A DNA stretch of 64,000 bases, taken from contig OX031062.1 in the NCBI GenBank assembly GCA_943736015.1, forward strand, positions 27,191,462 through 27,255,461, in the 5' to 3' direction. The stretch comes from Tridacna crocea. Taxonomy: Eukaryota; Mollusca; Bivalvia; Cardiida; Cardiidae. Position 1 is the first letter of the stretch. Each line of letters opens with the position of its first letter. The position numbers and the translations under genes were made by a program. Below are positions 1 through 64,000 of the stretch, piece by piece. The notes beneath the pieces are model-generated. The model did not search any database and was not told the DNA's origin. It saw only the letters and a list, made by a program, of their open reading frames with translations.

Positions 1-845
1 TCATGTGACCTAATTCTTTGCTCATTCAAACTATCATCAAGACAAAGATTCTGACTTCTTTCCATAAATATTGGACAGAAAATGTAGTCTTTAGAGCATA
101 CACAAGGTACTTCAAAGGTCTGACCTGGTGACCTTGTTTTTGACCTAATATGACCTGTTTACTAACTCATTAAAGAGTATTGGACTGAAAATGTGGCCTC
201 TAGAGTGAACTCAAGGTTTTTCTAAAATTAGACCTAGTAACATGGTTTTGAAATCAAATTAACCATTTTAAAATTCATCTGAGATATTGTCAAGACAGTT
301 TTTCTTACCAAGTTTCATAATTATCAGATAGAAATGTTCCAGCCTCTTGAGCATATACAATGGTTCCTAAATATTTGTAATATGGACCTGTTTTCTTTTA
401 TCTGTCCATATGACCCATTTTCAAAATTGTTTGAGATATTATCAAAACATATTCTAACCAACTTTAAACAGTATTGGACAGAAAATGTGGCCTTCAGAGC
501 ATTCACAAGATTTTTCAAGGTTTTGACTCAGTGACCAATTTTTTGACTCACATGACCCATTTTTAAACTCTTTTTTTTTTCCCAGACATCATTAGGACAA
601 ACATTTGGACCAACATCAAGAATTTGAACTTAAACTGTGGCCTCTAGAGTGTGCCCAAGGGTTTTGAAAGACTTGACCGTGTAACCAAGTTTTGACTTCC
701 AATTAGCCATTTTCAAATTTGTCTGAGACACTGTCAAGACCGTTATTCTTACCCAGTGTCTTGCATATTGGACTGAAAATGTTGCCTCTAGAGCTTACAC
801 AAGGTAAAAGTTGATGACAGAAGAAGGACACAGATTCTATTTCAA
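1..845 (+). repeat. Old, diverged array of the 145-bp Helitron-like repeat
   Basis: Units with GACCTAGTTTTTGAC-, CATGACCCATTTTCAAAC-, and AAAATGTGGCCTCTAGAG-like blocks recur about every 145 bp. The right end (ACAAGGTAAAAGTTGATGAC) is the same as the end of the arrays at 31.0 and 58.0 kb. No intact hairpin terminus follows. The left end is cut by the window. Confidence 0.75.
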
Positions 846-1399
846 CAGTTTTTTCATCAGAAAGCCAAAAAGTAAAATAATGACTATCTACAATTCAGTT
901 TCATACTGGACAGAGAAAAAATGGAAAATATTAACAAACTGCTTTAAGCTCTTTTCTGATTTTAACCTAGTTAATTAAATACAATTCATTTTGACTGAAC
1001 ATGTATGCTCGTAAGATAGTTTATTTGATTACAGGATTAGGGTGGAATTAGGATAGTGAACGGAGCCCCTAACGTCAAGCAGTAATATAACATGCATAAG
1101 TATTGCCAATTTTTCTATTCATTAGCCCTTTACCAAACAATCCCTGGTTTTTACAACCCAGTGGAAGAAGACTTCTGAAAATATTGAGACCACAATTTTG
1201 ATTTCTACAATCACGTTTCAATGTTTGAGTCTCCTTTGTTTTGTTGTCTGCACATGCTTTCAATTTGGACAAGTATTTTGTTGTTTGGTAAAGAGTTAAT
1301 AATTCAGTGAAAACTGTAACTGCATCAAAGACAAAATCATAAGAATAGTTTTGACACACTGAAAACCTGGGAACTAATCCTGGATAGGGTTGGATACTG
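846..1399. other. Region downstream of the gene
   Basis: AT-rich DNA between the old repeat array and the stop codon. The right part is presumably 3' UTR. No other gene is seen. Confidence 0.5.
1020..1025 (-). promoter_or_regulatory. Candidate polyadenylation signal
   Basis: TTTATT on the plus strand is AATAAA on the gene strand, about 375 nt after the stop codon. It is the nearest canonical hexamer I noticed downstream. The sequence from 1026 to 1399 would be 3' UTR. Confidence 0.4.
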
Positions 1400-1500
1400 T
1401 CATATTTCATCTCTGGTCAATTTGTAGGGAGAACCATCAGCAGAAGTCACCCACTGTCTTTCATTTGTCTTTGTATTGTATTCATAGACACGCCCAGTCA
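1400..1500 (-). CDS. Cadherin exon 22 (C-terminus and stop)
   Basis: A 101-bp terminal exon with acceptor TTTTTAG/TGACT, ending at TGA 1400-1402. It encodes TGRVYEYNTKTNERQWVTSA, then DGSPYKLTRDEI. Joined to the end of exon 21 it reads DPVTGRVYEYNTKTNERQW, which resembles the second half of a WW domain. The last residues, DEI, fit a loose class III PDZ ligand. Both readings are inference. Confidence 0.85.
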
Positions 1501-4500
1501 CTAAAAATGTAAAGAAAAATAAGTGACTTTAACCTTTTACCATACAATCCCAACTTTTAATGACCCCTAGAAAGAAGCCTTTTGAAAACATTGTTGGAAA
1601 AGGAGAAAATGCTGGTAACTAGCATTTTCTCCTTTACCAACAATGTTTTTTACCCTTTCAAAGACAGAAACTATCACCTGAATCCAAAATTTTGCTGTTT
1701 GGTAAAGAGCTAATTCAATTTAGAAATAGAAAAAAAAAACATGAGAAAACAGTGATCCTTACATTGACAGTGAGCAGAGAAAATCAGAAAAAAGCATTAT
1801 CTCAGATGAATGAAATTACAACAAAAAATCCGAGAAGTAAAGAAATACAAATTATATGAAACAGCTTTGTACATCATATTTTCCCAACAATAAATTTATC
1901 TAGAAACTTAAGAATAATCTTTGAGTGAAAGTTTAAATTGAAATCAGTCAGAATCAATTTGACCAGAATGTCTCTTCACAGTTGATAATGAAAACCCAAG
2001 ATCATAATATATGTTTGTGCAATCAAATCTTGTTCTTTACTGTCCCCAAAAGCAACTTAGGTTATGCAAGGGACTTTAAGACTTAATTAAAAACAGACCT
2101 GGATCCACTGCTCTCCCATCAAAATGTCGTTTGGGTTTCAAAATTTCACCTTCATCTGCATTTGATTTTGAATCAGGTACAGTAGAAACAGAATCCTCCA
2201 ATCTTGGGGGTCTCTGCACAGGGGGTCTGTGTGTTGGAGGAAGTCGTTTAACAGGGTAGTTAATTTCTGTATGCAAAAATGGTGAATCTGATCTATAACG
2301 GGGAGCAGGGGAGTATACTGTCTCTGTTGGAACAGGACTGCTACGGCGTAATTTCTCTGGTTTTTTCTCAAAAATTGGTTCTGGAAACGGTGTGGTGTAC
2401 AGATTTACATCTTTTGGCTTGTCAAAAGATTTGTTTCCTGGCTGCAGGGGTACCCTCTTTGTCTGCAATCATTAATATTTACAAACCAAATAATACATGT
2501 TGACCTATAGCTTCCCTGATACAAAACTACAGCAGAAAATTTTGAAAACAACCTAAAGAAAATAAGCATGAAGAACACGAAGCAAACATCAGGAGAAAAC
2601 AAGAAATCGTAACAACCAATTTGTCCTTGTGACTACAAGATTATGTGCCACAAGAGCAATGTGTCTTGTCTAGGAGGTTATCAGTTTTATCATTTGCAAG
2701 GTTTTTTTCTTTCCCTATGATGATATAATAACCAAACAACAAAGAAGGCTAGGTCTGCACAAATGCACAGTTTAACCAAAGTAGTGAAATACAATCAATC
2801 AGTCAATCCAAATGTATCAAAATTTGTCCAAGTGATTACGAAGTGTTTTGTTTTATCTGTTATTACAGATGGTGATTGTATAAACCAAGAATGAGAATAA
2901 AAAATATAAAGTAATTTATGAATTTAAACTTTGCAGTCGTATGAATTAAATGATGTAGCTGAAAAAATAATTAATGTCTTTGAAATTGGGATTAGCCATT
3001 TTGGGAAAAGGAGAAAATGCTGATCATCATGATTTTCTGCATTTCAATAACATTAAGAAGCTTTTTTCTCATGGTTACCATAAAATAGGATTGTTTAGTA
3101 TTGGGCAAAAATGGTCAATTTAGAGCTTACAGCAGATGGCATTGGTAGGGCTACCACAGCTGGAGGTAAATTCTTCTTATCATATGATAGGTTCATGGTG
3201 TCATTTGCAGCTGAAAAATAAAATACAATATACATGTAATTATATCATTCAATCATTCACCAAAACATTTGCCTCCAGTAATAGCATTATCCAACAAAAA
3301 AAATGCAATTTTGATCTGAAATACCAGCAGGCTAAATTTTGCAATACAAACCAACCTGTAGAAGAGAAACAAAAATATTCAAAATAAAAGAAAACGATTG
3401 AAAACAACTAGGTCACCAAAGATCTAACAGGTACACAACACTCCTAGAGCTGTTCCCAGTTTTTTTTGTCAGACTGCCTAGAACGTCAGTGGTTCTATTT
3501 TGATGTGGACAATCAAGCAGTTGTTCAGGTCATTAACTCTCAGAAATGTAAATCAGACAGGTAACAAATCTTATCAGACATATGGTTCTAATATTATTGG
3601 TAAAAACATTGGAAAAAGGCTACCTACATATGTTTGAAAGGTAACACTTTTTTTTTCAATTTCTCATTCACATTGGGGACAGTTCAGAGCAGCAGCTCCA
3701 GAAGCATCAATAGCTCCAGTCAAGGTCCCACCCTTACATTGGAAAATTTAAGAGGTATATTAAGACACTCAACTTTTATCCTGCTAAATTAGTTAAATGA
3801 AGCTCTCAGTCAGTTTTTAACCCATTTCATCTGTATTTTATGAAGGTATAGTCATTTTTGTATCTTCAGACCAAATGTTGCCCCTCATGGTTGCAAGACT
3901 GCACAGATTGTGACAGAGAGAAAATGCATTTCATCTTTTGAAGGCCTAGCTCTTTACCAAACAGCAAGATTACAGACTGGTCCAAATTGGATGCATTTGC
4001 AGACAATAAATGTGACTTAAAAGTTGAAATTTGTTTTGGAAAAGACAGAAAAAATTGTGGGAAAAGGATAAAATGCTGCTTACCAGCATTTTCTCCTTTT
4101 CCCACAAGGTTTTCAAAAGGCTTCTTTCCAAGAAAGGCGGAATTGTGTGGTAAAGAGTCATGATGTACCTTGAAACCTGTAACAAACCTGTGTTTTGGCA
4201 ACCATGACAAAGGTTCTTGAAAACAATATGGGAAAAAAAAGAAAATACTGATAATCAGCATCTTCTCTTTACCCACAATTTTTTCTACCTTTTCAGTCCC
4301 TTGAGCCATATTTGAAGTATAATCAGCCAAACGTTTTCTGCATGAATGGCAGAATTTCTCAGCAAAACAAGCAGGCAATACTGGTATTCTCTTTTAATTG
4401 TTGCGGCTGACAAATCAAATGTGGCTTAAATGACAAGATTTGTCTTTGAAAAGATTGACAATATTTTGGTAAAAAGAGAAATGCTAGTTACAAGCATTTT

Positions 4501-7500
4501 TCATTTCACACTGCTGTTTTAAATGTTTTCAAATACACATTTGCTTCCAGGGATAACTAGAGCTGTCACTGAATGTGATTTAATACCCCTACCAGTAAGT
4601 GCTTTGACAGAAAAAAGTGTCAAGTTCAAAGTAATTCCTCAACCAGGAAGACTTGACACATGAAAAGTGCATTTTGCAAATCTTAAACATTATGATCAAT
4701 ATGTGCACAAATTTTCAATACAAGTGAAGGAAAACTGTAGGAGGAGTTTGCGACACAAAATTGCTAATATCTTGTGCACGGATGACACATGGACGGGAAG
4801 CACAGACAGGCACTTGGACAGACACAAGGACAGACAGACTGATTCCTCTATACTCCTGAAAATTTTTTTTTTTGTGGTGGTATAAAATCATCAAAGACAG
4901 AAAGAATAATATCAAATAGTCAGCAACATGCTAAAAGGGGCTTTTTGACATTTGTGTAAAGTGACATCTTGGATCAGCCTATGCAGTTAAGTGCAGACTG
5001 ATCCTAGACGTCACTTTACATCAACATTACATTTTGTCCTACAGTAGACTTGCATGAAATAGAAAATCACACACAATTGTAAAGTTTTGTCTTGGATCAG
5101 CTGGGCAGTCCTAATGTCCCTTTTTGTGTGTTGCAGGCTGATTAACCCATTACCACACAATCCCTACTTTTGATGCCCCTGAGAAAGAAGCTTGTAGAAA
5201 ACATGGTTGGAAAAGAAGAAAATGCTGGTAACCAGCATTTTCTCCTTTTCCCACAATGTTTTCTACCCTTCAAAAAAACAAATTTCAAATTTTCAGTCAC
5301 TTTTATTTTGGCATCTGCAGATGCTTTTGATTTCAAGTTTTGTCATGTGGTACTGAGTCAATACGAACTTACTCATAATTGTGTTATTTTTTGTGCTGAA
5401 CTGATTCTTTGCAACAGTATCTCCACCGTCATCATCTGCTACTTCAACCCGGTTTCGAGCAGGCGTGCTGCAAAAAAGGGAAAATTCCTGACTTTGGGCT
5501 AACATTTTACTAAACGATTTTATCTATTTTGAAATCTATTGAGGGAAGATGAGAAAATCCTGGTTACCTGCATTTTCTCCTTTACCACAATAATTTTTGT
5601 CAATTAAAAAGAAGATTTTATCATTTGAGCCACAATTAATATTTTGTCTGCATGTGTTTTTCACCCATTACCACAAAATCCCTTTTTCTGACAACCCTCC
5701 GAAAGAAGCCTTTAGAAAACATTGTGGGAAAAGGAAAAACTGCTGGTAACCAGCATTTTCTCCTTTTCCCACGATTTTTTCTACCTTTCACAAAACAAAT
5801 TTCAAATTTCCAGTCAGTTTTATTTCATCGCTGCAAATGCTTTCGATTTGGACAGGTCTAAAATTTTGTCGTTTGGTGATAGGTTAATATGTTAAGTCTA
5901 GAATTTTCATGAATTACATGTTTTGTATTATAGATGGCAAAATTGAAAAACTGCAAACACAAGAACATACCAGAATTTGGCAGAAACCAATTTGCACCAG
6001 ACAACACTAAAATATCTTTCTTTAATATTGATAATAATTTTTTGGCGTGTTATTCATGAAAAGATTTTAAAAACATTTGACAAAAGAGGAACAGCTTGGC
6101 ATGTGCAGTTTCTCCTTCCACCACACTAATTTCAAGTGTAAACGCACATCTTTTTCTGCCAGTGGCTCCTTTCCCACATCAAAATAATATTCACCAGTGG
6201 GAGTGAAATGAATTCTGATGCTTAACCCTTTACCACACAATCCTGACTTTGAATTACCCTGCAAAAGTGGCCTTTTCAAAACATTGTGGGGAAAGACAAG
6301 ATGCAGGCAAGAAGCATTTTCTCCTTTTCCCACAATGTTTTCTTCCATTCCTAAAACATTTTTTAAGTTTTCAGTCACACTTACTTTGTCATCTGACAAG
6401 TCTAAATTTTTGTCTCGGGTAAAGGGTAAAGTATCATCAATCTCACAAAGCAATTTGTCTCTGGAGACTGACCTGGGTGGAAATGTGTAACTATTTGTCG
6501 TTTTTCTAGGTTTCCATGGACCTTTTTACCCAATTATTCAATTTTTTTTTTAAATAAAATAGATTTTATAGATCCATAAATATGTTATGAATTGTTTGGT
6601 ATAATGCATCACCGAAATGCATTAACCTATTACCCCATAAGGCATTTCTATAGTATCTCTAATTGACCCAAAATAACAGATAGGATGAAGCCATTTTTTG
6701 TGTGTTTAGGACACCTTTTGATAGCGTAGAAAACATTGTGACAAAAGGTGAAAATGCTCATCATGAGCAATTTCACATTTTGCCACCATGTTTTCCAAAG
6801 GCTCCTACAAGCAATGCGTAGAAATGAGTAAAGGGTTAAACCCCCTTTTCACAAAGCATGTCTATTTGGTCATGTGGAATAGTTTAGTAAAGAGCTATTT
6901 GCCTAGCTAGGTAGCTGAATTGCTAAAATACTGGCCTAAAATAAACCCTAGGGTCCATATTCACCAACCGTTCTTAAGAACATTCTTTGGTTTATTCTTC
7001 AGAATTTTGTAAATGTGAAAGAAACAGGACTTCTGATTAACCAATTGGTTTAGCCAATCAGAAGTCCTGTTACTTTCACAGTCACAAAATCTTGAAGATT
7101 TAGGAAAATAACTTTCTTAAGAATGGCTCGTGAATATGGACCCAGGTGTCATCTGACCAAATAGCCGTGCTATGTGAAAAGGGTGGTTTAATGCATTTCA
7201 GCAATTCCATCTGGAGAAAGAAACCTCTTGAAAACCGGAAAATGATGAAATACTGGTAATCAGTATTTTCTCCTTTTCCAACAATGTTTTCTATCCTTTT
7301 AAAAAACAAAACTGATTCATATCTATTTTGTCATCAAAAATGCTTTCAATTTGGACAAGTATTAAATATTGTCATTTAGTAAAAGAGATAATAAGGACTC
7401 ACGACCCTGGCTTCCTGCAATACCATATGATATATGCAACCAGACTGCCAATCAGAAGGACACCAATCACTGCAGCCACTGATAACACAGCAATCCCTGC

Positions 7501-10500
7501 TGCGGTTTCTATCCATGGTTTAGAATCAGAGTCTGGGTCAGAATATTTCTCCACTCTTGTGATGGCAAACTGAGTCCAACTTATACCTTTGAAAATAGGA
7601 AAAAGATTAGAGCAAAAAAAAAAAGGGTTTACAACATGCATGTCTTCATTTGTTTTAACCCTTTACTCCATAAATACTCATTTCTATGCATTGCTTGTAG
7701 GAGCCTTTGGAAAACATTGTGGCAAAAGGTGAAATTGCTCGTGACGAGCAATTTCACCTTTTGCCACAAGGTTTTCTATGCTATCGAAAGGTGTCATGTT
7801 AACATAAGAAACGGCTTCATCCTTGCTGTTATTTAGGGTCAATTAGAGATACTATAGAAATGCCTTATGGGGTAAAGGGTTAACCCTCAGAGTAACAAAA
7901 CAAGCAAAATGGACAAGGTAATTCCCAACTTGCGTCTTTTCCTTTCCAACACCATTTCTTAGAAAAATTTCAATTAGTTGAGTGGCATATATACCATTTA
8001 ACTCTTTACCAAACGACCAAATTTTAGACTGGTCCATATTGAAAGCATTTGCAGATGATAAGATTAAAATGACTCAAATATTAAAATTTGCACTGGGGTG
8101 ATAGAAAACACTGTGGGAAAAGGAGAAAATGCTGGTTACCAGCATTTTCTCCTTTTTCCAAAATGTTTTCAAAAGGCTTCTCTTTTAGGGTCATCAAAAC
8201 CAGGGATTGTTTGGGAAAGGGTTTGAAGGTCTGTAACTGCTTTCAATATGTAAAGGTTAAAATTTGTGTTGTCTGGTTAAGACTTCACTACTTATAGAAG
8301 AGAACTTATAAATATAAAAAAAATGTTTAAAACTGATACTTAACTCTTAACCAAACAATAATATTTTAGACTTGTCCTAATTGAAAGCATTTACAGACAA
8401 CAAAATAAACCGGACTCAAATATTGAAACTTTACTTCAGAAGAGTAGAAAACATTGTGGTAAAAGGAGAAAATACTAGTTACCATCATTTTTTTCCTTTT
8501 CCCACAGTGCTTTCAAAGGGTTTCTTTCTCTAGGTAGTAAAAACCATGGATTGTTTGGTAAAGGGTTAAGCACAGACAGTAGCTACTTGCTGTGTATTTT
8601 TTATCATTTGCTTCAAATTTCAATAATTAAGTTCTGACCAATTGCTTGAAATCCAAATATGTCCTATAAGCCTTCACTCCATAGATACTCATTTCTACGC
8701 ATTGATTGTAGGAGCCTTTGGAAAACATTGTGGCAAAAGGTGAAATTACTCATCAAGAGCAATTTCACCTTTTGCCACAATGTTTTCTATGCTATCAAAA
8801 GGTGTCATATACCCATAAGAAACGGCTTCATCCTTGTTGTCACTTAGGGTCATTTAGAGATACCATAGAAATGCCTTGTGGGGTAAAGGGTTATATGTGA
8901 CTCAGTAAGATAGCCCTTGAAAATGTTGAGAATAACAGAGCAATAGCTTGTAACAATTAAATGCTCCTTTATCTGCTATGTTTCCTTTGCCTTTGCAACA
9001 ATTTATTATTATTATTTGATTAAGGCTTTCATCCTTCTCAAATGATCCTGTAGTTTTCTAAAAAAGTGGATAAAACTTTCTGAAAAATGTGTGGCAAATA
9101 AGCATTTATTTTTTCTCTCCCACAATATACCCACCCTCTCATCATTTGAGCCACATTTATGTTGTTGTTTACAAATTAATATGTATCAGTCTCAATATAA
9201 TGGAACACTGGGTGTAAGAAAAAATGAATACATATACCAGTAATGGCTGACGCAGGGGTCCCTGCATCATCAGCTGCTGTTATAGCATAAGCTTCATCAG
9301 CTGTGAGAAAGTTCTTGGCATTAGCAGTTTCACTCTCTTCATTGGCTGTGTCATCTTTTATTACATAGATACGCACCACAGAAGATCTATAGGATAAAAT
9401 GGCAATTAATATGTCAATGACAGTTTTCCTCAAGTTTTAATTGATCTTCTAAACTTCTTTTCATTATTGCATTAAATGTGACTTTCAGGCCTGTTATAAA
9501 CATTTATCAGTGAGTGAAAGCTAGGCGTTTACGGGAGAAAATGTGTAATAATCAGTTAACTCTTTACCACACGAGAAAATTTTAGACTGGTCCAAATTGA
9601 AAGCATTTGCAGATGACAAATAAAGGTGACTAAACAATAGAAATTTGTTGTGGGAAGGGTAGAAAACACTGTGGGAAAAGGAGAAAATGCTGGTTACCAG
9701 CATTTTCTCTTTTTCCCACAGTGTTTTCAAAAGGCTTCTTTCTTAGGCGCGTCAAAAGTAGGGATTGTGTGGTAATGGGTTAATACACAGTCCATAAATA
9801 CCAGGTTTTGTTTTATCAATATCTACAATCTGGGCCTACCTAGTAGACAACTTTTGTTCTTGTCAGAACTTCCCCTGAACCCGACCATATAGGAATTTGT
9901 TCCATATTTGAAACCTTTTTATGGGTTGTCTTAATGATATTAGTACAGCACAAACATAATTTTGTACAGATCTTTTTCTAATCGAGATCTGAACAAAAAA
10001 TCATTCGTGAAATGTACCCTACTCCTTCACAATACAAATTTCACATTTTCACTCTCGTTTATTTTGTTGCCTTAAATGTTTTCAATTTGGATAAACCTAA
10101 AATTTTATAGTGTGGTAATGGGTTAAAAGATTAATGCCATCATTTTAGCCATATTCCCTTTGTGGTCTTCCAAATGTTTTCAGTAAATAGGTCCACAATC
10201 TTGAAATCTTATATCAAGTGTTATATAAAATACTATACATACATAGATGAGACTGCCACAACACACCACCGTTTTGCTTGTGCAGTTGGATATGTAGTTT
10301 GGTACACAGTTGTTAATTGGGTAAGAAATGCTGTTTCAATGGCCAGGTATGATGCAACATCGATATTCATATAGTAATTTAGGATGACCTCAGATGGATT
10401 GTATGTATCTATACGAATAGTAGCTCCTGTGGACGAGTTCTGCTGGGGACTGCCACTGTCACGAGCAGCTGCATACATAAGATATCCGGTGTTTGCTGCT

Positions 10501-13500
10501 GCATTGGCTACCATGCTGACAACACCTATGCAAAACATAAAACAAGCAAATAATATCCCCAACACTTTACAAAACAAACCCAAGTTATTAACTACACTAA
10601 GAGAGAGGGCTTTTAAGTCTTTACCATATGAAGAAAAATTTTAAACTGGTCTAAATTGAAAGCATTTGCAGACGACAAATGTTGCTGAAATGATGATTCC
10701 TCTCTTTGATAGGGTAGAAAACATTGTGGGAAAAGGAGAAAATGCGGGTTACCAGCATTTTTATCTCAAGATTGTAAAAACCTGGGGTTGTCTAGTAAAG
10801 GGTTAAAATGCTGTGGGAATTGGAGGAAAAACAGATAACCAGCTGTTTCTGCTTTTCAAAACTTGCAAAAGACCTAATTTTTAACTTTGATGACATTTAA
10901 AAATATTGTCAACTGGTAGAGGATTCATAAACTTAAATTCGGCTATCTTCAAACTTGTAACAGTACTGCAAGAACACTTTTTTCTTGTTTGGCTCTTTCC
11001 CAAAAAATCTTCTTTTTTTTTTACGACCCTGAAAAAGGATCCTTTTGAAGAAATCGTGTGAAAAAGAGAAAATGCTGATAACCAGCATTTTCTCCTTTTC
11101 CCTCAATGTTTTTGAGTCACATTAATTTTGTTGTCTGCAAATGCTTTCAATTTCAATGAGTAAAATTTTGTCGTTTGGTAAAGATTTAAATGTTACTCTA
11201 CTAAGTCATACTCTAAAATTTAAAACAGATGCCAGAATATTTCATACTGACAAGGTTTCAGGTTTGCTTGGGTAAAAAGTTTAGGTAGAAGGCAATACAG
11301 TGATACTTTCAAAAAGCCATCACTGATGCAGTAGATGCAAAACATTTAAAAAACTATGCAAATGAAAAATAACCACAAATTTTCTATTTGCTGCAATGTT
11401 ACCTTTTCTTCAGTATCTTTGTCAAGGTATTTCATTCAATATGTTCCTTAACCTTCATTTGATAACTTACATAAACTGAAGTCCTATATGTGTTACTAGG
11501 TAAAAAATAATACGAGCCAAACTCTAGCAGTTTAACTCTTTACAATATGAAAAATTTTTAGACTGGTTCAAATTGAAAGCATTTACAGACGACAAAATCA
11601 ATGAGACTGCATAATTGAAATTTGGTTTGTAAAGGTTAGAAAACATTCTGGGAAAAGAAGAAAATGCTGGTTACCAGCATTTTCTCCTTTTCCCTTAATG
11701 TTTTCAAAAGGCATATTCTTAGTGGGGGAAGGGTGTTTAAAGTAGGGATTGTGTAGTAAATGGTTAATACATCTCTGAAATGCCATATACCTAACTAGTC
11801 ATCATATTATTAGGAATCGGTAAAACTGATTTATACAGCTAACTGAACGCTGGAATAGAATGACCATTGAATAGGTAGCAACTCTTTACCACACCAGAAA
11901 AATTTAGACTGGTCCAAATTGAAAGCATTTGCAGACGACAAAATAAAGGTGACTGAAAAATTGAAATTTGTTCTGAGAAGGGTAGAAATCACTGTGGGAA
12001 AAGGAGAAAATACTGGTTACCAGCATTTTCTCCATTTCCCACAGTGTTTTCAAAAGGCTTCTTTCTCAGAGGCGTCAAATGTAAGGATTGTGTTGTAATG
12101 GGTTAATGTTAAAGCACAGACTTTTAGACTGCAGGCCAACATGGGTGAAAAATTTTGTACGTACATCATTAAACCTCCTTTTCATGGAGCATCACTAATG
12201 AAAATTAGTAACTAGGTACCTCACAAATTTATAGCAAATGACTTGGAGTGGAGGTGAAACAACCCATTTGATAATGGTTATAATCTGAAGTTGGATTCAA
12301 AAATACATTTTGCCGAATAGAAGTGTATATATTTTTATGTATAAAAATATTTGACTTTTACCGACAAATTCTTCTTCTGCCGCAATGTTTTCAGGTCTGC
12401 TGCTAGATGCAAAGGTTTCTCTAGGTGATGAGTTATGAGGCAACTTTACAAAGAAAAGACAAATGAAAGAGTACCTGTAGTGCCGCTCAAAGTAAATAAA
12501 TGTGGATTGTTATTAAGCGTTGTGTAATACTCTATCACAGCATTGACTCCTATATCTGCATCTGTTGCTGTTATAGTGGTAACTGTTACCTGGCAGTCAT
12601 CATTGTATGCAATCTCAGAATTGTAAAATGTGGGAGAGAATATGGGAGCATTATCATTAGCATCTCCCACAGTGATTACAACAGAAGTTGAGAAAGACAA
12701 TGGTGGAATCCCTTGATCAGTGGCTATGAGAGTAAAATTGAAGAATTCATCAGTCTCTCTATCCATGACCTGTTGCATGTACAACACAGCAGTTGTAGAA
12801 TTAGGATATATATAAGTGTTTGCTCTTGTACCTTCTGTTGTAGAAGTATCAATAGAAAGTATTATATCATCATTGGCAAGTATATCAATATCTGAAAACA
12901 CTACACTAAGAATACTTGTATCAATTGCTGAATTTTCAATAACAGTTGCTGTGTACAATGAAGATCCAAAATTTGGAATATTATCATTTGTATCTGTGAT
13001 AGTAATGGACACTGTTGCAGTTGCTGTTAATGTACTACTGCCTGCATCCATGGCTCTTACAACAAACACATAAGTATCTTGTGTCTCTCGATCCAGATTT
13101 CCTGCTGTAGTTATTTCACCAGTGGCTGTGTTCAAACTAAAGTGTGTATTATCCCCAGTTATGTAATTCACCACAACATAAGTAACAATCGCATTAGTTC
13201 CAGTATCAGCATCAGATGCAGACACTGAATTAACAACTGTTCCACTAGGAACATTCTCTTCCACAGAAAAGCTATAGGTTGTGGTTGGATCAGGCTGAAA
13301 GACTGGACTGTTGTCATTCACATCTTCAATAGAGACAGTGGCAGTCAAAACAACACTCTGTTGAGGTGTTCCACCATCTGTTACTGTGACTTCTAAATTA
13401 TACAGAGGTGTTCTCTCTCTATCAAGTGAGTTAAAAACTTGTAGAAGTCCTGAACCAGAATCAATTCTAAAGTCATTGTCTGTGTTTCCATTAGTTATTG

Positions 13501-16500
13501 TGTAGTTCAGCACTGCATTTTCACCTTCATCAACATCTGTCACATTAAGTGAATGCACAACAGTGTTGACAGCTGAGTCTTCTGACACTGTAGTATCATA
13601 GGGGGCATTTGATACTATTGGAGCATTGTCATTGAAGTCAGACAGAACTATTGTATATGTTGTAGTGGCAGTGTTTTGTGACAGAGAGCCCTGGTCTGCA
13701 GCATATATCACTAATGTATGGCTGAAAATGAAAAAAGAACAGCTGTATCAGTAAGTTTATTTCATCACAGTAAAACAAAAACAAAAAAAGTTTAAGTGCT
13801 TGCAGCTTAAAGATTTTTTTTTTCTAACAATATTTCAAAACTGCTAAAGAACAGTATTTCTATTAAAAGACACATTAAAGTCATCCATGAAAAAGAAAGA
13901 TTTTGAAATGTGTAAAGGTTCAATACATTATCCCTTTGCCAAATGGCAAAATTTTGTACTTGTCCAAATTAAAAGTGTTTGCAGATAGATAAGGAGATGT
14001 TTCAATGATGGAATTGTATTAAAACGTAAGAAACATTGTGGGGAGAGGAGGAAATTCTGGTTACCACCATTTTCTCCTCTTCCCACAATGTTTTTAAAAG
14101 CCTGATCCCTCAGATCTTTAAAACTTTAGATTGTGTGGTAAAGATTAATACATACAAATGTACATATGAAAACAAAGCTCCTGAAAGAAAATTACAAAAA
14201 GCAGCTGTGCAAAGCATTGAAAATATGCCCATATTAGGATAGAAAATATGCTCAAAGAAGGGCACTTCATCTACATAATATTTCAAACAATAAACAGTAT
14301 TTTGAAATTTGAGGGCATATTACTAAAAATTGCCTTAACCTTTTATCAAACAATCTCAAATTGTCATGATCCTGTTTAAGCTTTTTAAACAGTGTTGGAA
14401 AAGGTGAAAATGCTTTTAAGTATGACTTGGTTTATACCAAGATACTTCCATCTGGCTTTTTGTAACTTAACTGCCATAGATGGGTAAACACTTTAACAGA
14501 GACAAAAAAATTTATACTGATCTAAATTCAAAGCATTTGCAGACAAAAATTTCACTTTTATTGAAATGATGTTGCCATATTACCCATGAACATTTTTAGT
14601 CTAGAAGTAAGACCCATTTTGTAAAACTTCAAGACTTCCCTTATCAGAATGTCTAAACAAAGCTGACAGTGTAGATCAAAGATCAAACTGAACATTCTGT
14701 ATAGTCTGATTTTGAAATGCAAATGCTGCAAAGCCAACTTTATTTGTGAAAAAGGCTTAACCCTTTACCAAATGACAAATTTATAGACTGGTTCAAATTG
14801 AAAGTATGTACAGACAACAAAATAGGTGTGACTGTAAAATCGAAATTTGATTTGGTAAGGGTAGAAAACATTGTGGGAAAAGTAGAAAATGCTGGTTACC
14901 AGCATTTTCTACTTTTCCCACAATGTTTTCAAAAGGCTTCTACGTCAGGGTCGTCAAAAATCGTCATTGTGTGGTAAAGGATTAATAGGTTAGATTCATG
15001 CATGTTTTAAAAATTTAGGAGAATGTCATATAAAGCTCAGTGTGATTACTGTCGAAAGCAGACAAAAAACATACTGTTTCAAGCTGCAGATGATACAAGT
15101 TGAAATCAGTAAGTTCTATGCATTGCTATGATGTAGTTTTAGGGATTGCTATGATGAAATCTCCAAAGAATTTGTCCATGCATATCTTGCAGCATCCACT
15201 TTGTACTACACTAAGGAACCAAAAATTCAAACAATCTAAACGAAGTATTTCAAAATCACTGATACTGCTATAACATCAACTGACAAACCCCTATTCTTTC
15301 ATTCCAATTATAAATCTCACTTATCTTCTCCGGAATTGTCCTGCGCAAAATTCCTACTTTGTCCACCGATTCCGGAATTGTACCAGACAATTCTAGAATT
15401 GCGCAAGGGAGATATATTGTATCGTGGTCAGATATGGCCTGTGCGCAAAGTAGGAATAGGTGTGGACAAAGTAAGAATTCAAAGCATAAAGCGAAGTGAA
15501 AATAGGCTGGATATGTTGCAAAGGTTTCAGATTCTGGTAAACATGATTCTCTTTTCGTTGTTTCTTACATCTTAAACTGATGCCTATACTTTACATAGAT
15601 TTTTTGATAACTCTATTATTCTATGAACTGGGTTTACTCGGTATCCATAGGACAGAGGTTTTCACGTTATACAATAAAGCGCATGGTATCTTATTTGTCA
15701 TATCCTGTCGGACAAAATTTATTGACTGATTAAATGGTGTCTAACGCCCTCCATAACATCATGTCAGTTATATCACGGCAGCCAGTGCACCTATCCATGC
15801 TTTTCTAGGGTATCTTTACCATTACACCGCACAATATTACCGGTAAGAAAATGATGAAAAATATAAAAAAAAAGAAAAACTAACTTTGTATGCTATTCCT
15901 ACTTAGCGCAGGGAAACAATAAATTCTCACTTTGTCCCGATTCCTACTTTGCACAGGGACAATTCCGGAATTGAACTGTGCCAGGTAAGAATTTTACTTT
16001 GTCTGATAAAGTGAGAATTCCTACTTTGCACAGGACAATTCCGGAATGTCCCAATTCCTACTTTGCGCAGAACATATATATACAATGATATACAGTCAAA
16101 ATGATAAATATGCATAATACAAACCTTGAAAGAGACTCTCTGTCCAACAATGCTGATGTTGTTAGAATACCAGTAGAACTCCCAATAGAAAAGAAGGCTG
16201 AGGCAACAGAAAAGGAAAAAATGATGACATTGTTGTTGTTCGCTGTTGAATCTGCATCAGTGGCTTGAACAGTGTCTATATTTGTATTTATAGGAATATT
16301 CTCTGGCACAGTGATAGCAAAGCTTGAAGACAGCAGAACAGGTGTATTATCATTCAGATCAATTACTGTAATTCTGACTAGACAGCTGGAGGACAATGTT
16401 GGAGTGCCGCCATCTTTAACTTCAATTTCAAGGTCGAACAAAGACACAGTCTCATAATCTATTGCAGCTATTGTAGATACATCCCCAGTTGTTGAATCAA

Positions 16501-19500
16501 TTCCAAAAGAACTACTTCCACTTCCTCCAACAATCGAATAAGTAATTTGTCCATTTAAGCCTGAATCGCTGTCTGTGGCAATGACCTGAACAACTGATGT
16601 TCCTGTACTAGAGTTTTCATCTATATTACCTGTAAATGTATTAGATGTGCATGTGGGTGTTTCATCATTGAAATCTGTTAAAGACACAGTTAGAGTTGTT
16701 GTTGCTGTTTGAGTGTTGACCTCTGAGTTCTCAGTATCCTCTACCTCTATCCTGAGCATGTAAGTTGTAGGAGCAGTGTCATAATCAAGCTGTGTTGCAA
16801 CTCGAACTGTTCCATCAAATTTATCTACAGTGAATTCTTCACTGTTAGCTGTGACACCAGCTCTCATGTAATATCTTAAAATAGCAAACATCCCAGTGTC
16901 AGAATCAGATGCAGCTGCTTGATAAATACTATTTCCAATGGTTTCTGATTCAGATATTGTTACTGTGTCACCAGATGTGGTGAAGGTTGGTGCATGGTCA
17001 TTGGTGGCAACTACCTGCACAATAACAGATGTAAATGCACTTAGTACAGGTGTTCCTTGATCTGCCACTTTTACGGTTAAAATATAAATGGACTGTGTAT
17101 TTGCATCAATATTTCCTATCAATTCAAGTGTATTCCCATTCATCTGGAACACATTTAAAGTGTTTCCGGCAGTTATAGAGTAATTAAGCCCAGCAGTTCC
17201 TGCATTTCCTTCATCATTATCTGTAGCTGTTATTTGTAAAACTGGAGTTAAGGTACCAGATACATGTTCATTCAAAGAAGCTGTATAGGAGGGTGGGTTT
17301 ATCTGTGGATAATTATCATTCACATCACTGATTGTAATTGTAAATGTATCTGTGACAGTTTTGGCATCTGTATCACCAGCAATCATATCCATGGCTGCCA
17401 CAGTCAGTGTGTATGACGGTGTCGTCTCTCTGTCCAAGTTGGCAGCTACAGTTAAAACACCAGTGGTAGGGTTTAAGGAAAAGTGTCCTGCAGAGTTACC
17501 ATTTGTGAGAGAATATCTGACTGTTCCATGAGTGGATCCAGTGTCACTGTCAGTTGCAGAAACTGTCAATACTATGTATCCATTAGCAACATTTTCATCT
17601 ATATCTGTGTCATACGGTTTGCCTTGAAATACAGGTGTGTGCTCATTTACTGGATCAACATAGATAGTCATGACTACAGTAGTGACTAGGGCAGGGGTTC
17701 CCTGATCGTCCACTGTCACTGTAAGAGTGTAACTAGTTGTCGTCTCATAATCAAGGGCGCCAATTCTTGATAAGATGCCAGTTCCAGTTCCAATTTGAAA
17801 TTTTCCTTCTGTATTTCCTGCTGTAATGGTATATAACAGTGAGGGAGAAGCAACAACATCCAGATCTGTGCAGGTTGGAGTAATCACATTAGCAATTGTT
17901 GTGTCCTCAAGCAGTGTTACAAAGTATTCAGCTGAGTCGCAAGACGGGTAATTATCATTGATATCTGTTATACTGATCACAATACTTGTACTAGCAGTCA
18001 GAGCCCCTGCACCAGTTTGGTCGGCAACTTCAATACCTAAAGTATAGGATGTGATCAAAGGGTCATCTCTATCAATAGTCTGTTGAACCTGGATTATCCC
18101 GGAAGAAGTCCCAATAGTAAACTTCCCATTTCCATTACCAGAAGTTATAGAAAATACAAACATTGTTCCTGTTGCATCAGCATCAGTAGCATTCACATCA
18201 TACACAATTGTACCAATACTCACATTTTCATCAATGCTGGCGGTGTAAGGGCCAGCAGGAGCAAATACAGGTGCCACATCATTGATGTTTGTAACAGTTA
18301 TCTGAACAGAAACATTAACATTGAATACTCCATCTGTCACTTGAACTGTCAAATCATGACTTGTGGCACTTTCATAATCTAAGGAAGATGCTGTTGTTAT
18401 TTCTCCAGAAGTTGCTGTTGCAAAGATAAACTCTGGTGAATTGGACAGAATAGAATAGGTTAGAGTATTTCCTACTGTGTCGATATCAGTACAAGCAACT
18501 GTGGCCACTGATGTAGATATTGTTGCATCCTCAGCCACTGTTCCTGTATATAAAGATGCCGTACATGTTGGTTCATTATCATTGATATCATTGATGGTGA
18601 CAGAAACTGTTGCTGTTCCTGTTCTAAATATTGCCTCTCTATCGGTAGCATGAACTATCAAAATATAGGGAGTGGTAGTTGTTGCTTCATAGTCAAGCTC
18701 ACCAACCAGGGTAATATCACCTGTAGTTCTGTCTAAGGCAAATTTTCCAGCTGTATTTCCACTTGCAATACTATACAAAACTGACCCTGAAACAAAAGTA
18801 AAAGATGTTTTAATCCTTTTCTAAACTAAACTGATAGACACATTCAAAACAACAATTTTTTTTTAAAATAACTTCTGTCTGTACTTAACCGTTTACCTGA
18901 CAATCCCATGTTTAAAAACCCAGTGAAAAGTATTTTAAAAACATTGTGGGACAATTTTTTTTCTCGTTGCAAACTTTTCTATCCCTTTTAAAATTTACAA
19001 AGTGCAATAACAAGTGGAAATAGAGTTATGTTTCTTGTGCACTGCACTTCTCCTGTATGTGGTCTATCTGTGTATGAAGTTTGAGGGCACTAGTTTTTAC
19101 TTTGAAAGTTATGCCCCAAACAAAAATCTTAAGATAAAAGTTACAAAGGGCAGTAATTCTAAAAAAAGTTAGGAATAGAGTTATGTTTTTTGTACACTAC
19201 ATTTCTCCTTCGTGTAGTCTATTTGTATGTAAAGTTTGATGTTACTATTTTTTATACTTGTGAAGTTATGCACCGGATAAAAACTAAAAGTTAAATTTGC
19301 AAGGGGCAACAACCCCCCCAAAATAGTTGGGACAGAGTGATGGTTCTTCAACACTGCACTGTTCCCTAATGTGGCTATGTGTATATGAAGTTTTCTCCTT
19401 AATGTAGCTATCTGTATATGAAGTTTAAAGTTAGAAGGATTTTATATTTGGAAGTTATGCCTTGGAAAAAAATAATAAGTTAAAATTTACAAAGGGCAAT

Positions 19501-22500
19501 AACTCTAAAAAAAAGTCTGATAATACTGGCTTTTTTACTTTGAAAGGTATGCCTTGTACAAAAATTTAAAGTTAGAATTTACAAAAGGCAATAACCCCAA
19601 ACATAGTTGAGTTATGGTTCTTGTACACTAAATCTAAAGGTAAATTTTATGTAGGACAATAACTTTAAAAAATATTGGAATAGAGTTATGGATATTGTAT
19701 ACTACATAAATTATCTGTTTTATGTGACTTATCTGTTTTATGAAGTTTGAAGTCAGTAGCTTTTTATACTTTGGAAGGTTTTTTGCTGGAAAAAATATTT
19801 GAAGTTAAAATATACAAAAGGCAAAAAAAACCCAAACAGTTGGGGTAGAGTATGACTCTTGTTCACTGTACTTCTACATTAAATTAGTGATCTGTGTGCA
19901 AATTTGAAGTAACTAGATTCTATATTTTCAAAGTTATGCCCAAAACAAAAACCCAGAGTTATAATTTACAAAGGGCAATAAATCTAAACAAGAGGGCCAT
20001 GATGGCCCTGTATCGCTCCACTGGCTAATAGGTAAAAAACAGTTCAAGCCAAATATTACATTATTTGGCCAACTGGTTTCAAACTTGAGCTCATACAATT
20101 TTTTTTTTTTAATAAAATCCTACGAGAAAGTTGTGACATCCCCCCCGGCAAACCCAATTTTTGACCGCAAAGCTATAATTGCTTGAATCCTGGTGGATGT
20201 CTATAAGATAAAGCCCCATACCAAATAATACAGGTCTAGAATGTGTAATTATAAACAAGATTTTCAAAGTTTTCTCAATAAAAGGCCCTGTAAAACATAA
20301 AACCCATGAGAAAGGGCTAAATTTAGTGGCCCTAGTCTTTATTATGGTTAGTAACAAGATGACTTAGAAAGTTTTCACCACAAAAGCCCTCGTAAAACTT
20401 GTCACTCCTGGACTGGGGACAAACTTGACCCTGGGGCTATAATTTTGGCCATCCTGGTAAAATAGATAAACCTACATGCAAAATTTGGTAGCCCTAGCCC
20501 TTATGGCTAAGTACAAGTAGATTTTAAGAAAATTCCCAATATGAGCCCATGTAAAACTTGTCACCCCCAGGGAGGGGCCAAATTTAATCCAAGGACTATA
20601 ATTTGGGCACTTTTGGTAGAAAACCACTTGATAAAGCTAGATGCAAAATTGTGTAGCCCTAGGCCTTATGGCATGGTACAAGAAGATTTTTAAAGTTTTC
20701 CCTAAATAAGCCCATATAAAACTTGTGACCCCTGGGCTATCATTTACGCACTTTTAGTAGAGGTCCACTAGATAAAGCAACATTCCACATTTGGTAGCCC
20801 TAGGCCCTATGGCTAGTTAGCAGAAGGATTTTTAAAGTTTTCCCCATATAAGCCCATATAAAACTTCTGTCCCTCAGGGCGGGGCCAATTTTGAGCCTAG
20901 GACTTGGTAGAAGTCCACTCGATATAATTACATGCCAAATTTGGTAGCCCTAGGCCTTATGGTTTCAGAGAAGAAGATTTTTAAAAATCTTCAAAATTTA
21001 TCACTTTTATTGCCATGGCAACCTGAGTTTTTGAAGGAATCAAATTCTTTCAAGTAATTCTGAAGAAGACCATGGCAGGATCATTTCTGTGAAGTTTCAT
21101 CAAAATTGGATGAATATTTTCAGAGAAGATGATGTTTGAAATAAAAGTTAATGCATGCACGGACGCACAGACACTGGGCCATGACATAAGCCTGCTGGCC
21201 TTCGGCCAGTGGAGCTAAAAATGTAGGAATAGTGTTATGGTTCTTGTAAACTGGACTTCTCCTAAATGTGGCCTATCTGTAACTGATGTCTGAAGTCACT
21301 AGCTTTTTTACTTTGGAAGTTTGCCCTGGAAAAAAATTCCACCTTAAAATTTACAAAGGGCAATAGCCAAAAATAAATGGGATAGAGTTATATGTTTTTG
21401 AAGTTTCCACCTTAAACACTTCCTAAGTTAAGCCCAGGACAGAAAAAGTTGAAGTTTTCAAAGAGGAATAACTCTATATAAAGTAGAAATAGACTTTTGG
21501 TTTTTCTACACTGCACTTTTCCTGAATTTGGCCAAACTGTATATGAAGTTTCAAAAATACTAGCTCTTTTACTTTGGAAGTTATTCCTTGGACAATATTA
21601 AGTTAAAATTTTCAAAGGGCAATAACTTCAAAAATAGTTCAGGTACAGTTAGGCTTTTTGTACATTACACTTCTTTATTATGTGATATATGTGTGTGTAA
21701 AGTTTGAAGTTACTGGTTCCTATACTTTCAAAGTTATGCCTTGGAATTTAAAATTTACAAAGGGCAAAAACTCTGAAAATACTGGGAATAGAGTTATATT
21801 TCTTGTACACTGCACATCTGCCTAACGCGACTTATCCAGTGATGCATCCAGAAACTTTAAAAAGTGTGGCACATACCCTCTCACTCTAACAAAAAGGGGA
21901 CACTCTAATCTAAAAATGGGGCAACTAATTTTTCTTTGAGAAAATGAAAGGAATAATTGGTTAGGTAAAATGAGTGCTACAAAAAATTTGCATTTTTTCT
22001 GACGCATCCTACAACTCATACAAACTGCAGAGTTTTCACTAGCTTTTTATTTCAAGCTGTAATTCTCGATAAGATTTTATACTAGAGTGTATGACAATAA
22101 TTATGGTTCCCAACTATGCAATCCATATGGATGATCTGCAGCAAAAAGTCTGTTAAATTGAGATATTTTTGTGCATTTTCTGCTTAAAATCGTTTAAAAA
22201 AGGCACCATGAAGTGACTCTGATTGGACAATGACAGACATTTAGTTGTGCCATGGGTTTCCATGTTTTTTTTTAACCAACCAATGTTTCATGCCTGTTAA
22301 TTTCTAGGTAAGTATTTCTTCATGACTTGACACAAATTTGTCAATGAGGGTAACAAGTAATTAAAATCAAAGTACTGATAGTACTGAAGGCCAGGAAATT
22401 GAGGATACGAAACAACACAAGAGGTCAATTTTAATTAATACAAACAGGTAGACGGACAGGGATACAAGCAGATTCCACTAAGCCCCCGGAATTCTTGGTT

Positions 22501-25500
22501 TTATCAGGAAATTTTGAACTGATACTAGAAAGCACCAGCCAGAAACTAATTAAGCCAGAGCTAGGTATGTGCCCACAGTTATGCGGTGCTTGATAATGGC
22601 TTAGAATACTTAGTAATTTGTCGTGCTTGTAAACAATCCCAAGTCAAAATTGAACCGAATTCAATCGGTGCTTTACCAACTTTGGTTATCTAAATTTTCT
22701 GAGACATGTGATGTCTTGTAGTCCTGGATGACGCTATTTTTTACATTTATGACGCAAGAACATATTTATTTTTATTGATTTGAATGAAAATACATGTAAG
22801 ATAGATATCAAGGTAAAATGTAATGAATAATAAAGATTGGAGTGATACGGCAGTTGGTCATGTTGTCTCTACCTTCCACAAGTCGACGAAATTTTGAACT
22901 AGTCATATTTGAAGGAAGTTGTAGATGAAAATCCAAAGTAGTACGTTCTTCGTGTATATTGAAAAGTAAGATTTTTGGGAAATTGGGAGGAATTGCTTAT
23001 TACAAGCCAATTCTCTTTTAGCCAAAATATTTTCTAAATAAAATACTGTGAAAAGGTTGGATTGTTTTGGGAAAATGATTAGGCTCGGTTTTCTTATTTT
23101 ACTTGCCTATTTTACGGACAAGTCACAGTGACTTGAGCTTCGATACTTATATCTACATAATATAAAAAGACGTTAATCCTAATTCATAATCGTTGTCCAA
23201 GGACAACTTGTGTCAAGCCCGCGAACACTTGACTCTCAAGCTTGACCTAGACCCTGGACCTGAATAAATGGAACTTCTACTCATGATGGAAAACAATGCA
23301 TTATGCTAATTTATATCGGAATCTATCCAAAAATGTAGGAGTTATGGTTCGGACGAAAAATTTGCCTTTAATGTGGCCTTGATCTTGAACCTACTTGAAC
23401 AGATGTTTCAAATGGCACATCTAAGCGTGATAGAGGTCAATTGTGCCAAATTATTTTGAAATCCATCCACAATTGTAGAAGTTATGGACCGGAAATATTT
23501 GATGCACACAAGCCCTAGTGAACACTAGAAATATGTGTGTCAGAGACACTGATGCCCCTGCTAAATGGTATCGGTCACAGGTATGTCAAATGACACTAGT
23601 AGAGACAGAGATAAAAAAAAATACATTAAATGACAAGCAAACGACTACAGAAAAAAAATATAAGCATTTATTTGGTTTCAAATCAAAGTCGATCAAAGAC
23701 ATTTTTAAGAATCACAGAGGTGTGATCTATTTGTGACAGGTGTAAAAGGTGTGAAATACATCCTATCAGTGTGAAATAGGCAGTATAAACAATGACAAAA
23801 CTACCAAATAACTCTTGGATAAAGGTAACTAATACACATAATGTATATACTAAAGACAACGAAATTTCAAAAATATTTTTATAGACAACTTGATTAACGA
23901 TATGGATGAAATTTGATGTTGGGGTCGATTTTTCTAAAATTTTATTTGGGGACGATTTCACCAAAGAAATGGTCTCCAGGGGACGATTTCTCCGGGGTGA
24001 TAAACATAACACGGGCCAAGCAGTTTGGGGACGATTTCTCCAGGGGCCGATTTCTCCAGCATTCCCCTGAAGTACCCTAGATTTAGTCGATATACATAAG
24101 AAAAAGTGATAAACATAACACGGGCCATTATTCTATATGTAGTTTGCTTTATTTACAATCCCATTTTAGCGGAGACGCGTTTTGTGACACACATGTTCAA
24201 ATGTCAACACAACGTTATAGACAATCTCCGAGCAGAGTTGTCGTTCGCTACTCTCACCACACATGAATGTGAATGATCCGGAGTGCAAGAGAGAACGTTA
24301 TAGATATTAACCGTATATAGCGCGTAAGAATACACAACTGCCGGATAAAGCTAAGTTCATTAGGTTATGCCTTTATTAGGTCAGTGTTAATGACAAAAAC
24401 GGGATAAAAAACACACCCTTGTCAGTTATTAAATACCATGGCGTTTTGCAGATGAGAGCTTTGAGGAAAGGAAAGCATTCACACCGTGTGATAAGCAATC
24501 TCTGTATACATATACTTGGGAAACTAGTTGTTTTGGTGGACTCAGCGATATAGAGTGGACACACCGTCCAACATTTTTGTCTGAATAGGCAGCTTACGAT
24601 CCCTATAGGCAAGGGAATCCCTTGAGAGGGATTCCCTGGCCTAAAAACTGTTATTATACACAAGATAAGTGTATAAAGGGCTTGTTGGTCCATGTAGTCT
24701 CAATTGAGGTCTCGCGTATTACTTGTGTCCGACTAAGGCCGACTTTTTTTTCTACTTTTGAATGAAAGCATAACTACATGTACTTTTCTAATAAACAGGT
24801 TATTTCCTTGTCTGAAAGTGTCTGATCATTTCCAATCATATTTTCTGTAACTATTGCACAGTGTCACAAAAAAATCGAACAGTGTTCTTTCTGTTGCCAT
24901 TTCCGTCAATGACTTGTGGAAATTGGTAACTAAAACTCCTACCCAATCAAATTTATGGGATTCTTAGCACCTTTCCAAATTAAGATGTCATCAAAAAATG
25001 TCACTGGTACTTGGGAAATCCAGTGTCCTATTTATGGGTAGGAGTTGTTTCCCTTACACTACCAAAGTCATACTTTTTGGCTGGAATTATTTTCGAGGTG
25101 GTGCTAGAATTTTTGGTACCGCGCAATGTGCATGCTTCTAATAATGCATTCATTACAGTAAAAATGTGGCATTTTTTGTGCACAGTTTTCAGATTTTGGG
25201 GGCACTCTTGGGCCAATGCTGCAATGCCCCACGCTAGATGCATCACTACTTATCTGCATATGAAATTTGAAGTCACTAGCTTCACTTTGGAAGTTATGCC
25301 CAAGACAAGCTTTCCATGACACTTGGACAGACAGACGGACCGGACCAACAAGGTGACTCCAGTATACTCCCTAAAACTTTGTTTGTGCTGGTATAATCAT
25401 GGTCTGGGGCCTATGATTAGCAACAGTTATGTTGAATAGCCTTGAAGAAACTGGGAAAAGTTTAATTCCTGAGTCTAAAAAACAAAACCAACAGTTAAAG

Positions 25501-28500
25501 GACATTAAGTGCCCTTTTTTCATAACATGGATTTGCATGGATAAAAAACCAAGGGCACAATCTGAAACTTTTAACAAGAGGGCCATTGGCCCTGGAATGC
25601 TCACCTTGGACTATAGTTTATGAGTGAAATTCAATTCTTTGAACAACTTTGGTAAAGCTTCACCCAAGGAACATCCCTGCAAAGTTTCATCAAGATTGGC
25701 CCAGTGGGTTAGAAGAAGATGTTTAAAGAAATTGTTGACGGACGACGGACATAGGGCGATCACAATAGCTCACCTTTAGCACTTCGTGCTAAGGTGAGCT
25801 AATAAACAATATAAATGTCAAGTTTCATTAAATTTTGATGAAAAAAGTAATATTAGAAAACAAGTTGTTTTTTATTTCAACAAGGCTAAGATTTTGCTAT
25901 CTAGAAATGGTTAAGAAGCATGCTACCTGAATGATGGGGGCTGTTTATGTTTCATCCAACAACATAATATTCTCTGCCAAGGAACCATATGGCAAAGAAG
26001 TAATATGTTAGCATTATGACCATGTATTTCATACAAAACTCGATTTAGATAAGATTGTTGAAAAAGTAAAGCAGATTGATTTAGTTCATTGTACAAATAT
26101 ACACATTCACTAGACTCTCCTGCCTTCAGCTGTTAAAGTATACATGAATGGCATGCAAAGATTTTTCTTAACTCTTTACCACACAATCCCAACTTTTAAC
26201 GACCCTGAGAACGAAGGCCCTTGAAAACATTGTGGGAAAAGGAGAAAATGCTGGTAATCAGCATTTTCTCCTTTTCCCACAATGTTTTCTGTCCTTTCTA
26301 AATCAAATTTCAATTTTTGATTCCCATTTATTTTGTCTTCTGCAAATGCTTTTAGTTTGGACTAGCCTAAAATTTTGTCATTTAGTAAAGGGTTAATACT
26401 ACAATGATCAAATAAATACTGTGTGCAACTATATTCTAATTATATTAAAAAAAATAGTTGTTGCTGTTGTTGTGGTGGTGGTGGTGGTGGTGGTGATGAT
26501 GTTATTACCTGCAAGATCTATGTCAGCATCAGTTGCTCCAACTTTTCCAATGGATGTATGAATAGCTGTACTCTCATCTATGTTTATGTTATAAACTGTC
26601 TGAGTAAAGACTGGGTCATTGTCATTCACATCTGAAAGCAAAAAACTTTTCTCGTCTTGTAGACTGAAAAGCCTTTATTGTTTATATCGTCACCTAACTC
26701 TACCTGTTACTGCACAAGGCTTTTAATTTTAAAAAATCTGCTTTCATCTACTTGTATGTTTATATTAAGCAGAATACAATATTTCAGCCTTAAGTTCAGG
26801 TTCACACATATGAGCTATGCTCATGCAAAAGGAGGCTAACGCATCTCTGTGATACATGATATTAGGAAAGTCATCATATAATTATTGATCCATAATAGCC
26901 ACTTTTTTAGACAACCAACTCAGTCATAAGGTAGAGTGGTCCTTTGGCATACAGAAAAATAAAATTGACCCATGGCGAAAAGCCCCGGCCCATGTCAGCC
27001 TGCATAGATTGTACATGCTAACCTGAGTTGATACTTTTTGCAGGTGCATCAAGACCCCTATTCACATAGCTCATATGTATTTGTGGTTGCAGCAGGTCAT
27101 TTTAATGAATATTGGCAGATTTGTTATCATAATGGCAGTCAAGATAGTTGTATAGACTTTTTTTCTTTGGTCAGTTTCCCTATCAATTTCTCATGTTCTC
27201 CTCTAGAGATTTTCTCTCTCCTTTAGAGATTTCCTCAGCCACAGATTCTATCTAGGATACATGCTTAGCTGGGTCTGAGCATTTGTTGTAGATCTATAAA
27301 GTTTTTTAGACAATACCATAATGTAATCAGAGCACAGAGTAATACTTCATCATTCATCTGCCACCCTTGGTAAGAAGTCATTATGCCTTCGACCTACACC
27401 TACCAGACAACATCAGAGGAATGAGCACCAGTGACACTATTCTTTAAAACATTCACCCATTAGAAAACATTACTGATAAGACTCTTGAACAACAGTAATA
27501 AACAGCCCTTTCCCAAACGACGAATTTTAGACTCTTCCAAACTGAAAGAGTTTGCAGACAACAATTTAAAATTTGACGAAAATGGTAAAAAACTCTTATA
27601 AAGGTAAGAAAACACTGTGGGAAAAGGAGAAATTGCTTGTTATGAGCAATTTCTCCTTTTTCCACAGTGTTTCCAAAAGACTTGTACTTCAGACAATTAA
27701 AAACCAGGACTTGTTTGGGAGAGGGTTAAGGAAAAGAGAGTAATTTGCTGTTAATCCTTTACTAAATCTTTCTGAACTTTAAAACCCCTCAGGAAGAAGC
27801 CTTTAGAAAAAGTTGTGAGAAAAAGAGACCCGCAGTTTTCTGGTCTATCAAAGACAAATTCCATCATTTGAGCCACAATTGTTGTCTGGAAATGTTTTTA
27901 ATGTTGAGGGGTCTAAATAGTTGTCATGTGGTAAAGAGCCAATACAAGCACAACATTTGGTCTATGGTTTCCTTTTTTTTTGTTACTTTTTCTGTTTTCA
28001 CACTGTGGTGAAAGATTCTGTTTAGTATAATCTTAAAGAAGAAGGCTTTTGATACCAGTTTTTGTTTTTAATTTTCCACTACCCTTTCTACTGTTTCAAA
28101 GACTAATTCCATATGTCTTCTGCAAGTTGATATAAGTTACCAGCAACTACAGTACTTTCAATACATAGGTATCTGAAATTTCGTTGTCTAACAAAGACTA
28201 AAGGTAGCTTGTATGATAATGGGCTAAATACTTTTACAACTGAAAATGTATGAATACAACCTGAGATTGATACAGTCATTGTTGTAGTGGTAGACAAGGC
28301 AGATGGAGTTGTTCCCATGTCAGAAACAAGAATGACCAACTGGTAGGAATCTGTGTTTTCCCGATCAAATGTCACAGTAGTGGTTATCTCCCCAGTGTTT
28401 GAGATGGAATATTCTCCACCTAGAACATACCATTATGAAGTATTTTCATTCACACAGGAATCATGACAAAAGGATAGAGCATTACATGTTTTAATTCTTT

Positions 28501-31500
28501 ACCACATCATCCTGACTTTTAACGACCCTTAAATAGGAAACATTTGAAAACAGATAATCTAATAAAATTATAGTTACTTTTGTGATATATATAAGTGAAA
28601 ATCAGACTAAATTACAAATTTTTCTGTATCCAAAGCATTTGCAGACAAGAAATATGACATTGCTCCAGGAATTGAATTTTTTCTCCTTTTTTTTTCACAA
28701 TATTTTCAAAATACTTTCTCTGTAAGGTTGTTTAAAATCAGGATTGTGTGATTGATGGTTAAGAAGAATAAGTGGAGAGGATTTCATGAGGACTCTTTTA
28801 CAGGGAGTTTCCTCTAATTAATCAATTATGTAGCTTAAAGCTAAAGTTCTTATCAACCATATTTTTCGTGCATGATGCTCAAAGAAAGCTATTTGTGTTT
28901 TTAAAATCATACCAAACTTAAAAACTAGAGCTGTCACTGAATATGACTTAATACCCCTGCCAGCACTTCGACAAGAACAGGCAATTTAACAAAACAAATT
29001 CTAAGTTCAAGGGGAGATTACCCTGTAATCATAGGGAGTAGATGACTGAAACTTACGTCTAGCACAACTTCAGTTTACGATCAATGTATCAACAAGCAAT
29101 TTCATTGAAATGATATCCCCCGCCGAAAAAGACCTTTTTTGATACAAACGTATAAGAGGTATTGTGTTTTGCATGTACATGTGGCCTTTTTGTTATTGGT
29201 CCATGATGAAATTATACATTAAGCTCCCTTGTTCCATGGCACAGGATTTCATTACATAAAACAAGAGGGCCATGATGGCCCTGAAATCGCTCACCTGAGT
29301 TCATTGACCAAACATGAACCATCTAGTTTCCCAGTGACCTAGTTTTTTATCAGACATTACCCATCATCAAACACTTTTGAGATATCAATAAGACAAACAT
29401 TCTGGCCAAGTTTTATGAATATTGGACTGAAAATGTGGCCTCTACAGTGTACAAAAGGTTTTTCTAAGATTTCATCAAGTGACCTAGTTTTGGACTCGAC
29501 AATTACCCATTATCAAACTCTTTTGAGACATCACCAAAACAAACATTCTGACCAAGTCTGAAGAGTATCAGGCAGAAAATGTAGCCTCTAGAGTGTACAC
29601 AAGGTTTTTCTAATATTTGACCCATTGAACTAGTTTTTGACTCCACATGACCCATTTTCAAACTCATTCAAGGTATCACCAGGACAAATATTATGAACAA
29701 GTTTTAGGACTATCAGACTGAAAATGTGTCCTCCAGAGCATACAAAAGGTGTTTATAACATTTGACCTATTAACCCAGTTTTTGACCCAACATGACCCAT
29801 TTTCAAACTCATCCAAGATATTATAAAGGCAAACATTCTGACTAATTTTCAAGAGTGTTGGACTGAAAATGTGGCATCCAGAGCATATACAAGGTTTTTC
29901 TAAGATTTGACCTGGTGACCTAGTTTTTAACCTCCAATGACCCATTTTCAAACCTGTCTGACCAACTTACAAGAGTTTCGGACTGAAAATGTGGCCTCTA
30001 GAGCCTACAAAAGGTTTTTCTAAGATTTGACCTAGTGACCTAGTTTTTGACCCCCAATGACCCATTTTCGATCTTGTCCGAGATATCATCCAGGCAAACA
30101 TCCTGACCAACTTTCATGAGTATCCGACTGAAAATGTGGCCTCTAGAGCGTACAAAAGGTTTTTCTAAGATTTGACCTGGTGACCTAGTTTTTGACCCCA
30201 CATGACCATTTTCAAACTCGTCCGAGATATCATCCAGACAAAGATCCTGACCAACTTTCATGAGTATCCAACTGAAAATGTGGCCTCTAGAGCGTACAAA
30301 AGGTTTTTCTAAGATTTGACCTGGTGACCTAGTTTTTGACCCAACATGACCCATTTTCGAACTTGTCTGAGATATCATCCAGACAAACATCCTGACCAAC
30401 TTTCATGAGTATCCAACTGAAAATGTAGCCTCTAGAGCATACAAAAGGTTTTTCTAAGATTTGACCTGGTGACCTAGTTTTTGACCCCACATGACCCCTT
30501 TTCCAACTCGTCCGAGATATCATCGAGACAAACATCCTGACCAACTTTCATGAGTATCCGACTTAAAATGTGGCCTCTAGAGCGTACACAAGGTTTTTCT
30601 AAGATTTTACCTGGTGACCTAGTTTTTGACCCCATGTGACCCATTTTCAAACTCGTCTGAGATATCATCCAGACAAACAGCCTGATTAACTTTCATGAGT
30701 ATCTGACTGAAAATGTGGCCTGTAGAGTGTACAAAAGGTTTTTCTAAGATTTTACCTAGTGACCTAGTTTTTGACCCCACATGACCCATTTTCAAACTCG
30801 TCCGAGATATCATCGAGACAAACATCCTGACCAACTTTCATGAGTATCCAACTGAAAATGTGGCCTCTAGAGCGTACACAAGGTTTTTCTAAGATTTGAC
30901 CTAGTGACCTAGTTTTTGACCCCACATGACCCATTTTCGAACTCGTCCGAGATTTCATCAAGACAAACATCCTGACCAACTTTCATCAGTATCCGACCAA
31001 AACTGTGGCCTCTAGAGCGTACACAAGTAAAAAGTTGATGACAGACGACGCACACCGCACGACGGACGACGGACACAGCACGATCACAATAGCTCACCAT
31101 GAGCACTTCGTGCTCAGGTGAGCTAAAAATATAAAAGAGGTCCATAACAGGATTATACATTAAGTACCCTTTTTGCAGAACTTGGCATTTCATAAAAGTT
31201 GGAGATACACTGACAAAAAATTAAATTTGACATGAAGTCCCCTTTTTCCATGATACAGTGATAAATTGCAAAACCCGGACTACATGTGCTAGGTCGCATG
31301 ATCTGTGAAAATCTCGTCCAAATCTGTTGAGATATGTCCAGTAATTAAAGAGATACAGGTGAAAAATGAAAATATAACATGAAGCTCCCTTATTCCATGA
31401 TGCAGCTACAAATCCGAAAACCTTGAAAATATGCCGTAGGTCACATGATCGTGTGAAAATTCCATCCAAATCTGCCAAGAAATGTGGGAGGCGTTGTGTT

Positions 31501-34500
31501 AGGTCACATGAAAATGTAAAAATTCCATTCAAATTTGCCAAGAAATAAGGGAGGAGTTGCCTTCACAAGAAATAGAATAAAATAAAACATGAAGCCCCCT
31601 TTTTTCATGACACAGCCACAAATTGCAAAACATTGAGAATATGTGATAGCTCAGATGATAAGAAGCATTCTGTGAAAATTCTATTCAATTCTGTCAAGAA
31701 ATATGGGACGAGTTGCATTCACAAGAAATAAAATGAAATAAAGAATGAAGCCCCCTTTTTTCATGACGCAGCTACAAATCGTAAAACCGTGAGTATATGC
31801 GAGCAATAGGTCAAATGATGAGAAACATTCTATGAAAATTCATTTCATTTCTGTCAAGAAATATGGGATGAGTTGCATTCACAAGAAATAAAATGAAATA
31901 AAACATGAAGCCCCCTTTTTCCATGATGCAGCTACAAATCGAAAAATGTTGACAATATGCAGTAGGTGACATGACAAGAAATATTGTCAAAATTCTATTA
32001 AATTCTGTCATGAAATGTGGAAGGAGTTGCCTTCACAAGAAATGGAATAAAATATAACATGAAAGTCCCTTTTTCCATGATACCTTATTACAAAAACAAG
32101 GGCAAATAACTGTGGTGTTGCACGGTCAATGTAGGTGAAACTTTTTTTACGGACAGACAGACGGAAGGACGGACGGACAACGCTAAAACTATATCCCTCC
32201 GCCTACGGCGGGGGATAACAAGCTTTCTATACTCTAGCAGCAAAACTGTAGGAGGAGTTTGCGACACAAAATTACTAGTATTTCGTACACAGACACACGG
32301 ACAGATGGACAGACAGGCGGATTCCAGTATACCCCCCCCAAAACATGTGTTTTGTGGGGTGTAATAAAACAAATACAATTAATGAATGTCTTCATGATAA
32401 ATTTTTAATACCTGTATTTCCAGAAGTAATCATGTATGTGTTGATGTCTTTATTAGGAGAGTCTGAATCAGCGTCAGTACATGTTAACTGGCCCACAGTA
32501 GTACCAATGGGTGAGTCTTCTGCTAAAGTAGCACTATACAGTGAACTTGAACATACAGGGGAGAAATCATTTACATCTGTTATTGTCACCACTGCTGAAT
32601 ATGTAGCTGTCAATGCACCTGTTAAAAAAGAAAAATGCTTGTTTCTTGCTTTAATTAGTTAACCCTTTACCAGACGACAAAAATTTAGCCTTTCCAAACT
32701 GCATTTGCAGACGACAAAATGAATCTGACTAAAGAATTGAAATTTGTTTTAGCAAAGGAAGAAAACATTGTGGGAAAAGGAGAAAATGCTGGTAACTAGC
32801 ATTTTCTCCTTTTCACACAATGTTTTCAAAAGGTTTCATTCTTTCACAGGGGTCTTTTTCACACAATGTTTTCAAAAGGTTTCATTCTTTCACAGGGGTC
32901 TTAAGTCGGAATTGTGTGGTAAAGGGTTAAACCAATAAGAATCTTCACACAAAATCTAACCCCCCCCCCCCAAAAAAAAAAAATTATTGCAATTTCTAGG
33001 CTTTTTGTGGAAGAGACATATCAAGTTTTTTGGAAGATCAGGGTATATCTTCTATGCATTCTGATCTGTATCTAATCTGAATGCATGATTATATTCTTAA
33101 ACTGTTTCTTCTTCATGTCTATGGCTTCATAAAGGAAAGTTTATCATATTTTTAATAACACTAACACCTGTATTATTCATATATGTACTTTGTTTCACAA
33201 GTAATGGGCTGGTCCCTTAAATTTCTGGCCCAAGAATACTTCCACAACAAACCAAAGTTATGTGTTAGGAATAAGCTTAGGACATCTTATACACCAGTCC
33301 AACACCTTAACCCTTTACCAAATGACAAAATTTAGGATGTGCCAAAATGAAAGCATTTGCAGACGACAAAATTAGTGTGACTAAAAAGTTGAAATTTGTG
33401 TTCAGGGAAGGGAAGAAAAGATTGTGGGAAAAGAAGAAAATGCTGGTTACCAGCATTTTCTCATTTTCCCACAATCTTTCCAGAGGGCTTCATTCTCAGG
33501 GTCGTAAAACCAGGGCTTGTTTGGGAAAGGGTTAAGCAATGAAGCATGTAAGACTTCAGCGGTGGTGATGGTTTTCAAACATTCTGAAGGGTAAAGGAAA
33601 ATAGTTGATCAATTTCTTACCTGGGTAAACTCCTGCATCTACTGCATGAATCACAACTGTATAAGAGTCCAGTGTTTCTTTATCTAGAGTACCACTCACT
33701 GTCAACAAACCTGAACTTGGGTCAATGGCAAACTTTCCATTAGAGCCTGATATGATAATGTAACTAATATCCCCATCTGTTCCAGAGTCAGCATCAGTCG
33801 CATTAACCTGCACAACAGATGTACCAGTTCCAGAGTTCTCTGCTACGGATGGTGTTGATGAACTTGCTACAAGGCTTGGAACATGCTCATTGTAATTTGT
33901 GATTGATATTTCTACAGTTGCTGACCCTGTGTTACCACCTCCATCAGTGACTCTTATCACCAGTGTGTATGCCTGTGTTGTTTCAAAATCCAAATTTGTT
34001 GGATCATCTACACTTATTACAGTATTTGTTGTAGTTCCAGCTATACCAAAGATGTTGCCTGTATTGCCACTGATAATGTTGAAAGTAAATACAGTATCAT
34101 CTATGTCACTGATAGTAACTGTTAATATGCTTGTTGCTGCTGTTGCATTCTCTCTCACACTTACAGCATAAAATCCTGGATTAAACTCTGGAATACCATC
34201 ATTAAAGTTGATAATGTCTAATGTCACAGTTGCTGAGGCAGAATTGGCACCTGGGTTTGTCCCATCATCTGTGGCCACAACAATTACTTCATACTGTGTT
34301 GGTATGGCCTCAAAGTCCACAGCTGCTTTTAAAAAAATGTCACCTGTGGATGGATCAATATCAAAGTTGGTGCTGACCGGATTAACTGAGAAGGTAATTG
34401 TATCTGCAGTATCAGCATCAGTTGCTGTTACTTTGAAGACAGATGTACCGACAGAAGTTGTTTCATTGACATTTTTATTATAAGGTAATCCTGAGAAAAC

Positions 34501-37500
34501 TGGTGTGTTGTCATTAATGTCTGTTACTTGTACATTCACTGTCACTGTTGCTGTTAGAGAAGATGTGCCCCCATCTGCAACCTCAACTATGATAGCATGA
34601 AGAGTTTCACTCTCATAGTTTAAGGAGTTTGTCAGTCTAAGAGCTCCTGATGTGTCTACCGCAAACAATGTTGTTGTCCCGACACCATTCACTTGTGTTA
34701 TAGTGTAAGACAAAGCAGCATTGCTGCCAGTATCAGAATCGTTGCAGACCAGGTTTGCTAAGGTTGTGGGTGTGGTAGTGTCTTCTGCAAAGCTAACAGT
34801 CTGTAATAAAGGTGTGCAAATAGGTGCATTATCATTTACATCTGTGAATGCAACAATAACTGAGGTTGTTGCAGTCTGTGGGGAACCACTTCCATCTAAT
34901 GCATTGATAACAAGGGTATAGGGATTGACACTTGCCGTTTCAAAGTCAAGTTCAGCTTTCACTGTGATATCTCCAGTTGAACTATCTATCTGAAATTTGT
35001 TGTCTACATCTCCACTAGCAATTGTGTATATTACGGCACCTAAAACAGAAAGAAAAATTACAGACATTCAAGTTGACTTCTGGATTAACCATTTATCTCC
35101 TGATAACCTTTGCATCAGACTAATTTGACTGTATCCTTGTAAATTAAATATAACCAACATGAAGGAAGGTCCATGAACCCTTTACCACACAATCCCGAGT
35201 TTTAACAACACTGTGAAAGAAGCCTATTGAAAGTATCATGGGAAAAGGAGAAAATGCTGGTTACCAGCATTTTCTCCATTTCCCACAATGCATTCTACCC
35301 TATCAAAGGCAGAAATGATCATTCGAGCAAAATATATGAATTTTTGTTCTCAATTGTTTAAATTCAGACAAGTCTTTTTTTTTCCATTTGGTAGAGAGTT
35401 AATAGACAAGTACTATGAAGATACTATGACAAACACATGCATGTCAGTAGGGCTCCGTACCGGTACTCGATATATATCGAAAACCGGTATTTTACGTTCG
35501 ATAGATATATCGGATCGAACGTTTCTGTATCGAACAAAATATCGATCATCAAAAGAAAGTAAAAGTAAAGCATATAAATACCAAATTTAGTTGTTTTTAA
35601 CGGCGAAATTCATTACGAGTTTACTTTAGGTAATCTCTAAAGTCGAGTAGTCGTAGAGGTAGGTGTGGCTACCTGGGAAACTTACAACCAATCGAAATGC
35701 GTCATTCTTTATTACTCGCCCTGTACCCGTTACACAATGGATGACAATTAGCTAATACCCCTATTCTCGTTCCCCCGTCATGTTGTTTGAAATCTGCAAA
35801 TTATGCATCAATCAGCAGATTGCAGACAAATTTACGCTGATAATTGGTCAATATAGTTGATTAAAGAAAGGTAATGACTAATGAACATCTCGTGATGTGA
35901 TCGAGAGGTAGCGATGGAAATAATTGAAGCCGTGACCTTTCAACCGTCCTAAGATTTTATTTGGTCGATCTTTTAATATTGCCGAAAAATGTGGCTCGAA
36001 AATCAAATCTCTTTTTCCATTAGATTATCTGAAATCAGTGTTCCGACTCGCGTAAATTATTGTGTAAATCATTTTATAGACTTGAAATTTGCATAACAAA
36101 TGTTAATCGCACGCGAGACTTCACGTAAGAAAAAACATGAACAAAAAAGGCCATTATCTGTTTATCGTGAGTAAAATGACAGGTTTTGATGTTACATGTA
36201 GCTCTAATCCTTATTGAGAAATCTATGTCGAATCATGCGAACATACCTATCCAGAAATTAACACGCATGAAAAATTGTTCGGTGAAAAAAAAAAACCACG
36301 GAAACCCATGACACAACAAAATGTCTGCTTGACATTGTCCGATCAGAGTCCTCATAGACTTTCTTTTCAGCTTTTTAATGAGTAGTAAATATAGATCTAG
36401 TTAGAATTCATATTAATTTAGGCCTACATAATTATGAAATTTCAATACAATCTAGAAGTGTTAAATTTGCGGTATTTTGTTTTTCAGGTATGCTGAAAAA
36501 GAACAAACACAATTTTCGCATTTTTTTCTTTCTTTTATTGAAAATTGAAATATCATATGATATATCGAATATCGATCATTTTGTATCGATACAAATATCG
36601 TATCGATCAAACTGACCGATACGGAGCCCTACATGTCAGTGACCTACTTTTTGACCAATCTAACCCTTTTTTTGAACCTTTCAAACATTACATGTAGACA
36701 AACATTCTGACCATATTTCATAAGAATCACACTGAAAAATGTGGCCTCTAGACTTCACACAAGGTTTTTCTAAGACTGGTTCTAGTGACCTACTGTTTGA
36801 CCCAACATGCCTGAATTTTGAACTTGTGTGATATATTATCATTAAAAAGAATATTACAATTTTTTCATGAGTATCTGGCTAAAAATGTGGGCTCTACAGT
36901 GCAAACAAGGTTTTTCTACACTGGACCCAAAGATCTACCTTTTGACCATACTGACCTTACTTTAAACTCTTAACAGATATTATTAAGAAAATCATTCCTC
37001 ATTTCATAAGTATCTGGCTGAAATGTGGCCATAGAGTGCACAAAAGGTTTCAATACAATATGTCCCAGTGATATTTTTTTACCTGACATGACCTAGTTTT
37101 TAACTTCGTACTAGATGTCATCAAGACAAGCCTTTCAAAATAAGTTTGACGAGTATCAGACTATGACCTCTTGAGTACAGATTTTTCTGAAATTTGTCCC
37201 AGTTCTTATTTACCTGATGTAGCTGAATTTCCAACTTGTTCAACACATCATTAAGACAACCTTTTTTCCAAATTTCATGAGTATCAGACTGAAAATGTGA
37301 CCTTTAGACTCCACACAAAGGTTTTTCTGAGATTTGTCCCAGTGACCATCTTTTCGACAAGAACCAGTATCAAGCTTGTCTGAGATACTATTTAACCCAT
37401 TACTACATAATCCCTACTTTTGAAGCCCCTGAGAAAGAGGCCCTTAGAAAACATAGTGGGAAAAGAAGAAAATGATGGTAACCAGCATTTTCTCCTTTTC

Positions 37501-40500
37501 CCACAGTTTTCTACCCTTCACAAAACAAATATAAAATTTTCAGTCACTTTTATTTTGTTGTCTGCAAATGCTTTTGATTTGGACAAGCTTAAAATTTTGT
37601 TGTTTGGTAATGAGTTAAGACAAACATTCTGACCATCTTTCATGATTATCTGGCTGAAAATGGGGCCTGTAGAGAGCACACAAAGTTTTGTCTAAAGTTT
37701 GGCTGAGTGCCTTCCTCTTTGAGAGAACATGACCCAATATAAATGCTTTCCAAAATATTTTCAAAAACATATTCTGAAAGAAATTCGTAAGTATCAGACT
37801 TAAAGTGTGGCCTCTACAGTGCACAGGGTGTTTTTTTTAAAGATTTGTCCAAGTGACCTCACCTCCTTTTTGGTTCAACATACCAATTCTCAAATTTGTC
37901 CAAGATGTTATCTAGACAAAGATTCTGACCAAGTTCATGAGCACTGGACTGAAAATATGGTCTCTACATTGCACACAAGGTAATTTCATGACAGCAACAG
38001 TTGTTTGTTGTTATATTCAAGATTATGCTAAAACATGCCTATTTGCACACATTGTGTGTGGTAAAAACAGAACATTACCATTATTTTCTGCGTCAGCATC
38101 TGTAGCACTGACAGATCCAACAACTGTTCCTACACTGATGCTTTCTAATTGGTTGAAATTGTATGGATCTGTCGCAAATGAGGCTATGTTGTCATTTTCA
38201 TCTGAAAGCAAAAAAAAACAATGTTTGTTAAGTAGTAATTAATTTAGCCTGATCAAATTAAGTACCAGTATAATTTAAGCCTATCTACAAATCTCAGATA
38301 ATCAGAATATATCTAAGAACCTAATCAAAACAAGACGGGTTATGTTCCCCAAACAAGTGCTTGTCATAAAATATATAATATTGATATAAATTCACTTCTT
38401 TTATCCTAAAAGAACCTGTTCATGCCCCCAAAAATTTGAAGTGAAAAGACAATTACTATCTTAGAGATAGCCAACACAAGCTTGTAGAGGACAATAAGCC
38501 CAATAAGCCCCCTTTAAGCCCCCTTTTCCCATAAGATAATATTGGATCATTGAAATAAATACAACAGGTGTGTGGTTTGTGGCATTTTTGAATAATAATT
38601 CAAAATTCGAAACACATTGCACATTGATGACAACAGAAACAACAGCAAAGACAACAACACTAGAGCTATGGCAATAGCTTGTTGTTTCCTTCGAAAACAG
38701 TCAAGCTAAAAATTCTATCAAAAATTATAGTTGAGTCCCAAAACATTTTTCTAGCTCAAGTCTATAACTGCACTGAGTCCTGAAATCTACTAAAATGAAG
38801 TCTTGTATTCTTAGGAAAATATAATACTCTTGTATTCTTAGGAAAATTTAAGAGCACATGATGTGGGATGTGTAACAAAACAAAAAAGGCCATGATGGCC
38901 CCGTATTGCTCCACTGGCAAATAACTAAAATCACAAAAAGCGAAACATTACAATGCTTGGCCAATAGATTTCAAACTAGCAGACATGCAATTTTTTTTTC
39001 TATAAAATCCTACTAAAAAGGTATGACCTCAGGGCAATATTCATTTTTGATCACAAAGCTATAGTTACTTGAATCCTGATGGACGTCCACAAGATAAAGC
39101 TGCATACAAAATAATACAGGTCTAGAATGTGTGGTCTCCTCAATAAAAGGCCCTGTGAAACATAAGACCCCCGAGACAGGGCTAAATTTAGTAGGTTTTA
39201 TGGTTAGTAACAAAAATATCTTTGAAGTTTTCACTGCAAGAGCCCATGTAAAACTTGTGACCCCTGGGGTCTAGAAAAAGTTGACCACCAAGACTATAAT
39301 TTGGGCCCTCTTGGTGGAGATCTACTAGAGCAAGCAAAATTTGGTAGCCCTAGGCCTCATGGCTAGTGACAAGTAAATTTTTATTGTTTTCCCTATAGAG
39401 GCCCATGTAAAACTTCTGAGGTGGGCCCAAATTTGACCCCATGGTTATATTTCGAGTACCCTTGATAGATACCTTCTAGATAAAGCAATATGCCAGATTT
39501 CATAGCCCTAGGCCTAATCTCTTGATTAGTCTCCGAGTCTCAGGTAAATGTGGGTTCAATTTCTAGTGATCTGATTGACTAAGACAGAAAATTAGATTTA
39601 GATGAATCAGAGAGCTACTTTTGTAATACAGAATTATAACTGTACATGTATACATAAACTTAAAATTCTTGTTTTGTTGTGATAGAAATGTGAAAATGGG
39701 TGACTGGTATATATTTCTGCAAACCTGTTATGATAATAGTTAAAGTTGTAGTTGTTGTCAGAGGGGTAGCTCCAGAATCTGCGACTTCTAACACAAGCTG
39801 ATAATTATCCAAAGTCTCTCTATCCAGCATTGCATTGACTGTAATTTCTCCTGAGACTGACACTGTGAAAGCATTTCCTGAAAATACACAAGAAGGATAG
39901 GAAAGCATAAGAAAAATGACACATGCAAGGTCTGTCCTACTCTACAAAAGTTACTTGATATTTTCAGTATCAAAAAAATAGGCAAGGCTCAAATATCCAA
40001 AGACCCTCGGGGAAGTCTTGTCATGAACTGATCTGATTGTAAAAATTAAACCTACCATAGTGACTGATGCATTGACCTGCCCTGTTTTCAAAGAACTTCA
40101 TTCTTCAGTTTGCATCCATAACTTTGCAGGGATATATTTAAATTCACCTGCTGCATACTCATATGTTTCATGCCATGAAAAGTCTAAAATTCTCTGGTAA
40201 CCCTAACATTATCATTAGCCATTTACAAAACAACAGCATTTTTTATCAATCCAATTTGAAAGCATTTGCAGACAACAAATCACATGTGGCTCAAATGCTG
40301 CAATATGTGACTGACAGAGAAGAAACATTGTGAGGAAAGGAGAAAATGCTGGTAACAAGCATTCTCTCTTTTTCCCAAACTATTTACAGAATACCTTTTT
40401 CTCAGGATGTACAAATAAGGAATTGTCAGGTAAAGGGTTAAGTTTTGCATTCCGTTCTGTTGTCAAAGTCTAGCCAAAAAAGTTCACTGATAGCCAGAAA

Positions 40501-43500
40501 GTGAAAATGTAAAACCTCATATTGCGTATGTGATACATGGCCAGCTAAATTCAAGACAATGCAAACTATCGCAATATATACCAAATAAGAGGACCATGAT
40601 CATCTTATATCACTCACAAGATTGAAAGATTAAGTAAAATTAAGTACATTTTCTTCTTTCTATACACACATACCCCTTGGATCGAAGTGCCAGGGCAAAC
40701 ATTAGCCCCTAAATCAATAATACAGCCTACACATTAGCACCCCCCTCCCCTGGGTCAAGATTAAATTGCCCACTGTCAGACCTCCAATGTATGTTCTGTT
40801 AAACTATGATTAGATTTGTTGAAAAAACTAGACCTATGATAAGAGGGTGAGATCTTGTGGCCATATATACTTTGACTAAGTTTCGTTCAAATAGCTTAAT
40901 ATTTGTGGACGCTGGACTGTAAACATCAAAGTGTGGTTCACACAATGAATGACAAACATTCAACCATCCTAATAGTTCAACATGATGACTGTGGTCAGGT
41001 AAGCTAAAGGAGAAATTGCCCACAGTGAGCAATTTCTCTTTGCCATAAGGTTTCCATTGAAACCCATGGATCAAATTTGTGTCGACTATCCATATTTTTA
41101 CAGTAGTCTGCTAGAAACATTTGATGTACCTGTGTTGCCACTTTTAACACTGTATGATGTGATATCATTGTTGGGTGGTGTGGCATCGCTGTCCGAGCAT
41201 GTTAACTGGGCTACTGATGTGGAAACTGCTGAAGACTCTGATACACTGGCACTATAGATAGTCTGTGTACAACTAGGAGTGTTGTCATTTTCATCTGTTA
41301 TATCCACGGTCAGGGTGTATGTTGCTGTTTGGGCAACTATAAATAGATACATGTGAGACAGAGCACCTGTATAAAGCACACACGTGCTCTTTCAGAGACA
41401 ACTGTTAAGAACCTTAATCCCTTTTCATATTAACTCATTACCAAACGACAATATTTTAGGCTTGAACAAATCAAAAGCATTTGCAGACAACAAAATAAAA
41501 GTGACTGAAAATTTGGATTGTGTTTTGTGAAGGGTAGAAAACATTGTGGGTAAAGGAGAAAATGCTGGTTACCAGCATTTTCTCCTTTTCCCACAATGTT
41601 TTCAAAAGGCTTCTTTCTCAGGGTATTCAAAAGTAGGGATTGAGTGGTAATGGGTTAACCTAATTGAAATTTGCATTGAAAGACCAGTATTTTCTCAGCT
41701 TTCAACAAAATTTCATACCTTTCCATTATACAAATCTGATCATCTGAGCCACAGTTGACTTGTAGTCCACTGGAGCTAGCAATACAAACAAGTTTAATTT
41801 TTGACTCTCATTTATCATCAATTTTTTTTTCCTCCTCCCACAAGCTGATAAGGTTTTCAAAGGTCTTCTTTGTTAAGGCTGTTAAAACTTCGGATTGCCT
41901 AATGAAGAACTAAATGCCAAAATATAAAATGGATGTATTTACTTAGCTGGAAAAGAGACAGACATTCCATTTTTTTCTTTGGTAGGGATCCTTCCATAAA
42001 ATATTTGATACTGTATTTCTTTTCTTGGATGGTATATGTTTCAGCATTGTTTGTCATCACTTTTTTAACCTTATTACTGGTACTGTGTGATATATATTCC
42101 ATCTTTCAATATCACCATATTCTATCTGTTCCTTATAGGCAAAGTCATTATACATGGTGGGCCCTAAAAATCTGTGCGGTTTCCAAGGTCTTATATCATT
42201 AATGGAAAATGATATTTTGTATTTATTTTCAAGTGAAAAAATATATGTATACACTGTAGCTGCAAGTTTATATCTCGGAAAACAGTTTTCAGCCTAGAAG
42301 CAGATCAAAATCACTACAAACTCCCCTATTCTCCTCCAAAGACAATTTTGAAGTGATTTCCCTTGGTAGGAAATACCATCAGAGTCGTTGTAGAGAAGCT
42401 AATAGAAACTAGTACTGAGAGTACTGTGCAACAATAGAGGCCTCACTAGCCAATCTGTGATAGCAACAAATCAAACTCATGTAAAGAAGGGCTCATTTGC
42501 AAATCAATGCTAAGTCCACCTCAACACTGTCACAAGAAGTGGGGGTTTCTTGTACAACTGATAAAACTTCTCAATGGTATTGTAATTGGGACTTTTCCTC
42601 CTTGGGAATATATGTGAAATTGCCTGCAGACGATTTTGTAGCAAAGTAGTATTCTACAATTTTGATCTGCTCCTGGGCTGAAAACTGTTTTTCAACATCC
42701 ATTTTACCACCTGATAAAACTGACAGCTACACTCTTTCACTTTCCTGAGAACAGAAACAAAATATTCCATGAAAAAGATAAGACTTTGAAACTGCACTTT
42801 TTTTATGGCCCACCATATATTATTTTACCTCTTACTACACATGTAAAATTTACACTCATCCAGATCCAAAGTATTTGCAGATTACAGTTGAATCTCTGAA
42901 GAAGTAGGCTATTGAAATATTGTTGGAAATTCAATCGGTAGTTTAATTTCTTTTAGTAAGAACACTTTGAAAAAATTGTGGTAAACGGAGAAAATGGTGG
43001 TAACCATCATTTTTTTCTTTTACTACAGCATTTTATACCCTTTTAAGATTTGTTACCACTTTCAGTTTTTGAGTCAGATAGATGCTGTCTGCTGCAAATG
43101 CTTTTGAACTGGACAAGTCAAAATTTTGTTGTGTTGTTATATTCTATAATTCATGTCATATTTAACTCTTTCCCACACAAGCCCTGGCTTTTACGTGTCT
43201 GCAGTACAAGTCTGCAGAAAACACTGTGCAAAAATGAGAAATTGCTCATAACAAGCAATTTCTCCTTTTCCCACAGTGTTTTCTAGCCTATCGGAAAAAT
43301 TTCTGCCATTCTCATCAAATTCAAAATTGTCATCTGCAAAGGCTTGAGTTCGGGACAGTCTAAAGTTTGTCATTTGGGAAAGGGTTAAACGTACATAATT
43401 TTATTTAGACATTTTGGAGAGATTATGTCTTATATTTATAAGACTAGATATAACATTGTATCCTACCTATGTAAATCAAATCCCACATTATTATTACTGA

Positions 43501-45842
43501 TCATGTAATTATATTCCTACAAGCCTTGATAGAATCTAAAGGCACTGTAAGTAGATTATGTTACACTTTGTGTAAATACATATACCATATTACTTTACTA
43601 TATGTCTCACACTTATCTACCTTTTTTAATGATGGTTTGCAAACTATTGCCTGACAACTAAAATAATAAAACACTGATATGACTGCAAAATTCTATCTAA
43701 TGATTGACTGATTGATTGTATGGTACTCACACACACGCACACACACATACACACCAATGTGCAACATTATTTCATGGCAACAATGAAGTTAATATATGTT
43801 GATGCTTTTCTGGAGTTTCTTTCACCAGTACATCATGCAGGTTTCTTTTCATGCCACTGGCTGCTTTACCACATAACCACTGTCAAAACGATGATCAATG
43901 GTGAGAAAGGAATTAGTCCTGTCCCAATTATGATCATCCATTCTCGGACTGAAATTAGCCTGAAACCAGCGATTTACAGTAGCAACCCCATTCTCAAATT
44001 CTGTATCTTACTGAAAGTGATACCAGAGTTTGGATATAAAACACCATCCTTTCAGTTGTAGTCTGCAAATGCTTTAACTCATTACGAAACGACAAAATTT
44101 TAGGTTTGTCAGATCGAAAGCATTTGCAGAGGACAAAACGAAAGTGACTGAAAATTTGAAATTTGTTTTATGAAGAGTAGAAAACATTGTGGGAAAAGGA
44201 GAAAATGCTGGTTACCAGCATTTTCTCCTTTTTCCAAAATGTTTTCTAAAGGCTTCTTTCTCAGGGTCGTCAAAAGTAGGGATTGTGTGGTTATGGGTTA
44301 AAAATTAAGAATTCTAAAAGTAAAACAGTATCGAACCTGTGCCTCCATCTGCAGCTTCTATATTCAACACATAAGAGGTGACAGTTTCCCTATCAATATT
44401 TCCACTTACAGTTACGATACCAGTGGTAGGATCTACAGAGAATTTCCCAGTCCCATTTTTTGTGACACTAGCTATAGAGTAGGTAATAACACCATCATTT
44501 CCATGGTCAGCATCTGTGGCATCTATATCAATCACTGTTGTACCAACTGCTGTATTTTCAGCAAGATTCTCTGTTGAACTTAAGATTGCTAACTGTGGAG
44601 GATTATCATTTATACTGGTGACTTCAATTACAACAGTTGTTGATGCAGTATTAGAAGCAGCATCCACTGCTCTTACAACTATTGTGTAACTTTTTGTTGC
44701 TGAATCATAGTCAAAATTAGTAATATCATCAAGGATAAGAGCACCCAATGCTGCATCCACTCTAAACACATTTCCGACATTACCACTTGCAATGCTGTAT
44801 GTTAAAGAAACATCATCAACATCTGTTGCTGTTAGACTAACAATAGTTGTTCCAATTGTTTCATTTTCAGCAACAGAGACAGAGTAAAATGCAGGATTAA
44901 ACATTGGTGCTTCATCATTTGCATCAGTTATTGTCACAACTAAAGTCTCTGTCACACTTTGACTAGGTGATCCGTTATCAGTCGCAACAAGTGTCACAGA
45001 AATATTCTTTGGTGTAATTGTGTCATAATCAATAGCTGCTATAGTGCGAACTATTCCTGTAGATGGATCAATGTCAAAGTAAGTGTTTGATGGATTTACT
45101 GTGTATGTTACAGTGTTTGCGGTGTCATTATCAATAGCTGTGACCACATACACACTACTTCCAACAGCTGTTGTCTCTGCAACATTTGTTGTATAAGGAG
45201 TACTTTGAAACACAGGTGCTGCCTCATTCACATCAATTATAACTACATTGACAGTTGATGTAAAAGACAGTGATGGTGTGCCAGAATCTTTGGTTCTTAT
45301 CAATACATTATATGAGCTTGTTGTCTCAAAATCAAATGTTGTCATGGCTGCAGTTGTTAAAACTCCTGACCCATCAATTTCAAAAAGTGTAGACACAGCC
45401 CCATTAACAGAAACTATTTCATACAAAAGCCCTGAATTGGGGGCACTGTCTGCATCTGTACAAGTAATAGAAGCTATCGTAGTTGATCCTGCCGTATCTT
45501 CTGCAAATTCGACAGCCTGGACTGCTGGTGTACATGCCGGTGTATTGTCATTTTTATCATTGATTGTGACAGATACTGTGGTTGTGGCAGTCAGAGGTGA
45601 TGACCCATCATTATCAGCACCTAATATCTCTAGCACATACGGATTGTTTGTGGCTGTCTCAAAGTCTAGACTAGAAGATAACTTCAGCTCACCCGTTGAA
45701 CTGTCTATTTCAAATTTACTATCCACATTACCACTACTCAGTGTGTAGGAAATAGTTCCTGGAAAGATACATTTCAAAATATAAAAATTTCAAAAGAACA
45801 TTTATCTGCAATGGAGGAAGATGGAAGATGTGTCTGTAGCTT

Positions 45843-45873
<31 letters not shown>

Positions 45874-48800
45874 GTGAGAATCAAGGAGTGATAAATTCTT
45901 TCAAACACTTACTAGACCACATAATTTTAGAATCATCCAAAGTGAAAGCATTTGCAGACATTTTTTTTTTTCACCTGATGTGATTGATCAGTTGAAGATA
46001 AAAGTAATTGTTGGAAAAAAAAGCTAATTACCTGAATTTTTCATTTCTTATTTTTCCCACAATGTTTTTCAAGACGTGTTCTCTGCAAGGGTCATTAAAA
46101 TTTAGGGTTATGTGTTAAAGGGTCAAAAAGCTTAACATACAGTCAAGTATCCAACTTGTCTTTGTGGGTTATGTTTGTGTAAAAAAATTCTTTTCAATGG
46201 TCAAAAAAAACAGAAAATATAAAGAAAAGCAAGTATAAAATGATAGTGTTAGAAATAAAAGATACAATCCAATTTGGTCAATCACCCTTGGTGAACAATT
46301 TACTATTATTATCAGAAGGCTAACAGAACAAGTTACTATAGATATGTACGAGGGAAAAAGTCCTTGAAACCTCGATTCACAGAAGTCTAGAAAACAGCTT
46401 GTAGAGGTAAACTGATACTGAACTCTTTCTATCAACCTGAATTTTATTGACTGAAATGAAATACCCAGGCAGTATAGGGTTTAACTCTTTACCACACGAG
46501 AAAATTTTAGACCAGTCCAAATTGAAGGCATTTGCAGACGACAAAATAAAGGTGACTGAAAAATTGAAATTTGTTCTGGGAAGGGTAGAAAACACTGTGG
46601 GAAAAGGAGAAAATGCTGGTTACCAGCATTTTCTCCTTTTCCCACAGTGTTTTCAAAAGGCTTCTTTCTCAGGGGCATCAAAAGTAGGGATTGTGGTAAT
46701 GGGTTAACTTGATTTCTTTGTAACAGAAAATTAGAATATGCATCAATTTCCATGAAATCAAGAAAAATGTGGATAGATAAGCCACAAGGTAACAAGGTCA
46801 GGGCAAAAGAAGCTCATTCTCATGTCCTTGTTGTAACCATTACAACATTAACATCTTGTTGCAGTAGGTAGACAGTTATAGACTAGCTGTCCATGAAAAA
46901 AAAATGTATCAAGTTTCTTCCCTGAATAACTTCAAATGATTGACTGAATTGGACCAAGAAGTTTGTCTTTCATACACTAGAATGCTGGTTACCATGAATA
47001 TTTTTTCCTTTTCCAACAATATTTTCAAAAGCCTCTTTTTCTCAAGATTGTCATAGGTGTGGTAAAGGGTTAAATGGGGAACTTAAAAGATGATATAAAT
47101 CATTGCTTTCGTAAGGTAGACCTATCCAGTGATATAATGAAAAGCACCCAAAGCACACAGACCTGCACTTCCAGAGTCAGCGTCAGTGGCCATTACAGTT
47201 CCAATAACATCACCAACACTAGTATCTTCGTCGCTGTTGAAGCCATAGGGATTCGCAGAAAAACTGGGACTGTTGTCATTTAAATCTGGAAGAGGAAAAA
47301 AAGATTAACATACTCTATATCTACACTGGAGGATACTCTACAACATCACATGAAAAATATAATTCTTCTGTAAATACAAATGAGCCATGCTCTGGCAAAA
47401 GGATGCTTAACGCATCTCTGTGAAATGTTATACCTGGCCAACCATTACTCTATCACTGATCCACAAAATCAACTTCATCTATCAACCAACTGAGTCATAA
47501 GGCAGGCAGGTCCATTGACATGCATAAAACTGACCGATAGCAAAAAGCATTGACTGCACTGGGCTTGCAAGATGGATCACTTCTTTTTGCAGATGTATTA
47601 ACCCATTACCACACAATCCCTACTCTTGATGACCCTAAGAAAGAAGCCTTTAGAAAACATTGTTCGAAAAGAAGAAAATGCTGGTAACCAGCATTTTCTC
47701 CTTTTTGAACAATGTTTTCTACCCTTCACAAAACAAATTTCAAATTTTCAGTCACTTTTATTTTGTCATCTGCAAATGCTTTGGATTTGGACAAGCCTAA
47801 AATAGTGTCGGTTGGTAATGAGTTAAGCCCCTTTTTGACAAAGTATAGCTCACAATATAATGGCTACTGGCTTTCTTTTTTCCAAGTTGACCCATGACCA
47901 TATGACAAAATTCCAAATATGATTATACTGGAAATATTAGTAGATGACAAATTTCATATTACTTGAATGAGGGGATTTGCAATTGATTCGATAAATACAG
48001 TCAAACCTGGTGATCAAGCCACCTCCACTCAGTGTGAACCTCTGTTTAATGGCCAGTTCCATGTCCCTCCGATCAATTTTACTCATGTCCCTCCAATCTA
48101 TTTTACTCTAAATTGAACCCTTATTCAACAAGCACGTTAGAACACATGCGACAGCCGCCAAAATTGTGTCCTATTTTTTATAAATGCCCTGGTGTTAAGC
48201 AGCCAGTAACTGACCAAAGTCAACATAAGTCAACAGAAGTCGAACTTCCCAGTTAAATTTCATGCAAAGTGTAGTTCTCAAATCCGATCATTTTCAGATT
48301 AACAGCTAATGTGTTAACATCGAACAATCATACATACTCGTCGCCAGAGGGGTTAGCATATAACCTGAATTCGTATAACTAATTGTAATTAGTTAGAATT
48401 ATAAATATTCTTAGTCTTATTCGCCAAGGTTCTCTAAATTTGTAAGTAACACAACTTCTGATTGGCTAAACCAAAGAACGTTCTTTAAAATTGTTGGTGA
48501 ATACCTGGAATGTATGACTCTAAATCTAGATTTAAAGAGCATGTAACTCATGATGATGCATTTAGCCCTTTAGCACAACTCACCTTAACCCTTTACCATA
48601 CAATCCCTGGTTTTAATGACCCTGAGATAAAAGCCTTTTGAAAACATTATGGGAAAAGGAGAAAAAGCTGGTTACCATCATATCCTCCTTTTCCCACGAT
48701 GTTTTCTACCCTGCTGGAAACAAATTTCAATTTTTGAGTTAAGTTTATTTTGTCTTCTGCAAGTGCTTTCAATTTGGACCAGTCTAAAATGTTGCCGTTT

Positions 48801-51800
48801 GGTAAAGAGTTTATGTATTTTTACCTGTGATAAGAATGGCTAGTGTTGTTGTGAATGTCAGTGCAGGTGTTCCTCCATCAATCACATGTATAACTAGCAC
48901 AAAGGAATCTAAACTTTCTCTATCAGGGCTGTTCACAACTGTCACTTCTCCAGTTGTTGAGATTGTAAAACTCCCACCTGTAGTAAACATTGAGCAGAAA
49001 AAAATATTAAATTACTTTATGTAGGCTCTGTTTCTGTGAAAGAAACCTGACAAATCAAGCTGAGAGTAGAACATTCACAGACCATAAAGAGAGCCAGATA
49101 GTGCAGGTCCATGGCTGTGTTGGTTTACAAAACATTGAACAAGACAGTACATTTTTCTGGACAAGTTTTAAAACTTAGGCTGATAGGTGCAACTAACTGA
49201 CCTTCTGTTGACAGTGTCTATCAAGATCAGATCAGAGTGCACAGAACATCCAGTCTGATCTTTGATCCACATTGTCCAATTAGGATGATATCATTTCTAC
49301 ACATTGCTTGTAGGAGCCTTTTGAAAACATTGTGGCAAAAGGTGAAATTGCTCGTGACGGGCAATTTCACCTTTTGCCACGATGTTTTCTATGCTATCAA
49401 AAGGTGTCATATACACATTAAAAACGGCTTCATCCTTGTTGTTATTTAGGGTCAATTTGAGATACCTTAGAAATGCCTTATTGGGTAAAGGGTTAAAAAT
49501 ATGAGCTAATCTCTATGAAAAGGGGGCTTTATGTATCTGCAAAAAGTAATGACTCAGGTCAGCCTGCAGTCCAGAGACTGATCTGGGCCAAAAATGTTTG
49601 CGATTGGCTGATTTTTTGCATGTCAAAGGACCAGTTTACATCAGAATTCAATTGATTGTGAAAAAAAGTCCTACTATGAATTTATGAAACATGTGGTGGC
49701 TTCTTTGGTATCATGCATCAAAGAGATACATTATGCCCCATTTTCAAAGAGCATGACTCAAATGAAATTGAAAACTGAACCTTAAAACTTGACTACACAT
49801 TGTGCTCCTATGCAGCTACACTATTAGTATTATAATAGGTTAGTCTCTATGACATTCATATCTATGACATTCTTCTATATATTTATCCTTTTCTTTGACA
49901 AATGCATGCAAAACAATCATGATAACACCAAGGAGATTTGTAATAATAATTGGCATATTTTAATTTAAAGAGCTTGTAACTCAAGAAAGTCTTAATGGTA
50001 GCTATGATGAAAACAGTCCTACAACCAAGTGTCATTGTAATATAGCCTGTAACACGCAAAAAGGGGCATTCGGACATTTGCGTAAACCGTCAGCTCGGAT
50101 TAGCCCGCGCAGTCTGAGCAGGCTAATCCAAGACGGCAATTTACGACTACATTAGATTTTGTGCTACAGTAGACTTTGACTAAACAGAAAATTACATAAA
50201 AATGGAAAATGTCATTTTGGATTAGCCTGCGCAAGCTGATCTGAGACAACACTTTACGCCTATGTCTGAATGACCCTTTTTGTGAGTTACAGGCTATATA
50301 ACAGTGATGATATTTAGGAAATTCCAATTATTTCTTCACCAACCAACAAAATTTTAGACTTGTCCAAATTGAAAGCATTTGCAGTCGACAATTTAAATAT
50401 GGCTAAACAGATGAAATTTTTCATTGATAGAAAGGAAAACATTGTGAAAAGGAGAAAATGCTGGTTATCACCTTTTTTATTTGGGTTTCTTTTTTGGTGG
50501 AAGATCGAAATTTATTTCATCGAGTGAACCCATCGGTAATATTTTCATGAGTGGCACAGCCACTCGTGAAAATATTACCGATGGTGTTTACGAGATGAAA
50601 TCAATTTCAATCTTTCACCGCAAAAACAAATATTCTATTTATTTCATGCTTTTATCATTTTCTTGGAAGAGCTTTATCAAAATCCAGTACAGTTCTTCTC
50701 CATTCTTCCCCAGCATAGCAACGCATTACGAATATTACGTCAAGTGCGAGAAATCTAAGGTAAATGATGTCATATTTCCATCTTGTTGTGAGACATGAGC
50801 AATTTACCTAGGCAGCAAGAACACGAAAATTTCACTGGTCGTACCAGAGTAAGATCGAAAGATATTTTCACTGCTATTTCTCGATATCCCACCGGAAATC
50901 GTGAAATAAATTCACATCTTTTTCTTTGAGTTTTTATCAAATCTCACTTGCATTATTATTTTAGTTCATGAAAAGACTTTGTCCAAATCAGCAATGCATA
51001 ATCATCATTTATTTTAGCCTGAACTTTGAGAACGACGTGAATTACCAAACAATCCCAAGTTTTGGGGAATTATACATTTGAGAACATTGCGGATGAGAAG
51101 AAAGTGCTGGGTATTTGTACCAGTATTTTATTCTTTTCCCACCATGTTCTCCACCCTTTCAAAAACAAATCCAATCATTTTAGCCACATTTAATTTGTCA
51201 TCTGCAAAAGCTCTTTATTCGAACTAGTCTAACTTCGTGTTGTGTTGTAAAGAGTTATCACAAATACAAAAAACAAAAAACTTACATTAATATTCGTAAT
51301 GTTTAGGCTTGTGTGCAATAGGTTCCCTAAGTTTTAGTCTTAAATATATATTTTGTAGATAGGGCAGCAATCCAAGATGTTTTGATTTCTGAAGTGTTTG
51401 TATAATGGGGCAGATGCCTAATATGTATTGAATAAATAATTGAATTGAATTGACAAAACCTTACTATTTGAGTTTACATTAACCTTTTACCAAACAATCC
51501 CAACTTTTAACGACCCTGAAAAGGAAGCCTTCTGAAAACACTGTGGGAAAAGGAGAAAATGCTGGTAAACAGCATATTCTCCTTTTCCCACAATGTTGTC
51601 TACCCTTTAAATTTTTCTTCTGCAAATGCTCTCAATTTGGAGTACTAAATTTTGTCATTTGGTAAAGAGTAAACTCTTTACAAGACAACAAAACCTTAGC
51701 CGCATCCAAATTCAAAGGGTATGCAGACAACAAATGTGCCACAAGTACGGAATAGCAGTTGTTTATCAAATGGATCAAAACACTATAGGAAAAAATTAGA

Positions 51801-54800
51801 AATTCTGGTTACCTGAAGTTTTGCTTTTTCAACAGTGTTTTTATGGCTCTTCTTCAGAGTCATTAAAACACTGATCCATTGGTAAAGGGCTACAAAATGA
51901 AAATTGTGCCAGTATTAAAAGAAAATTGAACATCAAGATACCTGTATTTCCAGAATTAATAAAGTACTGGCTGATGTCATTATTCGGAGGAGATACATCA
52001 CCATCGGAACATGTGAGCTGGGTGACACTTGTTCCTGCCACTGAGTTCTCTGCCAGTGTGACACTGTACAAGGAACTTGTACATACTGGTGTTACATCAT
52101 TGACGTCAGTTACTGTTACAGTCAAACTATACTGTGCAGAGAGAGCACCTGAGAATATAAAGTAAAATTACAACTCTAAGTATAATCAAACAAGGACCTA
52201 TAGCCATTTTTGAAAAAAAAAACATTCTAATATATATATATAGATGTAGAGACACTTTGAATGCAAAAATGTTTTCCAAGCAATGTGACCTTCAAGTTTG
52301 GGCTGATAACAGTTACTCTCAACATGTTTTCTACCTGCAACACTCATTTGTGTCAAATTATTCTGAAATCTCTCTTTGTACACTGAAGCTATAGGCCAGG
52401 TATTCAAGGACACACACACACAAACACAGAGGCATGGGTGACAGTATATGTCCATCTGTCATTTTATTGCAATGGCGTAACAAGGGAAGTTGCCTGCAGA
52501 GCTAACTGAATATTAAGGCTAAGAAACCCACATTTGTGTTTGCTAGTAAGTGATTTTCAACAAAGAATAAAAAAATCATGTGAAAAATAAAGCCTGCTGC
52601 ATGCACTGTTGATAATCTACATACAAGTAAGAGAGATAGATGATAGCTCCGACAGTCTGTTAAGAGTTATCCTTAGATATCCAAACAACATTCTTTGCTA
52701 CTCTACTAACTTCTTTTTAACTCTTTACTAAACAATAAAATTTTAGACCAGTCCAAATTGAAAGCACTTGCAGACAACAAAATAAATGCAACTCAAAACT
52801 TGAAATTAAATGTTTCCAGCTGGGTAGAAAACATAAGGAAAGGAGAAAATGCCTGTTACCAGCATTTTCTCCTTCATCCCCAATGTTTTCAAAAGGCAAG
52901 TATCTCAGGGTCATAAAAAGTAGGGATAGTTTGGTAAAAGGTTAAAGGTTAGTTTCATTAATTCAAGGCTCTAAAGGTAAAGTTGTCAGATGATCAAATA
53001 TGTTAATGTGTTGCAATCAAAAGTATAAGAAGCTACAAACTATTTGCCAAGTATTTCAAGAATCATTTTCAAAAAGAGCTAAGCCAAAGAGAACCTTTTT
53101 TTTAAAAAAGGAAAGACCAAAATGAAAATAACTTTACTTTTCCTTGCAGTCTAATCTTGATTGAAACTGCCTGAAAAAGAACTAAACCTGGATTCAGGTC
53201 TTCTCAGCTTAAACTTCAAAGTCTAATGTCTACTACACCCCACTTTGTTTAATTCATTACCAAACAACAATATTTTAGGCTGGTCTAAATCAAAAGCATT
53301 TGCAGACGACAGAATAAAAGTGACTGAAAAATTACTTTGTTGTGTGAAGAGTAGAAAACATTGTGGGAAAAAGAGAAAATGCTGGTTACCAGCATTTTCT
53401 CCTTTTCCTACAATGTTTTCAAATAGCTTCTTTCTCAGGGTCGTCAAAAGTAGGGATTGTGTGGTAATGAGTTAAATAGTCTGCCAAAAATCAGAATTGC
53501 AATCATTTTTTTCCTTCCTCACCAAAAAAAGATCAATTTGTATATTTTTGCATAATGTAATGAGGTTTAAATTATTATGTTTATCTTACCTGGGCTAGTT
53601 CCTGCATCTGTAGCATCAATATTTAGCGTGTAAGTTGTTACTGATTCCATATCAAGTGTAGCTGCGAGAGTTACAGCACCTGTAGATGGATTTATAGAAA
53701 ACTTTCCAGCAGTGTTCCCTGAAGTTATTGAATAAGATATGTTCCCATCTGTACCAAAATCTGCATCTGTAGCCACTACAGTCACAACAGCTGTCCCCAC
53801 AGGTGAATCCTCTGCGACAGTCTCAGTTGAACCAGATGGCATTAATACGGGAGGAAAGTCATTATAATTAGTGACAGCAATAGCTACTGTAGTTGTACCT
53901 GTATTAGTACCATCACTGGCTTCAACTACCAGTGTATAGCTCTGTGTACCCGAGTCATAGTCCAGATTGGTGACAGAATCAATCGCAATAGCTCCTGATG
54001 CTTCTATTCTAAAAACATTTGCAGCATTCCCTGACATAATTGAATATGTTGGAGTCGTGCCATCTATGTCAGTAGCTGTTACAGTTGTTACTGTAGTTCC
54101 AACATTATCATTTTCAGAAACAGATCCAACATACACTGCAGGACTAAATATAGGAGTGCCATCATTTGAATTGGTTATCGTAATAGTGATAGTCTCTGTT
54201 GAACTTCTACTTGATGGTGAAGTACCATCATCGGTCGCTACAACTGTCAGCGTATAGTTGGGTGTTCCTTCAAAATCCAGATTGCCTCTCAAATACACCT
54301 CCCCAGTTGAAGAGTCTATCTCAAACACTGAACTTGTTGGATTAAAGCTGTAAGTTATTGTATCAGAAGTGTCTGCATCGGTGGCTGCAATGATATATAC
54401 TGATTGCCCAATAGGAGTATTTTCGGAAAGACTCACTGTATAAGGTGTACTCTGAAATACCGGACCAACCTCATTCACATCTGTCACCACTACGTTAATG
54501 GTTGCAGTACCTGTGAGAGCTGGTGATCCTCCATCTATACCAAAGACAACAATCTGTTTCAAGGTATCTGATTCATAATCTAAGTTATTTGCAAGTGTAA
54601 TGACTCCAGTATTACTATCTATGCTGAAAGGTGTTGTTGTAGCCACACCATCGACAGTTGAAATTGTGTAGACTACAGTGCCACCAGCACCAGTATCTGT
54701 GTCTGTGCAGGTGACTGTGGCAATGGTAACTGTTGCTGTGAGAGTATCTTCTGCAAACTGAACAGTCTGTACAGCATCTGTACAGTTAGGTTTTACATCA

Positions 54801-55892
54801 TTGGTGTCTGTTACCATAAATGTCACTGTTGTAGATCCAGTTCGAAAAGTAGCTTCTTTATCTATTGCATACACTATTAAGTTATACTGTGTTTCTCTTT
54901 CATAATCAAGGGCAGCAATCAGCCTGATATCGCCTGTGTTACTGTCTATAGCAAGGTTTGAGTCTGTGTTTCCACTAAATATACTGTAAACAACAGTCCC
55001 TGTAAAAGTCAAAAGTTCAATCATTTTACTTTTTTTCGATCATTCATAGCCCTAATTGATGACCTCTTCATTAAGAAATGTTAAACATCATTCCTCTGGA
55101 TTATGGAACTATTCACATGGTATGTATTAATTGAGCAAATCATGCTTTTTCTGTCAAGATTCCAAACTCTAGTGAAACATTTTGTGAACTTTTCTACAGA
55201 ACAAACCTTACAGTGCTCTAAAATATAACAAGTACAGACACAGTGACCAAAAACCATCATTTTGGCCCCCTGCACCACACAGATTGGGAAATAAAAGGTA
55301 CTGTGGGATAAGAAGCAGCAAGCAGTAATGTTGCCTGTGGTATGATAATGGGCTAACTGTCCCAATTATCTTTTTGTCAGTCACAATGCTCTTTACCAAA
55401 TAACAAATTTCTGACTCATCAAAGATGACACTTTTTAATCTTGTAACAAACAGTTCAGAGTTTTAATGAGCTATACCGAGAAGGCACTTGAAAAGATTGT
55501 GGGATCAGGAGGTAATGCTGGTAACCAGCATTTTCTCCTTTACCTAAAATATTTTCAACCTTTCAAAGGAAGACTTTCAGTTTCTATGTAACATTTTACT
55601 CTGTTATCTGCTGACCCTTCCAATCTTGAGCAGTCTAAAATCTTGTTTTTCATAACAGGTTAAATGTGTCTCAAATAATGGAAAATCCCTTTATAAAAAT
55701 AGAAAACACATTTGGAAAAGCAGAAAGAGTTAAACCTTGCAGATTCTATCCATGAAATACAAGACCAACCTGCATCACTGATATCAATGTCAGTAGCTAC
55801 AACCATTCCAACAGTTGTTCCTATTGGCACATCTTCCGACTGGCTGAAAGTATAGGATGTCTGAGCAAATGCAGGAGTATTATCATTCACAT
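1400..55892 (-). CDS. Giant single-pass cadherin, at least 31 EC repeats, 22 exons visible (5' incomplete)
   Basis: Overall gene model; the exons are listed separately. Joining 22 exons through GT/AG junctions keeps one open frame of 3,663 residues that ends at TGA 1400-1402. The cadherin family is certain: DxNDN-type linkers, LDRE/LDFE and DxDxG motifs recur every 100-110 residues. Order from the N side: three six-EC cassettes, thirteen further linkers, a membrane-proximal region, one transmembrane helix and a proline-rich tail. By family knowledge such proteins mediate calcium-dependent adhesion or tip-link-like contacts at the plasma membrane; the partner is unknown. There is no catenin-binding tail and no EGF or laminin-G domain, which argues against classical cadherin and FAT. 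A Dachsous-, CDH23- or lophotrochozoan-specific giant cadherin is possible. The first visible exon starts in phase 1, so coding exons exist upstream, and I found none between 55.9 and 64 kb. No promoter was seen. Confidence 0.93.
1529..1713 (+). mobile_element. MITE-A copy 1
   Basis: Palindromic MITE with TTAA and a CCTTTTACC-type left end, 28 bp from the exon 22 acceptor. Both hairpin arms carry the same variant (GTTGG / CCAAC instead of GTGGG / CCCAC). Confidence 0.85.
1714..2098. other. Intron 21, right part: nothing recognised
   Basis: AT-rich sequence between MITE-A copy 1 and exon 21. No repeat or gene is seen. Confidence 0.4.
2099..2462 (-). CDS. Cadherin exon 21 (proline-rich cytoplasmic tail)
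   Basis: A 364-bp exon, phase 0 in and phase 1 out, with acceptor ATTGCAG/ACAAAG and donor CCAG/GTCTG. It encodes a basic, proline-rich disordered tail with PxxP stretches (KRLPPTHRPPVQRPPRLE) that could bind SH3 domains. Reading on past the donor gives only seven more residues before a stop at about 2076. Intron retention would therefore create a slightly different C-terminus. I prefer splicing, because exon 22 continues in frame to a plausible end. Confidence 0.88.
2463..3130. other. Intron 20
   Basis: AT-rich. A decayed MITE-A is visible near 2990-3105 (GGGAAAAGGAGAAAATGC with a weak right arm). Nothing else is recognised. Confidence 0.4.
3131..3210 (-). CDS. Cadherin exon 20 (cytoplasmic tail)
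   Basis: An 80-bp exon, phase 1 in and phase 0 out, encoding ANDTMNLSYDKKNLPPAVVA, then LPMPSA. The acceptor is TTTTCAG/CTGCA and the donor GCT/GTAAGC. It has no ORF of its own and was found by looking for a phase-compatible exon between 19 and 21. Confidence 0.75.
3211..3948. other. Intron 19, left part: nothing recognised
   Basis: AT-rich intronic sequence with homopolymer runs. No gene or defined repeat is seen. Confidence 0.4.
3949..4160 (-). mobile_element. MITE-A copy 2
   Basis: The core hairpin and both CTTTACCA-type ends are present. The TTAA is lost at both ends. Confidence 0.75.
4195..4305 (+). mobile_element. Partial MITE-A
   Basis: A hairpin-core remnant (AAAATACTGATAATCAGCAT) directly beside copy 2. 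The ends are lost. A still weaker remnant lies near 4425-4520. Confidence 0.45.
4557..4888 (+). mobile_element. Short element, AGAGCTGTCACTGAAT family
   Basis: It starts ACTAGAGCTGTCACTGAAT, has a GACAGACAGACTGATTCC block and ends in TATACTCC ... GGTATAAA, able to fold at the 3' end. The same start and end bracket the 28.92-32.37 kb element. Confidence 0.6.
4925..5140 (+). mobile_element. TIR element D, diverged copy
   Basis: The right end CCCTTTTTGTGTGTTGCAGGCT and internal GGATCAGC-type inverted blocks match the better copy at 50044-50295. The left end is eroded. Confidence 0.55.
5142..5362 (+). mobile_element. MITE-A copy 3, next to exon 19 donor
   Basis: TTAACCCATTACCACAC left end and full core hairpin. 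The right end is eroded and stops about 10 bp from the splice donor of exon 19. Confidence 0.85.
5373..5467 (-). CDS. Cadherin exon 19 (cytoplasmic tail)
   Basis: A 95-bp exon, phase 2 in and phase 1 out. It encodes TPARNRVEVADDDGGDTVAK, then NQFSTKNNTIM. The acceptor is TTTGCAG/CACGC and the donor a perfect GTAAGT. It was chosen because both junctions restore frame with exons 18 and 20. A MITE-A copy ends about 10 bp beyond the donor. Confidence 0.8.
5505..5655 (+). mobile_element. Partial MITE-A
   Basis: Core remnant (GAGAAAATCCTGGTTACCTG) and part of the right half, directly left of copy 4. Confidence 0.5.
5661..5887 (+). mobile_element. MITE-A copy 4
   Basis: A complete copy of about 227 bp. 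CACCCATTACCAC at left, TTTGGTGATAGGTTAA at right, core hairpin intact. Confidence 0.85.
6222..6430 (+). mobile_element. MITE-A copy 5
   Basis: TTAACCCTTTACCACAC left end, arms diverged (the loop region reads GATGCAGGCAAGAAGCA), right end GGGTAAAGGGTAA. Confidence 0.8.
6622..6839 (-). mobile_element. MITE-B copy 1
   Basis: Sister family bounded by TTAA, with TACCCCATAAGGCATTTCTA at left and GAGTAAAGGGTTAA at right. The core is GGTGAAAATGCTCATCATGA. Confidence 0.8.
6953..7142. repeat. Fold-back element (190-bp palindrome)
   Basis: The left arm starts GGGTCCATATTCACCAACC and the right arm ends ATTCTTAAGAATGGCTCGTG, then AATATGGACCC. The centre contains AGGACTTCTGATT and its complement AATCAGAAGTCCTG. 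A related half-copy lies near 48400-48510. Confidence 0.75.
7205..7393 (+). mobile_element. MITE-A copy 6, degraded, next to exon 18 donor
   Basis: Core ATACTGGTAATCAGTAT and a complete right half. It ends GTAAAAGAGATAA, about 9 bp inside the intron from the exon 18 donor. The left end is unclear. Confidence 0.7.
7403..7586 (-). CDS. Cadherin exon 18 (transmembrane exon)
   Basis: A 184-bp exon, phase 1 in and phase 2 out. It encodes ISWTQFAITRVEKYSDPDSD, then KPWIE, then a hydrophobic helix of about 25 residues (AGIAVLSVAAVIGVLLIGSL and VAYIIWY) followed by CRKP as stop-transfer. This fixes the topology: the EC repeats are outside and the tail is cytoplasmic. The donor is GGTC/GTGAGT. A degraded MITE-A ends about 9 bp into the intron. 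Confidence 0.92.
7655..7883 (+). mobile_element. MITE-B copy 2 (best copy)
   Basis: TTAACCCTTTACTCCATAA at left, TTATGGGGTAAAGGGTTAA at right. The core GGTGAAATTGCTCGTGACGA continues into a near-perfect right arm. Confidence 0.9.
7998..8223 (-). mobile_element. MITE-A copy 7
   Basis: TTAACTCTTTACCAAACGAC at left, intact core, right end TTTGGGAAAGGGTTTG. Confidence 0.85.
8340..8569 (-). mobile_element. MITE-A copy 8
   Basis: TTAA at both ends. The core has ATACTAGTTACCATCAT, so the right arm has drifted. Confidence 0.85.
8666..8893 (+). mobile_element. MITE-B copy 3
   Basis: The core GGTGAAATTACTCATCAAGA and its right arm are intact. Left end TTCACTCCATAGATAC has lost TTAA; right end GGGGTAAAGGGTTA. 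Confidence 0.85.
8894..9237. other. Intron 17, right part
   Basis: A decayed MITE-A right half is visible at about 9030-9180. Nothing else is recognised. Confidence 0.4.
9238..9386 (-). CDS. Cadherin exon 17 (membrane-proximal)
   Basis: A 149-bp exon, phase 2 in and phase 1 out, encoding SSVVRIYVIKDDTANEESE and an Ala-rich stretch (DEAYAITAADDAG). The acceptor is CCTATAG/ATCTT and the donor ACTG/GTATA. It has no recognised domain. Its place between exons 16 and 18 is supported by phase at both junctions. Confidence 0.85.
9556..9783 (-). mobile_element. MITE-A copy 9
   Basis: Complete, 228 bp, TTAA at both ends. Both arms have the CACTGTGGG / CCCACAGTG variant. Confidence 0.9.
10007..10127 (+). 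mobile_element. MITE-A right half
   Basis: It contains CTTCACAATACAAATTTCAC through to GTGTGGTAATGGGTTAA only. Confidence 0.65.
10243..10525 (-). CDS. Cadherin exon 16 (last EC to membrane-proximal region)
   Basis: A 283-bp exon, phase 1 in and phase 2 out, with acceptor TGCATAG/GTGTT and donor CTAT/GTATGT. It finishes the last EC (YLMYAAARDSGSP, then ATIRIDTYNP) and continues into a region with no cadherin motifs (SYLAIETAFLTQLTTVYQ, then AKRWCVV). In other giant cadherins such a juxtamembrane part can form a SEA- or ferredoxin-like fold. That fold is a guess here. Confidence 0.85.
10613..10806 (-). mobile_element. MITE-A copy 10, internally shortened
   Basis: TTAA at both ends. The right arm is mostly deleted after ACCAGCATTTTTATCTC. 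Confidence 0.8.
10985..11189 (+). mobile_element. MITE-A copy 11
   Basis: Intact core (AAATGCTGATAACCAGCAT), right end TTTGGTAAAGATTTAA, left end eroded. Confidence 0.75.
11532..11767 (-). mobile_element. MITE-A copy 12
   Basis: TTAA at both ends and intact core. Confidence 0.88.
11878..12106 (-). mobile_element. MITE-A copy 13
   Basis: Right TTAA kept, left end CAACTCTTTACCACACC. The arms carry CACTGTGGG / CCCACAGTG. Confidence 0.85.
12107..12474. other. Intron 15, right part: nothing recognised
   Basis: AT-rich sequence with no feature that I can support. Confidence 0.4.
12475..13721 (-). CDS. Cadherin exon 15 (1,247 bp, four linkers)
   Basis: It starts in phase 2 (TTTTCAG/CCATACATT), restoring the EC strand HTLVIYAADQGS, and ends in phase 1. 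Linkers are SDFNDNAP, EDVNDNSP, TDTNDNIP and GDANDNAP. Three of them have the DNxP form typical of well-bound calcium sites. The last EC, which starts here with DDCQVTVTTITATDADIG, is the most membrane-proximal and lacks a DRE motif. Confidence 0.95.
13929..14149 (-). mobile_element. MITE-A copy 14
   Basis: Diverged copy; the core TTCTGGTTACCACCAT is present. Left end ATCCCTTTGCCAAATG, right end GTGTGGTAAAGATTAA. Confidence 0.75.
14335..14570. mobile_element. Two truncated MITE-A fragments
   Basis: A left part (TTAACCTTTTATCAAACAAT, to about 14420), then an opposite-orientation left part (TCTAAATTCAAAGCATTTGC, about 14495-14570). Confidence 0.45.
14757..14985 (-). mobile_element. MITE-A copy 15
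   Basis: TTAA at both ends. Both hairpin arms carry AGTAGAAAATG / CATTTTCTACT, a matched change from the usual GGAGAAAATG. Confidence 0.9.
14986..15320. other. Intron 14, middle: nothing recognised
   Basis: AT-rich sequence without a recognisable feature. Confidence 0.4.
15325..16075. repeat. Unclassified element with repeated ATTCCTACTTTGCGCA motif
   Basis: The motif ATTCCTACTTTGYRCAGG and the palindrome ATTCCGGAAT recur in both orientations in the left 150 bp and the right 170 bp, around a middle of about 430 bp that lacks them. This suggests subterminal repeats of a DNA element. No transposase is seen. The right edge is about 50 bp from the exon 14 donor. Confidence 0.55.
16125..18786 (-). 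CDS. Cadherin exon 14 (giant 2,662-bp exon, eight linkers)
   Basis: An 887-residue exon with a phase 1 start (CAG/GGTCAG) and a phase 2 end (TCAAG/GTTTG). Linkers in order are INDINDNEP, TNINDVAP, TDINDNYP, VDPVNEHTP, SDVNDNYP, VATNDHAP, TDFNDETP and IDLNDNTP. Cys pairs occur in the first EC (PTC, VACTDID) and the third (PSC, PTCTDLD). The EC after TDFND has PTC plus a second Cys near its last strand. It ends inside an LDRES motif that exon 15 completes, which confirms the junction. It is longer than the cassette large exons by about four ECs. Confidence 0.95.
18886..18975 (+). mobile_element. Truncated MITE-A
   Basis: Left part only: TTAACCGTTTACCTGACAAT through ACATTGTGGGAC. Confidence 0.55.
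18985..19988. repeat. Degenerate tandem repeat, left part
   Basis: Loose repeats of blocks such as TTTACAAAGGGCAATAACTC, ATAGAGTTATGGTTCTTGTA and TTTGGAAGTTATGCC. It continues at 21219 after a beta element. Confidence 0.65.
19989..21218 (+). mobile_element. Helitron-like beta element, complete (1,230 bp)
   Basis: 5' end CAAGAGGGCCATGATGGCCC followed by GCTCCACTGGC. 3' end has the CTGGCC-TTC-GGCCAG hairpin then TGGAGCTAA. GCCAGTGGAGC at the 3' end is the exact complement of the 5' GCTCCACTGGC. The interior has a loose tandem organisation (GTAGCCCTAGGCCTTATGG every 150-180 bp). No coding capacity, so non-autonomous. It interrupts the degenerate tandem repeat without an evident target duplication. 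Confidence 0.75.
21219..21830. repeat. Degenerate tandem repeat, right part
   Basis: Continuation of the 18985-19988 repeat, with the same blocks (GGGCAATAACTTC, AAGTTATGCC). Confidence 0.6.
22170..22335 (-). repeat. Fragment related to the interior of the 35.4-kb hAT-like element
   Basis: The reverse complement matches 36.23-36.36 kb in order: a CATGGGTTTCC block with a poly-T run, GACTCTGATTGGACAATG, and CATGCCTGTTAATTTCTAGG. No termini are seen. Confidence 0.6.
22336..25000. other. Intron 13, middle: no gene seen
   Basis: Mostly unclassified. A decayed MITE-A hairpin lies near 22955-23080. GGGGACGATTTCTCC repeats lie at 23930-24060. A palindrome GGGAATCCCTTGAGAGGGAT lies at about 24612. 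The short ORFs here have no recognisable domain. Confidence 0.4.
23925..24127. repeat. GGGGACGATTTCTCC repeat cluster
   Basis: About five copies of a GGGRCGATTTCTCC-like block within 140 bp. Partly overlapping is a 22-bp direct repeat (ATAAACATAACACGGGCC within it) at 23997-24018 and 24106-24127. Confidence 0.6.
25270..25400 (+). repeat. 3' end of a non-autonomous element
   Basis: GGACAGACAGACGGACC, then CCAGTATACTCC and GTGCTGGTATAATC. This is the same 3' style as the elements ending at 4888 and 32369. Confidence 0.5.
25575..25802 (+). mobile_element. Short Helitron-like element, alpha-prime (228 bp)
   Basis: 5' end CAAGAGGGCCATTGGCCCTG, then GCTCACCTT. 3' hairpin TTAGCAC-TTC-GTGCTAA, then GGTGAGCTAA. 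Relative to the alpha elements, both hairpin arms and the 5' complement have changed together. Non-coding. Confidence 0.75.
26168..26396 (+). mobile_element. MITE-A copy 16
   Basis: Complete, TTAA at both ends, intact core. Confidence 0.9.
26470..26500. repeat. Trinucleotide microsatellite beside exon 13 donor
   Basis: GTG repeat (CAC on the gene strand) followed by GTT/GCT units. It starts about 10 bp inside the intron. Confidence 0.9.
26509..26631 (-). CDS. Cadherin exon 13 (fourth copy of the 123-bp exon)
   Basis: A 41-codon exon, phase 1 at both ends, with linker DVNDNDPVF and VGATDADIDLAG. The donor GCAG/GTAATAACATC is followed at once by a CAC/ACA trinucleotide run in the intron. It starts a fourth cassette that then departs from the pattern: the next exon is 2,662 bp, not about 1,415. 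Confidence 0.9.
26816..27078 (+). mobile_element. TIR element R, copy 1
   Basis: Ends ACATATGAGCTATG and its complement CATAGCTCATATGT, about 263 bp, non-coding. It lies in the intron just before the 123-bp exon, as does copy 2. Confidence 0.75.
27501..27729 (-). mobile_element. MITE-A copy 17
   Basis: A subfamily with core GAGAAATTGCTTGTTATGAG and CACTGTGGG arms. Right TTAA kept. Confidence 0.85.
27751..27942 (+). mobile_element. MITE-A copy 18, decayed
   Basis: TTAATCCTTTACTAAATC at left, GTCATGTGGTAAAGAGCC at right. The hairpin core is largely lost. Confidence 0.6.
28261..28419 (-). CDS. Cadherin exon 12 (cassette 3, 159 bp)
   Basis: A 53-codon exon, phase 1 at both ends. It is two codons longer than its counterparts in cassettes 1 and 2. 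It encodes GEYSISNTGEITTTVTFDRE, then VSDMGTTPSALSTTTTM. The acceptor is TTCTAG/GTGGA and the donor TCAG/GTTGT. Confidence 0.9.
28494..28762. mobile_element. MITE-A derivative with two like ends
   Basis: Both ends are of the CACATCATCCTGACTTTTAA type, facing inward, with rearranged middle sequence. This differs from the normal unlike ends. Confidence 0.6.
29262..31126 (+). mobile_element. Helitron-like alpha element 1 with 145-bp tandem array
   Basis: 5' end CAAGAGGGCCATGATGGCCC, then GCTCACCTGAG. 3' end AGCTCACC ... GAGCAC-TTC-GTGCTC, then AGGTGAGCTAA. The interior is about 12 units of a 145-bp repeat with blocks GACCTAGTTTTTGACCC, CATGACCCATTTTC and ATGTGGCCTCTAGAGC. Because 145 is not a multiple of 3, each strand shows staggered 71-residue pseudo-ORFs; none is a gene. 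Confidence 0.8.
32092..32219 (+). repeat. 3' hairpin of another Helitron-like family (gamma)
   Basis: ACGGACAGACAGACGG, then a hairpin CCTCCGCC-TAC-GGCGGGGG, then GATAA. The layout is stem, three-base loop, stem and short tail, as in alpha and beta. Confidence 0.5.
32412..32618 (-). CDS. Cadherin exon 11 (cassette 3, 207 bp)
   Basis: A 69-codon exon, phase 1 at both ends. It has the linker TDVNDFSP, the Cys pair PVC and QLTCTDADS, and the end TSGNTG. The donor ACAG/GTATT and acceptor AACAG/GTGCA match exon 3 closely. Confidence 0.92.
32659..32930 (-). mobile_element. MITE-A copy 19 with internal duplication
   Basis: TTAA at both ends. A block of about 44 bp starting at CACACAATGTTTTCAAAAGG is present twice in the right half (about 32814-32901), which explains the 272-bp length. 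Confidence 0.88.
32931..33306. other. Intron 10, middle: nothing recognised
   Basis: AT-rich sequence with a poly-C/poly-A run at 32960-32984. No feature is recognised. Confidence 0.4.
33307..33535 (-). mobile_element. MITE-A copy 20
   Basis: TTAA at both ends. Both arms carry the AGATTGTGGG / CCCACAATCT variant. It lies about 86 bp from the exon 10 donor. Confidence 0.9.
33621..35039 (-). CDS. Cadherin exon 10 (cassette 3 large exon, 1,419 bp)
   Basis: A 473-codon exon, phase 1 at both ends. It starts GAVIYTIASGDVDNKF. Linkers are TDVNDNAP, TDINDNTP, INFNDGIP and TNYNEHVP, so the third and fourth are again degenerate. The Cys pair PIC and NLVCNDSD is at the cassette-specific position. The donor CCAG/GTAAGA lies about 86 bp from a MITE-A. 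Confidence 0.95.
35175..35402 (+). mobile_element. MITE-A copy 21
   Basis: Intact core, right end TTTGGTAGAGAGTTAA, left end GAACCCTTTACCACAC. Confidence 0.88.
35448..36631. mobile_element. hAT-like non-autonomous DNA transposon (1,184 bp)
   Basis: Terminal inverted repeats TAGGGCTCCGTACCGGT (left) and ACCGATACGGAGCCCTA (right), one mismatch in 17. It is flanked by a perfect 8-bp duplication CATGTCAG (35440-35447 and 36632-36639). An 8-bp duplication and TAGGG-type ends are hAT hallmarks. ATCGATA-type motifs crowd both subterminal regions. No transposase ORF is present, so it would need an enzyme from elsewhere. Confidence 0.88.
36640..37985 (+). repeat. Old, diverged 145-bp-type array
   Basis: Recurrent GTGACCTAC/TTTTTGACC, AAAATGTGGCCTCTAGA and ACACAAGGTTTTTCTAAG blocks at irregular spacing, interrupted by a MITE-A. 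No termini. It ends just before exon 9. Confidence 0.7.
37391..37618 (+). mobile_element. MITE-A copy 22
   Basis: Complete, TTAA at both ends, inserted in the old 145-bp-type array. Confidence 0.9.
38079..38201 (-). CDS. Cadherin exon 9 (cassette 3, 123 bp)
   Basis: A 41-codon exon, phase 1 at both ends, with acceptor CTTTCAG/ATGAAAATG and donor AATG/GTAAT. The linker is DENDNIASF and the EC motif is VSATDADAENN. It opens the third cassette. Confidence 0.9.
38202..38880. other. Intron 8, left part: nothing recognised
   Basis: AT-rich sequence with short A-rich runs. No gene is seen. Confidence 0.4.
38881..39515 (+). mobile_element. Helitron-like beta element, 3' truncated
   Basis: 5' end AAAAAAGGCCATGATGGCCC, then GCTCCACTGGC. 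The interior matches the beta element at 19989 (GTAGCCCTAGGCCTCATGG). No 3' hairpin. Confidence 0.65.
39725..39877 (-). CDS. Cadherin exon 8 (cassette 2, 153 bp)
   Basis: A 51-codon exon, phase 1 at both ends. It encodes NAFTVSVSGEITVNAMLDRE and VADSGATPLTTTTTL. The donor is ACAG/GTTTG. It corresponds to exons 4 and 12. Translated beyond the acceptor it runs into intron, so the boundary is set by phase and homology. Confidence 0.9.
40215..40441 (-). mobile_element. MITE-A copy 23
   Basis: Diverged core (AATGCTGGTAACAAGCATTC), right end GGTAAAGGGTTAA. Confidence 0.8.
40442..41129. other. Intron 7, right part
   Basis: A decayed Helitron-like 5' end may be present near 40590, and a MITE-B-like hairpin (GAAATTGCCCACAGTGAGCA) at about 41010-41060. 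No gene is seen. Confidence 0.4.
41130..41336 (-). CDS. Cadherin exon 7 (cassette 2, 207 bp)
   Basis: A 69-codon exon, phase 1 at both ends, with acceptor TTATAG/TTGCC and donor ACAG/GTACA. It has the linker TDENDNTP followed by the Cys-pair EC (PSC and QLTCSDSD), ending KSGNTG. It corresponds to exons 3 and 11. Confidence 0.92.
41430..41658 (-). mobile_element. MITE-A copy 24
   Basis: Complete, TTAA at both ends, near-perfect hairpin at about 41540-41604. Confidence 0.92.
41659..42827. other. Intron 6, left part
   Basis: A decayed MITE-A right half lies at about 41800-41912. The rest is AT-rich with no recognised gene. Confidence 0.4.
42828..43142. mobile_element. Decayed MITE-A derivative
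   Basis: Core AAAATGGTGGTAACCATCAT and a right half are readable, with a foreign or rearranged left part. Confidence 0.5.
43162..43388 (+). mobile_element. MITE-A copy 25
   Basis: TTAA at both ends. Core variant GAGAAATTGCTCATAACAAG, as in copy 17. Confidence 0.88.
43389..44073. other. Intron 6, right part: no gene seen
   Basis: It contains an ACACAC run at 43728-43752. A 113-codon plus-strand ORF has no recognisable domain. Confidence 0.4.
44074..44301 (-). mobile_element. MITE-A copy 26
   Basis: Complete, TTAA at both ends, about 35 bp from the exon 6 donor. A TCTGCAAATGC remnant of another copy abuts its left side. Confidence 0.9.
44337..45758 (-). CDS. Cadherin exon 6 (cassette 2 large exon, 1,422 bp)
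   Basis: A 474-codon exon, phase 1 at both ends. It starts GTISYTLSSGNVDSKF and has linkers INDKNDNTP, IDVNEAAP, TDANDEAP and TSINDNPP. The Cys pair (PAC and SITCTDADS) sits in the same EC as in exon 2. A MITE-A copy starts only about 35 bp beyond its donor. Confidence 0.95.
45843..45870. repeat. AG dinucleotide microsatellite
   Basis: About 14 AG units in the intron upstream of exon 6. Confidence 0.95.
45900..46126 (-). mobile_element. MITE-A copy 27, decayed
   Basis: Both end regions are readable (CTAGACCACATAATTTTAGA; GTTATGTGTTAAAGGG). The core is eroded. Confidence 0.6.
46481..46707 (-). mobile_element. MITE-A copy 28
   Basis: Complete, TTAA at both ends, CACTGTGGG / CCCACAGTG arms. 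Confidence 0.92.
46975..47073 (-). mobile_element. MITE-A right half
   Basis: From AATGCTGGTTACCATGAAT to GGTAAAGGGTTAA only. Confidence 0.65.
47163..47285 (-). CDS. Cadherin exon 5 (cassette 2, 123 bp)
   Basis: A 41-codon exon, phase 1 at both ends, with acceptor CTTCCAG/ATTTAAATG and donor GCAG/GTCTG. It supplies the linker DLNDNSPSF and the motif VMATDADSGSAG. Its length is identical to the other three copies of this exon. It opens the second cassette. Confidence 0.9.
47378..47855 (+). mobile_element. TIR element R, copy 2, interrupted by a MITE-A
   Basis: Left end AAATGAGCCATGCTC, body as in copy 1 (GCTTAACGCATCTCTGTGA; CAACTGAGTCATAAGGCAG), right end TATAGCTCACAATAT after the MITE at 47598-47826. 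Confidence 0.7.
47598..47826 (+). mobile_element. MITE-A copy 29
   Basis: TTAA at both ends. Both arms carry GTTCGAAAAG / CTTTTTGAAC in place of GTGGG / CCCAC. It is nested in element R copy 2. Confidence 0.92.
47856..48584. other. Intron 4, right part
   Basis: No gene. A half of the fold-back element seen at 6953-7142 lies at about 48400-48510 (CACAACTTCTGATTGGCTAA). Confidence 0.4.
48585..48812 (+). mobile_element. MITE-A copy 30, next to exon 4 donor
   Basis: Left TTAA, near-complete core, right end GTTTGGTAAAGAG about 12 bp from the exon 4 donor. Confidence 0.85.
48825..48977 (-). CDS. Cadherin exon 4 (cassette 1, 153 bp)
   Basis: A 51-codon exon, phase 1 at both ends. It continues the EC from exon 3 with GSFTISTTGEVTVV, PDRESLDSF and VIDGGTPALT, and ends just before the next DxNDN. 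The donor is ACAG/GTAAAAA. A MITE-A copy ends about 12 bp inside the following intron. It is too short for a simple ORF search, so I placed it by homology to the exons at 39725 and 28261 and by phase. Confidence 0.9.
49282..49496 (+). mobile_element. MITE-B copy 4
   Basis: Core GGTGAAATTGCTCGTGACGG with an intact right arm. Right TTAA kept, left end eroded. Confidence 0.85.
49497..49765 (-). mobile_element. TIR element R, copy 3, inverted
   Basis: The reverse complement matches copies 1 and 2: left ATATGAGCTAATCTC, CTGCAAAAAGTAATGACTCA, right AAAGAGCATGACTCAAATG. Confidence 0.6.
50044..50295. mobile_element. TIR element D (252 bp)
   Basis: Ends AGCCTGTAACACGCAAAAAG and TTTTTGTGAGTTACAGGCT are inverted repeats. 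Inside, GGATTAGCCCGCGCAG and CAGGCTAATCC form further inverted blocks. A diverged copy lies at 4925-5140. Confidence 0.75.
50328..50473 (-). mobile_element. MITE-A, left part only
   Basis: From CACCAACCAACAAAATTTTA to AATGCTGGTTATCACC, where other sequence begins. Confidence 0.65.
50500..50935. mobile_element. Fold-back element with long hairpin
   Basis: A perfect-to-good hairpin at about 50510-50605, whose arms include CCATCGGTAATATTTTCA and GAAAATATTACCGATGG around GTGGC-ACA-GCCAC. The far end (GTGAAATAAATTCACATC) is complementary to the start (GATCGAAATTTATTTCATC), so the whole may be one TIR element. Confidence 0.55.
51040..51257 (+). mobile_element. MITE-A copy 31, decayed
   Basis: Left end ATTACCAAACAATCCC, core drifted, right end GTTGTAAAGAGTTA. 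Confidence 0.65.
51479..51672 (+). mobile_element. MITE-A copy 32, shortened
   Basis: TTAACCTTTTACCAAAC at left, core AATGCTGGTAAACAGCATAT. The right half is deleted in part. Confidence 0.8.
51673..51892 (-). mobile_element. MITE-A copy 33, decayed
   Basis: It directly abuts copy 32. Ends CTCTTTACAAGACAAC and TTGGTAAAGGGC are readable; the core is drifted. Confidence 0.65.
51942..52148 (-). CDS. Cadherin exon 3 (cassette 1, 207 bp)
   Basis: A 69-codon exon, phase 1 at both ends, with acceptor TTCTCAG/GTGCT and donor ACAG/GTATC. It ends one EC, carries the linker TDVNDVTP and starts the next EC, which has the Cys pair PVC and QLTCSDGD. It ends in NSGNTG, the usual position before the F-x-I/L strand. 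The exons at 41130 and 32412 are the same length and aligned in content. Confidence 0.93.
52149..52716. other. Intron 2, left part: nothing recognised
   Basis: AT-rich sequence with short TA and CA runs. No gene is seen. Confidence 0.4.
52717..52945 (-). mobile_element. MITE-A copy 34
   Basis: TTAA at both ends. The arms are partly drifted. Confidence 0.88.
53249..53475 (-). mobile_element. MITE-A copy 35
   Basis: Complete, TTAA at both ends, about 115 bp from the exon 2 donor. Confidence 0.92.
53590..54999 (-). CDS. Cadherin exon 2 (cassette 1 large exon, 1,410 bp)
   Basis: A 470-codon exon, phase 1 at both ends. It completes the EC started in exon 1 (GTVVYSIFSGNTDSN), holds three whole ECs and starts the next. 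Linkers in order are TDTNDVKP, TDVNEVGP, TNSNDGTP and TNYNDFPP. The last two lack the leading acidic residue of the calcium motif. The EC after the first linker carries a Cys pair (PNC and TVTCTDTD). Its nearest relatives are the large exons at 44337 and 33621. Confidence 0.95.
55000..55388. other. Intron 1, left part: nothing recognised
   Basis: AT-rich intron sequence. No repeat is recognised. Confidence 0.4.
55389..55662 (+). mobile_element. MITE-A copy 36, decayed
   Basis: Core GTAATGCTGGTAACCAGCAT with drifted arms. The ends are unclear. Confidence 0.6.
55770..55892 (-). CDS. Cadherin exon 1 of window (cassette 1, 123 bp)
   Basis: A 41-codon exon with acceptor TTTTCAG before ATGTGAATGAC and donor CAG/GTTGG. 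It begins with a complete DVNDN calcium linker (the first base of the Asp codon comes from the upstream exon) and holds the first strands of one EC repeat, including PAFAQTSYTF and VVATDIDI. It is phase 1 at both ends. It matches the 123-bp exons at 47163, 38079 and 26509 in length, phase and content, so it is the first exon of the repeated cassette. The exon that should precede it is not visible. Confidence 0.9.
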
Positions 55893-55977
55893 CTGAAAAT
55901 ACAAAAAAGATTTTAATGAAGTTACAGAGGATCATATTTTATTTGCATATATACCAGTGGAAACAACATCAAGCTGC

Positions 55978-58265
55978 TTAACTCTTTACCAAAAAAAAAA
56001 AAACTTTAGGTTTGTCCAAATTGAAAGCATTTGCAGACAACACAATAAAATGACTGAAAATTTGAAATTTGTTTTGTGAAGGGTAAAAAACATTGTGGGA
56101 AATGGAGACAAGAGGGCCATGATGGCCCTGAAATCGCTCACCTGAGTTTATTGACCAAACATGCACCATCTAGTTTCCCAGTGACCTAGTTTTTTATCAG
56201 ACATTACCCATCATCAAACACTTTTGAGATATCAATAAGACAAACATTCTGGCCAAGTTTCATGAGTATTGGACTGAAAATGTGGCCTCTACAGTGTACA
56301 AAAGGTTTTTCTAAGATTTCATCAAGTGACCTAGTTTTGGACCCGACAATTACCCATTATCAAACTCTTTTGAGACATCACCAAAACAAACATTCTGACC
56401 AAGTCTGAAGAATATCAGGCAGAAAATGTAGCCTCTAGAGTGTACACAAGGTTTTTCTAATATTTGACCCATTGACCTAGTTTTTGACTCCACATGACCC
56501 ATTTTCAATCTCATTCAAGGTATCACCAGGACAAATATTATGAACAAGTTTTAGGAGTATCAGACTGAAAATGTGTCCTCCAGAGCATACAAAAGGTGTT
56601 TATAACATTTGACCTATTGACCCATTTTTTGACCCAACATGACCCATTTTCAAAGTCATCCAAGATATTATAAAGGCAAACATTCTGACTAATTTTCAAG
56701 AGTGTTGGACTGAAAATGTGGCATCCAGAGCATATACAAGGTTTTTCTAAGATTTGACCTGGTGACCTAGTTTTTAACCCCCAATGACCCATTTTCAAAC
56801 CTGTCTGAGATATCATCAAGACAAACATTCTGACCAACTTACAAGAGTTTCGGACTGAAAATGTGGCCTTTAGAGCCTACAAAAGGTTTTTCTAACATTT
56901 GACCTAGTGACCTAGTTTTTGACCCCACATGACCCATTTTCGATCTTGTCCGAGATATCATCCAGACAAATATCCTGACCAACTTTCATGAGTATCCAAC
57001 TGAAAATGTGGCCTCTAGAGCGTACAAAAGGTTTTTCTAAGATTTGACCTAGTGACCTAGTTTTTGACCCCACGTGACCCATTTTCGAACTCGTCCGAGA
57101 TATCATCCAGACAAACATCCTGACCAACTTTCATGAGTATCCGACTGAAAATGTGGCCTCTAGAGCGTACAAAAGGTTTTTCTAAGATTTGACCTGGTGA
57201 CCTAGTTTTTGACCCCACGTGACCCATTTTCGAAGTCGTCCGAGACATCATCCAGACAAACATCCTGACCAACTTTCATGAGTATCCGACTGAAAATGTG
57301 GCCTCTAGAGCGTACAAAAGGTTTTTCTAAGATTTGACCTGGTGACCTAGTTTTTGACCCCACGTGACCCATTTTCGAACTCGTCCGAGATATCATCGAG
57401 ACAAACATCCTGACCAACTTTCATGAGTATCCGACTGAAAATGTGGCCTCTAGAGCGTACAAAAGGTTTTTCTAAGATTTGACCTGGTGACCTAGTTTTT
57501 GACCCCACGTGACCCATTTTCGAACTCTTCCGAGATATCATCCAGACAAACATCCTGACCAACTTTCATGAGTATCCGACTGAGAATGCAGCCTCTAGAG
57601 CGTACACAAGATTTTTCTAAGATTTGACCTGGTGACCTAGTTTTTGACCCCACCTGACCCATTTTCGAACTCGTCCGAGATATCATCAAGACAAACATCC
57701 TGACCAACTTTCATAAGTATCGGACTCAAAATGCGGCCTCTAGAGCGTACACAAGGTTTTTCTAAGATTTGACCTAGTGACCTAGTTTTTGACCCCACGT
57801 GACCCATTTTCGAACTCGTCCGAGATATCATCGAGACAAACATCCTGACCAACTTTCATGAGTATCCGACTGAAAATGTGGCCTCTAGCGCGTACACAAG
57901 GTTTTTCTAAGATTTGACCTAGTGACCTAGTTTTTGACCCCACATGACCCATTTTCGAACTCGTCCGAGATTTCATTGAGACAAACATCCTGACCAACTT
58001 TCATGAGTATCCGACCAAAACTGTGGCCTGTAGAGCGTACACAAGGTAAAAAGTTGACGACGGACGACGCACGACGCACGACGCACGACGCACGACGGAC
58101 GACGGACGACGGACACAGCACGATCACAATAGCTCACCATGAGCACTTCGTGCTCAGGTGAGCTAAAAATGCTGGCTACCAGCATTTTTTCCTTTTCCCA
58201 CAATGATTTCTAAAGGCTTCTTTCTCAAGGTCGTCAAAAGTAGGGATTGTGTGGTAATGGGTTAA
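55978..58265 (-). mobile_element. MITE-A copy 37, split by an alpha element
   Basis: Left part 55978-56108 ends GGGAAATGGAGA and right part 58167-58265 begins AAATGCTGGCTACC. Joined, they restore a normal MITE-A core. TTAA at both outer ends. Confidence 0.92.
56109..58166 (+). mobile_element. Helitron-like alpha element 2 with 145-bp tandem array (2,058 bp)
   Basis: Same termini as alpha element 1: CAAGAGGGCCATGATGGCCC and GCTCACCTGAG at 5'; GAGCAC-TTC-GTGCTC and AGGTGAGCTAA at 3'. There are about 13 units of 145 bp. The 5' units are diverged and the 3' units nearly identical. A short GACGGACGACGC run precedes the 3' end. The boundaries are exact because the element interrupts MITE-A copy 37, and no target duplication is evident. 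Non-coding. Confidence 0.88.
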
Positions 58266-58507
58266 ACAGGCATGGTCTACTTAATTAAAGTTTTCAAACT
58301 AGCCTACTACAGTTTTGCATCCTAAAGCTCTAATTTGTGCTTTCTACTTTCATCAGAAACATCTAAACAGAAAGATAGGAGGGCCATAGGCCCTAAAGAG
58401 CTCAAATGAGTCAAGTCAACTAAGGTCGATAAAGTTGAAGATGGTGACGCAAACACATGATGATAAGTGCCTACTTTTTATCCAGTGTAACCCGTTTTCA
58501 ACCTCCT

Positions 58508-58637
58508 TTAACCCTTTACCAAATGACAAAATTTTTGGAAATTTTGGTTACCAGCATTTTCTCCTTTTCCCACAATGTTTTCAAAAGGCTTCTTTCTCAG
58601 GGTCGTTAAAAATCAGGATTGTGTGGTAAAGAGTTAA
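58508..58637 (-). mobile_element. MITE-A with left-arm deletion
   Basis: TTAA at both ends but only 130 bp. The left arm is lost between ATGACAAAATTTTT and TTTTGGTTACCAGC. Confidence 0.88.
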
Positions 58638-58981
58638 AATCTCAAATGATAAGCACAAATTCATGTACCAAAGACTAAAGAGTTAATACCTCAAAGGAGT
58701 ACATGTACTTTATATGAAGAAAACAAAATCTTAAAATGAAACATGTGTTACACACAAAAATATCTTTGTGAAAGGGGAAAAAACTCCTACAGAATCAAAA
58801 GTAGGCATCTAAAAACCTGTGTCATTCAAATTTACTGTTTTTTTATTAATCAACAACGTATATAACAATTTTTCCTAATGGATAGATTTTGTTAAAACTT
58901 TGCACACAAACTGAAAAAAGATGTAGTTCACCATGCTGATTTCTGAGAAATTAGCCTTTGACAAAGGTATTTTTCATACTA
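58638..58981. other. Nothing recognised
   Basis: AT-rich sequence upstream of the first visible exon. No cadherin motif is seen on either strand. Confidence 0.4.
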
Positions 58982-60714
58982 GGCTAAGGCCCAGATCAAA
59001 AAAGGGCTCTATTTTTAATTTTTTTTCAATCCATCTGGTAGAAAAATTCAAATGGTACAGTGATTTAGGATAGCCTATTAGGGTCACTTTAAGCATGGAT
59101 GCCAGATCTGACAGTGGTGCAGATTTTTTTTATATGCTAATAAACGCGCCTACCCCAAATTTGCCTATAACAAAAATTAAACTTTTCCTATGTTCACAAT
59201 AATGGAAAAAAAACAATGAAACAATGCAATCTTTTTGACAATTTTTTTGAATTTAAGATGCTCATAAAAATCCACATTTGCCTGTATGTAAGACTTTTAT
59301 TAAATCAAGTCTGACCAATTTCACATACCGTAAAACACCTAATAAATGTTCCTAGCAGAAATGAATAGAAAACAATCTCTGAATTTCAGTCTTCACATTG
59401 AATGTGTTAATATTTCTGGCTAGATTTTTTCACAGTTTTGGCTAGAGCTACTAGGACAGACATGGAGGACCAGAATTAAGAACAGTTATGGAGTTTTAGC
59501 ATTTAGCACCTCAAAAATGATCTATTTATGAGTGCAACAGTATAATATGTTGTTGCACACTGACCTTTGATTTCGTTATTTCACAACTGTAACCATAAGT
59601 ATGCCAACACTATGATTTGGCTATTTTCATTAATTAAGCTGCTTTATTTCCTTTGTTATTCTAAGTCTCCTACTCTATTAATCTATTTCACTGATAAAAT
59701 AGGGGATATGACTTGAAGCAATAGGGTCATGATGGCCCTGTATCGCTCCACTGGCTAATAAGTAAAAAAACTACAAGCCAAACATTATAGGCTAAGGCCC
59801 AGATCAAAAAAAGAGCCCTATTTCTATTTTTTTTTTTTTCAATCCATCTGGTGAATTAGGATAGCCCTTTACATTCACTTTAAGCATGGATGCCAGATCT
59901 GAAAGTGGTGCAGACTTTTTTTTATATGCTAATAAACGCGCCTACCCAAAATTTGCCTATAACGTAATTTAGACTTTTCCTATGTTCACAAAAATGAAGC
60001 AGACAATGATACAATGCAATCTTTTTCACAAATCTTTTTAATCTAAGGTGCTCATAAAAATCCACATTTATGTAAGACTCACAATGTATATTAAATCAAG
60101 TCTGACTAATTTCACATACCATAATTCACCTAATAAATGTTCCTTGCAGAATTAATTGGAACCAATCTCTGAATTTTCAGTCTTCACATTGAATCTGTTT
60201 ATATTTCTAGCTAGATTTATTCACAATTTTGCCTAGACCTACTAGGACAGACAAACAGGACAAAAGTCAAGAAAACTTACTGAGTTATAGCATTTAGTAC
60301 CTCAAAAATGATCCATTTATGAGTGCCACAGTATAATTTATTGCTGCATACTAACCTTTGATTTCGTTATTTCATTATATATTCATGTCCAACCGTAAGT
60401 ATGCCAATACTAAGATTTGGATATTTTCATTACTTAAGTTTCTTTATTTCCTTTGTTATTTTTACTCTTCTATTCTGTTACTCTATTTCACTGATGCAAT
60501 AGGGGACATGACTTGAAACAAGAGGGCCATGATGGCCCTGTATCGCTCCAGTGGCTAATGAGTGAAAACACAACAAGCCAAACATTACAAATCCGGCCAA
60601 CAAGTTTCAAACTTGAAGACATACAATAGGGTAAGGCCCAGGTCAAAAAAGGCCCTATTTTTTCATCCATCTGTTACTTTAGTTCACTGATGCAATAGGG
60701 GATCAAACTTAAAA
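58982..60714 (+). repeat. Stacked direct repeats ending in beta 5' termini
   Basis: Two units of about 808 and 839 bp (starting GGCTAAGGCCCAGATCA at 58982 and 59790), then a third truncated unit from 60629. Each contains ATGGATGCCAGATCTG and TGCTAATAAACGCGCC blocks and ends with a beta 5' terminus (GGCCATGATGGCCCTGTATC). Only the last continues into a full beta element. Confidence 0.7.
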
Positions 60715-62106
60715 CAAGAAGGCCATGATGGCCCTGTATCGCTCCACTAGCTAATAAGTGAAAACACTACAAGCCAAATATTACAACTCTGGCCAATTGG
60801 TTTTAAACTTGAAGGCATACATTTTTTTTCTATGAAGTTCTACGAGAATGTTATGACCCCTTGACCCCTGGGCAATGCCTTTTTTTACCACAAAGCTATA
60901 ATTACTTGAAACTTGGTGGAGGTCCGTAAGATAAACTTCCATATTACATAATATAGGATGTGTGGTATACCAGAAGGTTTTCAAAGTTTCCTAAAATAAA
61001 TGCCATGTAAAACATGAGACCCATGAAACAGGGCTAAATTTGGTAGCCCTAGGTCTTACTATGGTTCGTAAAAAGATCACTAAAAAAGTTTTCACCACAA
61101 AAGCCCAGGTAAAACTTGTGACCACTGGTGTGGGGACAAACTTAACCCCAAGGCTATAATTTAGGCCCCTCTGGTAGAGGCCCACTATATAAAGCTACAT
61201 GCAACATTTGGTAGTCCAAGGCTTTGTGGTTATGTACAAGTAGGGGTTTTCCCAATATAAGCCAATATAAAAATTGTGACCCCCGGGGCCGTGCCAAATT
61301 TGACCCCAGGGCTATAAGTTGGGTATCCTTGGTTTACGCCCACTTGTTAAAGATACATGCCAAATTTGGTGGCCCAAGGCCCTATGGCCCGCCCTGGTGG
61401 CTCAGTGGTGATCGTGTCGGAAACATGACCTGATGGTTGTGAGTTCGATACCCGGTTGAGGTGAACTTTCTTTCCGACGTATTTTCCCCTCTCACGTCTG
61501 CTGAGGCATGTGAGAAAAATAGTCGGTGGCTATGGAAAGAAAGCTTAGTACTGGTGTGAGAAAACCAGGAAACGCATGTGCGTCACCGACCCCCATGATA
61601 TGACCTTAGCTGTTGAAGTAGTGTTAACTGTTAAACCCCAATGCAACCAACCAATTAACCAACCAACCAAGGCTCTATGGCTAGGGATCAGAAGAATTTT
61701 AAAATTTTACCTATATAACCCCATATATAACTTGTGACCCCCCCCCCAGGGGTCAATTTTGACTCCATAGCTATTATTTGAAGGAACACTGTAGAGGTTC
61801 GCTACATAAAACTACATGCCAAGTTTGGTAGCCCTCGGCCTTATGGTTTCGGATAAGAGGATTTTCGAAGGTTTTCAATATTTTTCAGTTTTGTTGCCAT
61901 GGCAACCAGAGTTTTTAAAGGAATCAAATTCTTTCAAGAAATTCTAAAGAAGGCCACGGCAGGATCATTTCTGTTAAGTTTCATCAAAATTGGATGGGTA
62001 GTGTCAGAGAAGATGTTTGAAATATAAGTTAATGCACGCATGGACAGACGCACAACGGACACCGGGCTATGACATAAGCGCGCTTGCCTTCAACCAGTGG
62101 AGCTAA
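60715..62106 (+). mobile_element. Helitron-like beta element, complete but diverged, with nested SINE
   Basis: 5' end CAAGAAGGCCATGATGGCCC, then GCTCCACTAGC. 3' end TTGCCTTCAACCAGTGGAGC then TAA, with a weakened hairpin. It is 1,392 bp, of which about 293 is the SINE and its duplication. Confidence 0.7.
61388..61666 (+). mobile_element. tRNA-derived SINE
   Basis: The left part has an A-box-like TGGCTCAGTGGTGATCG and a B-box-like GAGTTCGATACC at tRNA spacing. The tail is (AACC)n. It is flanked by a 14-bp direct repeat CCAAGGCYCTATGG (61374-61387 and 61667-61680, one mismatch), the signature of LINE-driven insertion. By family knowledge it would be transcribed by RNA polymerase III. Confidence 0.85.
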
Positions 62107-63010
62107 ATACCTCTTGATGACTTAAAGTAAACAAATGCGCAGTTCATTGAGCGTAATTGTGACGTGTGATCAATCATCAGCTTCTTTGTTTGCTGCATTG
62201 ACAGTACAGCTGCTTTGTGTGTGTGTATATATTTGTGTGTGTGGGGTGTGGATGTGGGTGTTTTTCTGTTTTATTTTGAAATGTCATGATGTAACGGATT
62301 TATTTCCTACATAACAAATCTTAACTAGTCAACAAGACAGTATTTTGGTGCAAATAACTTTTTTTCATTTCATGTATAACTATTCAATAATTGTTTAGTT
62401 TATTTTTTTCTCAAATAAAGGCACTACGTACAAAACTTTGTTATTAACACTTTTATGTGTCTGCACTGTAACATTTTGTGTCATTGCTGTAACACATGTG
62501 TCGTTTATTATAACAATGATAAAAACTGCTCATAAAATGAAGCCACGCCATTTAATTTAATGAAGAACATTCTGGAAACAAAACGGAAAATACAGTTACA
62601 TTTTCATTTTCATTACAAACAGCTATTTACTAAATGTATATAACTTTTTCAAGGAATTAAAATAGTTGCAAAAAACTGATTTTCTCCACATATAATGTGC
62701 CAAAATTTTGTTCCAAAATACTCAATTCAAATAAAACAAATATGCGTTATACAGATGGTTCGAAGTGCAATCTGACCTAAAAATATCTAATTTTCTTAAT
62801 TAGAATGGGATTTCTTTTACTTTACAATTTCGTTACATGAAGGACATGTCAATGTGTTATGACTGGCATTGCATCACCGTAAATAATATTCATGTGTGGA
62901 ATATGCATTTTTCCGTGTGCAGTACATTCTATTTGTACATATAAGAAACCTTATCAAACAAAAAAAAAATCCAACTTCATTTTCAAAAATCATGTCTCCT
63001 ACAATCTGCC
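62107..63010. other. No gene seen
   Basis: AT-rich DNA with a TG-rich microsatellite at 62215-62262. No exon or known repeat is recognised. Confidence 0.45.
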
Positions 63011-63540
63011 ATAACTATATATTAGCTCAAAGTGGGTGGGGTAAAGGATAAGCAAGACCAAAACATAAATACAATGCAGCAATTTAGTACAATAGTAAGC
63101 ATTTAGTTCTTATCAAACCCTTCTATAAGAAGCTGAAACCCAAATGTCTTAAATGATATTAAGTTGCTCATGATTTTCAGTAAATGTATGCAAATTTGGT
63201 GGGTGGGGTAACACCAAGGCGCCCAATCTATATTTTCTCCTCCTGTAACTTAATTTTACCATTACTTATGCGCTTCACTGCCAATTAGAACTATTTGCAA
63301 TCAATATACTCTGGCAGATATTGAAATTTTGTGGTTTGTACTCATAAGCTTAATTCAATGCATTTTCAGTGGGTGGGGTAACAAAATGTCGTCTGAAAAA
63401 AATCTGCACCACTTTTGTTTCTGGCATCCACCCTAATTTGACTTCTATATAGCTGTACTATCACCTGGTACCAATGAAATTTTTCTACCAGATGGATTGA
63501 AAAAAAATTGAATCCAGCTGGCCAGGCCTTAGACTATACA
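63011..63540 (-). repeat. Inverted relative of the 58.98-kb repeat
   Basis: The reverse complement shares TTTTTTCAATCCATCTGGTA and GGATGCCAG with the 58982 unit. GTGGGTGGGGTAA occurs at about 63032, 63199 and 63369, a spacing of about 168 bp. Confidence 0.6.
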
Positions 63541-63636
63541 GTTTGAAAATACAGCTTGTAATTGATTTAAAGCGCCTTTCTTTGATAGTCTGTTAAACAG
63601 GAAAATTACAGAGAAAATATACAAATATGCATCATT

Positions 63637-63864
63637 TTAACCCATTACCACACAATCCTTAGTTTTGATGCCCCTGAGAAAAAAGTCTTTAGAAAACTTT
63701 GTGGGAAAAGGAGAAAATGCTGGTAACCAGCATTTTCTCCATTTCCCACAATGTTTTCTACCCTTCATAAAAGAAATTTCAAATTTTCAGTCACTTTTAC
63801 TTTGTCATCTGCAAATCCTTACAATTTGGACAAGCCTAAAATTTTGTTGTTTAGTAACGGTTAA
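63637..63864 (+). mobile_element. MITE-A copy 38
   Basis: Complete, 228 bp, TTAA at both ends, intact core hairpin. Confidence 0.92.
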
Positions 63865-64000
63865 TGAAAATTCAGTACATTTTTTCACAAAAAATATACA
63901 AATATGCATAATTATTATACAGACCATTGGATTAAAAATGGAGATAATTTGATTGAATTATGGGTTCATCTTCAAAAAAATACATAAATGTACTTTCTAA

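Follow-up and report, generated by a model that had tools for sequence, protein, structure and literature searches.

Elements in the window

The window analyzed here, a stretch of 64,000 nucleotides from Tridacna crocea (contig OX031062.1, positions 27,191,462 to 27,255,461), contains five two-ended elements together with relics and solo ends. By the Helentron/Helitron2 convention these elements lie on the minus strand: the hairpin ending in CTAA is their 5' end (TTAG, an inverted repeat [ATIR] and a local hairpin), and the stretch CAAGAGGGCCAT...GGCCC is their 3' palindrome. An earlier reading, made from the letters of this DNA only (the sequence-only reading), had rightly recognized Helitron-like elements with such ends, all five of which carry an exact 5'-3' complement of 8-11 nt, but had assigned 5' and 3' in reverse of published usage. 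A motif search of the window found CAAGAGGGCCAT exactly at positions 19989, 25575, 29262, 56109 and 60519; with up to two mismatches allowed there were 13 matches, as against 3.3 expected, and 13 or more were reached in none of 100 shuffles.

The alpha family is represented by two complete elements. Element alphaA (29262..31126, minus strand, 1865 bp), a non-autonomous Helentron-type element, has both ends and central tandem repeats with a unit of about 145 bp (29333..31027). Its 5' ATIR, GCTCACCTGAG (31113..31123), sits 3 nt from the 5' terminus and forms part of the 5' hairpin, the loop of which is GAA; its 3' ATIR, CTCAGGTGAGC (29289..29299), stands directly ahead of the 3' palindrome and is a perfect complement to the 5' copy; and the palindrome AGGGCCATCATGGCCCT with the terminus CTTG (29262..29283) is the stretch previously taken for a 5' motif. 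Element alphaB (56109..58166, minus strand, 2058 bp) has a microsatellite adjoining its 5' hairpin (58056..58123; GTC-type on the minus strand), and its host site is a palindromic repeat, empty copies of which occur elsewhere in the window.

Among the beta elements, betaA is complete (19989..21218, minus strand, 1230 bp), with the 5' ATIR GCTCCACTGGC at 21205-21215, the 3' ATIR at 20015-20025 and central repeats near 20613-20985. Element betaB (CAAGAAGG; 60715..62106, minus strand) is decayed, with its 5' ATIR at 62093-62103 and a 3' ATIR that matches at 9 of 11 positions at 60741-60751. The fifth, which we call the short element (25575..25802, minus strand, 228 bp), is alpha-like over its first 66 bp and beta-like in its interior; its 5' ATIR, GCTCACCTTAG, is at 25789-25799 and the 3' copy, a 10/11 match, at 25599-25609. 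Central tandem repeats are found in both alpha and beta, the unit in the window elements being 145-150 bp. In all five elements the 5' ATIR lies 3 nt from the terminus; the 3' ATIR lies 28-38 nt from the 3' end, and the palindrome 5-21 nt from it.

The remaining pieces are also on the minus strand. Two extra beta 3' ends (59719 and 60519), repeated with flanking DNA between them (59719..60714), each lack a 5' end. A beta relic (38883..39529) has kept its 3' end and lost its 5' end, an alpha-like relic split by a palindromic repeat (36637..37994) has lost both, and a second alpha-like relic lies at the edge of the window (2..831). There are, in addition, a solo 3' end with the ATIR variant CTCATTTGAGC (58376..58410), for which no partner 5' end was found within the window, and a weak and decayed solo 3' end (40586..40630).

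Complementarity between the two ends

The longest exact 5'-3' complement is 11 nt in alphaA, alphaB and betaA, 9 nt in the short element and 8 nt in betaB. When the 3' ends were shuffled (2000 times), the observed length was reached 0 times for alphaA, 1 for alphaB, 0 for betaA, 3 for the short element and 5 for betaB; at 5000 random places in the window it was reached 6, 4, 7, 31 and 73 times, respectively. The proposal that the alpha motif is the exact complement of the other end is thus borne out in both alpha copies, and the corresponding proposal for beta stands for betaA but not for the decayed betaB, for which almost no hairpin is predicted. Between alphaA and betaA, four of the 11 ATIR positions differ, each matched on both sides, so that cognate ends pair at 11/11 positions and non-cognate ends at 7/11. 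The outer GCTC is constant in alpha and beta, and the variation lies farther inward.

The short element was held to be a third case, and this stood only in part: its 9-nt match includes one added compensated position, but the next position is mismatched, eight of the nine paired bases are common to alpha, and its 5' ATIR matches its own 3' end (10/11) no better than that of alpha (10/11). Instead of three different sequences, the window holds nearer two and a bit.

Genome copies and family linkage

These small protein-less rolling-circle transposons are present in many thousands of copies in the genome, with ends that differ by family and are matched within each family. Exact searches of the genome returned 5,175 3' ends and, for a further family, gamma, 3,328 3' ends; exact 5' hairpin ends numbered 9,898 (alpha/gamma-type), 3,082 (beta) and 1,038 (short-type), and the backwards controls gave no matches. 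A short-type 3' probe gave two matches, the form of the palindrome probed probably being wrong. Separate delta and zeta families received little support: delta, defined by CTCGGGTGAGC 3' ends, was found 29 times, in most cases as alpha altered at a single position, and zeta (CTCATTTGAGC) is represented by one exact copy with the searched palindrome.

On one contig we rebuilt 69 elements from end coordinates (37 alpha-alpha, 32 beta-beta and none crossed; Fisher p 2e-20), and a shifted control gave 47 partners in 2,540 trials. The covariation between ends for which the sequence-only reading proposed to test genome copies is present at family level on this contig, and we found neither of the outcomes that it held would count against it, namely many copies without complementarity or consistent target duplications. 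Of 23 gamma 3' ends, 15 meet a 5' end whose loop is AAC. No partner was found within 4.5 kb for 21 of 63 alpha and 35 of 67 beta 3' ends, decayed ends escaping lists of exact matches, and the ends of one element (L143) match poorly, at 6 of 11 positions. The family linkage is due in part to common descent: zero crossing is also expected if each family descends from one ancestor, and independent matched changes therefore remain few. Within single copies, one-sided ATIR changes were seen in 2 of 40 alpha pairs and 2 of 32 beta pairs, none of them compensated.

We judged the matches outside the source genome to be due to chance. Viral contigs gave 0, 4, 0 and 7 matches and prokaryotic contigs at least 120 stretches; a downstream 9-mer complement, the sole layout feature compared, accompanied 9 of 125 viral (the set of 4) and prokaryotic matches and 0 of 7 in a further viral set. 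Of four element strings sought in the literature, one or more occurred in 60 papers, and the 20 that were listed contained only the short motif aagaggccca.

Hairpins, predicted folding and the recognition of ends

A 5' hairpin is predicted in alphaA, alphaB, betaA and the short element. The two motif copies near CTAA combine, both in alpha and in the short element, into a single longer hairpin whose one-base bulge falls at a similar position in the two, and beta lacks the outer pairs, the betaA hairpin having its inner six pairs only. Predicted energies (kcal/mol) for the hairpin and the end duplex, respectively, are -16.0 and -15.9 in alpha, where the two states are near-equal, -7.5 and -17.2 in betaA, and -14.8 and -12.2 in the short element. 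When the two ends were joined by a linker, the predicted fold was local for alphaA and the short element and end to end for alphaB and betaA. By eye, the local partners in delta and gamma show a bulge at the place of alpha's plus one mismatch.

Mini-hairpins with a GAA loop are described as very stable (PMC4686876), and four of the seven GAA-loop hairpins in the window with a stem of at least 6 are closed by C-G, these four being the element 5' ends. Where all lists are complete, the loop is GAA in 15 of 17 alpha pairs and AAC in 15 of 17 gamma pairs; beta loops are GAA in 68 of 100 and AAA in 24 of 100, and short-type loops are AAA in most. We rejected the idea that every such hairpin has a GAA loop, since AAC, AAA and further loops are common genome-wide.

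To our knowledge, the biochemistry of Helentron/Helitron2 end recognition is not settled. The Rep/helicase of an autonomous relative would nick at the 5' hairpin, peel off one strand and then have to recognize the true 3' end; that end might be marked either by the 3' ATIR, if it displaces the imperfect local partner of the 5' ATIR and pairs with the latter, or by binding of the 3' ATIR to the Rep surface that also binds the 5' copy. A lineage with unmatched ends would stop moving, such that active lineages would stay matched and dead copies would drift freely.

The sequence-only reading took the matching as a sign of selection for end-to-end pairing, and in that form the argument is not supported. 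Base-pairing is not the only process that would leave matched inverted ends, because a Rep that recognizes one motif at either end would produce an identical pattern: the two ends could be inverted copies of one binding site, both of which follow when Rep specificity shifts, without any pairing of strands. This explanation, which competes with the pairing step and not with the class assignment, predicts identical family-level matching; the constant outer GCTC with inner variation is what a protein site might show, and the local hairpin of the short element is predicted to be stronger than its end pairing. Against it, the 5' copy has an imperfect local partner and a perfect distant one in alpha and betaA, which suits a pairing switch better and is not decisive. 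We give the binding-site explanation slightly less than an even chance. The switch itself we offer tentatively, as a rather doubtful possibility: the 5' ATIR might act as a two-state strand switch, its local partner kept imperfect and its distant 3' partner perfect, so that the arriving true 3' end could unfold the 5' hairpin and bring strand transfer to a stop, with family-specific loops tuning the balance.

Class, orientation and insertion sites

The landmarks of HINE elements, as given in the descriptions consulted (PMC4067079, PMC7492417, PMC3627910), are present here (TTAG and an ATIR in a local hairpin, a 3' ATIR, a 3' palindrome and insertion in T runs), and the suggested likeness to Helentron/Helitron-2 ends and to pearl-type elements was well founded. 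We regard the elements as very probably non-autonomous Helentron/Helitron2 transposons (HINE, of the pearl or Cg_HINE type) on the minus strand, with end recognition of the kind outlined above.

Insertion is in T runs, and the minus-strand 3' flank starts with T in all five cases. When the flanks of alphaB were joined and compared with copies of the target repeat, 35 of 40 alignments were ungapped at the junction, with no target duplication; for betaA two of seven were ungapped and the others diverged, and no empty site was found for alphaA, the short element or betaB. Canonical Helitrons (Helitron1), for which the previously assigned orientation would make CTAA a CTRR end behind a 3' hairpin, would account for this sequence after the hairpin in all five two-ended elements; CTAA is, however, the only feature that fits, given that the 5' TC is absent, there is a second palindrome, inverted repeats stand at both ends and the alphaB junction is A/A (T/T) rather than A/T. 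The Rep genes of two autonomous Rep/helicase families, F2 and F3, moreover point away from a hairpin end of this type, which supports the minus-strand orientation and makes Helitron1 very improbable. MITEs of a cut-and-paste (DDE) transposon would likewise be non-coding, numerous and bounded by short inverted repeats, but the clear empty site of alphaB shows no target duplication, apart from an ambiguity of possibly one base, the repeats are asymmetric (3 nt versus 27 nt from the termini) and both ends have hairpins, so that this explanation retains almost no probability.

Autonomous relatives

The genome contains 32 Rep matches. The autonomous partner with alpha or beta ATIRs that had been anticipated was not found in at least 10 kb around seven of them or in 10 kb beside an eighth. 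A Rep/helicase fragment located between complete and partial gamma copies was rejected as a partner, being truncated relative to a gene on another contig and carrying stops. F2 is present in two copies (11.6 kb, 99.8% identical) with OTU, Rep and PIF1 and with an open frame. Its ends are its own: a 12-nt ATIR recurs close to the 3' end as an exact complement, there is a 3' palindrome, and the gene is preceded by a GAA-loop hairpin, which the ATIR adjoins without visibly lying within its stem. F3, of which the 5' end alone was reached, also has a GAA-loop 5' hairpin ahead of its gene. The ends of both differ from those of alpha and beta. For a Helentron proper, the Rep/helicase protein of the partner would carry an AP endonuclease domain; a Pfam search with E-values up to 0.001 detected no endonuclease in the main frames of F2 and F3. 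The end-pairing idea is directly testable by swapping ends in this genome, because several families in it combine high copy number with paired ends of a distinct type, and the two near-identical F2 copies have an end pair of their own.

Comparison with known systems

The analysis confirms a known anatomy in new families and breaks no new ground. According to its description (PMC7492417), Cg_HINE of Crassostrea gigas shares an 11-12 bp 5' subTIR with an adjacent complementary inverted repeat, a GTC-type microsatellite in the left flank, satellite-like central repeats, a 3' subTIR followed by a palindrome, oligo-T targets without target site duplication (TSD), and several families with different modules; the likeness rests on description rather than on end sequences, and here the end pairing was established by coordinates on one contig. 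The pearl elements of oysters and ark shells, later placed in Helentrons, are likewise non-autonomous bivalve elements with central repeats of about 160 bp (PMC7492417), as compared with the 145-150 bp found here, a likeness again of description and not of sequence. HINE-Mo and DINE-1 Helentrons, as described (PMC4067079), share the second subTIR inward of the 3' end, the 3' palindrome and T-rich targets without TSD, and differ in that here no matching endonuclease-bearing partner is shown. FoHeli1 and FoHeli2 of Fusarium oxysporum have GAA between the arms of the 5' hairpin (PMC5148889), as do alpha, beta, the short element of the window, F2 and F3, but they are autonomous and fungal, and AAC and AAA loops are also common in T. 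crocea.

In HINE-Mo the subTIR lies 2-4 nt from the 5' end and 38-60 nt from the 3' end (PMC4067079), and in Helitron2 the ATIRs lie 0-2 nt from the 5' terminus and 20-30 nt from the 3' end (PMC3627910); on these published figures the 3' distance found here is closer to Helitron2. Bao and Jurka (PMC3627910) had published asymmetric inverted ends by 2013, together with compensatory changes that distinguish related families and a model of end pairing, with the 5'-ATIR in the 5' hairpin and the 3'-ATIR upstream of the 3' hairpin, as here. The hosts and sequences described there are different, and the compensatory case is a _CQu family pair, as compared with alpha and beta here (four positions, with copy counts). 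Ends that vary among families and match within each one are a known feature of Helentron/Helitron2 elements, seen in T. crocea at large scale.

Element order and content of the window

Non-autonomous rolling-circle elements occur throughout the window, and their end sequences place them in families (alpha, beta and short in the window copies considered below; gamma is a further family). Read on the minus strand, they have the end order given for HINE, Helentron and Helitron2 elements, in whose cited descriptions (PMC4067079, PMC7492417, PMC3627910) an inverted repeat lies 0-4 nt from the 5' end and adjoins a complementary repeat or hairpin, and at the 3' end a palindrome and a T-rich flank come after the second inverted repeat. 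The window elements begin TTAGCTCACCTGAG... and end ...CTCAGGTGAGCGATTTCAGGGCCATCATGGCCCTCTTG, with one asymmetric terminal inverted repeat (ATIR) at the hairpin end (TTAG) and the other just before the 3' palindrome. The likeness to Helentron and Helitron-2 proposed in the sequence-only reading thus stands, and its strand is reversed: because the published order fits the minus strand, the end it called 5' is the 3' end.

Five elements have both ends: alphaA (29262-31126), alphaB (56109-58166), betaA (19989-21218), betaB (60715-62106) and the short element (25575-25802); there are also relics (2-831, 36637-37994 and 38883-39529) and solo ends (40586 and 58376), all on the minus strand. The start motif has 13 matches in the window with at most two mismatches (3.3 expected; none of 100 shuffles reached 13). 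Exact complementarity between the 5' and 3' ends extends over 11 nt in alphaA, alphaB and betaA, 9 nt in the short element and 8 nt in betaB; depending on the element, runs this long turn up in 0-5 of 2000 shuffles and at 4-73 of 5000 randomly chosen positions in the window. The short element has a mosaic make-up: its first 66 bp resemble alpha and its interior resembles beta, so modules seem to have been exchanged between families.

Three beta 3' ends lie in tandem at 58900-62106, with flanking DNA (module F) in common. This arrangement has 95.7% identity over 3,047 bp to a locus on contig C1 (L152) and is present in part at L145; at L182 module F breaks off at an identical position (GGGCCTTAGCC), where it adjoins a Rep gene. 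The tandem ends may be a composite formed by end bypass, which picked up flanking DNA and then moved; alternatively, they may be a repeat that has been duplicated.

Copies and pairing of ends in the genome

We collected genome copies by exact matching of the ends on both strands of the 1.05-Gb assembly (31 contigs). By strand, there were 2,487 and 2,688 copies of the alpha/beta-type 3' palindrome, 1,674 and 1,654 of the gamma 3' end, 741 and 791 of the alpha 3' end including its ATIR, and 876 and 951 of the corresponding beta end; 5' hairpins numbered 5,005 and 4,893 (alpha/gamma type, with a GAA loop in 1,526 and 1,427), 1,575 and 1,507 (beta) and 495 and 543 (short type). Reversed-sequence controls gave 0 in every case. 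With complements in the window above shuffles and copies in the thousands, the matched ends first noticed in the sequence are a true, well-observed feature.

All ten window loci (the tandem beta ends counted as one) lie on the minus strand (two-sided p ~0.002, calculated by hand), the strand of the large cadherin-repeat frames (Pfam Cadherin; 12446-13747, 16058-18820 and 53567-55039) between which the elements are placed, in introns or between genes. Given the nearly even 3' palindrome counts genome-wide, this skew may be an intron orientation bias or chance.

Each 3' end on C1, among the matches listed, was joined to the nearest correctly oriented 5' end within 4.5 kb (input on C1: 60 of 100 listed alpha and 67 of 100 listed beta 3' ends; 90 of 100 listed GAA-loop alpha and 100 of 100 listed beta 5' ends). 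Among these listed matches we found 37 alpha-alpha pairs, 32 beta-beta pairs and no crossed pairs (Fisher p 2e-20), with 23 alpha and 35 beta 3' ends lacking a partner; twenty shifted controls gave 47 partners, of mixed kinds, in 2,540 trials. That no element joins an alpha to a beta end shows that an element's two ends are passed on together, although the 69 paired elements are not 69 independent tests, because each family is one lineage.

When loops were resolved, the 63 alpha 3' ends listed on C1 were joined to a GAA-loop end (40), another loop on the same stem (2) or none (21); below 9.95 Mb, where the lists are complete, these counts were 15, 2 and 6 (n = 23). Gamma 3' ends (n = 23) were joined to AAC-loop (15), ATT-loop (1) and beta (1) ends or none (6), and other listed 3' ends (n = 51) to beta (13), alpha (2) and other-loop (2) ends or none (34); shifted controls found a partner in 8/230 and 11/230. 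At fetched loci, nine Rep loci excluded, a candidate 5' end could be assigned to 19 of 46 3' ends, and several candidates are chance hairpins; the convincing pairs agreed at 9-11 of 11 positions, with one locus (L143; 6/11) as the exception.

Meaning of the matched ends

AlphaA and betaA differ at four of 11 positions, all four matched at both ends; the short element has one further position changed and matched at both ends, and the autonomous family F2 has a further, unrelated 12-nt matched pair. The matching thus reveals a joint constraint on the two ends. Pairing itself is not demonstrated by matching, because an identical pattern would arise if a protein recognized one motif at each end. 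Single copies on C1, among the matches listed, carry one-sided changes in 2 of 40 alpha and 2 of 32 beta pairs, and none of these pairs has a compensated change. Such changes are expected of immobile copies, and the matching is therefore a property of active lineages.

Predicted energies of hairpin and end duplex are -16.0 and -15.9 kcal/mol for alpha, -7.5 and -17.2 for betaA, and -14.8 and -12.2 for the short element; with the ends joined by a linker, alphaB and betaA are predicted to fold end to end, and alphaA and the short element locally. A switch between hairpin and end duplex would thus be energetically possible; energies and folds prove nothing.

Insertion sites

Empty-site alignments were counted if the joined flanks aligned over 30 bases or more to either side of the junction. 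AlphaB gave 40, of which 35 are ungapped at the junction (its target is palindromic, so the 40 alignments do not all represent distinct places); alphaB therefore inserted without target duplication, save a possible one-base ambiguity, and the consistent duplications that would have spoken against the sequence-only reading are absent there. BetaA gave seven alignments, two ungapped and the remainder diverged, and joined flanks yielded no empty sites for alphaA, betaB or the short element. The minus-strand 3' flank opens with T in all five two-ended elements. The palindromic repeat that alphaB entered, around GTGGGAAAAGGAGAAAATGCTGGT...ACCAGCATTTTCTCCTTTTCCCAC, is very abundant: it occupies ~50 places and 5,249 bases of the window, and also interrupts the relic at 36637.

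Autonomous relatives

The Helitron Rep domain has 32 matches in the genome. F2, read at two places (11.6 kb in common, 99.8% identical), has a single 1,976-aa frame with OTU, DUF6570, Rep and PIF1 domains; its 12-nt ATIR (AGCGAGCAGCGC) lies beside a GAA-loop hairpin, not visibly within the stem, and has an exact complement near the 3' end, followed by a palindrome. A second autonomous family, F3, has the same domains and a GAA hairpin, and in both families the Rep gene is directed away from the hairpin-bearing end. Rep/helicase elements of the kind anticipated as autonomous partners thus exist, and their ends differ: alpha, beta and gamma ends were not seen on F2 or F3 as far as read (for F3, the 5' end).

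At L199 with L205 (contig C17), an F2 3' end directly abuts another 5' end in a head-to-tail tandem, as the rolling-circle model would lead one to expect. At L196 (contig C8) a truncated Rep/helicase fragment is flanked by two gamma elements, one complete and one partial, and a second complete gamma copy lies further on; the fragment is broken, and we do not claim it as a gamma partner.

Comparison with known elements

The 3' inverted repeat of the window elements, 28-38 nt from the end, is near the 20-30 nt given in the published description of Helitron2; the HINE-Mo repeat is placed further in, at 38-60 nt. The modules are identical in kind to those described for oyster Cg_HINE families (PMC7492417). 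The feature is thus of a known kind: ATIRs, compensatory changes and the end-pairing model were already set out by Bao and Jurka in 2013 (PMC3627910).
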